DNA from: Cloeon dipterum
Taxonomy: Eukaryota; Arthropoda; Insecta; Ephemeroptera; Baetidae
Assembly: GCF_949628265.1 (NCBI RefSeq)
Contig: NC_088789.1
Location: forward strand, 34,589,883 to 34,653,882
Direction: 5' to 3'
Length of the DNA stretch: 64,000 nt
In this document: in pieces, positions 1 to 64,000 of the stretch
Numbering within the stretch: the first letter of the stretch is position 1
Layout of the letters: every line of letters begins with the position of its first letter
Notes under the pieces: model-generated
Seen by the model: only the letters and a program-made list of their open reading frames with translations
Told to the model about the DNA's origin: nothing
Database searches by the model: none
Position numbers and translations under genes: made by a program

Positions 1-2309
1 ACACAAAAAATAAATACGCTGCTCTCGTGAGAGATCCCAGCAAGCACCGAAAATACAGCTTCTGATTGCCCTAAACTTGGAATTATAAATGGTAGGCGGA
101 ATATAAACAGTCTAAATCGAATTAAATTGAAGAAATATATTTTTAATAATTAATTCAAATTTAAAAAATGAAAAATTACGATTTTTCTCGCTAATAAAAA
201 TGCAGTTAATTTTTTAATTTAAATTTCAAGCATTTTTCTGAATTTTCGCATCATCTTGTTTAAGATCATGCTGCCTGTTTCTGGATTTCAGGCACGGCAA
301 AAGCAGTTCTGGCAGGCAGAAATAATTACACTCTGATGAATCGACGTCTGCTGTGCTGCTGCTCGAGTTATTAATGAAATCATTTAAGTGCTGGTGCTGC
401 TCTCGAAAAGACCACGCGTGTTTTCTTTCTTTGTCGTCCAAATTTTTAATGGTTATGGCAGCAATTTTCTCGCAGTTTGCAGCCAATCGCATGCCTCCTC
501 AGTCCGCACCCAACAAAACAGCACCTGCGAGAAGGAGAGACTCAATAAAATTCTACATTCGATTATTCTCACTGATTAATTGGACAGAACAACAAAAAAA
601 ACTGTGAAATTAAGTCTCCAGGGGTAATTGGTTCCCGGGAAATTTAAAACGGGGCGTGGCACACGTGATTTTAACGCGGAAAACTTTAATTTTTGTAAAT
701 TTTCAGGGCGTGTTTACCTTTTTCAGGGTAGTGTTCTTTGGGTCAGGTCCAAAATCAAGGCTTAAAAAAAGGAATTTGGATTTTAAATTTTAACCTTTGC
801 ATTTTTCAGGGTACAAATACCTTTCTCAGGGTACTAGGATTATTTTTGTTTAATTTTTAGTGTTTTTTGAAGGGGAAAATTATATTTTATAGGATTCCTA
901 AGTTAAGAGCTACTCAGGGCTTAAGAACCTTTAAAGGGTGGAATATTTCAGGGTATAATACCTTTCCCAGGGTAGTTAATATGAAATTCAGGGTGTCGAC
1001 GTCGAAAATACACCGATGTGAAGAGCTAAAAATACAACTTTCTCCCAATACATATTAACTCTAACTTAAATCAGGGTAATCTGACCTTTTTCAGGGTTTT
1101 TAACGAATTAATCTAATTTTAATCCGATTTTAATGCAGTTTTCGAATTTAATAACGTTAAAACCATTGAAATTTAAAGGGTGAAAATGAATTAATATTTT
1201 AATTCTTCAGGATGACGCGGGAAAATTTAAATTAAATACAAAATTGAAGGAAGAATCAACTAAAAGGTTTTTTCCCTATTTGACGATTTTATTTTGATAC
1301 ACACACGGAGATTAAAAGCATTTTCATTCCTGTGGCGGTGCGAAATTTGGGACAAACGCGGAGCAAATTGGGGTAATCTGGCCGGCAGTGCGAGACGGCG
1401 ACTCGCGGAGAATTATTATGAAGCGTAATGATATGGTGCTGTGCGCGCGAGAGGAGCGGCGCGGCGTCATTAGCTGCCCTCGTCGCTCGCAGTCTCAGGT
1501 CTCAGGTAGCACCCTTGCGCTTTTGTCTCTGGTAATGAATTCAGGCGCAGGCTCATTTACTTAATCTCCGCTCGCTGCCGGCGGCGCTCCCATGCGCACT
1601 CGGCGCCAACGCAATTGCCGCAATTTTCCAAATTAGGGTGGAAATAACGGCAGAAAAGGGTTTCGTCCGTTTACAAAATTGCTCTTGGGCTTTTTTCGGA
1701 TAAAAATTAGCCTGTGAAGTATGAATGAAGCACTGAATGGCTCAAAATGACTGCTATTAAAATTTAAATTATTGATTTTATTATTTTTAGAAACATATAC
1801 GGCTTCTTAAGAACGTGCTACAAATTTTTAAATATTTTGATTTAAAAATGAAGGAAATCAACCGATGAAACAGACAATTCCACATATCAGCAGTTTGAAG
1901 AATTATTATTCTTCCGCGTGCCTTTGGGAGGTTTGAGTGTGCGGTTTTGGCGATCGTTACATAGTTACTATTTCATTAGGACGCGTTCAAGCTTCGGAAA
2001 AGGGCTGGTATAATGATCGGGGTTTGCGCGGCTAATGTCGCCCAAGGATTGTCATTACACGCGCGCTTTATTGCTCCAAATTGGTGCTTTTTATTTTCGT
2101 CTCTGGGTCCCGCGCGCGGCGTTATTGTGGCGTACTGTGAATTTAATGACAGGCGTCGTGCAAGCCCACGGGGCTAAAAAAAACTCTTCCTCCGCCGCAG
2201 CCACCCCTCAAATTATTTAAAAGGAAAAATGTGTATCGCTTGCACTCTTGGAATTCTACAGAATGATACACAGAGGAAAGGGGAGAATTAAATTTGTGAG
2301 AATTTTTGT
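1..2309. other. Non-coding stretch, no gene seen
   Basis: AT-rich sequence with GC-rich islands around 1,380-1,620 and 1,990-2,200. Open frames here are short, lack coherent splice signals and resemble no family I know. The only structured signal is the motif cluster at 700-1,100, listed separately. It could be intergenic or part of a large intron of a gene outside the window. Confidence 0.6.
700..1105 (+). repeat. Cluster of CAGGGTA-type short motif
   Basis: A short motif close to ACCTTTTTCAGGGTA recurs at irregular spacing near 715, 806, 825, 945, 960, 990, 1,070 and 1,085. The same motif appears inside the intronic repeat family near 28,815 (reverse), 32,118 and 35,238, and in reverse near 6,190. 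This suggests decayed pieces of one dispersed repeat rather than a regulatory array. Confidence 0.5.
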
Positions 2310-3075
2310 TTATTTTTTTATTAAATAGGGGTTGAAAGGGGTGGTGTTAACACTTTTTATGGTCAGGGCAGGTCAAGACGAGTCTTCTGATATGCAGTTT
2401 TTGAAATTCTGATCGTTAAAACCCGAGATTTGGCGGAGATTTTTTTTTTTAAATTCTAAAATCAACTGAAATCTTCAAAATGACCTTTGACCTTGACCGA
2501 TGACCTTTGACGAAGTTTGTGAGTACACCAATCGATTCCTGAGGGTCAAATTAGGTAAAATTGATGTTTTTCCGACCAAAAAGTGTCCAGCGCGACGTGC
2601 GAACCTTTTTTCCCGCCAAAACAATATAAATGTGAGTAGTGCGCATGCGTCAGAGCATGCTGGATCTGAAAAAGAAGTCATTCGTACAGGTGGCATCTCT
2701 GCAACTGCTCAAACCAGCTCTGACGCATGCGCAGTCCTCGCATATACGTTCAAATGGTTTTGGCGGGAAAAGTTTGCACGTCCCGCTGGACACTTTTTGG
2801 GCGGAAAAACATCCAATTTACCTAATTCGACCCTCAGGAATCGATTGGTGGGCTCAGAATCTTCGTCAAAGGTCATCGGCCAAGGTCAAAGGTAATTTTT
2901 TTGAAGATTTAATCGTTTTTCGGAATTTTTAAAAAAATTGTCTCCACCAAATGTCAGGTTGTAACGATCAGAATTTAAAAAACTGCATATCAGCAGACTC
3001 GTCTAGACCTCCCCTGACCAGCTAAAGGGTACTCAGCCCTGCCCCTTTCAACCCCTATTTTATTTTTAAAAAAAT
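2310..3075. mobile_element. Fold-back (long inverted-repeat) MITE-like element
   Basis: Two imperfect arms of about 340-370 bp face each other around a short loop near 2,670-2,703. The left arm runs inward from TAGGGGTTGAAAGGGG (about 2,326). The right arm ends with the reverse complement, CCCCTTTCAACCCCTA, near 3,042-3,057. Inside, the pairs TCAAAGGTCA/TGACCTTTGA, CAATCGATTCCTGAGGGTC and GCGCATGCGTCAGAGC all recur in opposite orientation. No transposase frame is present, so it is a non-autonomous fold-back element. Open frames inside it are palindrome artefacts. Target-site duplications were not resolved. Confidence 0.8.
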
Positions 3076-4314
3076 GAACACAAATGCTTCAGCTAAATAA
3101 CTGTTTTTTTTTTTCTTTAGAAATTCGATAGGCAGAGTGGAGTTATTTAGGGGTAGATAAAAAAGGCATTAGGTGCCGCAGGTGCTTTTTGTGTCAGGTC
3201 TCAGGGCAGATGCACTTGCGGCACTTTGGGTCGGCCGAGAAATTCGGTTCGTCCCGCAATGAAGTGATGCAACCAAAGGATTATTACACTGCGCGTCGTG
3301 TCACCTGTCCGCCGCCGCCGCCGAGAAATGAGAAATTTGGCGCAAAAACAGCTGCTGGCCAGCGCGGCTCACCTGCTCTCTCGCTCTCAGTGGCTGCCAG
3401 GGAAGCAGGGAATCTCTTTTTTGCTGCCGCGTGTCCGATGATTTACAAAGTGCAATAAATTAATGCAAGAACAATGACGCGCGTTTGCTTTTATCGCCGC
3501 CTCCGATCTGACTCGCCGCGGAGAAAAATCGCGCTCGTTTCGCATTTCCAGACTGTCGTCCGACTGATTTCACGCCTCGACTGCACCATTTGTTTCACTC
3601 TCGCACCTCGCAACACTTGCGATTGAGGCATCGCGTTTTTTCATCGAAGCTAGAATAATTAAAAATATTTTTTTTATTTAAAAATGAAATTACATGAAAA
3701 TAAAACCCTATCCGGCTTATTTTTCTCGTTTACTTGTGATTTATTCGAGAATCAACTCATTTTAAATTATTTTAAAATCTGTAAAATTCAAAAAAAGCTT
3801 CCCAAACGAAATTAAAAGCTTGTAGGTTGGTTGTTGAAAGGGTTGAGACAGAATAATGCCAAAATAATGAGCATTGTTGCCGCGTGGCCGAGGGGGCCGA
3901 TTAAAAACAAATGCTAAGTGTCCGTTCGCATGACTCGGCGGTGGCTTACCCTTTCGCTGGCAGGCTTCAGGGCTCGCTGTCCCCGTCATTACTGCACACA
4001 TCAAATGGCCAAATAATTACGTTCACGACCAACAATTGAATATATCTTCGCCGAAATCCGCAGATCCGCTTTTTGCTTTCATCAAGCAGAGCCATTCATA
4101 TGAATAAAACCGCTTTTTTTTCCTGTGCGATAACGCACGTCGCGTGCATTTAATGCGCCGGCCGGCATCTTGATTGTATGCGGCTTGAAAATATTACGCA
4201 CGTCGAAGGAAAAGAAAAAGAAAAGGGCATGCAGCCAATGATTCATCGCGGAGACTGCGGAGAGCTATGAAAAATATATATGCATGCACACAGCTGCAGC
4301 CGACGATTGCGAAA
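3076..4314. other. Non-coding stretch, nothing recognised
   Basis: AT-rich DNA with GC-rich patches such as the region around 3,290-3,620. No open frame with family resemblance, no RNA gene and no clear repeat was seen. Confidence 0.55.
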
Positions 4315-4850
4315 TTTCCAGCCGTTCCAGTCTCCTCATCGCTGCAACAACTAGAATGGAAATGAATAAAATAAAAAAAAAAAATAAAATACTAAGAGAC
4401 AAAAAATTTAGCTCTGTTTTCGGGCGTTAAAGTCTCCAAGTGGGGTAAAAAAATTATTATGAAAAAATTAAAATGTCTATCATCCAGTCTAAATTTTCAA
4501 AACCTTCTGTTTGAGTTTCCGCATCGCTGGAAAAACTAATAATGGAAATAAATAAAATAATTAGGCATTAAAAAACAATAAAAAATTAATTAAATTTTCT
4601 TCCGGGCGTTAAAGTCTCCAAGTTTATAAATTAAAAATGATTAAAAATTTCGGTTTCGTCATGTCTAAATTTTCAAAACCCGGCTTTCAAGTCTCCGCAT
4701 CGCTGAAACAACTAAATTAGAAATAAATTATAAAATAAAACCAATAAAAAATAGGGTTTTAATTAATTTTAGTTTTAATTTCGGGCGTTGAAATCTCCAT
4801 ATGGATGAAAAAAATTAGAAACGGTAAAAAAATAGAAGAAATGCACAAAC
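4315..4850 (+). repeat. Tandem repeat, three copies of ~180 bp
   Basis: A unit of about 175-185 bp is repeated three times. Each copy has a landmark near CATCGCTG followed by an AACTA-rich run (about 4,336, 4,520 and 4,697) and a second landmark GGGCGTTRAARTCTCCA (about 4,422, 4,604 and 4,786). Copies are clearly diverged and separated by AT-rich runs. No coding potential. Confidence 0.7.
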
Positions 4851-6469
4851 AGATGATGTTATGAAATTAATTATATTTAATATAAAAGAACAATCGAGCA
4901 GGAAACTACATTTTCCTCTATAAGTGAGAATAAAATTAATTCTGATTTTCTTTAAAAGGGATGATAAGTGTCGGCCTCGAGGAGAAGACGGAGAAAAAGT
5001 GCTGCGTGTGTGTGATGTGTTTATCGAGCGGCAGTGATCTCTCGTCTCTCGTCTCGAATCGAGGCTTTTATTTTTGCCGCAGCGGCAGCAGCAGTCGGCC
5101 ACTCATCTTGATGCCGCGCGCGACTCCTTTTGTGCTGGATTCCTATCGAATATCACATCACAATAACTCACCTTCAGCAAGCTGCCCTGATGCGAATCTC
5201 CTCGAAAAAGTTTTATTTAAAACCATTCACAAATTTTCCGTCCGGCTGTACAGACAAAAAAAGAAAAAATCAAGGAGTGGTAATTAGGTGGTGTAAATCA
5301 AAGCGTTATTTTTTTCGGGCGAACGCACGGGGGCTGCAATTAGACGCAATCCGAGCGGCCAGAAGGAGAGGAGAGCAATTAAAGCAGCAAATTGTTAATA
5401 ACAGGTGTGCGTGACACATGTGTTTGGGCCGCGAGTTGTTGTTATCCGGCGCGTCCATCTCCGTGAACTCCGACCCCGGCCGCGCACTGATTGATTCCCT
5501 CGCTCGTCGGCCGTTAATTAGTGGAACAAAAAATCATGCGGACCGACCGATCAAACCACCAGATTAACCAAAGTGATTTTTTTTATACTCCACTAAATAA
5601 AATAGTAAAAAATCCTTTCGTTTCCGAGCCGGATTTGAAATATTAATATTTCAATTGGCAGTGGTTTTCTCAGGAGATGCGCGCGGCGTGCAGCAGCGAT
5701 TGCCGGCGCGCAATAAAACCATTATGTGTAAAACAAGAAGCCATTTGCGCGCGGCGCTGCATAAATACGATTAAACGCGCGCGGCGATAATAATCCGGAC
5801 GGATCGCGTGAATCTTTCTTATATGCTCTTGCTCTTGCTCGCGTATCGCCCCGTGAAAAATGATATTGTAATCTTTTTACGACATTGAATTATCATTTTA
5901 ATGCTCTCCGCGGAGAATAAATAATTTTCTGCGCCTCGAAAAATGCATAAATATTAATTGCATTTTATTATCTCTCCTCGCGTTTACGACTTGCACCATT
6001 GCGTGCGATTGTTCAAAAGCGGCTTCGCTCGGCCCTGACTCTGCGGTCCCAGCTACCCTGACCAAGGTCTCGCCGGAGTACATAAAACATTGGTTATTTA
6101 ATTTATTTCACAGATGAAAATTAATAATGGTTGCAAAACCCTGAAATGATATTTTCTCTATTTTCTTAAATTAATTAATCATCATACCTGAAATCTACCC
6201 TGGGAAAGGTTCGTACAAAATTGGTTTGGATAATTTATCATCAGCACAACGGATATTTTTGTTGTTATTTCTTTAGCAACAGCTGATTAGTCCGGCAATT
6301 GGCGAATCGACCGTTAGATGGCACATCAGGCAAATGGAAATGTATCAAAATGCGAGGGAATTAAATTATCAGGTCAGCACGCCTCTTTTTTGGCGCTTCT
6401 GATTGGCCGCTGGACTGTCTCCTGATTTGCCTCAAATATTTTGACCGGCGGGAACTAACACAGATCGTG
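4851..6469. other. Non-coding stretch, nothing recognised
   Basis: Contains several GCGCGCGGCG-type CpG-rich blocks (about 5,690-5,810) set in AT-rich DNA. No gene, RNA or structured repeat could be supported. The longest frames are under 110 codons and lack splice context. Confidence 0.5.
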
Positions 6470-6645
6470 ACCCAACCCCCTGTGGATATTACGACTGCGC
6501 AGAAGGTTTTGAATTGGTTAACGCATGCGCAGTGATGATTTTCAGCCTTACTTTGAGTTTAAGAAACGATCTGAACATACTGCGCATGCTTAAGATGCGC
6601 ACAAGTTTAACTGCGCAGCTTCAAAATGGGAAAATATATTCAAAC
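6470..6645. repeat. GCGCATGC-rich short repeat (MITE-like), copy 1
   Basis: Roughly 140 bp with spaced CTGCGCAG, CGCATGCGCAG, CTGCGCATGC and ACTGCGCAGC sites. The order and spacing resemble 33,605-33,745, in MIPEP intron 7. The core resembles the YGCGCAYGCGCR site bound by NRF-1/Ewg-type factors, so a regulatory role is possible. Repetition at several unrelated places favours a mobile repeat. Confidence 0.45.
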
Positions 6646-6955
6646 AACTATAAATTTCGACGCCATATTGACTTCTGACCAACGGAAAACCACATATATC
6701 GCCACCCGGCCCCCGGTGTAAATAATGTCGTCATTGGTTTATGTTCTGGAAACATAAATGAACCTGGAAAGAGCAACAATGAGCTAAGATTGATCAGAGC
6801 TCTGATGGAAAACGCATCGGCATTCCTTCCGACGCTGACTGAGACATACTCCCACCGTAGAAAACGATATTCAGTCGATTTTTTTTTTAATCTTTTGAGG
6901 AAAATGTGGACCAATGGTAAGAGAGCACAAAAACATATCAAGCGGATTCCAAATT

Positions 6956-6961
6956 TTTATT
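6956..6961 (-). terminator. Poly(A) signal of lectin-like copy A
   Basis: AATAAA on the minus strand, about 55 bp downstream of the stop codon. Copies B and D keep a similar TTTATT-rich patch on the plus strand just after their stops (about 11,888 and 21,880). In copy C it lies about 90 bp downstream, near 16,808. Confidence 0.6.
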
Positions 6962-7016
6962 GAGAATTATTTTGCCAATATTGATAAAAATTTGATTTTT
7001 TTCTAGACGAAAATTT

Positions 7017-10000
7017 TTAATATTCCCAGCGCAGTACTAGCTCGTCACTGGGAAGGTTACTGCAATCGTCGACGATGGAAGTTTCAAAGCGACAGAAGAC
7101 GTCGACCTCATACTTGAACTCCTCCGTGACAGGGACTGCGTGAAGATTGGGAGTGGGTCCAGGATACGAAATCAGCATCAAAGGGTTTTTGGTCGTGGTG
7201 GCCACTACGGGAACCGGAACCGAGATTTGGGCGCTCGTGTTCAAAGGGTTGACGTCGCTGCGACACCATTTGAAGCCGCCGTCACTGGTTACGAAGCCTT
7301 GGTCCCAGATTATTGTCAGGTTCGGCGCAACACCTGATTATAGTATTTGAAACGTTCTCAGTATATCTATAGAAAAAATACTTCTGAAGTAGTTGTAAAA
7401 AGAGTTAAACTCTTCCTTGGTGTTTGCGTACGGCAACGAGCCCCGTTTCTCCAAGCATGTTGTGAATGAAGAAGTTTTCATCTGTCGTATTGAAGTGAGA
7501 TGTTATAAAAATGAAAAGAATGTTTATTTAATTTGCCTTTTTAACACCGAGAGGCACGGAGGTGATGTATGGTCCGTTAGGAACAGGTTGAACAAAAAAA
7601 TCACGAGCTTAATTAAAGATCAGAATAAATAATATAAAGAAAAAATAGGAAATCCCACGTGGAGTGCAGAAAGTGAGGTTGACCAAAAAGTTTTCGAAAA
7701 GGACACAAGGCGAGAACACATCTTTTTCTGATGGGAGCACGCTGTGTTCCTAAATAAAGTAAAAATGATAAAAGTCCGGTTAAAACAAATATATCATGCC
7801 TCCAAATCAAAATTGTACGCGGTCCAAAATCGCTCTGCCACTTCTGACTGAAGGATGCACTTAAGAAAGTCGAAGGCGAACGTGGCCTCGTTGGTCTCTA
7901 AGGCATAGGAATAAGAATTCGACCCAGAATTGAGGGAACGGACGCGTACTTGACATATTTCGGCAGTCGAATAGTTTGCTTATCAACTCAGCGGAAAGTT
8001 GGAAGTGGGAGGCGTAAAATTCATCCGTCGATTCAAAATTCGCAACAGATACCAAATATTGTATCCGTTCCGCTCCGTATTTTGAGAGTAACGTGTTTAT
8101 CATCTCTTCTTTCGCCTTCATCTCTTTCCATATTGCTATTTCATCGCTGTGGGGAGTATGATTATTTTTATTAACCATAAAAACATCATATTTACAAAGG
8201 AAAAAACATTCTAGACATCATTTTAATGTAAGCGCGTTCGTTTAATTTCGTCGAGTCATAAACCTACCATAGTTGAATTTATATTAAAAACTGCATGACC
8301 ATTTTATAGTTTTTACCAATCCTGTATATTCGGCTAAACATTGAACCATTTCCTGTTGTAACAGATATTTATTATGTGTACGAAAGATCAAGGGAGTGAA
8401 TTACTTTTGCGCTGTATCCAGTTCGGCTTAGATCACCAGTATTCCAAATTTGCATAGCGTCTTCTAAAATGTCGATGGAGCTTATTGAATATTTAAAAAC
8501 AAAAACCTACTTTCTTTAACGTTAAAGCTCTTTCTGCAAAATGTCGCATGCGCTTTTGATTTTGGTCCCACGTCTGATGGACCCTGCAGTTTAAAAAAAA
8601 GCTAGTTCCATTGAAGAAATTTGTGTTTGAAAATACTTCGCAGAAAAACTGTTTCTTTTGCGAGCAGTCTGCCAATCCGAGCCTGGGTAAATCGGCATTG
8701 TTAAAATCGACGAAGACGCAAGAATTATTCGCAGAGCCTGGGAAATTTTGGGCCTTCCAAACCAGGTCTTTCTTTAGATAGTCATTCAGGAAGCTAGTGC
8801 ACCAACGCAACTTTCCACGGCACGCCTCGAGGTCCCTCCCTGAAGTCCAATATTGTCCCACAAACGGAAGTTTCGCTTTATCATTGCTCGAGTAGCCTGA
8901 GAATTATTTGAATTTAAAAACAAATATCGCTTTCGTAAAGCAAACTGGAAGGATCGCTCAAGCAGAATTGTTTGTTTGAATTATGAATCGATAAAAGATC
9001 CATTCCAAGGGAGCAGCATCGCTTGTAAGCCTCGTCCCAAGATCCCTGAAGACAAAACCGTATAAATCTGTATAGAAAAACCGTACGAGTTTGTTACATA
9101 TTCATTTTTCAGTTCAAGAAATCGATGATCACAGGCAGAAAACCAATTTCCGAAGCGTCCAGCGGCTTGATTTATAAAATAAACATAAAGGGCGCTCCAG
9201 TTGCCAATCCCGGTGGAATCTAGGTGGATTCCACTAAGATTCCACCTGGCATGACTTTGGCTCACCTAGCAGGACTCTGCGCGGCTGTTTGATGAAATTA
9301 GAATCCTGTAAACACAGGCTTTAGTTATATAAAAAAACAATTAGTTATTATGTTAAATTACATCTGGGACACATTCTGGAATTCCTCTGCACTCCGGCAG
9401 GTCACAGTCGATGGCATTGTCTTTCTGTATTTTGACGAATATTCCTTTCAAAAGAAAAGCGATATTTTATACGATTAAATATACCCTGACTTCGAAAGTT
9501 TGCTCTGGGCCTTCACAGCCGAGCAACAATTTCGTGGAGCAAACCATCGATTTGAACGCCAAACCAAATTTCATTTTGGTCTTTGTTAGAGGATCACGGG
9601 CCGAAAGGGCCACGCAAGAGCCGCCCTTTTGCATACCATTGATAAATAAGTTATCGATCTTTCCGGTATCGTGAAAGCAGTTTTCGAATTGGAAAGGACA
9701 TCCCTCGCGAGTCAACGCCGTCCAGTAAACGATGCCTTGCATCGCTGCCATGCGCAAAAGATAATAGTAAAGTTTCAAGAAATATAGCATAGATGGACTC
9801 ACAGGTGGAGGATTCGTCGAAGAATTTTATGAAGGGAGTCACAGCTATGGGTTTCAAGCCCAAGCGGCAACACGTCATCCAGTTTTCCCGCCAAGTTACC
9901 TTTGAACAAACATATTATTTGCTGGGTTTGAAATTTTCAATTGAAAATAATCACTAGTTTTTCTCCCAAAAAATAGGAAACGTTATAAGGAGATTGCTCC

Positions 10001-11309
10001 CATTTTCCATTTATTTTTATATCTGAAATGCAAGTATTTTAAATAATTTAAAAATGACTGTTTTAGATAACCGTTATAACCTTGTCTTAAATAATTCTTC
10101 CCATCTACGACCTCAAACCAAGAATCCTAAAATAATCCCAGAAGAAGTTAAAATGGTTTAAAACAGTTAAAAAATTTCTTACATCCCTTTTACATTGGCT
10201 CTTTGGCGGACATATTGGCTCCGAGCAAGACGGCTTATTTAAAGAGAGTTATATCTTTTCATTTTACTTAAACTTCCATTTTAAATGATACCTCACACGA
10301 AAAATAGGCTTCAAATGAGCAGTTCACGAGCACAAGTTGCTGCTTTGAGCGTTGGTAAGCCATGCAGTAGGGCGGAGAAGCTTGAGCCAAATTTATCGTG
10401 TAATTTAGGCGAGTTTCGACGTTGTTCGAACACCAAGTGACGCTCGAACAAGAATTCGTAGCTTTGTCCAGCGGATCGCTTTTCGAGCACGGCACAGCGC
10501 AGGTCCACATAAAATCAAATTCTGAATAGAAGACATGATATAGTTTATCGTATGTGACCATTGAATAACATTCCAGATTCATTACCTATACCTATGCCAA
10601 GAACGGAGAAGCTATATATTTCTTCAGGAGTGTTGATCGAAAGCAGATGCAATTTCCGGTGCAGGCAAGACCTGACCGCGGTTTTGAATCCAACCTGCGA
10701 GTCAGTTATATAAGTTCCGAAGAGCTTGATCAATCATATCAAAGTTTTTACTTGTTCTACACTGTTGAAATACGTTGTAAATATTCTGGTCATGTAAACT
10801 CCGAGTGTCAAACCTCGATTGTCAATCACGTCAGTGAAGACATCTGTTAAAACATTACAGATCATCCGTAAAATAAATTTAGGTAAATACCGCGTTTCCC
10901 ATTGATAAATTCTTAAATTTAACACAAAATCTTAGATTGTTTCAACTGCTTTTTTATCACACTAACCATCCGGCATCATGAGATCGAGAAAGTTCTACGA
11001 AGCAAAATTAATTTGTAACTATTGCGCAAATTGAAATTGAAGCACGCACCTTTTTTATTGTATTATAATTCCGGCAGAAGCGATTCGGACTTTGAGTTTT
11101 GACAGAAGTAGTGGCCTTTTTCGTGGTTGTCATTCTTTGTCGCTTTGTCGTAGCTTTGGAGGTTGACCGTAACTTCCGAGTACTTGTGCTTAAAACATCT
11201 ACATAATATTTTACGATATAAAATTTAAAAAAAATCTCAAACGCAAACCTGAAACAATCAGAACGGCGAGGAGGACGAAAAGAATATTTCGCATCGCTCG
11301 AATGTCCAT
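7017..11309 (-). CDS. Secreted multi-domain C-type-lectin-like protein, tandem copy A (27 exons)
   Basis: Exons in transcription order, all phase-consistent: 11249-11309, 11050-11198, 10967-10994, 10891-10911, 10752-10843, 10586-10694, 10292-10521, 10183-10233, 10081-10126, 9955-10022, 9803-9899, 9485-9744, 9362-9424, 9266-9305, 9098-9165, 8946-9045, 8637-8896, 8511-8583, 8405-8463, 8317-8352, 8196-8263, 7950-8146, 7800-7897, 7659-7749, 7546-7607, 7382-7481, 7017-7333. They give 947 codons. Exon 1 is a signal peptide. Exon 2 is Thr/Lys-rich and mucin-like. Exons 2-7, 8-12 and 13-17 form three Cys-rich lectin-like modules (for example LLSINTPEE, then FSCE; YWTSG, then FFCE). Exons 18-23 encode a helical module resembling an odorant-binding protein. 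Exons 26-27 form a last lectin-like module ending in RWEY. No EPN/QPD or WND sugar-binding motif is visible, so ligand type is unknown. The intron after exon 23 starts with GC. Alternative splice choices shift a few residues. Confidence 0.8.
9195..9258. repeat. Palindromic short element in lectin-like intron 14 (also in B, C, D)
   Basis: Intron 14 is 100 bp while its neighbours are 47-64 bp. The excess is a near-palindrome around GTGGAATCTAGGTGGATTCC. Equivalent copies lie near 14,163-14,213, 19,100-19,152 and 24,240-24,293. It was therefore present before the array duplicated. Confidence 0.6.
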
Positions 11310-11954
11310 TTTTGCGAGGTTTTAATCGACACTCGCCGCTCCGAACGACAGCAACTACTGCGTACTTTTCATCAGATATCGCGTTTGTGGAGGTACGATT
11401 GCGACGACCGTGGTATTGACAATGCTGACTCACTTCCGGACGCTCCATTTCAATACCATACGAATATCGGATGTTGATCGTGAAAATGAAACATTAAATC
11501 CTTTCACTATTCTAAAATGAAAAATTCACTCATAACATTTGTATGCCATTCTTAAACTCTTAAATATTAGGTAGAGTGGACTAAGCTATGGATCCCTCCA
11601 TTCCACCCACAGTCACCCCTGACTTCTGCTGCCGCAGTTTTACTTTCCGCGAGTTCGAAGAGGAGGACTGCTAGAGGTCGGCCGTCTCGCCCCTCTGGCC
11701 CTCGAAAATAAATTCACGGCTCCCACCAGGACACCGTCCCACCGTAGAGAAAATTAAACTGATTAATTTTAATACTTTGAGGAAAATTAAGACCAGGAGC
11801 AGAGAGCAGAAGACTAATTTATCGATACATCTTAATTGGTGGCAATAAATCAAGAGAGCAAAAAACTTTTCAAAGTGGAATCCGAATATTTTATTGAGAT
11901 ATATATTGCCCAATTAAAAAAAATATATCTTTCGCTGGAAGTCAATTCAAAATT

Positions 11955-14900
11955 TTAATTATCCCATTGGGGAAATTCAACACGACGTGCGATGCAATCG
12001 TCGACGATGGAAGTTTCAAAGCGACAGAAGACGTCTACTTGATACTTCAACTCCTCCGTGACAGGGACTGCGTGAAGATTCGGAGTGGGTCCAGGATACG
12101 AAATCAGCATCAGAGGGTTTTTGGTCGTGGTGGCCACTACGGGAACGGGAACCGAGATTTGGGCGTTCGAGTTGAAAGGGTCGACGTCACTGCGGCACCA
12201 TTTGAAGCCGCCGTCACTGGTTACGAAGCCTTGGTCCCAGATTATTGTCAGGTCCGGCGCAACACCTGATTTTAGTATTATAGGTACGTTCTCAGTATAT
12301 CAATAGAAAAAATACTTCTGAAGTAGTTGTAAAAAGAGTTAAACTCTTCCTTGGTGTTTGCGTACGGCAACGAGCCCCGTTTCTCCAAGCATGTTGTGAA
12401 TGAAGATGTATTCCCCTATATTATAGAGTTGAAATGTTAGATATATGAAAAGAATATTTATTGAATTTGCATTTTTAACGTTGAGAGGCTCCGAGGTGAT
12501 GTATGGTCCGTTAGAAACAGGTTGAACAAAAAATTCACGAGCTAAATTAAAGATCAAAGTTATCATATACAAATAAAAAGAAAAATCCTACTTCGGAAGC
12601 AAAAACTTTGGTTGACCAAAACGTTTTCGAGAAGGAAACAAGGCGAGGAAACTTCTTTTTCTGACGGGATCACGCTGTATTCCTAAATAAAATTAAAAAT
12701 GATAAAAGTCCGGTTTAAACACCGATATCATACCTCCAAATCAAAATTGTACGCGGTCCAAAATCGATCTGCCACTTCTGACTGAAGGATGCACTTAAGG
12801 AAGTCGAAGGCGAACGTGGCCTCGATAGTCTCTAATTGTAAAAGGTATAGGAATAAGAATTTAACCCTGAATTGAGTGGAATGAACGCGTACTTGTCATG
12901 TTTCGGCAGTCGAATAGTTTGCTCATCAACTCAGCAGAACGTTGGAAGTGGGAGGAATAGAAATTTTCCATCACTTCCAGAGTCGAGATTTGTGAAAATT
13001 TATCAATTTTCTCCGAGCCGTATTCTGTTCGAAACTTGTCTAACATCTCGTTTTTCGCATTAACCTCTTGAATCAATGCCATCTCATCACTTTTAGGGGG
13101 TGTGATTAATTATATAAATGCATAGAACGTCATATTTACAAAGGAAAAAACATCCTAGACATCATTTTAATGTAAACGCGCTCGTTTAATTTCGTCGTGT
13201 CATAAACCTACGTGATTTAAATATATTAAACACTATACAAATATTCTCCTGATTTTACCAATCCTGTATATTCGGCAAAGCATTGAACCATTTCCTGTTG
13301 TAACAGATATTAATATTTACGAAAGATTAAGGAAGCGAATTACTTTTGCGCTGTATCCAACTCGGCTTAGATCCCCACTACTCCAAATTTGCATAGCGTC
13401 TTCTAAAAATTTATGGAGCCATATAATTATCTTTGTACGGCCGTGATTATAACAAGAATTACTTTCTTTGGCGTTGAAGCTCTTTCTGCAAAATGTCGCA
13501 TGCACTTTTGATTTTGGGCCCACGTCTGATGGACCCTGGAGTTCAAAATAAAAGTTAGTTCCATTATGAAGAGATTTGTGATTGAAAATACTTCGCAAAA
13601 AAACTGTTTCTTTTGCGAGCAGTCTGCCAATCCGAGGCTGGGTAAATCGGCATTGTTAAAATCAACGTAGACGCAAGAATTGTTCGCAGAGCCTGGAATT
13701 TCTCGGGCCTTCCAAACCAGGTCGTTCTTTAGATAGTCATTCAGGAAGCTTGTGCACCAACGCAACCGTCCACGGCACGCCTCGAGGTCCCTCCCTGAAG
13801 TCCAATATTGTCCCACAAACGGAAGTTTCGCTTTATCATTGCTCGAGTAGCCTGAGAATTATTTGAATTTAAAAACAAATATCGATTTGGTAAAGCAAAC
13901 TGGAAGGATCGCTCAAGCAGAATTGTTTGTTTGAATTATGAATGGATAAAAGATCCATTCCAAGGGAGCAGCATCGCTTGTAAGCCTCGTTCCAAGTTCC
14001 CTTAAGATAAAACCGTATTAATATGTACAGAAAAACCGTACGAGTTTGTTACAAATTCATTTTTCAGCTCGAGAAATCGATGATCACAGGCAGAAAACCA
14101 ATTTCCAAAGCGTCCAGCGGCTTGAATTACGAAAATAAATGTTAAAATTGCATTTTTGTTGCCCATCCCGGTGGAATCTAGGTGGATTCCACTAAGATTC
14201 CACCTGGCATGACTTTGGCTCACCTAGCATGACTCTGCGCGGCTGTTTGATGAAATTAGAATCCTGTAAACACAGGCTTTAGTTATATAAAAAAACAGTT
14301 AGTTATTATGTTAAATTACATCCGGGACACACTCCGGGATTCCCCTGCACTCCGGCAGGTCACAGTCAATAGAAATGTCTTTCTGTATTTTAACGAATAT
14401 TCGTTTTAAAAGAAAATCAATATTTTATACGATTATTATTTATACCCTGACTTCGAAAGTTTGTTCTGGGCCTTCGCAGCCGAGCAACAATTTCGTGGAA
14501 CAAACCGTCGCTTTCAAATGCAAAGCATAATGAAATGCACCATTGTTTATAGGGTCACGGGCCGAAACGGCAACGCAAGAGCCGCCCTTTTCCATTGTAT
14601 TGATAACTATGTTGATGATCTGTTCGTTATTGTGAAAACAGTTTTTGTATCGAAAAGGACATCCATCTCGAGTCATCGCCGTCCAGTAAACGATGCCTCG
14701 CATCACTACCATTCGTAAATGAAAATATTAAAGTTTCAAAAGGAATATATAGCATTGATACACTCACAGGTGGAGGGTGCGTCGAAGAAATTAATGGATG
14801 AAGTCACGGCTATGGGTTTTAAGCCCAAACTGCAGCACGTCATCCAGTTTTCCTGCCAAGTTACCTTAAAGAAAAATTATTAGTTGCTGCGGTTTTCAAT

Positions 14901-16276
14901 TTTAAATTGAAAATATTCACTAGCTTTTCCCCCAAAAAATAGGAAACGTTATATTCTTGTGATTTCTCCCATTTTCCACGAAGTTTAATATCTGAAATAC
15001 AAGTTTTTTATATTTAAAAAAATTGCTGTTTTTATAGGTAAGTATATTGTTAACTTTTCTTTAAATAATTCTTCCCATTCACGACCTCAAACCAAGAATC
15101 CTATAGTAATAATCCCAGAGGGAGTTAGAATGGTTATAAACGGTTAAAAATTGCTTACATCTCTTTTGCATCTGCTTTTTGGTGGACATATTGGCTCCGA
15201 ACAAGACGGCTTTATTAAACGAGAGTTATGTCTTTTCATTTCACTTATATTTCCATTTTATGAGATACCTCACACGAAAAAGAGGATTGATACGAGCAGT
15301 TCATGAGCAAAAGTTGCTGCTTTGAGCTTTGGTAGGCCATGCAGTAGGGCGGAGAAGCTTGAGCCAAATTCAACGTGTAGTCTAGGCGAGTTTCGACATT
15401 GTCCGAACACCAAGTGACGCTCGAACAAGAATTCGTGGCTCTGTCCAGCGGATCGCTTTTCGAGCATGGAACCGCGCAGGTCCACTGCAAATCGAAGTCT
15501 AGAATAGTTACTATAGTTAATATCGTTTGTGACCATTTATTAACGTTCCAGATTCCTTACTATCACCGAAAATAAAGAAGGTATTTTTTTGTTCCAGAGT
15601 GTTGATCGAAAGCAGTTGCAATTTCCGGTAAAGACAAGTCGTGACCGCGGTTTTGAATTCAACCTGCGAGTCAGTTATATAAGTTCCGCAGAGCTTGATC
15701 GTTCATACCGCAATTTTTACTTTATCCATTCCGGTGAAATACGTTGTAAATCCTCTGGTCACGTAAGCTCCGAGCGGCAAACCTCGATTCTCAATCAAGT
15801 CGGTCAAGACAGCTGTTATAACATTACAGATCATCTTTAAAATAAATTGAAGTATATACCGCGTTTCCCACTGATGAAATCTTAAATTTAGCACGAAGAT
15901 TAGATTGTTTAAGGCTGCATTTTTATCACACTTACCATCCGGCATCATGAGATCAAGAAAATTCTACGAAGCAAAATTATTTTGTAACTTTTGCACAAAT
16001 TGAAATAGAAGCGCGCACCTTTTTAATGTTATTATAATTCCGGCAGAAGTGATTCGGACTTAGAGTTTTTACAGAAGTAGTGACCTTCTTGGTGGTTGTC
16101 GGTCGTTTTGTCGTAGCTTTGGTGGTTGACCTTAACTTGCGAGTACTTGAACTGAAAACATCTTCATATTTTCGCCATGTTAAAATTTAAAATTAATTAA
16201 AACTGAAACGCAAACCTGAAACAATTAGAACGGCGAGGAGAGCGAAAAGAATATTTCGCATCGCTCGAATGTCCAT
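11955..16276 (-). CDS. Secreted multi-domain C-type-lectin-like protein, tandem copy B
   Basis: Colinear paralogue of copy A. Exons pinned by splice sites: signal peptide 16216-16276; module-1 C-terminal half 15269-15498; module-2 core 14446-14705; module-3 core 13592-13851; helical exon 12893-13089; last exon 11955-12265. These match copy A's lengths exactly (61, 230, 260, 260, 197), except the last exon at 311 rather than 317 bp. The C-terminus differs, ending QWDN instead of RWEY. The intron after the exon homologous to A's exon 23 has a normal GT donor. The exon homologous to A's exon 24 has diverged at its 3' end (SFCFR rather than TFCTPR) but keeps phase. No disabling change was seen. 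Secretion is expected from the hydrophobic N-terminus; ligand and role are unknown. Confidence 0.78.
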
Positions 16277-16897
16277 TTCGCTAGATTTTAGCAGACACTC
16301 GTCACTCCGAACAACACACACTGCGTGTTTTACATCGGATGTAGCGCTTGTTGGTTTTCGATTGTGACAACCGTGGTATTGACACAGTTGACTCACTTCC
16401 GTTACAAAACATTCCATTTCAACATCATACGAATATCGGACGTTGTTCGCGTAAACCATAGACAGTCTTTCACTCACATAAAAATGAAAAAATCTATCAT
16501 AAATTTCGTATACCTTTCATAAACTCAAAAATCTAGGTAGAATGGAAACATTGCAATTTTAATAAAGCAATTTTAACGCTTTTTTGGCGAAATGTTTCCT
16601 TTTTCCACCACATATCCACACTTTCAACAAAAACAAAATTGTTCATTAATCCCGCTTGGACCCAGCTGCGACCATTAAAAAATCTATATGATACAAGGAA
16701 AATCCAGAAATAATAAGGTAAAGTATGCCCTAGAAATCAACTGATTTATTGAGTACACATCTTTAGGGAGCTACAAATCAAGAGAACACAAAAACTATGT
16801 ATTCAAATTTTTATTTATTTTGCCAATTTAGAAAAATACATATTTTATTTTTGCTGGATTTGTTAATAATGGTTGTTAAATAATGCTGGATTTGTTA

Positions 16898-19800
16898 TTA
16901 ATATTCCCAACGTGGTAATAGCACTTCAGTGGAAACGTTACTGCAATTGTTGACGATGGAAGTTTCAAAGCGACAGAAGACGTCGACGTCGTACTTCAAC
17001 TCCTCCGTGACAGGGACTGCGTGAAGATTCGGAGTGGGTCCAGGATACGAAATCAGCATCAGAGGGTTTTTGGTCGTGGTGGCAACCACGGGAACCGGAA
17101 CCGAGATTCGGGCGCTCGAGTTCAAAGGGTCAACGTCGCTGCGGCACCATTTGAAGCCGCCGTCACTGGTTACGAAGCCTTGGTCCCAGATTATTGTAAG
17201 ATTCGGCGCAACACCTGATATTAATATATTTGGTACGTTCTCAGTATATCTATCGAAAAAATACTTCTGAAGTAGTTGTAAAAAGAAATAAACTCTTCCT
17301 TGGTGTTTGCGTACGGCAACGAGCCCCGTTTCTCCAAGCATGTTGTGAATGAAGAAGTTTTCATCTGTCATTGAGATGTTATAAAAATGAAAAGAATGTT
17401 TATTTAATTTGCCTTTTTAACACCGAGAGGCACGGAGGTGATGTATGGTCCGTTAGGAACAGGTTGGACAAAAAATTCACGAGCTTAATTAAAGATCAGA
17501 ATAAATATTATACAGAAAAAATAGGATATCCCACGTGGAGTGCAGAAAGTGAGGTTGACCAAAAGGTTTTCGAAAAGGAAACAAGACGAGGACACTTCTT
17601 TTTCTGACGGGATCACGCTGTGTTCCTAAATAAAATTAAAATTGATAAAAGTCTGGTTTTTAAGCACCGATATCATACCTCCAAATCAAAATTGTACGCG
17701 GTCCAAAATCGCTCTGCCACTTCTGACTGAAGGATGCACTTAAGAAAGTCGAAGGCGAACGTGACCTCTTTAGTCTCTAAGGCATATAGGAATATGAATT
17801 CGACACCGAATTGACTCTGGAGTGAACGCGTACTTGTCATGTTTTGGCAGTCGAATAGTTTGCTTATCAACCCAGCGGAAAGCTGGAAGTGGGAGGCGAA
17901 AAATGCATCCATCTCTTCATAATACATCGAGACAGATGCAAAATTGTTAACCACATCCGAACCGAATTCTGATAGAATCGCGTCTAACATCCCTGCTTTT
18001 GACTTCATTTGTTTAAACATCGCTACCTCATCACTTTGGGGTGTGTGATTATTTTTATAAACCATTAAAACATCATATTTACTATGGGAAAAACATTCTA
18101 GATATCATTTTGATGTACACGCGCTCGTTTAATTTCGTCGTGTCATAAACCTACGGGAGTTATGTTTATTAATAACTATAAAACTATTATATTCTCTTTG
18201 ATCTCACCAATCCTGTATATTCGGCTAAGCATTGAACCATTTCCTGTATTGTAACAGATATTAATATTTACGAAAGTTCAAGCAAGCGAATTACTTTTGC
18301 GCTGTATCCAGCTCGGCTTAGATCACCACTATTCCAAATTTGCAAAGCGTCTTCTAAAAATTGATTATTTATATTTGCACAGCCGTGATTAAAACAAGAT
18401 TACTTTCTTTAACGTTAAAGCTCTTTCTGCAAAATGTTGCATACACTTTTGATTTTGGGCCAACGTCTAATGGACCCTATGCAATTTAAATAAAAGTAAA
18501 TTCTGTTAAAGAAATTTGAGATTGAAAATACTTCGCAGAAAAACTGTTTCTTTTGTGAGCAGTCTGCCCATCCGAGACTGGGCAAATCAGCATTGGTAAA
18601 ATCGACGAAGACGCATGAATTGTTCGCAGAGCCTGGGATTTCTCGGGCTTTCCAAACCAGGTCGTTCTTTAGGTAGTCATTCAGGAAGCTTGTGCACCAA
18701 CGCAACCGTCCACGACACGCCTCGAGGTCCCTCCCTGAAGTCCAATATTGTCCCACAAATGGCAGTTTCGCTTTATCTTTGCTCGAGTAGCCTGAGAATT
18801 ATTTGAATTTAAAAACAAATATCGCTTTCGTAAAGCAAACTGGAAGGATCGCTCAAGCAGAATTGTTTGTTTGAATTATGAATGGATAAAAGATCCATTC
18901 CAAGGGAGCAGCATCGCTTGTAAGCCTCGTCCCAAGTTCCCTTAAGATAAAACCGTATTAATCTGTATCGAAAAACCGTATGTGTTCATTACAAATTCGT
19001 TTTTCAGCTCAAGAAATCGATGATCACAGGCAGAAAACCAATTTCCGAAGCGTCCAGCGGCTTGATTTATAAAATAAACATAAAGGGCGCTCCAATTGCC
19101 AATCCCGGTGGAATCTAGGTGGATTCCACTAAGATTCCACCTGGCATGACTTTGGCTCACCTAGCATGACTCTGCGTGGCTGTTTGATGAAATGAGAATC
19201 CTGTAAACACAGGCCTATTTAGTTATAGAAAAAACAATTGGTTATTATGTAAAATCACATCTGGGACACAGTCAGGGATTCCCCTGCATTCCGGCAGGTC
19301 ACAGTCAATAGAAATATCTTTCTGTATATCCAGGAATATTCCTTTTAAAGGAGAAAACAAATTTTATACGATTATTCATACCCTGACTTCGAAAGTTTGC
19401 TCTGCGCCTTCGCAACCGAGCAACAATTTTGAGGAGCAAACCGTTGATTTCAAAAGCACACCAACATCCATTGTGTTCATGGTTAGAGGGTCACGGGCCG
19501 AAATAGCCACGCAAGAGCCGCCCTTTTGCATTGCATTGATTAATAGGTCATCGGTCTTTCCGCTATCGTGAAAGCAGTTTTTGAATCGAAAAGGACATCC
19601 CTCTCGAGTCAACGCCGTCCAGTAAACGATGCCTCGCATCGCTGCCATGCGCAAAAAAAATATAATTTAAATTTCTAGCAATTAAATGCATTATTGATAG
19701 GCTCACAGGTGGACGATTCGTCGAAGAATTTTATGGAGGGAGTCACAGCTATGGGTTTCAAGCCCAAACTACAACACGTCATCCAGTTTTCCTGCCAAGT

Positions 19801-21197
19801 TACCTTGAAGAGAAAAATCATTTGCTGGGTTTTAAATTTTAACTGAAAATAATCACTAGTTTTTCTCCCAAAAAGTAGGAAACGCCATAAGGTGATTGCT
19901 CCCATTTTCCACGAATTTTAAGATCTGAAATGCAAACACGAATTTCAAATAATATAAAAATGACCGTTTTTAGATCTTTATAACCTTGTTTTAAAAATTT
20001 CTTCCCACCCACGACCTCAAACCAAGAATCCTACAATAATCTCAGAAGGAGTTAAAATGTTTAAAACCGTTAAAAAATTACTTACATCTCTTTTACATTT
20101 GCTTTCTGGCGGACATATTGGCTCCAAGCAAGATGGCTTAATTAAAGAGAGAGTTATATCTTTTCATTTTACTTATATTTCCATTTTATAAAATATACCT
20201 CACACGAAAAATAGGCTTCAAATGAGCAGTTGACGAGCACAAGTTGCTGCTTTGAGGTTTGGTAAGCCATGCAGTAGGGCGGAGAAGCTTGAGCCAAATT
20301 TATCGTGTAGTCGAGGCGAGTTTCGACGTTGTTCGAACACCAAGTGACGCTCGAACAAGAATTCGTGGCTCTGTCCAGCGGATCGCTTTTCGAGCACGGC
20401 ACAGCGCAGGTCCACATAAAATCATAATCTAATATGAGAAGTTAAATATTTATTAGTAAAAAATATATCGTTTGTGACCATATGACGTTTGAGTATCCAA
20501 TTTTTCTTTTTCTACAAGTGTGTTGACCGCAAGCAGTTGCAATTTCCGGTAAAGACAAGTCGTGACCGCGGTTTTGAATCCAAACTGCGAGTCGATTATA
20601 AGTTCCAAAGAGCTTGATCGATAATACCGCAATTTTTACTTTTTCGACACTGTCGAAATACATTGTAAAACCTCTGGTCACGTATTGTCCGAGAGGCAAA
20701 CCTCGATTGTCAATGAAATCGGTCAAGGCAGCTGTTGAAACATTACAGATAATTTTTTTAAAAAAATTGTAGTGTACCGCGTTTCCCACTGATGAAATCT
20801 TAAATTAAACACAAAAATTAGATGTTTCGACTGCTTTTTTATCACACTAACCATCCGGCATCATGAGATCGAGAAAGTTCTTCGGAGAAAAATTAATTTG
20901 TAACTTTTGCGCAAATTTAAATTGAAGCACGCACCTTTTTAATTGTATTATAATTCCGGCAGAAGCGATTCGGACTTTGAGTTTTGACAGAAGTAGTGGC
21001 CTTTTTCGTGGTTGTCTTTCTTTGTCGTTTTGTCGTAGCTTTGGTGGTTGACCTTAACTTCCGAGTAGTTGAACTGAAAACATCTTCATATTTTCGCTAT
21101 GTTAAAATTTAAAATTTAAAAAAATTAAACGCAAACCAGAAACAACTAGAACAGCGAGGAGGACGAAGAGAATATTTCGCACCGATCGAATGTCCAT
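16898..21197 (-). CDS. Secreted multi-domain C-type-lectin-like protein, tandem copy C
   Basis: Third colinear copy. Landmark exons: signal peptide 21137-21197; module-1 C-terminal half 20199-20428; module-2 core 19382-19641; module-3 core 18532-18791; helical exon 17834-18033 (200 bp, one codon longer than in A and B); last exon 16898-17214. The second Met of the signal peptide is Val here, so the distal ATG at 21197 is the start. The donor closing the module-1 N-terminal half is an unusual GTCACA (also in copy D), where copies A and B use GTAATG and GTAAGG upstream. The sequence around MANTx-type and CTLD cysteines is intact. Product role inferred only from similarity to copy A. Confidence 0.78.
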
Positions 21198-21929
21198 TCC
21201 GCTAGATTTTAGCAGACACTCGTCGCTCCGAGCAACACACACTGCGTGTTTTTCGATCGGATGTCGCGCTTGTTTGTTTTCGATTGCGAAAACGGTGGTA
21301 TTGACACAGTAGACTCACTTCCGTTCCAACACATTCCTTTTCAACATCATACGAATATCGGACGTTGTTCGCGTGAACCAAACAGTCCTCCTCGCGCTCG
21401 TGCAGCCCCCGCGGCCGAATTTTTGAGAGTTTTCTCAACAAAATGGCCCTCACGTAACACATTAAATCGCTGACTAGAACGCAACCTTCAGATCAGAAAA
21501 TAATCTCGACCTTTTCCTAATTGTAATTGACGTTCCTGAATTCGTTGCGGCCGCAACAGGAGGTGAAAGGGTGTCACATTGTTCTGCCAAGCCACATTGG
21601 CAGGTTATTTCGGTTATTTCCATGCCAAATCGACGAAAATTTCAGGCATGAGGACAGCAATTGATCGCAGCTCCGATGGAAAACGCATCGGCGCATTACT
21701 TCCAAAGCTGCGATAGAACTGACATTTTCCCACCTTAGAGAACATTCAACCGATATATGTTTTAATCCTTTGAGGTAAATGGACCCAAGAGCAGCTTGAC
21801 GATTTTTTAGTCCAATCCGTCTTAAAGAGGCATTAAATCAAGAGAGCATAAAAACACAGAAAAGTGGGATTCAAAGTTTTTATATTTATTTATTTTGCCA
21901 ATATCGAAAAAACTGTTTTTTGCTGGATT

Positions 21930-24900
21930 TTAATATTCCCAATGAGGCATTTCAAAGAGAATACTACTGCAATCTTCGACGATGGAAGTTTCAAAGCGAC
22001 AGAAGACGTCGACCTCATACTTCAACTCCTCCGTGACAGGGACTGCGTGAAGATTCGGAGTGGGTCCAGGATACGAAATCAGCATCAGAGGGTTTTTGGT
22101 CGTGGTGGCAACCACGGGAACGGGAACCGAGATTTGGGCATTCGAGTTAAAAGGGTCGACGTCACTGCGACACCATTTGAAGCCGCCGTTACTGGTTACG
22201 AAGCCTTGGTCCCAGATTATTGTCAGGTCCGGCGCAACACCTGATTTTAGTATTAGGTACGTTCTCAGTATATCTATCGAAATAAATACTTCTGAAGTAA
22301 GAGTAGAAGGAGTTAAACTCATCCTTGGTCCTTGCGTACGGCAACGAGCCCTGTTTCTCCAAGCATGTTGTGAACGAAGAAGTTTTCATCTGTCGCATTT
22401 AAAAGAAGATGTTAGATGTATGAAAAGAATATTGTTTATTTTGTAAGCCTTTTTAACGCCGATAGGCACGGAGGTGATGTATGGACCGTTAGGAACGGGT
22501 TGAACAAAAAATTGTCGCCCTAAATTAAAGATTAAAGTAAATATACACATTTCAGGGAAAATCCTACGTGGAGTGCAAAGCGTAGTGTTGACCAACAAGT
22601 TTTCGAAAGTGAAACAAGGCGAGGACACTTCTTGTACTGAGGGGATTACGCTGAATTCCTAAATTAAATTAAAATTATAATTTAAATCTGGTTCAAGCAC
22701 GTATCAATCAACCGCGGCGTTGGGAAAAAACATTGAATCCACCTGGATTCCACCTAGATCAACCCGGGATTGGTTATTATACCTCCAAATCAAAATTGTA
22801 CGCGGTCCAAAATCGCTCTGCCCCTTCTGACTGAAGAATACACTGAAGAAAATCGAAGGCAAACGTGGCCTCGTTAGTCTCTAAGTTAGGAACATATGAA
22901 TTTGACCCTGAATTTACTGAAATGAACGCGTACTTGACATGTTTCGGCATTCGAATAGTTTGCTAATCAACTCAGCGGCAAGTTGGAAGTGGGAGGAGTA
23001 AAATCGATCCTTTTCTTCAAGTGCCGATGCAGGTGATGCATGTTTTACTTTCTTCATATTATTGTCTTCTGTGTTAACCACCTCTAATCGAACATCATAC
23101 GATCCAACCGTATGTGATTGAATCGAATTCATCATTTTAACTTTCTTCATCATCTCTTGCATCATCGCCATCTCATCACTTTAGGGGGATCATTAATTTT
23201 AAAAAATCAACAGAACACATCATATTTACTAAGGAAAAATCATTCTAGACATCATTTTAATGTAAACGCGCTCGTTTAATTTCGTCGAGTCATAAACCTG
23301 GATTAGTTAAATTGGTTAAAAACTACATAGCTATATTATCCCTTTTACCAATCCTGTATATTCGGCTAAGCATTGGATCATTTCCTGTTGTACAAGATAA
23401 TTATATAAATTATTGAAAGATTCAGCAATGAGAATTACTTTTGCGCTGTATCCAGTTCGGCTTAGATCACCAGTATTCCAAATTTGCAAAGCGTCTTCTA
23501 AAATATCGATGGAGCTCAACGAATATTTAAAAACAAAAACTTACTTTCTTTAACGTTAAAGGTCTTTCTGCAAAATGTCGCATGCGCTTTTGATTTTGGG
23601 CCCACGTCTGATGGACCCTGCAGTTTAAAATAAAAGTTAAGTTCCATTGAAGAAATTTGTGATTGAAAATACTTCGCAGAAAAACTGTTTCTTTTGCGAG
23701 CAGTCTGCCAATCCGAGACTGGGTAAATCGACTTTGTTAAAATCGACGAAGACGCAAGAATTATTCGCAGAGCCTGGGATTTCTCGGGCCTTCCAATCCA
23801 GGTCTTTCTTTAGAAAGTCATTCAGATAGCTTGTGCACCAACGCAACTTTCCACGGCACGCCTCGAGGTCCCTCCCTGAAGTCCAATATTGTCCCACAAA
23901 TGGGATTTTCGCTTTATCATTGCTCGAGTAGCCTGAGAATTATTTGAATTTAAAAACAAATGTCGCTTTCGTAAAGCAAACTGGAAGGATCATTCAAGCA
24001 GAATTGTTTGTTTGAATTATGAATGGATAAAAGATCCATTCCAAGGGAGCAGCATCGCTTGTAAGCCTCGTCCCAAGTTCCCTTTAGAAAAAACCGTATT
24101 AATCTGTATAAAAAACCGTATGTGCTTAATACATATTCATTTTTCAGCTCAAGAAATCGGTGATCACAGGCAGAAAACCAATTTCCGAAGCGTCCAGCGG
24201 CTTGAATTACGAAAATAAATGTTAAAATTGCATTTTTGTTGCCCATCCCGGTGGAATCTAGGTGGATTACACTAAGATTCCACCTGGCATGACTATGGCT
24301 CACCTAGCATGACTCTGCGTGGCTGTTTAATGAAATAAGAATCCTATAAACCACATTAAATATTAAAAAAACTAAATTAATGTTTTAAAAACACATCCGG
24401 GACACACTCCGGGATTCCCCTACACTCCGGCAGGTCACAGTCGATAGAAACGTCGTTCTGTTTTTTAACGAATATTCCTTTCAAAAGAAAAGCGATATAT
24501 TATACGATTAAATATACCCTGACTTCGAAAGTTTGCTCCGGGCCTTCGCAGCCGAGCAACAATTTCGCGGAGCAAACCGTCGATTTCAACGCCAAACCAA
24601 CTTTCATTTTGGCCTTGGTTAGAGGGTCACGGACCGAAACGGCCACGCAAGAGCCGCCATCTTGCATTCCACTGATCAATAAGTTAGTGGACGTTTCGTT
24701 ATTTAGAAAGCAGTTTTTGAATTGAAAAGGACATCCAGCTCGAGTCAACGCCGTCCAGTAAACAATGCCCCGCATCGCTTTTTCGTTAACCAAAGAAATA
24801 ATTAAAATTGGAGGAATAACCTTGATAAACTCACAGGAGGAGGATTCGTCGAAGAATTTTAGGGCGGTAGTCACGGCTATGGGTTTCAAACCCAAGCGGC

Positions 24901-26337
24901 AACACGTCATCCAGTTTTCCCGCCAAGTTACCTTGGAGGTAATAAAAAATATTGTCTGGGCTCTAGAGTTAAAAATGTAAAATATGATTACCAGTTTTTC
25001 CCCCATAAAGAAGAACACGCCATCAGGTGATTGCTCCCATTTTCCACGAATTTTAAGATCTGAAATGTAGGTATTTTTAATAATTTAAAAATTACTGTTT
25101 TTAGATATCGTTAACATTTCTTTAAATAATTCTTCCCGTCCACGAGCTCGAACCAAGAATCCTGTATTAATCCCAGAGGGAGTTAAAAGGGTTAAAAGCA
25201 GTTAAAATAAATGTCTTACGTCTCTTTTACAAGCGCTTTCTGGCGGACATATTGGCTTCGAGCAAGACGGCTTAATTATCAAGATAGTTTATATTTTTTT
25301 ATCATTTTACTTCAATTTAATCTTACTTCACACGAAAAAAATATTTCAAATGAGCAGTTGACGAGCACAAGTTGCTTCTTTGAGCGTTGGTAAACCATGC
25401 AGTAGGGCGGAGAAGCTTGAGCCAAATTGATCGTGTAATTTAGGCGAGTTTCAGCGTTGTTCGAACACCAAGTGACGCTCGAACAAGAATTCGTGGCTCT
25501 GTCCAGCGGATCGCTTTTCGAGCACGGCACAGCGCTGGTCCACAGAAAATCGAGGTCTGAGTAATAATTAGGAGGGGAAATATTTAAAGAAATTATCGTT
25601 TGTGACCAGTTCCATCACGGTGTAGCATTTGGTTCATGTTATCCAAGTCAGTGAAGTAGCGATTTTTTTCTTCGGGAGAGTCGATCGCAAGCAGCTGCAA
25701 TTTCCGGTACAGACAAGTCGTGAGCGCGGTTTTGAATCCAGCCTGAATGCGTCAGTAAAGTTCCAACAAGCTTGATCAATTATGTCGCAAGTTTTTACTC
25801 TCTCATTACTGTCGAAATACGTTCTGAATCCTCTGCTGATGTAAGTTCCGAACGGCAAACCGCGATCGTCAATTAATTCGGTCAAGACGTCTGTTTTAAC
25901 ATTACTTAAACAGTTAATTAAATTTAGGTGCATACCGCGTTTCCCACTGATGAAATCTAAATTAAAAAAAAAATTAAGACTAGTTCTGGCAGCTAATTTA
26001 ATTACATTTACCATCCGGCAACATGAGATCGAGAAAGTTCTACGAAGCAAAATTAATTTCTAACTATAACGAGAATTGAAATTGAAGGACGCACCTTTTT
26101 AATAATATTGAAAAACCGGCAGAAGGGATACGGACTTTCAGAAGAAGTGACCTTTTCCGTGGTTTTCTGTCGTTTCGTCGTAGCTTTGGTGGTGGACCTT
26201 AGCTTCCGAGTACTTGCACTTAAAACATCTGCATCTTCGTAATAATTAAACTTATTTAAATCTATCAAATCCAAACCAGAAGCAACTAGAAGGGCGAGGA
26301 GGACGAAGAGAATATTTCGCATCGCTTGAATGTTCAT
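21930..26337 (-). CDS. Secreted multi-domain C-type-lectin-like protein, tandem copy D (most 5' in the array)
   Basis: Fourth colinear copy and the most divergent. Landmark exons: signal peptide 26277-26337; module-1 C-terminal half 25327-25556; module-2 core 24518-24777; module-3 core 23673-23932; helical exon 22934-23178 (245 bp, 45-48 bp longer than in the other copies, with extra Lys/Met/Val-rich residues); last exon 21930-22240. The first intron is only about 42 bp, free of stops and a multiple of three, so it can be mistaken for coding sequence. A Cys at the start of the module-1 C-terminal half (WTCAVPC in A-C) is Ser here. The intron after the exon homologous to A's exon 23 is 124 bp because of an inserted element (see 22,690-22,775). 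Confidence 0.78.
22690..22775. mobile_element. Extra copy of the intron-14 palindromic element in copy D intron 23
   Basis: Only copy D has this insertion. It contains CCACCTGGATTCCACCTAGA and CGGGATTGG, matching the intron-14 element in inverted orientation relative to the gene. It enlarges the intron from about 50 to 124 bp, which suggests the element can move. Confidence 0.5.
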
Positions 26338-27248
26338 TTTGCGAGATTTTAATCGCCGCTCGCCGCTCCGAATGACAGAAACTGGATGTTTTCGGTCGTT
26401 TGTGGTGGTTCGATTGCGACAACCTTGTTATTGCCAATGCTGACTCACTTCCGCGGACGCTCCAAACCTACATAAAACGAATATTTGATGGTGATCGGGA
26501 AAACCAGACGGTCTAACATTCTCCTAAATTGAAATATTCACCGATAAAACCATTCATAAACCATTCTTAAACTGGTTTTATTGCCTAAATTAAAATAAAG
26601 GATATGAAAAAGAAACGCATTTGAATTTTCTGTCACATCGAGCTCACTTTAATGAGATTTGTATGCATGCAGAACAAGATTTGTGCCTCTTAAATTCTCT
26701 CTGTGGAGAAATTAACGCAATTAAGAATAGATTTGACAATTTCGGAAGGTAAAACTACCCATTAAATCACAACGTCTTTAATAATCACTTTTCTGCGCTG
26801 AGTTTTCTTCCTTTTCCTCAACTACAGTTAATTTTTGTGGTAACTTTTATCTATTAAACGAATCTGGCGGAAACAATCAACTGCGCATGCCCAAAGACGA
26901 ATTTTCGACGCACGATGAAACAAAAAACAAACGCATTGCGTCTCGATCCATTGAAATATGCACAAGATGGCGGATGGGCGCCATTTTTTTTGACGCGTGG
27001 GCGAACTTTTGTACAAAACGCCAGCTGTTAGTTAGTAGATAAATAAATTCTTTCTTTCGAGAGTAAATTCAACTTAATTTACGTCAGAATATAAATAAAA
27101 TAAATGCATTCTGTTGTGCCTGCCTTAAAATTACCGCTGATTTTTGGTCTCGATTTGCACTCGCTCTCTTTGACGGAAGTAAAAAACGAGAACGCAACTA
27201 GTCTTAAAAGGAAAAACAGTCTTCAACTTATGCGCGCGTTGAGCCTGG
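26338..27248. other. Intergenic: lectin-like copy D upstream and HENMT1 3' side
   Basis: 26,338-26,520 matches the upstream flanks of the other lectin copies and so likely holds the copy D promoter and 5' UTR. The rest is AT-rich. One GCGCATGC site lies near 26,882. No additional gene seen. Confidence 0.55.
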
Positions 27249-30228
27249 TCAGTCGTCGTCGTCGTCCTCCGAGCTGGACGACTCGAAGCCCTCGTCGGCG
27301 GCCTCCTCGTCGGCCGCCAGCACCTGCAGCAGCCACCTCGGAAACTCGGGCAGCCGCTGCTCGGCGTCGGCGTCCGGGCCCAGGTCGTTGCCCTCGCCGT
27401 CGCGGTTGTTGTTCACGGCGTCGTGGTTGTTGGCCGGAATGGCGGCCGGCGGTGCGAAAGCCGGGGGCGGCCGCTCCTCCTCTTCTTCCTCCTCGTCGTC
27501 GTTAGAGGCGCTCAGCTCGTCGCTCGAGCCCAGGGTCACGTCCATGTCCTGAAGAGGGGGAGGGGAATGTTAAAAATGGCACTTTGATTTGTTTATTTAC
27601 GATTTCTAAGGTTTTACCGCGATATTTTGCATTTAACGGTCTTTTTGAATTTCCCGCCATATTTATTTTAGTTTGTTTCGCAACCACAGCCCTAGGAAAA
27701 ACGTATTAAGGACTAACCTGAACAGATCCAGAGTTAGGGTATCCACTGTCATCAACCCTGATCGGATCGGAGAAGGAGGACTTGAAGAAGGCGCAGCTGT
27801 GGCGCTCATTGACCGAGCGGAACATGAGCGACTCGGCCGGCGGAGGCTGCCGAGCGAGCGGCCAGGCGGCTGCGGCGTCCAGGTGCGGCTCCGACTGCCA
27901 GGCCCGCGGCGCCGCCTCCGACAGTATGAAAGGAGGCGGCGCCAGCTGGCTCGACGCGTTCACGCTGTCCACGTCTGCCTCGTCCGACAACTCCGATTCT
28001 GCTATGTCGTATCGCACGCAGCATTCCCCGCGACTGTTGGACGCCATCTTCCAGCCGTGAGTCTCCAGACACTCCCTGAAATTGGTTCATTAGACCTGAG
28101 AAAGGTGTTTCTGCTGATTTGTGGGAGAATTTGATATTTATTTTTAGCGCGCAACGTATGAATTTTTATCACTACTGCGCATGCGTCCCCTCCTGAGTCG
28201 ATTGGAGTGTAATAAATGTTTTTGATCACGTACCTGAGGGCGTTGGTGTCCTGGAAGTACTCATCAACCGACTGGAGGACGACCGACAGTGGAATTAAAG
28301 TGTCTCCGTTTGGTTTGTCAAAGATAGGGTCGGCGCCGAGCGCGTGAATTTGGTACTCGGCCTTGCACTTGGCTTTGTGCGCTTCCTCGTCCTCCTCTCC
28401 CCTGAAGGGGAAGTTTACTTCCTTCACCAATTCGTAGTTGAACTAAAAAATATTTATAAAGTCTAAAATTTATCCAAAAATTTAAAATTAAACCTCTGGA
28501 GGAACGTCCTTTAAGGCTTCTCCACTCGAATCTTCCCTGTAAAATAGAGCCATCTGCGAACAAAAGCCGTGGCTCTCCTCCGTGCCTTCTGGCCCTCTTC
28601 CGATCCCAATGAACTCCGCTCTGTACGATGGGAAGCGTTCAGCGATGTTGGCTGCCCTGCAATCAGAAAAATGTCGTTGTAGCCCAGAGGTTGGAGCTCA
28701 GGGCGTGATCTGAGGAAGGTCAGTGAAAGGTAGGGGTGGAAAATCAACGCATAGTATCGCCAAATGTGCTCAAAAAACATTAAAACGGCTTCGGAGCGAA
28801 TCTCAGGTCAGAGTACCCTGAAAAAGGTCGTTTGAGTACCGCAGGTCAAAGCCCTTCCCGAGACGTGTCCGATGAGGGGTCATTGTTGACGATCGAATGA
28901 ACGGCCGAATTTTAGTAAAAATAAAACAAATTTAGAAAATTTCGACTTTTTTGATATATTGGCTGAAAAAAATCGTAAAAATTCGAAAAATGATCCGATT
29001 TTGGAAAACCAAATACGGGTAGACGCTCCTTACCAAGGGGCATCGATTGGTACTCGAATCAGCACCGTCGGGCCCATAGGACCCCGCCTTGGCCTCGAAA
29101 ACAAAAGTTTGTAATGTCACGAATCACGTTTTCTCAAATTTCAAAATTAATAACTCGGCTCCTATGGGTCGTAGAGTAAAAAACCAAAGTTTTTCAGACT
29201 CGCCATGAAATTTTGCGTCTTGTTTGGGCTTCTTTACCGCCTCCGCAGACACCCCCAAAATTTTCTCTATTAAGTGTTTTTTTTTATTTTATTTTTAAAT
29301 TCCCCTATGGACCAGATATGGATTCTGACTTGCAGACCCGCCTCCCAGCGGCTAAACGCGTGAATTGCTCGGGTCTTGCGCCAAATATTCCCAAATTTAT
29401 CAATTTTTACACAGGAAAGATAGGGAACGGATTAGGTCGGGGGACTGAAAACTGAATGAACTTGCCAGTCGTGGAACTGAGCCCTGGTCCACTCGAATTT
29501 GTGGTCAGGGTGGCGCAGCCTTTTGCTCGGATTGTTGAACAGCTCGTTGAAATCAGCGTTCGGAGTGGTGAAAACGGCAATTCGAGGGCGCACTTGGCCG
29601 AACACGACGAACGGAACTGCGTCCAACTCTTCAGGACGCAAGTGTTCTATTCTGAAAGAGGGAAATGAGGTTAATCGTGACATATTATTAATATTTTTGG
29701 TCACTCACAACTCTACGCAGACTAAGGCATCACAATCTCGGAGGCAGTCGTCGAACTGGGCGACGCTGCCCTTCATCACACGCACGCGCAACTCGTGCCT
29801 CCGCGACCTGAGGAAGTCGGCGGAAAAGGGCTCCACCTTCCAGGCGAACGCCTCCAAGAGGAACCGGTCGGCGTCGACGGCCACCACCTCGCTCACGTTG
29901 TCAGTGTTCTTCAGGTGATTGAAGAGACCGAACTCGGAGCAGCCCATGTCCACGACCTAAAAGGTTGAATTACAGTTGGGGACCAGTTACATAAATAAAT
30001 GAATGGGACCTTTCGCATGGTGCCTCGCCACCTGAGGGCGTCGACGACGGCGGCGTAGCGCTGCATGTAGACGGGCGTGCTGAACTTGACGCCCGCCTCC
30101 TCGAGGTAGAACGCCGAGTCGGACGAGTTGCCCTGCTCCTGCTCCATGTCGTCACGCCCGCCGCGCCGAAAGCATGTCGTGCACGCGTCGTAGACCAGAA
30201 TATAGAGCGACGGCACGCTGACTAGCAT
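27249..30228 (-). CDS. HENMT1: Small RNA 2'-O-methyltransferase (HENMT1/Hen1), 7 exons, 560 aa
   Basis: Exons, phase-consistent: 30010-30228, 29709-29956, 29466-29651, 28494-28656, 28234-28442, 27718-28075, 27249-27548 (1,683 nt with stop). Hen1 methylates the 2'-OH of the 3' terminal ribose of small RNAs (piRNAs, and siRNAs in insects) using SAM. Visible signatures: QRY near residue 61; SAM-binding VVDMGCSEFG; VDADRFLL; metal-binding ELIEHL with its two Glu and one His; the TTPNADFN block; and HPDHKFEWTRAQFHDW, which supplies the last metal-binding His. The final third is low-complexity and ends in an Asp/Glu tail. The start is the first in-frame ATG after a stop; an upstream coding exon cannot be excluded. 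The intron after exon 3 is GC-AG: only a TG|GC donor restores W-A-A-N-I-A-E-R in frame. It lies head to head with MIPEP. Confidence 0.93.
28660..29462 (-). mobile_element. Intronic repeat family, copy 1 (fills HENMT1 intron 3)
   Basis: Nearly the whole 809-bp GC-AG intron is repeat. It shares long blocks with 31,430-32,240 and 34,800-35,370: TTCCCTATCTTTCC, the TATGGGCCCGACGGTGCTGA block, CCAAAATCGGA, AAAATTCGGCCG, GACCCCTCATCGGA and GACCTTTTTCAGGGTA, ending near GAGCACAT. No coding capacity. It is oriented with HENMT1 transcription. Confidence 0.8.
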
Positions 30229-30898
30229 GTCAACGCCGCATTTTGCGCCCGGACGCCCTCCGCCAAAGACAAATTGCGCACTTTTGCTCAAATTTCAGCT
30301 GACATTGCTGGCTGGGGCTCGTCGTCTCGTAGGGCCAAGCAGTGCTACCAACTGGTGAAAAATTCTTGGCGCAAATCTTCCACAAGAATATCCGGTTAAA
30401 TAAATATTTTGAATTAATCGAGTTTTAAGAGATATCTTTAAATTAAATTTTATGAAGTTTATTAAGGAATTGAGGAAAAAGGAATTTGTAATAGCATCCA
30501 GTAAGAATTTGTTATGTTGGCGGCAAATAAAGATTATTAGTGTTTGTTTTGTTCCAAATTAACCGGTTTATTTGTAGAAAAATTATCGTACCGGTATCAA
30601 ATTCAAATCTTTATGCTCATTTTAAGATATTATATCAAATTTGAAAAAATTAAACCATATTTATTCTTTCAATGAACCATTTTGCATATTAAAACGCCAT
30701 TTTATTATTTTATTCATGCGAATTTCGCATTCACTCTTCACAAATACCGGTATCCATCTTGAAATACACCGGCCACGCCCCCTTATTACCCACCTGCATG
30801 GGTGCTTGCGCCTGTAAACATTATAATTCAAGACTTTTAATGAACCAGCGTTAAGCTGTCACATTTTCCTGTCATGATGCAGTGAAACAAGAGTGGAA
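30229..30898. promoter_or_regulatory. Divergent HENMT1/MIPEP promoter interval
   Basis: About 670 bp separates the two start codons, so both 5' UTRs and promoters must lie here unless unseen upstream exons exist. Notable sequence: ATACCGGTAT-type repeats near 30,585 and 30,745. No TATA box at a convincing position. Confidence 0.5.
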
Positions 30899-33800
30899 AT
30901 GAGCCTTCTAAGGGGATTTTTGAGGAAGGGCGGCTCGCAGAGGCAGCAGCTGAGCACCTGGTCGGCCCTGGCCACGGCGTTCAACGCCAAACCGGAGCCT
31001 CGGCTGTCCTTCACCAAGAACGATGTGGTTTGTTTCACCCTCTCTTCTTTCCTGTGAATTTAATTTAAATTTTTTTTACTTTCTAGGGTTTGTTCGGAGT
31101 GGACGAGCTGCGGAGCGCGGACGGCTTCCACTTGCTGCAGCAGCAGGCCGAATTCGAGACGGAGCGGCTGATCGAAGAGACCGGCTCGTCGGACAGAAAG
31201 AGAGCCATGGTTGCCGTCTTTGACGACATGTCCGACAGCCTCTGCAGGGTGGCTGACCTCGCCGAGTTCGTCAGGGTGGCCCATCCTAAGTCGTCGTACG
31301 CACTCGCCGCCGAGAACGCCTGCATCGCAATCAGCGGCGTCGTCGAGAGGTGCTGATTAGTAATATTATTTTTTAATTAAAATGAAGGGAGGTAAAGGGA
31401 CGCCCCTTGCAGGGCAGGGACGGGATGCTCTGTTGATCTCTGAGCCAAAATATTTTACAAATCTGGCCCATAGGGGCCCCACAGGGGCCTTTTGACTGAA
31501 TTCGTTCCCTATCTTTCCATGTAAAAAAAATCAGCAAAGGTGTGAATTTTAGCGCAAAACCCGAGCAATCGACGCGTTTAATTGCGAGGAGGCGTGTAGT
31601 AAAGTCAGATACTGAATCCGGCTCATAGGCGAATTTAAAAAAAAATAAACCAAAAGCTTTAAAATAAAGCCGATTTGGGGGGCGTTGGAAGCGGAAGTAG
31701 TGGGCCGCGAAAACAATTAAGCAAAACGACGCACAATTTTACGCTGAGTCTGACAAACTTTGGTTTTTTTTCTGCGACCGATAGCAGCGGAGTTATTAAT
31801 TTTTAAAGTACAAAAACGCGTTTTGTGACATTTAAATTTTTGTTTTCGGGGTACAGGCGGGGCCCTATGGGCCTGACGGTGCTGATTCGATTACCAATCG
31901 ATGCCCCTTGATAAGGGGCGTCCGCTCGTGCACGGTTTTCCAAAATCGGACCATTTTTCGAATTTTAACGAATATATTTCGGCTACTTTTTTTTAAAAGG
32001 TCGAAGTTTTCAAAATTAATGGTTTTATTTTTATTAAAATTCGGCCTTTTTACCGATCGTCGACCACGACCCCTCATCAGAAAGGTCTTTGGTTGGGCTT
32101 TAACCTGGGATACCCTAACGACCTTTTTCAGGGTACCTCGACCTGAGAGGCACTCCTAGGCCAATTTTTAATGCTTTTTAAGTCCTTCGAGCACATTAGG
32201 CAACGATTTTTCATCCTTGCCTGCATCGATCTTCCTTTCCGAAGGGCCCAAGGGGTGCAAATAACTTTTTTGGCATTATAATTTTCATTTGGCCAATTTT
32301 CCTTTGCTTAAAATGTCCGTCGGTCAATTTTCCAACTTAATAAATTAAATTTTTAGATTAAACACCCATCCGAGGCTGTACCAGCGGCTTCGTGCGGTTC
32401 TAGGCCAAAAGGACCTGGTGCCGACGAGCGTCCTGGATGACCACGTGGCTGAATTGTTCCTCTTCGACTTCGAGCAGAGCGGAATCCACCTTTCCGAGTC
32501 GCAGCGGCGTCAGGTCGTCAGTCTGAACAACTCCATCCTCCAGTTCGGGCAGAAATTCATGGCTGGCTGCGTGGCAGCCAGGTCCGTGCCCAAGAACCAG
32601 TTTCCCCTCAGCACCAGGCACCTGTGAGTACCCTCCCCTCATTCAGGGTCGATTCCCCTCAATTAGCTTTGAATAAAAGTTATCCCTGCTCAGGTTCGCG
32701 GCAGACGGTGACAACCTGCTGGTGACCGGCCTGTACGCCGACTCCTCGAGCGACCTGGCCAGGCAGACTGCCTATAAAATGTTTTTGCAACCTGACCCGA
32801 TGCAGGAGTACTTTTTGTCGGAAATGCTGAGCCACAGAAACCAGCTCGCGCAGCTCTGCGGCTTCCCCACCTACGCCCACAGGTGTGATTTATAAAGCGA
32901 ATCGACCTGAAATTTTCCTGACCTTTGAGGGGAATTTCAGGGCTCTCAAGTCGAGTACTGCCGAGACGCCGCAAATGGTCTCCGAGTTTCTCGAGCACCT
33001 GTCCGTGGAGCTGAAGCCCAGGGCGGAAATCGACTTCCAAAGCATGCAGCGCCTCAAGGCCGCGGAGAATCCTGACTCGAAGGTTGATAGTATGCCTTCG
33101 AAACTTACCCTCAACTGATTTTCTTATTTTTAAAGGAGCTGGCCGCGTGGGACGTGCCTTACCTGACGCACAAGGTGAAGAAGGCGTGGCTCCACCTGGG
33201 AAGCGGAGCAGAATTCGCACCCTTCCTCTCACTCGGCGCGTGCATGGAGGGGCTGGACAAGTTGCTGCACAGCCTCTACGACATCCGCCTCGTCAACGCC
33301 GAGATCAAACCTGGCGAGACCTGGAGCCCTGAGGTCTACAAACTCGATGGTTTGGATTGATTGTTTTAAAAAGTTCGGATGAATTTTTATAATTTTTTAT
33401 TCAGTGGTTCACGGAGGGGAGGGCCTGCTAGGTCACATCTACTGCGATTTTTACGAGCGGACGAACAAACCAAACCAAGATTGCCACTTCACCATCAGGG
33501 GAGGCAAGCAACTCGCAGATGGAACCTATCAGGTACAAGAAATAAATATTATCTGAAATTGTTCGCTACTTTCTACTGAGACTTTTTGATTACTGTGTAA
33601 AGAGCATGCGCAGTTCCTACCAGTGGTTTTCACGCATGCGCAGTGACATTTTAATGTTTTCTCTACATCACACAATTAAGTTGGAAGTAATTGCGCATGA
33701 TTTTTATTCATAGAATTTTACTGCGCAGCCTCTGTAGAAAAAGATTTTTTGGTATTTTTTTCCGATTGAGGTTTAAAAAAGGTTTTTGCGACTAATTAAC

Positions 33801-35763
33801 CCTAAGGAACCAATTAAGCTCACTTAAAATGCCTAAAAAGCTCTTAAATCGGGAGAGAAACCTTCTAAAAGACGATCTATGCTCTAAATTTGACGGTTTT
33901 GTAGCTTTGGACAGTTGGTAGAACTGTCTAATTGCAAATTTCGGCTACATGCTCTGTAATTGAAAGTTCTAACTTGTTGATTTTACGTTTGTGCGGAAAT
34001 TTGGCCGATCGCTCGCCCCGCCCACTTTTATATTCCTCCGAGTCAGCTGATCGAAGTGAAGTTGACTCCAGGTGGTAGACCCCTTGGATTACTATCGCCT
34101 AGAGCTAACTTTTTCTCGATCAGCTGACTTGGAGGGATATATAAGTAGGCGGGGCTAAAGGTCGGCCAAATTTCCGCGGCACGAACATGCATTCTTAGCT
34201 TCTAAATATTTAAGAGTGCTTTGAACACCAAAAATCAACATTTTTAACGCTATTTTAATTTGTCTAAAGAATCCGATCGTGGTGCTGATGCTGAGTCTTC
34301 CGACGCCGCGCTGGTCGAGTCCGTCGCTGCTGTCGCCGTCGATGGTGGACAACCTGTTTCACGAGATGGGCCACGCTGTGCACTCGATGCTGGCCCGCAC
34401 AAAGTACCAGCACGTGACCGGCACCCGCTGCGCCACCGACTTCGCCGAGGTGCCGTCCGTGCTGATGGAGTACTTCGCCGCAGACCCCAGGGTGAGTTTT
34501 TCAAGCCTATTTTTATTTTAAAATTGTTATAAACGGGTCTGCAGGTGATTCGCAGCTTCGCCAAGCACTACCAGACGCAGGAGCCGATCCCGGACGCGAT
34601 GCTGGCGCGGCTGTGCGCCTCGAAAAACGTGTTTGCCGCCTCTGAGATGCAGCTGCAGGTGTTTTATTCGGCCCTGGACCAAAAATACCACGGCCAGCAC
34701 CCTCTGACCAACACCACGGACATCCTCAAAAGCGTCCAGAGCAAGCACTACGGCCTGCCTTACGTAGAAAATACGGTATTGGTTTTTTCTTTTTGTTAAA
34801 TCATTAGGGGCCCATTGACCGACCATGAAATTTATTCTTAAAAACGTAGAATTTCACTGCGAGTCTGTGAAACTTGGATTTTTTACTCTAAGACCCATAG
34901 AAGCCGAGATATTAATTTTTTAAGTTCAAAAAACGTGAAATGTGACATTTAAACTTTTGTATTTGGGGCCCAGGCGGGGCTCTATGGGCCCGACGGTGCT
35001 GATTCGAGTACCAATAGACGCCCCTTGGTAGGGAGCGTCCGCCCGTGTTTGGTTTTCCAAAATCGGACAATTTTTCGAATTTTTACGATTTTTTTCTACA
35101 AGTTTTTCAGAAAAGTCTAAATTTAAAAACAAATTGGTTTTATTTTTATTAAAATTCGGCCGTTTGTCCGATCATCGACCACGACCCCTCATCGGACAGT
35201 TCCTGGATCGGGCTTCCACCTGGCATACCATAACGACCTTATTCAGGGTACCCCGACCTGAGATCTGCTCCAAGGACGGTTTTTAATGTTTTTTTTAGTA
35301 ATTTTGAGCACATTATTGGAGATTCTCGGCAATGAAATTTCGTCCTTGCCTGTCACTAACCTTAAGATTTAAAAAAATAATTTTTAATTAAAGCTCTGCT
35401 TCATAAAAAAAATGAAATGCAGCAACCTTGAAAATAAATATTACCCAATTGTCTTAGGCTTGGCAGCTGCGGTTTAGTCACCTGGTGGGGTACGGCGCCA
35501 AGTATTACTCGTACCTGTTGTCGCGGGCGATCGCGTCCTGGATCTGGCAGCAGTACTTTGAAGAAAACCCGTTCTGCGGCGACGCCGGGGAGCGGTTCCG
35601 CCGGGAGTGCCTGGCCCACGGAGGCGGCCTCCCGCCGCGCCAGCTCGTGGCCGCAGCGCTCGGAAAGCAGGTGTCGCCGCAGGAGCTCGCCTCGGCGCTG
35701 GTGCGCGACCTCGAGACCAGACACAGCCTCGTCGACCGCGTCGTCAACGCCTGCCAACCCTGA
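30899..35763 (+). CDS. MIPEP: Mitochondrial intermediate peptidase (M3 metalloprotease), 10 exons, 696 aa
   Basis: Exons, phase-consistent: 30899-31027, 31087-31349, 32357-32623, 32694-32882, 32941-33082, 33136-33349, 33405-33532, 34270-34491, 34545-34775, 35458-35763 (2,091 nt). In the family, MIPEP is a matrix oligopeptidase that removes an octapeptide from a subset of imported precursors after MPP cleavage. The N-terminus is Arg-rich without acidic residues, as expected of a presequence. The zinc site HEMGH is in exon 8 within a block typical of M3A proteases ([14 protein letters not shown]), followed by [18 protein letters not shown]. The C-terminal [13 protein letters not shown] and [14 protein letters not shown] blocks are also typical. 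Length is close to the usual ~700 aa. AATAAA follows the stop by about 115 bp. No defect seen. Confidence 0.95.
31430..32240 (+). mobile_element. Intronic repeat family, copy 2 (MIPEP intron 2)
   Basis: Shares ordered blocks with the HENMT1 intron-3 copy and the MIPEP intron-9 copy: TTCCCTATCTTTCCATG, GACAAACTTTGG, GGGGCCCTATGGGCC, GGTGCTGATTCGA, CCAAAATCGGACCATTTTTC, AAAATTCGGCC, GACCCCTCATC and CGACCTTTTTCAGGGTACC. Non-coding. Same orientation as MIPEP. Confidence 0.8.
33590..33760. repeat. GCGCATGC-rich short repeat, copy 2 (MIPEP intron 7)
   Basis: CATGCGCAG, CACGCATGCGCAGTGA, TTGCGCATGA and ACTGCGCAGCC sites follow the same order as at 6,470-6,645. Single related sites also occur near 2,641, 26,882 and 28,172. 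Confidence 0.45.
33988..34186. mobile_element. Short fold-back element in MIPEP intron 7
   Basis: Inverted arms of roughly 65-70 bp: GCGGAAATTTGGCCGATCG through CGAGTCAGCTGATCGA on the left, and TCGATCAGCTGACTTGGAGG through GGCCAAATTTCCGC on the right. About 60 bp lie between them. No coding content, consistent with a tiny MITE. Confidence 0.75.
34800..35375 (+). mobile_element. Intronic repeat family, copy 3 (MIPEP intron 9)
   Basis: Occupies most of the 682-bp intron 9. It shares the GCGGGGCTCTATGGGCCCGA, GGTGCTGATTCGAGTACCAA, CCAAAATCGGACAATTTTTC, GACCCCTCATCGGAC and TTCAGGGTACCCCGACCTGA blocks with copies 1 and 2. Same orientation as MIPEP. The 5' third seen in copies 1 and 2 is missing. 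Confidence 0.8.
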
Positions 35764-35876
35764 TTGTGAGCAACAGACTGAATTTAGATACAAAAAAAAC
35801 GACTCGCTCCGATTGTGAAATGAAAGATTGTCCAACAATGTCTGTATATTAATTGTTGTTAGATTGTATCAAGTAA

Positions 35877-35882
35877 AATAAA
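35877..35882 (+). terminator. Poly(A) signal of MIPEP
   Basis: Canonical AATAAA about 114 bp downstream of the MIPEP stop codon. Confidence 0.7.
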
Positions 35883-36564
35883 TTCTTATCAAGAATGGAA
35901 TTTATTTTGTTTTTCTCTTAATTATTATTCTTGGAAATTGTTTCCACTGCGATTATGTGCGAATTCAGAGATAAATTACCTTTCGGTGGTGTTATTTGAT
36001 GCTAAAAAACCCTGAAGAATCCTATGGATTCATTTGAAGCCAAAATTTGCCTGATTATCGTTGTAAAATTTTCTAGAAAAGTTTCTGTAAAATGATGAGG
36101 ACTGTCTTCTTACTTGAAATCTGGTTTTATTTCACAACAAAGAGTTTCCCTGAAAGGTTTCGTATGCTGTCGGACAGATCCTGACGAAGAGGAATTGATA
36201 ACTGCCAAGAAGAAGTGGTCAAGCGCTGTAAATTTGAAAGAAAATTTGGATTTTAATGTAGCAAGGTCGGATCCCTTTTTGATTATTACAAATTTTTATC
36301 TCCTTGAGAGTACCTGAATTCCTTGGTGGCTCTGTGACTTATTTTTACCGAGAATTCCCGCTCCTGATTCTTATTTCCCGACTCCTCTCCCGCCGAGCCC
36401 GTTTTCTTTTTGCTGCAAAAATTTATTCTATGCTCGCATACTTACAAATTTTTGATAGAATTCTACCTGTAATTCAATTTCACAAATAATCTTGAAAATT
36501 AATGCGATTTCTCTCTCCTTTGGTAGGTGTAAAAGTGCGTTGAAAAGTGCAGTGTGAGTGTTGC
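35883..36564. other. Intergenic, nothing recognised
   Basis: AT-rich spacer between the end of MIPEP and the left edge of the segmental duplication. Short open frames only. Confidence 0.5.
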
Positions 36565-37824
36565 GTCATCCGACTGTCCAGTTCGCGGCGCCGGGGACGT
36601 GGTTTCGGAGCAGAATTCCATATTTTTAAAATTTCAGCCAGGCCGCAATCAACCTTTCCATTTTTTAAGCTTGTCTTTGCGTGCATTCATTCTTGTTTAA
36701 GCTCAAAATGCTATTTCTTTATTGCGTCGGGTTGGAGCGAAATGCTGAAAAAATAAAAATATGCTTAAAATGAAATCCAACTCCAGGCATATCCGGCAGA
36801 AGCTATTCCATTGGAGATTAAGATGAACGATTTAAGTGATTAGCAAAGTCATTTTATTGTTATCCACGCAAGTCTACAGACATACAATTTAGCTTCCGCG
36901 ATGATTTCTCTTCCCCGCGCTTTGCATGAAGATTGAACGCAGGCGTAGCAGAAACCTGAAAATCCTTTGGAGAGGACTGGAATTGCAACTTAAAAAATTA
37001 ACTATCACTGAACAAAAAAGAGGATTTGCAGGATCTTCTCAGTGACGAGGAAAAGCTTTGCGATTTTCTAGTTCTAAGGGCGAAAATCTAAAAATTATGA
37101 GTTTCCATTTCTATTTAATTAATGCCCCGATGTTCCCGGTCTAACCACAGACATATCTCTCATTCTTAATCAGTCAAGATGAAATGAACAAAACCACTCA
37201 AACGTGAAAGGATCAAATTTGAATATTTACAGCATATATTCACACTCATATACATTCTAAGTTGTTACGCGAAAAATTAAAAATCTAATCAAATTTTTTG
37301 TGACGCTAATTTATTTTAAAACATACCAGTAACAATGCATTCATATTCCATATACTATAGTCCAAAATATTTACAAATATACAATTTATTTGATACATTA
37401 AAACCAAAAATAAGATAATAGCAACTTATCCAATAATCCAAAAGTCCCAGAAGTATTAAGTTCTAAATCTACCAGTAAGCCAACTGTGATTGATTATTCA
37501 TTTCTTAATACTATTTACACTCATAATTCATAGCTAAAATGTTACAAAAGTGGATAAATTATATTTTACAATTGAAAAAATAGCATCATAGTAAAATAGG
37601 TTTGGGCCCATGTGATTATTATCTAAATAAATAACAGCTTTTTAACCAATAGTCTAGACTTTGCAATTGAGAAACGCAATAATATAGATCGTCCTCCCTG
37701 CCTTCGTCTGGTTAACTTTCTCTTCGCACTCTTTTCGCTATCAAAATTTAACATAAACTACGGCTTTTCCGATCATTAACCATTAGGTCAGAATAGTTAA
37801 AGCTTTTAGACTTTTAAAGGTTTC
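36565..37824. other. 3' flank / UTR of caspase-NACHT-ankyrin gene 1
   Basis: No gene. The sequence closely matches 51,875-53,295 downstream of gene 2, so it was duplicated with the gene. Candidate minus-strand AATAAA signals occur (for example TTTATT on the plus strand near 37,310 and 37,387), but the true 3' end is not fixed. Confidence 0.5.
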
Positions 37825-40800
37825 TCAATTGATTTTCATTTGCTGTAACACATCGGAACATTGTTCGTCATTCCTAATCTTTTCATTTACTTCGGCACCA
37901 TACACGAGCAGTATTTGAACAATTTCTTTCACTGGATTATTCTTAGCCGCGAGAAATAAAGCAGTCTCTCCACGAGAATTTTCTACATTTATCTCGGCGC
38001 CTTTCTCAAGCAGCTCTAGGATGATTTCAGAAGCTGGGTTTTGTTCAGCGGCCAAATGCAGTGCTGTGTATTGATCATCATTGTCTTGTGCGTTAACTTT
38101 GGCACCATTTTCAAGTAAAATTGTAACTATTTCTGAATTTTTATTCCATCCAGCCGCTAGGTGAAGGGGTGTGAATCCTTTTTCATCTTGCGAATGAACG
38201 TCGGCGCCATTTTCGAGCAGATTTTGGATCACCTCTGCATTTGGGTTACTTTCAGCGGCAAAATGCAGTGCGGTAACTTTATTATTGTTTTGAGCGTTTA
38301 CTTTGGCACCTGTTAGTAGCAAAATTCTCACTATTTCCGTGTTTTCGTTCCATCCAGCAGCTAGGTGAAGGGCTGTATTTCCATCATTGCATTGTGAATG
38401 AACGTCAGCGCCGTTTTCGAGCAGTTTTAAGACGATTTCCGAAGCTGGGTTATATCTAGCGGCCATATGCAGTGCGCTCCATTTTGAATTGTCTTGTGCG
38501 TTTACTTTGGCACCATTTTCCAGCAAAATTCTCACTATTTCCGTGTTTCCATTCCAACCAGCAGCTAGTTGAAGGGCTGTATTTCCATCTTTACTTTTTG
38601 AATGAACGTCGGCGCCGTTTTCGAGCAGCTTTTGGACGATTTCTGAAGATTGGTTATATCTAGCGGCGAAATGCAGTGCGGTCAATTTATTATTGTTTTG
38701 TGCGTTTACTTTGGCACCTGTTTGTAACAAAATGTCCACTATTTCTGGGTTTTCATTAAATCCAGCAGCTAGGTGAAGTGCTGATGATCCATCCGTACTT
38801 TGTAAATGAACATCGGCACCAATTTCAAGCAGTTTTTGGATGATTTCTAAAGATGGGTTATATCTAGCGGCAAAATGCAGTGCGGTCCAGTTTTTTTTGT
38901 CTTGTGCGTTTACTTTTGCACCGTTTTCGAGCAAAATGTTAACGTTTTCTGGGTTATTATTACTCTGAGCAGCTAGGTGAAGGACTGTACATTCATCTTT
39001 ACTTTTCGAATGAACGTCGGCGCCGTTTTCGAGCAGTTTTTGAATCACCTCTGCATTTGGGTTATTTTGAACGGCGAGATAAAGTGCGGTCAATTTCTCA
39101 TTGTCTTGCGCGTTTACTTTGGCACCTTTTTCGATCAAAACCTTCACTATTTCTGGGTTTTTGTTCAACGCAGCAGCTCGATGAAGCGCTGTATGTCCAT
39201 CTTTACTTCTTGAATCAACGTCAGCACCGTTTTCGAGCAGCATTAAGATCACATCCGCATGTGGCTTTCTTTCAGCGGCTAAATGCAGTGCGGTCAAACT
39301 ATTATTGTTTTGTGCGTCTACTTTGGCGCCTCTCTCTAGCAAAATTCTCACTATCTCCGTGTTTTCGTTCCATCCAGCAGCTAGGTGAAGGGCTGTATTT
39401 CCATCATTGCATTGTGAATGAACGTCAGCGCCGTTTTCGAGCAGTTTTAAGACGATTTCTGAAGCTGGGTTATATCTAGCGGCCATATGCAGTGCGTTCC
39501 ATTTTGAATTGTCTTGTGCGTTTACTTTGGCATTATTTTCAAGCAAAATTCTCACTTTTTCCGCGTTGTCATTCCAACCAGCAGCTAGTTGAAGGGCTGT
39601 ATTTCCATCTATACTTTTTGAATGAACGTCGACGCCGTTTTCGAGCAAAATTTGGACGATTTCTGAGACTGGGTTAAATCTAGCGGCGAAATGCAGTGCA
39701 GTCAATTTAATATTGTTTTGTGCGTTCGCTAATGCACCATTGTCAAGCAAAATTTGCACTACTTTAGGGTTTTTATTCCACCAGGCTGCTAGGTGAAGTG
39801 CTGATGATCCGTCTTGATCTTGTGAATTAACGTCGGCACCGTTTTCGATCAGCTTTTGGATCATTTCTGGTGCTGGGTTAAATCTAGCCGCGAAATGAAG
39901 TGCGTTCATTTTATCATTGTCCTGTGCGTTTATGTTTGCACCATTTTCAAGCAAAATTTTCGCTACTTCCGGGTTTCTATTCAACCCAGCAGCTCGATGA
40001 ATGGCTGTATATCCATCTTTACTTTGTGAATGAACGTCGGCACCGTTTTGGAGCAGTTTTTTGATCACCTCCGCATTCGGGTTATTTTCCGCGGCGAAAT
40101 GTAGTGCGGTCTCTTTGTCATTGTTTTGTGCGTTTACTTTCGCACCATTTTCAATCAAAATTTGTACCATTTCTGGGTTTTTATTCCAGAAAGCAGCTCG
40201 ATGAAGGGCTGTGTGCCCACATGTAATTTTTGAATGAACGTCAGCGCCTTTTTCGAGCAGTTTTTGGATCACTTCTGCATTTGGGTTATTTTCAGCGGCC
40301 AAAAACAGTGCGGTCACTTTATCATTGTTTTGTAAGTGTACTTCTGCACCATTTTCAAGCAAAATTTCCACTATTTCAGAGTTACTATTACTCTGAGCAG
40401 CTAGGTGAAGGGCTGAAGATCCCTTGTTGTTTTGCGAATGAACGTCGGCGCCATTTTTGAGCAGTGTTAAGACGAATTCTGAAGCTGGATTGTATCTAGC
40501 GGCGAAATGCAGTGCGGTCCAATTTTTATTGTCTTTTGCGTTTACTTCTGCGCCATAGTCAAGCAAAATTTTCACTATTTCTGGGTTACTATTGCCCCGA
40601 GCAGCTAGGTGAAGAGCTGTTAATTCTGTTTGATCTTGAAAATGAACGTCGGCGCCTTTTTCAAGTAGTTTTTGGATCACCTCTGCATTTGGGTTGTTCT
40701 CAGCGGCCAAATGCAGCGCGGTCCAACCATCGTTGTTTCGTGCGTTTACTCTGGCACCATTTTCAAGCAAAATTTGGACTAATTCTGGGTCTGGGTTGCA

Positions 40801-43800
40801 CTCAGCAGCCAAATGAAGGGCTGTATTTCCTTCTTCATTTTGTGAATCAACTTCGGCGCCGTTTTCGAGCAGTTTTTGGACCACCTCTGCAGTTCGGTTG
40901 TTTTCAACGGCGAAGTGCAGTGCGGTTCGATTTTTATTGTCTCGTGCGTTTACTTTTCCACCTTTTTCTAGCAAAATGTTAACTATTTCTGGGTTACTAT
41001 TACTCTGAGCAGCAAGGTGAAGGGCTGTATATTCATCTTTACTTTGCGAATTCACGTCAGCGCCGTTTTCGAGCAGTTTTAAGACGATTTCTGAAGCTGG
41101 GTTATATCTAGCGGCGAAATGCAGTGCGGTTCGATGTTCATTGTCTGTTGCGTTTACTTCTGCACCTTTTTGAAGCAAGATTTCGACTACTTCTAAGTTT
41201 TCATTGAAACCAGCAGCTAGTTGAAGGACTGTATTTCCATCATTACTTTCTAAATCAACATCGGCGCCATTTTCGAGCAGTTTGAAGATGACTTCTGGAG
41301 TTTGGTTGTGTCTAGCGGCGTTATGCAGTGCGGTCCATTTTTTATTGTCTTGATTGTTTACTTTAGCACCTTTTGCAAGCAAAATATTTACGATTTCTGG
41401 GTTTGGATTCCACCCAGCAGCTATGTGGAGGGCTGTATATCCTTCATTACTTTGTGAATGAACGTCGGCGCCATTTTCTAGCAGTTTTAAGACGATTTCG
41501 GGAGTTTGGCTATATCTAGCGGCCAAATGCAGTGCGGTCCATTCATCATTGTCTCGTGCGTGTACGTTGGCACCTATGTCCAGCAATCTTTGCACGATTT
41601 CTGGATTTTCATTCCACCCAGCCGCTAGGTGAAGGGGTGTGAATCCTTTTTCATCTTGCGAATGAACGTCAGCGCCGTTTTCGAGCAGCTTTTGGATCAC
41701 TTCTGAAGCTGGGTTATTTTTTGCGGCAAAATGCACAGCGGTCCATCTATCATTGTCTTCTGCGTTTACTATGGCACCCTTTTCAAGCAACATTTGGACT
41801 ATTTCTGAGTTTTTATTATACCGAGCAGCTAGATGAAGAGCCGTCAATCCTGCTTGATCTTGTAAATGAACGTCGGCGCCTTTCACAAGTAGTTTTTGGA
41901 CCACTTCTGGAGATGAGTTGAATCTAGCGGCGAAATGCAGTGGGGTCCATTTATCATTGTCTTGTGCGTTTACTTTGGCGCCTTTTAGAAGGAAAATTTC
42001 CAGTATTTCTGGGTTTTCATTCCACCGAGCAGTTAGATGTAAGGCTGTTAATCCTCCTTGAGTTTGTGTATGAACGTCGGCGCCGTTTTCGAGCAGAATT
42101 GCGACAATTTCTGGAGCTTGGTTATATCTAGCGGCCAAATGCAGTGCGGTCAAATCTTCATTGTCTTTTGCGTCAACTTTAGCTCCCATGCCAAGCAAAA
42201 TTTTCACTATTTCTGCGTTTTTATTGCAACGAGCAGCCACGTGAAGGGCTGTCCATCCATTTTGATCTTGAGAATCAACGTCGGCACCATTTTCGAGCAG
42301 CTTTTTGACCACTTTCACATCTGGTTTAGACCTACCAACCAAATGTTGGAGAGCGGTTCGGTCTTGTTCGTTTCCTTCGGTACCTTTTCCAAGCAAATTA
42401 TTAAGAATCTCTTGATTTTCATTTAACCCAGCTGCTAGGTGATGGGCTGTGGTTCCTTCTTTATCTTCTGAATTATCTTCAACAGCGTATTCTAGTTGCT
42501 TATGGACCATTTCTGTAAGCTCGTGAAACACTGCGGGGTAATGCAATGGTTTTCGTTTGTGCAAAATATTCACAATTTCTGGGTTTTCATTTGACCCAGC
42601 GGCTTGGTGAATGTCTTCGATTCTTTCTTCATGTTGTGAATCAACGTCAACGCTGTATTCTAGCAGTGTTTGGACCATTTCTGCAACTTCGTTGTTTCCA
42701 AAGGCGTAATGCACAGTGATCCGCTTTTTATCGTCTTCTAAGATTACCTTGTTATTTTTCTCATTCATCATATTCAAAATTTCTGGGTTTACGTTTGACC
42801 CAGCTGCTAGGTGAAGGGCTGTGATTCCTTCTTCGTCTTGTGAGTTAACGTCAATGCCATATTCCAGTAGCTTTTGGACCACTTCTGATGCTTCGTCATT
42901 TTCAAAGGCGTAATGCAAAGCAGTTCGCCTTTTATTGTCTTGTAAGTTTACTTTGGCCCCTTTGTCAAGCAACATATTCACAATTTCCGGGTTTTCATTT
43001 GACCCAGCTGCTAGGTGAAGGGCTGTGATTCCCTCCTCATCTTGTGAATTAATGTCAACGCCGTATTCTATTAGCGTATGGACCACTCCTGTAACTTCAT
43101 GATTTTTAGCGGCGTGATGCAAAGCAGTTTGTTTTCTATTGTCTTGTAAGTTAACTTTGGCACCTTTTTGAAGCAATAATTTCACCAATTCTGGGCTTTT
43201 ACTATACTGAACAGCTAGGTGAAGAGCTGTTTCTCCATTTAGATCTTTTAAATTGACATTGGAGCCCCTATCAAGAAGTTCTTGCACTAAAACTATATCA
43301 CTAGAGCCAACGGCATAGTGCAAAATTGACTTTCCAAATGAATCAAGTTGATTTACTTCAATATCGAACTTCAATACAAGCTGTAGTGCCACTTCCCATT
43401 TTTTTCTCGCACAAGCCAGCAGAAGCAGAGTGTTTTTTAAGCTGGTTTCAGCGTTTTTGTCCACTTGTGTGTTTCGCAAGATCCAAATAGCCACTTCCTC
43501 GCTGCACTTCTCGTCAGCAATCGCCAGGTGAAGACAGCTTTCTCCAGTGTTGATTCTTTCGGTTGCTAACCTGCTGTTCTTTTCGTGTACCATCTTGACC
43601 ATTTCAAGGTGCCGCAGTGCCAAATGCAAAGCGTTTTTACCGTCTTCATCTTTCAATGAGAGATCGGGGTTGAGCATCTTGAACATTTGTCTCAAATCCT
43701 CACGACATATTTGTCTTACTAATTTCATAGCGTTTGTCATTTTAGCACAATCCACAAGTAGTGCTTCTTCGCAAGATACGTCCTTCCCATTCTCCGTGGA

Positions 43801-46800
43801 AAAGAAAAAGTCAATGAACTTCCTGCACTGCACTAATTCATCGTTGAACAAGGGTACTTCTTCAGCTACTGGATTTTTTGAGTCATATAGAAACTTTTGT
43901 GCGGTAAGGAATTCTGCAAACGTTTGGTGAGTGAAATCAACTCTGTCATTGCAATATATTACAACTCCGAAAGTGTTGATCTTTTTCAAATGTAACTTTG
44001 TTATTAAACTATCTTGGTCAATCTGCACTCCTGCTACAAAACGAGAGGCCACCAATTGAATGAACTTCAATGATCTTTCAATCGCCTCCTCTCCAACATC
44101 TTTGCCTCCATTTTCTTTCACCAAACTTAATTTTACTCTTTTCCGCACAATTTTGTCAAAGATGTCATACAAGTTTCCTTTGCCTTCGTACTCGGCCAAC
44201 AAGGTGAGATAAAGTGGGTTTCCCAGAATGTTTTGATCTTTGAAGTTCTTCCTCAATTCATCGATGTCTTGCTGGCTCTTCCGTGCCACGGTCTGCAGAA
44301 TCTCGATTTGCTTTGCTTCATCAAGGGGTTCAATCTCAACTATCGTTGTGTTCTTGATCCGGTCTTGAATGTAGTGCACTTCATGAGGCCTGGTTCCGAT
44401 GAAGAGTGGGACTCTTGCATTATGTAATGCAATCAAAATTTTGATGATTTTTTCTCTGAAGTCTGGACACACTTCGTCAAAACCGTCGAGGAAAACAATT
44501 GCTTCTTTCTTCTCAATCCACTGGATAATGTCGTCCTTAGAATTGCAAGTTGTCTTGGCAAGGAATTCGGTTTCATCCACTTTCATTGGTGGCAGGTTAA
44601 AAATGTATCGATAGTGTTTTTTCAGTGGAATCAGCAGGATTTTAAACCCGTCATCAAATTTCGGGAGTTGGTGCGCCATTTCTAAGAGTACGGTCGATTT
44701 GCCTGCCCCAGCAACTGAATTAAGCAACCAAACAATGCTCGCGTCAGCTGAATCTCCCACTGCAGAGAGAGCTTCTAAGCCTTTGACAGAATTAAACTTT
44801 TTCGAAGGTTTAATGTCGCTCGGATTTTCTGAACGACTCATCGAATTTTTGTTTCCCTCAAACAATCGCTTCGCCTCTTTCATTAATGTTTCAAAGTCGA
44901 TCTTTTTCTCATAAGGAGGTTCCATAGAATTTATAATTCTTAACATTTGGCCACGGAGGCTTCTTGTCTTTTTAAGTTTGAAATCTGGGTTGACAAAAAT
45001 TCTTGGCCAAGTAGGAAATTTGAGGAGATATTGCAAAGTAGAATTGAGAAGAACCACGTCTTCTTTTTTGGACTCACGAGTTAGCAGAGGCTCCAGAAGT
45101 TCTTGCAGGCTCTTCTCGTCGATTTTTCCAAGAAGTTCAATCAAATCCTCTGATGCATCTAAGTGAGATTTTTTTTTTATTAAAATGCCTCAAAGACCTG
45201 AAATATGTTAAAATTACCTTCATATTTTAGAATCAATACTAGCCAGCCACTGTGGTTTGTAGCAGAGACTTGTAGTTCTTTCATGTCCGGAGATATCTAA
45301 ATATAATTAAAGATGTGTTACCAAATAATCTTTTGCATTAGTTCTAGTAGAGCTCTAGAGCTTACACTGTCCGTTTGAGGTGCTTCTGCGTTAACAACGA
45401 TCAGAATTTTCGGCTTTCCAATCATTTTGTCGTTATTAGGGCCGACCAAACTGTGTAGAATGTCCGTGATTGGAGTCTCTTTATCCTTTTGCACGCGCAC
45501 GCAGACTTCCTTGTGTTCGTTTTCACACACAGGGCCAAATATGCAGGTCAAAATGCAGCCCACGTCTGGTTCCAACTCGGACACTGTAAAATCAGCATTA
45601 AAATCCATTTTTGACTCTTTCTTTGTTCAATTTTGATACTCACCCATCTTAAAATAGAAATCCATGGATGTTCCACTCAGTATCCAGTCTCTAATTTCGA
45701 AGTCTAGTTTGCGAAGAACTCTCTCCACTTCTTGCACTTGTTTGCTTCGGACGACAGATAGAATGAAACCACTACGACCCCTAATGTCTCTTCCTTCATC
45801 CGATTTCCAGGAAAAATTTGCAGAAAATGGTTGTTTTCTGACTTTGCTCTTGTCCCTTTGCGCATCAGTGTTTGAAAAAGATTTTGCTGCTATTTTCGAC
45901 CTGAAAATTTTGTTAAGATTCTTTTATACCGCTTGCTAGATTCTTTAGATTTACATGATTAGTCAAGTAGGGTTGTTTGTATCGATATTATCCGTTTCAT
46001 TAGAGAATACTCACTTTGAGATAGTGAATTTTCTGTCCTGTGTAAACATTTTGAGCTCTGGTGTCTGCCCCAGAAGAGTGTTTTCCACAAAGTTTGTGGA
46101 ATTGCGTGACTTTTGGTGCATTCGACTCTGAACAGTGGTGAAGAATTTCAACAAGGGCTCATCATCGGCACTGTCCAGACAAAAGCAGATGTTTCTGACA
46201 AACCATGAACCATTTTTATTAGTGTTTGCCATTGTCGCTGTAAATATTTTTAAAAATATATTAGTGTCAAGTAAAGAGCAATCGTTGCGGTTTATAATAT
46301 TACTTTCTACTGTCGAATAGAACACGACAAAGTTTTGCATTCCTGGGCGAGTGGTGATTCGGCACGAATTCTTGTTATCATACTTCTCGTATGATTTATT
46401 TATGTCAAACTTTGAATCCTCCAACGTACCCCGACATGGCTGAAAACATGGTGTGAATATTTATATTATTTATCTCGCAATTTACTTGGTATTTAGTAAT
46501 CAATTGTTTGTTGTTAAGCTCACCCCAAAATTCACGATTTTCAGACAGTTGCCGAATCTCTTTAGGCTCTGTAAAGAGTCTAGTACTTCATCTGTAGTGA
46601 AACGTTCATAATCATTTGTTTCCCTATCTATGTGGTCAGTCATTATTGTTCCATTTTCAGTCCCATGAGAGAGAATGAAAAGCACGAAAACAGAGGGCAC
46701 ATCATCTAAATCAAAAGTGATCATAAGATTATATGAAATTTAATTTGAACGAGGTACCTTTTAAGTTGAAAAGCTGCAAAAGCCCTTCTTGATCGCCAAG

Positions 46801-47868
46801 AAGTTGGAGTAAAGTCTCTTTGTTCGGTGACATGTTACGGAAATTGCAATTCCGGTTTTCCCCGAAGGAAGTCTTGAGGTTTTCTACGTCACAGGTGTCT
46901 CCATTTCGGATAAATTTAGGATCGTTTTTGAACTCGTAGTGAATGACTAGGACACAAACACTTAAAAGAGCAATATAAGTTTCTAATTTGATTTAAATCA
47001 GGAAATTTACTTGTCTGCGTTTTGTCTGGTGACACGTCCATCTAATTCACTTTCAAAAAATCCCAGATTTGCTAACCTTTTAATTTGATTGTGTGTTTCA
47101 CCTGGAATAAAAAATGAGCAGCTATTTATTTCTGCACGACTCTACTACAAGTAATGCCGGAGTATTAAAGCACGCGCATAATAGAAAAATACCTTTAACA
47201 TCATTCTCCGGGAATTCCTTTGACTCGATCGTTACTTCCGTTTCAACCTCTGTGTTGTCCGTTGGATTTGCTCCTGCAGAAACAATTTGTGACTGCCCCG
47301 TTTGCTGATGGGATTGGGTGTTTTCCTAAAACATTGTCGAAGAAAGTTTGTTTTTATCATCGTCTAAGGTTTTAGGTTCTTGACCTTGACGTCAATAGCA
47401 AATCAGAACTCACAATTGGTTTCATAGAGAAAAATCTAACTGTACCTGCTGCTGCTCGTCATTTAGTTGACTTCCTGAAGCGACAGAATTATCCAAACGT
47501 CGGTATTCTTTTGGAACTTTGATGTTGCACGTTTGAACATACTGTTGAAGTCCTTGGACGGTGGAAGCAGTGGCAAGAACGAGACATTCTTTCTGATCTG
47601 CCTCGCTCAGCAAGTGCTCGAAATCTTGGTCAGTCTTGGGTTTTTGGTCCAGGAAAGTTCCATCGTGAAGGTCTACCTCCAAAGACTCGTGCCATGCTGA
47701 TTGCAACACACTTCCCCAGAATTCTTGTCCAAGAGTGTTCCAGGCAAGTCCTGGATTCGAATGTCTTGCTTTTGGTCTTGGTCTCAAGAACTTTGACGGT
47801 ACAATGAAGTAATTTATTTTAGTGTTCGTGTCCAAACAGTAAGCGAAATAATTTGTCTCTATTTCCAT
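37825..47868 (-). CDS. Caspase / pseudo-caspase / NACHT / ankyrin giant protein, paralogue 1
   Basis: Exons, phase-consistent throughout: 47446-47868, 47193-47325, 47011-47101, 46758-46960, 46524-46705, 46304-46439, 46015-46237, 45644-45900, 45366-45583, 45218-45296, 37825-45158, giving ~3,092 aa (3,114 if the 66-bp intron 46238-46303 is kept). Domains: unrecognised N-terminal region 1-215; caspase ~217-463 with IRNGDTCDVENL, catalytic His297 (ILSHG), Cys346 (PCRG) and a small-subunit NGSWF core; degenerate caspase-like domain ~464-648 (GKPKI kept, no SHG or CRG); NACHT with Walker A GAGKST near 799-804 and Walker B VFLDGFDEV near 870-878; then about 55 ankyrin repeats to near the end. No transmembrane or signal segment, so cytosolic. 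The architecture implies a nucleotide-dependent sensor whose protease is in the same chain (inference). The 7.3-kb last exon has no introns. Confidence 0.9.
38000..43300 (-). repeat. 204-bp higher-order ankyrin repeat array, gene 1
   Basis: Ankyrin repeats of 34 aa alternate between two types. One has a core like GWNENPEIV, an LLE-GAKVNAQDN turn and a following WTALH. The other has ARYNPASEIV and LLENGADVHSQ. The repeat unit at DNA level is therefore about 204 bp, visible on the plus strand as a recurring AGCTAGGTGAAGGGCTGT every ~204 bp. The 5'-most (N-terminal) repeats, about 42,300-43,600, are more degenerate. Confidence 0.85.
46238..46303 (-). other. Stop-free 66-bp in-frame intron in the caspase small subunit (gene 1)
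   Basis: It begins GTAATA and ends TTTACAG on the minus strand. It has length divisible by three and no stop, so a naive frame runs through it. Removing it gives YSTVE-TTMANTNKNGSWF, which matches the spacing of caspase small subunits. Keeping it inserts 22 residues there. The same intron lies at 60508-60573 in gene 2. Confidence 0.65.
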
Positions 47869-50800
47869 CTTACTGGGATGACTGCAAAGTCATTTTCACA
47901 AGCTGTTTAGTGTTTCCATTTGATTTTAAAACTGTAATCAAAGAAATTTCCAATACGAGAATAAATATAAATTCAAAATAATTTATTAATTACAAAAACA
48001 ATCGATTAAACGATTTATTAAATGGCAACAAAACATGTCTAGCAAGACTAGAGAGTTAATCTTAAAAATATTTTCTTTGTTTGATGACCAGAATAACAAT
48101 ATCGATTTAGATCGATAAAAGTTAATCGATTTTTTCAAAATGGACGTGTCAGCGGGATTGTCTCAAGCACTGCAAAATAACATTTGTATTTTAATGCAGA
48201 ACGTTCTTCAATGCCGGGCTTATACACTACATTTTAATTTTCATAACTTCATTCAGGAAGCGGCTTTTTTTCATTTGTTTGCGCAGCGCGAACGGTCTCT
48301 CTCCTGTTTATTTCGTAGAGGTAAAAGAAACATATATCCATTTGTGCGTGCCGCGAAGTGGCGAAAAAATAGCACACTTTATTCCGGCCAATGGCCTTTC
48401 AAAGCTGCCGTTCAGTTCACAAAATAATTAGGCATGGTAAAAGGGTGCGAAAATAAAGCAACAAACCGATATCTATATAATTGGCCACCGCGAGCGACGG
48501 ACCTCGTGCCAGTCGTGACGTCACTCGTTGGGGGAAAAGGCCCTGAATTTTAAATTAAATAATATTAACGGCAGGAGAGTGGCCATCCGTGCCATGCAAC
48601 GCGAGAAACGATTGTCTGCACCCCGTGGGGGATCATAAACGGGTAGTAAACAAAAATAATACGGTCCGAGAAGAATTTTCGCGTTAATTGGACGGCGTAA
48701 AGCGATCTCGAGCTCAGCCGCGCCAACGAAGTCCCCCGAGCCCACTCCAGGGGCACTGATGATGCTAGTTATTTTGTAAAAAAAAGCCAAAAATCATCAA
48801 CCTCTTGAGAGTCTCATCCTTATCTATGATGCTTCTGTCAGCTTTTCACTCAAATATTGACGCGTTTTCTTATCTACGTGCTCTATATACGTGGGTTAAT
48901 GCAACCTTGTGTTTTTTATCTCTGGTTTTCACGTCGCGGGAACAAACAAAGTCCTTCTTGTTTAAGAAATTATGATTTTATTTTCACAAAAATAACTTTC
49001 AATAAATTTCGGGCCCGGTGAGCAGCTGCCAGCCACGCCAGCCGCCGGTAAAAAATGTTCAAAAAGTAAAAAGTGCAAGAAAAATTGTCTTCAATTTAGT
49101 TCCTCTGGCACTACCAAATTTTACGTTTAAAATATTGTCAGCCGTGCCAGCCACCGGGCAAAAAAAAAAAAATATCCGCCAGCCACCGCATTAAATTTCG
49201 CGGCTGAGACTTCTATAGTTTTGACATATTTTTATGGCACTGCAATGACTATTCAAGATAAAATATGAAATCTTGTGGCGTGCGTTACCATCCGCGTGGG
49301 GAGCGTCTCTAATTACCTCCAATAATTAAATAATATGCGTATAAGTTTACAATGTTAGTTATAACAACACATTGCGCATTGCGATCGCAGATTCAGTGTA
49401 CTTACATTACAGCTGTCCTTGTCCTCTCGAGGTGGTTAACAAGCGGAATCAGTCCACGATTTTCCCACAAAATGAGTCTACCTTTTGCTGCGCGTCTCTT
49501 TTAAACGCGCGAGATAACATCTAAAATTTGGACTTTCGACACCAGCCGATAATATTTTCTAGGCCAGCAATAATTTTACTGCTTTTCTTATCTCGACTAT
49601 GAAGATTTCCGACGCTGATAAATCTTGTGTAGAATTTCACGGGTAATAATCCCCGAAAAAAAATCAATTCAATTTTCAATATACGAAAAGAGGTCGAAGA
49701 AAATCACCTCGACTTTCGACCTGTGATGTTTTTCAGGAGCTGCAAAAAATCCCGTCCAATTGACCTCTAAACTCGTAAACAAACGTGATCTCCTAAATCC
49801 AAAGGCAGCGGCCAAATCGAAGCGAAGGTCAAAGCTCTTCGTGGCCCGATAGAAATAATAATAATTCACGCCTCGCGCCTCTCCCTCCACTGCTTAAAAT
49901 GTGCGTGTGTGCGTTTGTGAGAGAGAAAGAGAGAGTTTGCGGCAGCTGCGTGCTGGCATAAAATTTGGGATCGACTGCTATTTTTATTCTGAGCTTCAAA
50001 TAATTTGGGGACAGTCAACTGTTCACGAATCATACAATTTTATGCTATTTATTGAAGCAAACTAAAAACTTATAAATATATTACTAAGGACTTTGTGCAA
50101 GAAACAGCACAACTATATCAATAATAATTTACGCTGCTCATCTACATATCAATTTATGGTTAGAAATTAGCTTCTTTTCAACTCTCACCGCTGCAGCAGG
50201 TCGAAGGTGGACCCAATTCTTCTTTTCCTCCTCAAATCACGCCGCGATCCTGATCCTATCAGATGATACTTTAGCTCTCGCACGGCTGGCACACTCAAAA
50301 GACGCACCGCGCGGCGTGTTAATGCTTTCGAGATCTAAAAGCGGCAGAAAGAGTCCATCACTCGTGTGCTGCCAGGAGAGCAGTCGCGCTCCATCTGTCA
50401 CCCGCCGCGTGATTCAAAAAACAATTAGGCAGACCCGGGTTTTTAAAAAGAGAAATAATAAACAGGATTGAAGCAAAGGGCCTTTTTCATAATTTAAAAT
50501 CTTTTTTTAAGGTATTCGAATTGAAGGTTAATAAATTTGATAAAAGATATGCCTCATTTTAAAAATGGAGGTAAATTTTCAGTTTTTTCATTGTGATTTG
50601 AATGAAATTGCAATTTTGGGGACAAATTAAGACTCGACAAACAGTGGCCAGTATTTTAAATAACTAAAATGCCGGAACACAATAAAAATAAAACATATAT
50701 ATTATATTTCTCCCTTCAATGTGGTTCGCATGGCTGCTCATGCTTGAGACTCGAGGGCTCACCGCGGTGCGCAGGGAAATTTATTCTCTCCTGAAAGCCA

Positions 50801-51874
50801 AGAAAAAGCGGGTCTGCTAGTCTGGTGCATCGACGCAACGATTCCGTCCGGCGTCGGGTAAAAGTGCTTTTAAATCGGGTTGCCCTGCTCGTTCTTCATC
50901 CCTCTTCAATCACCGGGTCAATCAAAGAGTCTACAAATTGATGATTTCAGTTGATTATCGAACTGACTTCTCCTTCCTTATACAATTTTAGTTACCCTCG
51001 ATAATTCTCTATGCGATTTCTCTTCGTCTCTCCCCTCGACGCTGCTTTTAATTCCGGCCGCTTCAATGTTCCTATTTTTACCTCCTTCTCTCCGAACACA
51101 CAAGTCGCGATAACGCAAAAGCGGCCTTGACACTGAACTCCTTTCTAATCGGCATCCCAAAAAACAAACAAGATTAACCAGCTAAATTTTACACATCGAA
51201 TTAAATCAATAAAAAATAAAGTGGCCTCCTCTCTGATGGTCGCTTTATAGAGTATTCATGATAATAATTATGATCTCACAATTAGCAGAGCCCAATTTAG
51301 TTCGGAAATATTTGTATAATTTCTCAATTTAATAATTCATGTATCTAATAAAAAAAATGTCGCATGGCTCGATTCTCGCCTTATTTTAAATGGTCATTTT
51401 TTAAATGGAGCGATCAACAATTAACACGCTACTGCCACCATTTCAGTAGATAACAAACTTAAAACGTGGTTTTCGCACCTAAAGTGTTCGAATTGCATGA
51501 CGTCACAGTTCTTGCCAAGCAGCAGATAAGATAACTCTCGCAGTTAGTTGCTACGTGAGGGCAGCACCTCTCGCACCCGCTGCTTCCTTCTTGGGGCGGC
51601 CAGCACAGGGTTGGCGCTGATGCAGCGGCTGTTGCACTTCGTTGGCGCCGCCGGACAAAGCCATGCTCGGCAAACTGCAGAAGGTGTAAAGGTTTATTGG
51701 GCCCTTCGACCCTGGAGGGTGCACCTTTTTGAAATGATTCAGGGCTGTGAGTTAGTTAAGCTGCAATTATGCGTTTGTACTTGAAAAATTTTGTGGATTT
51801 TTAAAAGGAAATTGTTATATTTAATTCCATGATTTTAAATTTTACATAATTACAAATTTAGTGAGATTTTTGGG
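47869..51874. other. Upstream region of gene 1 and spacer to duplication unit 2
   Basis: 47,869-50,500 is duplicated upstream of gene 2 and so should hold the shared promoter and 5' UTR. Short stretches of strong conservation include the region around 48,720-48,960 and the GAGAGAGAAAGAGAGAG run near 49,918. 50,500-51,874 is single-copy AT-rich spacer. No further gene could be supported; the 95-codon frame at 48,140 is disrupted in the copy. Confidence 0.5.
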
Positions 51875-53295
51875 TCATTCGACTGTCCAGTTCGCGGCGC
51901 CGGGGACGTTGTTTCGGAGCAGAACTTCCAGAAATAATGCCGGAAAGGTGCTGAGTGCAGGATCGATTTTGAACTAGCATTGCGTATTTTTAAAATTTCA
52001 ACCAGGTCGCAATCGACCTTTCCATTTTTCTAAGCTAGTTTTTGCATACATACATTTGTCTTTCAGCTCAATATGCAATCTCTTTCGGTCTCTTTTAGAT
52101 GGATTTTTTTTAAATTTTGCATGCAAATATGAGCGAAATAGTGGCAAAAAAAAACACTGAATTGGCAACGATAGAGCGCTTGAACTTTTTTAGCATTCAG
52201 AAACTACTGAATCAAGTGCATTCCTTAATCAACTTTTGACTTTTTTCTAGCAGGTCCTCCAGATTAAATGATCCTCTTGTCCATTTTGAGGCAAATGCTG
52301 AAAAAATAAATATGTATTCTAAAAAGGAAATCCAACTTACTCCAGGCATATCCGGCAGAAGCTTCCATTCGAGATTAAGATAAACGATTAAGTGATTAGC
52401 AAAGTCATTTTATTATTATCCACGCGAGTTTACAGACATACAAATTAATTTCCGCGATGATTTCTCTTCCCCGTGCCTTGCATGAAGGTTGAACGCAGGC
52501 GTAGCAGAACCCTGAAAAATCCTACGGAGAGAACTGGATTAAAATTGCAACTTCTAAGATTTATTATCATAAAAAAATAGGATTTGCAGGATCTTCTCCG
52601 TGACGAGGAAAAGCTTTGCGATTTTCTAGTTCTAAGGGCGAAAATCTGAAAATTATGAGTTTCCATATCTATTTAATTAAATGTCCCGATGTTCCCGATC
52701 TAACCACAGAGACATATCTCCCATTCTTAATCAGTCAAGATGAAATGAACAAAACCACTCAAACGTGAAAGGATCAAATATGAATATTCACAGCATATTC
52801 ACACTCATATACATTCTAAAAGTTGTTACGCGAAAAATTAAAAATCAAATCAAATTCTTTAAGATTCTTATTTATTTTTAAACATACCAGTAACAATACA
52901 TTCATATTCCATATACTATAGTCCAAAATATTTACAAACATACAATTTATTTGATACATTAAAACTAAAAATAAGATAATAGCAACTTATCCAATAATCC
53001 AAAGTAAGTTATAAATCTACCAGTAAGTAAACGGGTTGGATTGATTATTCATTTCTTGATACTATTCCAAAGGTACAAAAGTGGATAAATCAATTTTTAC
53101 AATTGAACAAATAGCATGTTTATTACATAGTAAAGTAGGTTTGGGGCCAATATGAATCTTACCCAAAATAATAGCTTTTTAACCAATATTCACTCTCTTT
53201 TCACTATCAAAAAATTGAATATATACCATAAGCTTTTCCGATCATTATTAACCATTAGGTCAGGGTAATTTAGCCTTTAGTCTTTTAAAAATTTC
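51875..53295. other. 3' flank / UTR of caspase-NACHT-ankyrin gene 2
   Basis: Matches 36,565-37,824. No gene seen. The first ~450 bp carries about 235 bp not present in unit 1. Confidence 0.5.
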
Positions 53296-56200
53296 TCAAT
53301 TGATTTTCATTTGCTGTAACACATCGGAACATTCTTCGTCATTCCTAATCTTTTCATTTACTTCGGCACCATACACGAGCAGTATTTGAACAATTTCTCT
53401 CTCTGGATTATTCTTAGCCGCGAGAAATAAAGCAGTCTCTCCATCAGAATTTTCAACATTTATCTCGGCGCCTTTGTTAAGCAGCTTTAGGACCATTTCT
53501 GGAGAAGAATTAAATCTAGCGGCGAAATGCAGTGCAGTACATTTGTTTTTGTTTTGTGCGTTTACGTTGGAACCTTTTACAAGCAAAATTTGGACTATTT
53601 CTGCATTCTTATTCAATGCAGCAGCTCGATGAAGGGCTGTATTTCCATCTTTATCTTTTGAATGAACGTCAGCGCCATTTTCGAGCAGTTTTTTGATCAC
53701 CCCTGCATTTGAATTTTTTTCAGCTGCTAAATGCAGAGCGGTACAATCATCAATGTTTTTCGTGTCTATTTCGGCACCTTTTTCAAGCAATATTTCAACT
53801 ATTTCTGGGTTTGCATTAAACCCAGCAGCTAAGTGAAGGGCTGCGTATCCATCTTTACTTTGTGAGTTAACGTCAGCGCCGTTTTCGAGCAGATTTTGGA
53901 TCACCTCTGTATTTTGGTTTTTTTCGGCGGCCAAATGCAGCGCGGTCCATTTATTATTTTGATGTGCATTTACTATGGCACCATTTTCAAGCAACAATTT
54001 CACAACTTCTGCGTTTTTATTGAATCCAGCAGCTAGGTGAAGGGCTGTACTTCCTCCTTCATTTTGCGTATCAACTTCGGCGCCATTTTCGAGCAGTATT
54101 TGGATTACCTCTGCAGTTGGGTTAAATCTAGCGGCCAAATGCAGTGCTGTAATTCTACCATTGTTTTGTGCGTTTACGTTGGCACCTTTTTCAAGAATAA
54201 TTTTCACTATTTCAGGGTTTGTGGTAACCCGAGCAGCAAGGTGAAGGGGTGTAAATCCATTTTTTTCTTGTAAATGAACATCGGCGCCGTTTTCGAGCAG
54301 CTTTTGGACCATTTCTGAAGATTGGTTATATCTAGCGGCGAAATGCAGGGCGGTCCATTTATCACTGTCTTTTTCGTTTACTTTGGCACCTTTTTGAATT
54401 AAAAGTTTTACTATTTCTGGGTTTTCATTCCAACCAGCAGCTAGTTGAAGAGCTGTATATCCATCTTTACTTTTTGAACGTACATCAGCGCCATTTTCGA
54501 GCAGTTTTTGTACGATTTCTGAAACTGGGTTAAATCTAGCAGCCAGAAGCAGTGCGGTCCAGTTAGCATTTTGTTGTAGGTTTACGTTGGCACCTTTTTC
54601 AAGCAGAATTTTTACTATTTCGGGGTTTGTGTTTAGCTGAGCAGCAAAGTGAAGGGCTGATGATCCATCTTGCTCTTGTGAATTAACGTCAGCACCGTTT
54701 TCGAGCAGCTTTTGGACGATTTCTGAAGCTTGGTTATATCTAGCGGCGAAATGAAGTGGAGTCCATTTATCACTGTTTTGTACATTTACTTTGGCACCTT
54801 GTTCGAGCAACATTTTCACTATTTCAGGGTTATTGTTATACCCAGCAGCTTGGTGAAGGGCTGTCGACCCTTCTTCGTCTTGTAAATTGACGTCAGCGCC
54901 TTTCTCCAGCAGCTTTTGGACCACTTCTATAACTGGATTATTCGCTACGGCGAAATGCAGGGCGGTCCTACCATCATTGTTTTGTGCGTTCACTTTTGCA
55001 TCTTTTTCTAGCAAAACATTGACTATTTCTGGATTTTTATTCAACCCAGCAGCTCGATGAAGGGCTGTATTTCCATCGTTACTCTCTGAATGGACATCGG
55101 CACCGTTTTCAAGAAGTTTTTCGATCACCTCAGCATTTGGGTTATTTTCAGCGGCCAATTGCAGTGCGGTAACTTTATCATTGTTTTGTGCGTTTACATT
55201 TGCACCATTTTCAAGCAAAATCTTGACTATTTTAGGATTTTCATTCAAATAAGCAGCTCGATGAAGGGCTGTACATCCATCTTGACTTTTTGAATGAACA
55301 TCGGTGCCGTTTTCCAGCAGTTTCTGGATCACCGCTGCGTTTGGGTTATTTTCAGCGGCCAAATGGAGTGGAGTCCAATTATCTTTGAGAAGTGCACTAA
55401 CATTTGCACCTTTGTCAAGTAAAATTTTCACTATTTCTGGGTTTTCGTTCCAAGTAGCTGCTCGATGAAGGGCTGTATATCCATCATCACTCTGTGAATT
55501 AACGTCTGCGCCGTTTTCGAGAAGTTTAAGGACGACTTGTGCAGTTGGGTTATATCTAACGGCCAAATGCAATGCGGTCACTTTATCATTGTTTTCTGCA
55601 TTTACCATTGCACCCTTTTCAAGTAAAATGTTCATTATTTCTGGATTTTTATTCAACCCAGCAGCTCGATGGAGGGCTGTAAATCCATCTATACTTTGTG
55701 AATGAACGTTGGCGCCGTTTTCAAGTAGTATTTGGATCACCTCGGCCTTTGGGTTTTTTTCAGCGGCCAAATGTAGTGCGGTCACTTTACAATTGTTTTG
55801 CGCGTTAACTTTTGCACCCTTTTCAAGCAATATTTTCACTATTTCTGGGTTTTCATTCATCCCAGCAGCTAGGTGAAGGGCTGTAGTTCCTTCTTCATTT
55901 TGTGAATCAACTTCTGCGCCGTTTTCGAGCAGTATTTTGATTACCTCAGGATTTTGGTTTTTTTCAGCGGCCAAATGGAGTGCGGTCATTTTATCATTGC
56001 TTTGTGCATCCATTTTAGCACCATTTTGAAGCAGAATTTTCACTATGTCCGGGTTTTTACTACACGCAGCGGCTCGATGAAGGGCTGTATATCCATCTTT
56101 ATCTTTTGAATGAACGTCTGCGCCCATGTCAAGCAGTTTTTGAATCATTTCCGTATTTGGGTTTTTTTCAGCGGCAAAATGCAGTGCTGACCATTGATCA

Positions 56201-59200
56201 TTGTTTTGCGCGTTTACTTTGGCACCATTTTCAATCAAAATTTGTACAATTTCCGGGTTTTTATTAAATCCTGCAGCTTGGTGAAGGGCTGTGTATCCAT
56301 GTTTACTTAATAAATGAATGTCAGCGCCGTTTTCGAGCAGTTTTTTGATGATATCAGTAGCTGGGTTGTCTTTAGCGGCGGAATGAAGTGCGGTCCATTG
56401 ATCATCATTGTCTTGTGCGTTTACGTTGGCACCCATTTCAATCAGAATTTCCACTACTTCTGGGTTTTCATTCATCCCAGCAGCTCGATGAAGGGCTGTA
56501 TATCCATCGTGACTTTGTGAAAGAACGTCGGCGCCGTTTTCGAGCAGTTCTTCGAGCACTTCTGTATTTGGGTTTTTTTGAGCGGCCAAATGAAGTGCGG
56601 TCACATTTTCGATGTTTTGTGTGTCTATTTTTGCACCCGTTTCAAGCAATATTTTCACAATTTCAGGGTTTTCATTCCAAAAAGCAGCCTGATGAAGGGG
56701 CGTAAATCCATCTTTAATTTGTGAACTAACGTCGGCACCGTTTTCAAGCAAATATTTGATCACCTCTGCATTTTGGTTTTTTTCGGTGGCCAATTGTAGT
56801 GCGGTCACTTTCTCATTGTTTTGCGCGTTTACTTTGGCACCTTTATCAATTAAAATTTTTACTGTTTCGGCGTTTGTATTAAAGCAAGCAGCGAGGTGAA
56901 GGGCTGTACTTCCTCTTTGATTTTTTGAATCAACTTCGGCACCGTTTTCAAGCAGTTTTTCGATCACCTCTGCAGTTGGGTTATTTTCTGCGGCCAAATG
57001 TAGTGCGGTCACTTTATCATCGTTTTGTACGTCAACATTGGCACCCTTTTCAAGTAAAATTTCAACTATATCTGCGTTTTTATTAAACCCAGCAGCTAGG
57101 TGAAGGGCTGTGCTTCCTCCTTGATTTTTTGAATCAACTTGGGCGCCATTTTCGAGTAGCTTTTGGAGGATTTCTGCATCTGGGTTATATCTAGCAGCAA
57201 AGTGTAGTGCGGTCCATTTTTCTTTAATTTGTGCGTCTACTTTGGCACCTCTTTTAAGCAACATTTTCACTACTTCAGGGTTTGTATTCCACCCAGCAGC
57301 TAGGTAAAGGGCTGTAGTTCCAGCCTGATTTTTTGTATCAACTTCGGCGCCTTTGTTGAGTAGCTTTTGGGTGATTTTTGCATCTGGATTATATCTAGCA
57401 GCAAAGTGTAGTGCGGTCCAATTTTCATTGTTTTGGTCGTTTACTTCGGCACCTTTTTCAAGTAAAAGTTCCACTATTTCTGGGATTTTATTATGCCCAG
57501 TAGCTATGTGAAGGGCTGTAAATCCATCATGGTCTTTTAAGCTGACGTTTGAGCCTCTATTAAGAAGTTCTTGAACCAAGTCTGATTTGTTGGAACGGGC
57601 GGCATGGTGCAAAATCGATTTTCCATCAGGACTATATTTGTTTAGTGAAACATTAGCGAAAACAAGCTTTTGCACCACTTCCCATTTTTGGCTTGCACCT
57701 GCCAGAAGAAGCGGCGTGTCATTAATTTTGGACTCAGCGTTTTTGTCCGCTTCAGTGTTTTCCATGATCCAAAGAGCCACTTCCTCGCTGCATTTGTCGT
57801 CAGCAATCGCCAGGTGGAGACAGTTTTCTCCATCGTTTGTTGTTTCAGTCGCCAACTTGCTGTTCTTTTCATGCACCATTTTGACCATGTCAAGATGCCG
57901 CAATGCGAAATGCAAAGCGTTTTTACCTCCTTCGTCTTTTAACGAGAGATCTGGTTTGAGCAACTTGAACATTTCTCTCAAATCCTCTCGACAAATTTGG
58001 CTGACTAAGTTCAAAGGTTCAGTTGATTTAGCCCAATCAACAAAAGCCCCTGCGTTGGACGCGTCCTTATCATTCTTCGTAGAAAAGAAAAGGTTAACGA
58101 ACTTCCTGCACTGCATCAATTCATCAAGGAATAAGGGCACTTCTTCATCTGCAGGATTTTTCAAATCTTTTATAAATTTTTGTGCGGTAAGAAATTCTGC
58201 AAACATTTGGTGGGTGAAATGTACCTTTTCATTGAAATATATCACAACTCCAAAAGCGTTGATCTTTTTCAAATCTAACTTTTTTACACTGCCTTGGTCG
58301 ATTTTCATTCCTCTCACATATCGAGAGGCCACCAATTGAATGAGCTTCAATGATTTGTCAATCGTCTCCTCTCCAACATCTTTGCCTCCATTTTCTCTCA
58401 CCAAACTTAATTTTACTCTTTTCCGCACAATTGTGTCAAAGATATCATACAAGTTTCCTTTGCCTTTGGAATCGGCCAACAAGGTGAGATAGAGTGGGTT
58501 TCCCATAATTCCTTTGTTTTTGTATTTTTCCCTCAATTGTTTGATTTCTTGCCGATCCTTTCGGCAAACGGTTTCCAGAAACTCGATTTGCTTTGCTTTA
58601 TTCAGAGGTTCAATATCTACTTTCGTAGAGATTTTTATCCTCTCTTGAATGTGGTGCACTTCGTGAGGCCTGGTCCCAATAAAGTGTGGGACTCGAGCAT
58701 TGTTTAAAGCAAACATAATTTGAATCATTTTTTCTCTGAAATCTGGACACACTTCGTCAAATCCGTCGAGGAAAACAATGAGTTCTCTCTTCTCTATCCA
58801 GTCGGTAATATCGTCCTGGGAATTGCAAGTTGCGTCTGCGAGGAATCTGTTTGCATCCACTTTGAATGGCATATCACGTATGATCTGGTATTTATCTTTC
58901 AGAGGAATTCGCAGTATTTTAAACCCTCCATCATATTTGCTGAGTTGGTGCGCCAGTTCTTTGAGAACGGTCGATTTTCCTGCTCCAGCAACAGAACTAA
59001 ACAACCAAATGATGCTCGGTTCACCTGAATTATTTGCTGAAGACATTGCTTCATAGTGTTTGATGGAATTCGACTTTGTCAAAGGTCCAAAATCGTGTGA
59101 AGATGGTGAATTTTCTAGGGAATTCGCTACCGATATTTTGTTTTTCTCAAACGATTGTATGGCATATTTCAATAATGTTTCAAAATCAATATTTTCCTCG

Positions 59201-61774
59201 ATATAAGATTCCCTTGAATTTTTAAAACGAATCATTCGTGCACGGGAGATTTTGGCCAAATTAATTTTGAAATCGGGTTTGACAAATATTCTTGGCCAAA
59301 TAGGAAATTGGATGAGATACTGCAAAGTGGAATTAAGAAGAACCACGTCTTCTTTTTTGGACTCACGAGTTAGCAGAGGCTCCAGAAGTTCTTGCAGGCT
59401 TTTCTCACCGATGTTTCCAAGTAGTTCAATCAACTTCTCTGATGCATCTAAGTGAGAGAATTTATTTTTGTAAATACCTTAGAGACATATAAAGGTACTT
59501 AAAAATTACCTTCATATTTTAGAATCAATACTAGCCACCCACTGTGGTTTGTAGCAGAGACTTGTAAATCTTTCGTGGGCACATGGATCTAAATAAAAAA
59601 TAATTGTCCAACTATCATCTATCGTGTAAGTTGGAGTAAAACTTACGTCGTCCGTTTGTGGTGCTTCCACGTCCACGTCAACAACGAACATGATTTTTGG
59701 CTTTCCTATCAATTTATTGTTTTTAGGGCCAACCAAAGTGTATAGAATGTCCGTGATCGGACGAGTCTCTTGACCCACACGCACGCAAACCTCTTTCTGT
59801 TCGTTTTCACACACAGGGCCAAATATGCAGGTCATGATGCAGCCCACGTCTGGTTCCAACTCGGAAACTGAAAAACCTGAATTAAACAAATTTTCTCCTT
59901 TTATTTGATACTCACCATTTTCAGTATACAACTTCACTGATTGTTCATTAAGTTTCCACTCTCTAATTTCGAAGTCCAGGTTTTGAAGAACCCTCGTCAT
60001 TTCTTGCACATGTTTACTTCGGACAACGGATAATATGAATCCTCTACGGCCCCTGATATCTTGCTCTTCATCCGATTTCCAAGGGAAATTTGCAGAAAAT
60101 GGTTTTATATTTACTTCGCTTGTGTCCCTCGTCGCATCAGTGTTTGAAGAAGGTATTGCTGTCGTTTTCGTACTGTAAAATAAGTTTGTTTGAAACTGTT
60201 ACATTATGTTTTCTACATTATTTTGATTTGTGGTGAAGTCAAGTTCGATTGTTTTTATCCTTTCTACACATTTATAAAACTCACTTTGAGATTATGAATT
60301 TTCTGTCCTGTGTAAACATTTTGAGCTCTGGTGTCTGCCCCAGAAGAGTGTTTTCCACAAAGTTCGTGGAATTGCGTGACTTTTGATGCATTCGACTCTG
60401 AACAACGGTGAAGAATTTCAACAAGGGCTCATCATCGGCACTGTCCAGACAAAAGCAGATGTTTCTGACAAACCATGAACCATTTTTATTAGTGTTTGCC
60501 ATTGTCGCTGTAAATTTTTTTAAAAATATATTAGTGTCAAGTAAAGAGCAATCGTTGCGGTTTATAAAATTACTTTCTACTGTCGAATAGAACACAACAA
60601 AGTTTTGCATTCCTGGGCGAGTGGTGATTCGGCACGAATTCTTGTTATCATACTTCTCGTATGATTTATTTATGTCGAATTTTGAATCCTCCAACGTACC
60701 CCGACATGGCTGAAAACATGGTGTGAATATTTAGATTATTTATCTCGCAATTTTCTTGGTATTTTGTTAACATTTGTTTGTTTTAAGCTCACCCCAAAAT
60801 TCACGACTTTCAAACAGTTGCCGAATCTCTGTAGCTTCTGCAATGAGTCAAGTACCTCATCTGTAGTGAAACGTTCATAATCATTTGTTTCCCTATATTT
60901 GTGGTCAGTCATTATTGTTCCATTTTCAGTCCCATGAGAGAGAATGAAAAGCACGAAAACTGACGGCACGTCATCTAAATCAAAAGTGATCATAAGTTTA
61001 CATGAAATTTAATTTGAGCGAGGTACCTTGAGTGTTGAAAAGCTGCAAAAGCTTGTCTTGATCGCCAAGAAGTTGGAGTAAAGTCTCTTTGTTTGGTGAC
61101 AAGTTACGGAAATTGCAATTCCGGTTTTCCCCGAAGGAAGTCTTGAGGTTTTCTACGTCACAGGTGTCTCCATTTCGGATAAATTTAGGATCGTTTTTGA
61201 ACTCGTAGTGGATGACCAGGACACAAACACTTGAAAGAGCGATATTATTTTTTAATTAGATCATAGCTCTGGATAATTACTTGTCTGCGTTTTGTCTGGT
61301 GACACGTCCATCTAATTCACATTCAAAAAATCCTAGACTTGCTACCCTCTTAGTTTGATTGTGTGTTTGTTGTTGATTTCCTGAAGCGTTAGACACATCC
61401 AAACGTTTGTATTTCTTTGGAATTTTGATGTTGCACGTTTTGACGTACTGTTGCAGCTCTTGGACGGAGGAAGCAGTGGCAAGAACGAGACATTCTTTGT
61501 ACTCTGCCTCGCTCAGCAAGTGATCGAAATCTTGGTCAGTCTTGGGTTTTTGGTCCAGAAAGGTTCCATCGTGAAGGTCTACCTCCAAAGACTCGCGCCA
61601 TGCTGATTGGAACACACCTCCCCAGAATTCTTGTCCAAGAGTGTTCCAGGCAAGTCCTGGATTCAAATGTCTTGCTTTTGGTCTTGGTTTCAAAAACGTT
61701 GACGGTACAATGAAGTAATTTGTTTTGGTCTTCGTGTCCAAACAGTAAGCGAAATAATTTGTCTCTATTTCCAT
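53296..61774 (-). CDS. Caspase / pseudo-caspase / NACHT / ankyrin giant protein, paralogue 2
   Basis: Exons, phase-consistent: 61281-61774, 61027-61229, 60793-60974, 60574-60709, 60285-60507, 59916-60172, 59647-59867, 59510-59588, 53296-59447, giving ~2,648 aa. Same order of domains as paralogue 1: N-terminal region; caspase with His246 (ILSHG) and Cys295 (PCRG); degenerate caspase-like domain (GKPKIMFVV, then Val-Asp-rich in place of the CRG loop); NACHT with Walker A GAGKST and Walker B VFLDGFDEV; about 45 ankyrin repeats. It differs from paralogue 1 by in-frame loss of the exon corresponding to 47193-47325 together with both flanking introns, fusing two exons, and by about ten fewer ankyrin repeats. 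The first caspase small-subunit exon is almost identical to paralogue 1, while the NACHT N-terminal linker has diverged. All frames are open, so it is likely functional. Confidence 0.9.
53450..57560 (-). repeat. 204-bp higher-order ankyrin repeat array, gene 2
   Basis: Same alternating two-ankyrin (68-aa) unit as gene 1. Unit consensus drifts within the array: runs with AAEKNPNAEV in the second ankyrin dominate 55,100-57,000, and runs with AARYNP dominate 54,100-54,900. This implies local unit-by-unit homogenisation after the gene duplicated. Confidence 0.85.
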
Positions 61775-64000
61775 CTTAATGGGATGACTCCAAAGTCGTT
61801 TTCACAAGCTGTTTAGTGTTTCCATTTGATTTTAAAACTGTAATCAAAGAAATTTCCAAAACGAGAATAATTAAAATTCAAAATAATTTATTAATTACAA
61901 AAACACTCGAATAAAAGATTCATTAAATGGTAACAAAAACCACTAGCAAGAATAAAAAGTTAATCTTAAAAACATTTTCTTTATATGCTGACCAGAATAA
62001 AAATATCGACTTAGATCGATACGTTAAAAGTTAATCGATTTTTTCAAAATGGATGTGTCAGTGGCCTTCAAAAGCTGCCGTTCAGTTCACAAAATAATTA
62101 GGCATGGTAAAAGGGTGCGAAAAGAAAGCGGCAAACCGATATCTATTCTATATAAATGGCCACCGCGAGTCCACCGAAGTCCCCCGAGCCCACTCCAGGG
62201 GCACTGACGAGGCTAGTTATTTTGTAAAAAAAGCCAAAAATCATCAACTTCCTGTGAGTCTCATCCTTATCTGATGCTTCTGTCAGCTTTTCACTCAAAT
62301 ATTGAAAGCGCTTTCTTATCTAGTGCTCTATATACGTGGGTTAATGCAACCTTGTCTTTTTTTATCTCTGGTTTTCACGTCGCGGGAACAAACAAAGTCC
62401 CTCTTGTTTAAAATTTTCTGATCTATTAACTTACGCAACTTTCAATATAGTTTTAGTTGAAACTAGAAGTCTCAGCCGGAAAATTTTGGGTCGGGTTTGC
62501 AGCAGCCAGGAAAAAAGGGTAAAAAAGTAAAAAGTGCAGGAAACAACTGTCTTATCTGATCCCTCGGGCCGTTAAGCACTACCAAACTTCACGTTTAAAA
62601 TACTGTCTGCCGCCGCCTTTAATCTCACGACTGAGACTTCTAATTTTAACATATTTTTATGGCACCGCATTTATCATTCAGGTAAAAATATGAAATATCT
62701 CCTGACTTCTGACGTGCATATCCATCCGCGTGGGTTTCTAACTCCGTGTAATTTCTACACCAATGAATTAAAATTTAGGTCTGTATATGTTTTTAATGTA
62801 AGTAATGAATTAATAAGGTGTTTGGAATTGTTAATTTGAGTGAAAGCTGACGGCAAAACAAGCAGTAAGTGAAAAGACTTTTTAAAATCAAAAAAATTGC
62901 CCTCGAGATTTGGAAATTAGGTAAATTTCCTATCAATATTATTACCTCAAATCATTTCTACAAAAAATGGCTGATATCAACACATTGCGATCGCAGATTC
63001 AGTGTACTCACATATTATAGCTGTCCGTGCGTCCTCTCGAAGTGACTGAGAAGCGGAATCAGTCCATATTTTTCCCACGAAATGAGCCTATTTTTGCTGC
63101 GCGTCTCTTTTAAACGCGCGCGATAACATCTAAAATTTGGACTTTTGACACCACGGCCGATAATGTTTTCTAGGCCAGCAATAATTTTACTGCTTTTCTT
63201 ATCTCGGCTATGAAGATTTCCGACGCTGATAAATCTTGTGTAGAATTTCACGAGTAAAAATCCCCCGAAACGCGGAGAAAAAAACAAACAAACAAACGTG
63301 ATCTCCTAAATTCAAAGGCAGCGGCCAAATCGAAGCGAAGGTCAAAGTCAAAGCTCTTCGTGGCCCGATAGAAATAATAATAATTCACGCCTCACGCCTC
63401 TCCCTCCACTGCTTAAAATGTGCGTGTGTGCGTTTGTGAGAGAGATAGAGAGAGTTTGCGGCAGCTGCGTGCTGGCATAAAATTTGGGATCGACTGCTAT
63501 TTTTATTCTGAGCTTCAAATAATTTGGGGACAATCATACGATTTTATGCTATTTATTGAAGCAAACTAAAAACTTCTAAATATATTACTAAGGACTTTGT
63601 GCAAGAAACAGCACAATTATACTAATAATAATTAACTCTGCTCATCTGCAGATCAATTTATGGTTAGAAATTAGTTTCGTTTGAACTCTCACCGCTGCAG
63701 CAGGTCGAAGGTGGACCTAATTCTCGTCTTTTTCTCCGCACAAATCACGCCGCGATCCTATCAGATGATACTTTGGCTCGCACGGCCGGCTCACTCAAAA
63801 GACGCACCGCGCGGCGTGTTAATGCTTTCGAGATCTAAAAGCGGCAGAAAGAGACCATCACTCGTTTGCTGGCAGGAGAGCCGTCGCGCTCCATCTGTCA
63901 CCCGCCGCGTGATACACGCAACAATTGGCATCCGCGGGTTTTTAAAAAGAGAAATAATAAACAGCATCGAAGCAAAGGGCCTTTTTCATCATTTAAAATC
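61775..64000. other. Upstream region of gene 2
   Basis: Homologous to 47,869-50,500. Contains the same conserved stretches (for example GAAGTCCCCCGAGCCCACTC near 62,178). No gene seen; it presumably holds the promoter of gene 2. Confidence 0.5.

Follow-up and report, generated by a model that had tools for sequence, protein, structure and literature searches.

Animal caspases normally reach NLRs through linker or adaptor domains, and the insect lineage is, to our knowledge, thought to lack NLRs. A stretch of 64,000 nucleotides of the Cloeon dipterum genome (contig NC_088789.1; hereafter the window) raises the question of whether a caspase, a NACHT ATPase and an ankyrin array can be made there as one protein. 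Large stop-to-stop frames are present at 37,825-45,189 and 53,296-59,478 of the window. The original prediction that small upstream exons join them in phase was borne out: joining the predicted exons yields an 11-exon and a 9-exon frame, both with GT-AG introns and without an internal stop. The phases of the introns common to the two genes match, and in-frame stops precede the gene 1 ATG. From N- to C-terminus, the predicted parts of each gene are an N-terminal domain, a caspase, a second caspase-like unit, a NACHT module and an ankyrin array. As a reading of the sequence, this architecture alone, taken as a spliceable single frame, is very likely correct. The predicted features, numbered by window position, are as follows.

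Gene 1, 37,825-47,868, minus strand: ATG to stop, 11 exons, 3,092 amino acids
47,446-47,868, minus strand: exon 1, N-terminal domain of no known family
47,193-47,325, minus strand: exon 2, Gln/Glu-rich spacer without an equivalent in gene 2
47,011-47,101, minus strand: exon 3, linker leading into the caspase domain
46,015-46,960, minus strand: exons 4 (46,960-46,758), 5 (46,705-46,524), 6 (46,439-46,304) and 7 (46,237-46,015), caspase domain with large and small subunit parts
46,665-46,667, minus strand: catalytic His codon (ILSHG)
46,434-46,436, minus strand: catalytic Cys codon (NFG-PCRG)
45,218-45,900, minus strand: exons 8 (45,900-45,644), 9 (45,583-45,366) and 10 (45,296-45,218), second caspase-like unit, degenerate and lacking His and Cys
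45,864-45,866, minus strand: linker Asp (SNTD-A), candidate self-cleavage site
45,159-45,217, minus strand: intron of 59 bases between the caspase part and the NACHT exon
43,555-44,802, minus strand: NACHT module (NBD, HD1, winged helix and following helices)
37,870-43,340, minus strand: ankyrin array, limits approximate
Gene 2, 53,296-61,774, minus strand: ATG to stop, 9 exons, 2,648 amino acids, order of parts as in gene 1
61,281-61,774, minus strand: exon 1, N-terminal domain and linker
60,285-61,229, minus strand: exons 2-5, caspase domain
60,934-60,936 and 60,704-60,706, minus strand: His codon and Cys codon
60,136-60,138, minus strand: linker Asp
59,510-60,172, minus strand: exons 6-8, second caspase-like unit
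53,296-59,447, minus strand: exon 9, NACHT module and ankyrin array
about 53,340-57,630, minus strand: ankyrin array

Joining of exons by chance was rejected because paralogues show the same exons again, with the same phases and splice sites. Retained introns were rejected as well; intron 8 is open in frame and stop-free in one of 29 models, that of window gene 2. Scans of the window for tRNAs and Rfam families returned no match, and the four contig ends inspected showed no TTAGG array.

The two neighbouring genes are, by sequence match, members of a family of about 80 in this genome. At least 83 NACHT places of the family were counted, both window genes included, and 80 of the 83 have a same-strand caspase exon upstream. 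The 83 places are those among 145 matches that cover the NACHT core, and the family counts are lower bounds. The figure of 80 is composed of 79 places found by counting caspase-only matches, a count that omits second-unit matches (starting at query 461-464), plus L048. As an observation on the sequence, the predicted caspase-NACHT-ankyrin fusion was confirmed, but "two genes" proved too few; the first reading had the architecture right and overlooked the second caspase-like unit, the conserved N-terminal domain and the large family.

The first caspase unit matches Pfam Peptidase_C14 at 66.1 bits (5e-18) in gene 1 and 69.6 bits (4.1e-19) in gene 2, against a cut-off of 21.4, and a failure to match this family is therefore ruled out. 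All 12 members of a caspase alignment (12 of 30 caspase sets) matched Peptidase_C14 at E<=1, the best at 4e-16, and the top match of the caspase profile in the PDB was caspase-3 (1.1e-8). The motifs originally read from the exons (RNGD, ILSHG, PCRG and NGSWF) were all found, with 49 residues from His297 to Cys346 in gene 1. Among readable family copies, the catalytic His is retained in 22 of 23 and the catalytic Cys in 31 of 33.

Searched against the PDB, a profile of the second unit returned caspases in all 38 matches listed, the best at 4.5e-6. Six of 14 members of its alignment (14 of 33 second-unit sets) matched Pfam C14 at E<=1 (best 6.3e-6), and an hhalign comparison of the second unit with the first gave no link (probability 2.5). 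The positions of His and Cys are occupied by other residues in this unit. In the linker that follows the first caspase, Asp followed by Gly, Ala, Ser or Asp occurs in 35 of 38 copies (L027 and L032, with no readable exon 8, are outside the 38). Shuffled linkers carried the motif in a mean of 10 and a maximum of 17 of 38; the motif was chosen partly after inspection of the data, and the copies are non-independent. The conserved linker Asp is a candidate self-cleavage site.

The NACHT assignment passed the Pfam cut-off of 26.7 bits for a trimmed stretch of gene 1 (27.2 bits) but fell slightly below it for the full frames (23.3 and 25.9 bits). A profile built from 20 sequences (20 of 33 NACHT stretches) had NLRP3 as its best match among solved structures, at 3.6e-4. 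In that alignment G34, K35, T37, D106-E110, T137-H140 and H292 are invariant, columns which we take to be Walker A, Walker B, sensor-1 and the winged-helix His. In an AlphaFold2 model of the gene 1 module (mean pLDDT 76.3, pTM 0.67), strands and helices are arranged as in an NBD, after which come helices and then a wing of two strands.

By motif, 47 ankyrin repeats were counted in gene 1 and 41 in gene 2, with a spacing of mostly 34 amino acids. The LRR is the usual sensor of vertebrate NLRs; since the predicted sensor here is ankyrin and not LRR, the genes are NLRs in the wide sense only. At the other end of the protein, the N-terminal domain has at least 19 copies in the same genome, the others being 57-85% identical to that of gene 1. 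It gave no convincing match in Pfam or the PDB. Pfam scans of residues 1-760 of both gene products, and of 19 aligned N-terminal domains, detected no death-fold domain.

Such a layout suggests an alarm system built into a single molecule, a type that is not generally known from animals. We lean, by a modest margin, towards each gene encoding a self-contained NLR-type sensor protease that would work as follows. The ankyrin array would recognise either a ligand or a host protein that has been modified, and nucleotide exchange would lead the NACHT modules to oligomerise, bringing the caspase units together. Caspases require being brought together for activity. The second unit may pair in cis with the first, as an activating or a restraining partner; c-FLIP acts as such a partner for caspase-8 in trans. 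The active protease would then cut after the conserved linker Asp, freeing the N-terminal domain and caspase from the receptor, and the result would most likely be death of the cell or a different defence response based on proteolysis. A role in immunity or cell death is putative. The fullest form of the proposal, an adaptor-free "inflammasome in one molecule" in which array, ATPase, protease, dead-caspase partner and self-release site are combined in some 80 or more genes with a diversifying target-facing ankyrin surface, has a little less than an even chance in our estimate.

Each copy might be composed instead of two adjacent transcription units in tandem, a caspase/pseudocaspase gene and a separate NACHT-ankyrin gene. 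The NACHT exon does contain an internal ATG, and alternative promoters or splice forms are possible. However, the intron between the caspase part and the NACHT exon is only 53-69 bases long in all 31 models in which both ends were found (L023 and L024, with no acceptor in the search range, were left out), and in 25 of the 31 its length is not a multiple of 3. In all 32 cases the donor GT of exon 10 sits precisely at the homologous base. The acceptor AG lies at the exact predicted base in 20 of 32; the search for it reached up to 36 bases from the expected position, so its presence is partly by construction. Separate units are accordingly very improbable in our view. As the short intron recurs in 31 of 31 models, the joining of sensor, NACHT and caspase in one chain, as originally claimed, is well supported by genomic evidence.

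Given one chain, the caspase of the window's clade could be a non-cutting scaffold or a protease of new specificity, with the receptor signalling by assembly or by cleavage at residues other than Asp. The caspase S1 pocket for P1 Asp is formed by the Arg of RxG, the Gln of QACxG and an Arg of the small subunit, and the window genes keep just the first Arg of these three residues. In the window's clade, the position two residues before the catalytic Cys holds Gly instead of Gln, as in each of the 17 copies that have an intact Cys and for which both exons were read; the Arg of the small subunit is missing as well. Loss of this Arg is not family-wide: it is kept in the C2 copies read and in some others, with an Arg at or beside the place in L034, L039, L040, L041, L049, L050, L051 and L054. 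The genome's classic caspases retain it too (L001, L003, L006 and L008, the readable four of eight loci fetched). With two of the three P1-Asp residues changed, cleavage after Asp by the predicted caspase of the window's clade is uncertain, which is hard to reconcile with self-cleavage at the linker Asp unless the cut is made by another copy. The description "active-site-bearing" therefore holds for the His/Cys dyad but is incomplete as regards the residues that bind P1 Asp. Against a scaffold or an altered specificity stand the persistence of His and Cys in nearly all readable copies, the R-x-G-D Arg in five of five full domains of the caspase alignment, and retention of the linker Asp in the window's clade; we regard it as unlikely, though a serious contender. 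A fused receptor could also serve beyond immunity, in germline or self/non-self control or in restraint of mobile elements. Variable STAND families do perform non-self recognition as well, as in fungi, according to the portion of PMC4986451 available; we hold such a role to be rather improbable.

The nearest analogues of the proposed sensor protease are bacterial metacaspase-NACHT-WD40 proteins, in which a single chain likewise unites a protease of caspase fold with NACHT and a repeat sensor (PMC3501461, available in part). The bacterial proteins carry a metacaspase and WD40 or other repeats, whereas the mayfly genes carry a metazoan-type caspase and ankyrin, and the second, degenerate caspase unit of the mayfly genes has no counterpart described for bacterial metacaspase-NACHT proteins in that part of the source (PMC3501461). 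The comparison concerns architecture only, and PADLOC returned neither a NACHT nor a caspase match.

In c-FLIP(L)/caspase-8, a catalytically dead caspase-like domain is paired with an active one. The mayfly genes likewise place a putatively dead caspase-like unit beside a caspase with its His/Cys dyad, but here both units are in one chain, in tandem and fused to NACHT. Vertebrate NLR inflammasomes (NLRP3 with caspase-1) resemble them in having a NACHT with hallmark motifs, a repeat sensor and a caspase effector; they differ in an LRR sensor and a separate caspase recruited via linker domains (PMC2575513, in the part available), the mayfly genes having no detected death-fold domain. The same portion of PMC2575513 reports that NACHT is absent from Drosophila and C. 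elegans, and describes amphioxus TNFR-caspase and LRR-caspase hybrids, animal receptors with an in-chain caspase that were proposed to be shortcuts. These hybrids keep QACXG, and no NACHT-caspase combination is described there. Fungal ankyrin NLRs share an N-terminal effector, a NACHT-type switch and ankyrin repeats, some highly conserved internally, but the N-terminal domains listed in the accessible part of PMC4986451 include no caspase; its authors consider that the all-in-one layout may be ancestral for STAND proteins. No animal caspase-NACHT fusion was found among the literature matches listed (open-licence papers), and a search of the mayfly genome paper (PMC7250882) by term gave NACHT, caspase and ankyrin 0 times.

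If the proposed reading is true, the all-in-one STAND layout is also used in animals, as a large insect family, and a lineage thought to be NLR-less has an adaptor-free repertoire of immune receptors. Sensing, assembly and the firing of the protease could then be examined within one protein, and the tandem units would provide a natural way to ask whether a dead caspase stimulates or holds back the partner to which it is joined in cis.

Comparison of genes 1 and 2 reveals purifying selection on the caspase domain (dN/dS 0.27), the second unit (0.37) and the NACHT module (0.46). Within the ankyrin repeats, dN/dS values for two repeat classes were 1.07 and 1.41 at columns 2, 10, 11, 33 and 34, positions picked partly after the data were seen and in repeats that are non-independent, and 0.29 and 0.46 at the remaining columns.

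On the minus strand, open frames extend over 37,825-45,189 in gene 1 and 53,296-59,478 in gene 2. We found that their small upstream exons can be joined in phase through GT-AG introns, giving chains of 3,092 and 2,648 residues respectively, and in-frame stops precede the start ATG of both genes. Peptidase_C14 of Pfam matched the joined exons at 66.1 and 69.6 bits (cut-off 21.4), bearing out the original prediction that a caspase is joined to NACHT-ankyrin frames in two genes. A profile built from 12 sequences gave caspase-3 and -7 as the best solved relatives of the caspase domain. Between this caspase and NACHT lies a second caspase-like unit, and the intron separating it from the NACHT exon measures 53-69 bases in each of the 31 models for which both ends could be located, leaving hardly any space for a terminator and a promoter. 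Its length is not a multiple of three in 25 of these 31 models. The donor GT of exon 10 occupies the exact homologous base in 32/32 cases and the acceptor AG of exon 11 in 20/32, the latter being otherwise shifted by whole codons or, in copies L023 and L024, undetected within 36 bases. That the caspase half and the NACHT half belong to one predicted chain is well supported by genomic evidence.

We searched the 190.1-Mb assembly (10 contigs, five of them 33-43 Mb long) and found at least 83 places matching the NACHT core, both genes among them; they are our selection from 145 matches, and the counts are lower bounds. The assembly also gave five matches to 7tm_6, an odorant receptor family restricted to insects, which indicates an insect source. 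The NACHT places lie mostly at 29.3-36.0 Mb of C4, the contig that holds the window at 34,589,883-34,653,882, and on contig C2. The two blocks holding most of the NACHT family lie towards chromosome ends (C2:0.8-4.7 Mb of 37.5 and C4:29.3-36.0 Mb of 36.4). Looking up to 5 kb upstream, we found a same-strand caspase exon at 79 of the 83 places, at distances of 743-3,485 bases, and individual reading of L048 (C4:34,845,517) raised this to 80/83. No such exon was found in that range at C4:35,769,166, C4:35,808,084 and C4:34,246,820, the last being L027, whose second unit is broken by stops. On reading, both caspase units were present in all four loci first scored as caspase-less (L048-L051), and caspase, second unit and NACHT were present in three more divergent places (L052-L054). 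In two copies inspected, one each on C2 and C3 (L072 and L073), NACHT is followed by ankyrin repeats, identified by eye and motif. Frames are shorter in a C4 group (L032, L033, L035-L038), with divergent C-termini in the two members inspected, L033 and L037.

The catalytic His is retained in 22 of 23 readable copies, missing in L028, and the catalytic Cys in 31 of 33, with Ser in L019 and no CRG found in L053. The surrounding exons of these three copies are readable, and the copies are perhaps naturally dead receptors. Comparing genes 1 and 2, dN/dS rose from 0.27 in the caspase through 0.37 in the second unit and 0.46 in NACHT to 0.71 in the N-terminal part. In all 17 copies for which both exons were read and the Cys is intact, Gly replaces the Gln of QACRG; the classic caspase locus L001 has QACRG. 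The small-subunit Arg is kept by classic caspases (4/4 readable of eight fetched loci: L001, L003, L006 and L008), and an Arg stands at or beside its place in L034, L039, L040, L041, L049, L050, L051 and L054. The window's clade is without it, having ANTN or ANTD there. Judged from sequence, the caspase S1 pocket is altered in this clade, so that substrate choice may differ there.

The second unit comprises about 180 residues (exons 8-10 of gene 1), with the motif GKPKI..VV and, close to its end, TNHSGWLVLIL. Alone, it scored 17.4 bits against Pfam C14, below the cut-off; taken singly, 6 of 14 members matched C14 (best 6.3e-6; E up to 1). A profile of 14 paralogues against all PDB sequences (E up to 10) matched 38 sequences, all of them caspases (best 4.5e-6), and GKPKI was aligned to the caspase strand leading into the catalytic Cys. 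Non-catalytic residues occupy the His and Cys positions, and hhalign found no link between the second and first units (probability 2.5). The second unit is likely, if not proven, to be a degenerate caspase unit. Exon 1 encodes an N-terminal domain of about 130 residues, of which the genome has at least 19 copies; that of gene 1 shares 57-85% identity with the other 18. It gave weak, chance-level matches only against Pfam and PDB (best E 0.018 and 0.35), and a Pfam search of the first 760 residues of both genes and of the 19 N-terminal domains found no death-fold domain. All 19 copies found are on contigs C1 and C4, and a short start stretch seems to replace the domain in L040, L041 and L054 (copies read on C2 and at C3:5.68 Mb).

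The NACHT match was borderline in Pfam, at 27.2 bits when trimmed and 23.3 and 25.9 bits for full frames (cut-off 26.7). A profile of 20 paralogues, in which Walker A, Walker B, a TRPH motif and the His of FTH are invariant, matched NLRP3 best (3.6e-4). An AlphaFold2 model (mean pLDDT 76.3, pTM 0.67) placed NBD-like strands and helices before helices and a two-strand wing. By motif, 47 and 41 ankyrin repeats follow in genes 1 and 2, spaced mostly at 34 residues and arranged in pairs of 204 bases. The most variable columns of the 34-residue unit, by entropy, include 2, 10, 11, 13, 33 and 34. Columns 2, 10, 11, 33 and 34, which match target-contacting positions of designed ankyrin proteins, gave between-repeat dN/dS of 1.07 and 1.41 for the two classes of repeat, compared with 0.29 and 0.46 for the remaining columns, the choice of columns being partly steered by the entropies.

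Caspases accept small residues after Asp. In the otherwise variable linker following the caspase, 35 of 38 copies have an Asp directly before Gly (15), Ala (11), Ser (7) or Asp (2); shuffled linkers gave a mean of 10 and a maximum of 17 (1,000 shuffles). The motif was defined post hoc and the copies are kin, so the pattern points strongly to this Asp as a candidate self-cleavage site without proving it.

Caspase exons are almost identical between genes 1 and 2 (45,159-47,101 vs 59,448-61,280). Three introns among them share 93-97% identity, five others 76-88%, and the two genes are mosaic, likely through gene conversion. With dS of 0.12 for the caspase vs 0.45 for NACHT, the pattern resembles homogenisation of the effector half alongside divergence of the sensor half. 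Building on the established part order, His/Cys dyad, splicing signals and family, we propose that the ankyrin array would bind ligand and NACHT modules would assemble, whereupon the caspase would be activated by proximity, with the second unit as its putative cis partner; a cut at the linker could then release the caspase, with defence as the presumed outcome.

Bacterial metacaspase-NACHT-WD40 proteins follow the same logic as the insect fusion (PMC3501461). The authors of a fungal NLR paper suggest a possibly ancestral state for the all-in-one layout and describe it as rarer in animals (PMC4986451). A third paper reports TNFR-caspase and LRR-caspase hybrids in amphioxus and states that Drosophila and C. 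elegans are without NACHT (PMC2575513). Among the open-licence papers listed in our searches on this architecture or NACHT, none showed an animal caspase-NACHT fusion. We class the protein as a broad-sense NLR to which a C14 caspase is fused.

Other genes in the window are as follows.

Window ~7,000-26,400, minus strand: cysteine-rich multi-exon gene in several tandem copies, C-type-lectin-like by eye
Window 31,000-36,000, plus strand: exons of a Peptidase_M3 gene

None of four frames tested from the cysteine-rich genes matched Pfam. Four of five frames tested from the Peptidase_M3 gene did (best 3.8e-25), and by eye this gene is mitochondrial intermediate peptidase-like.
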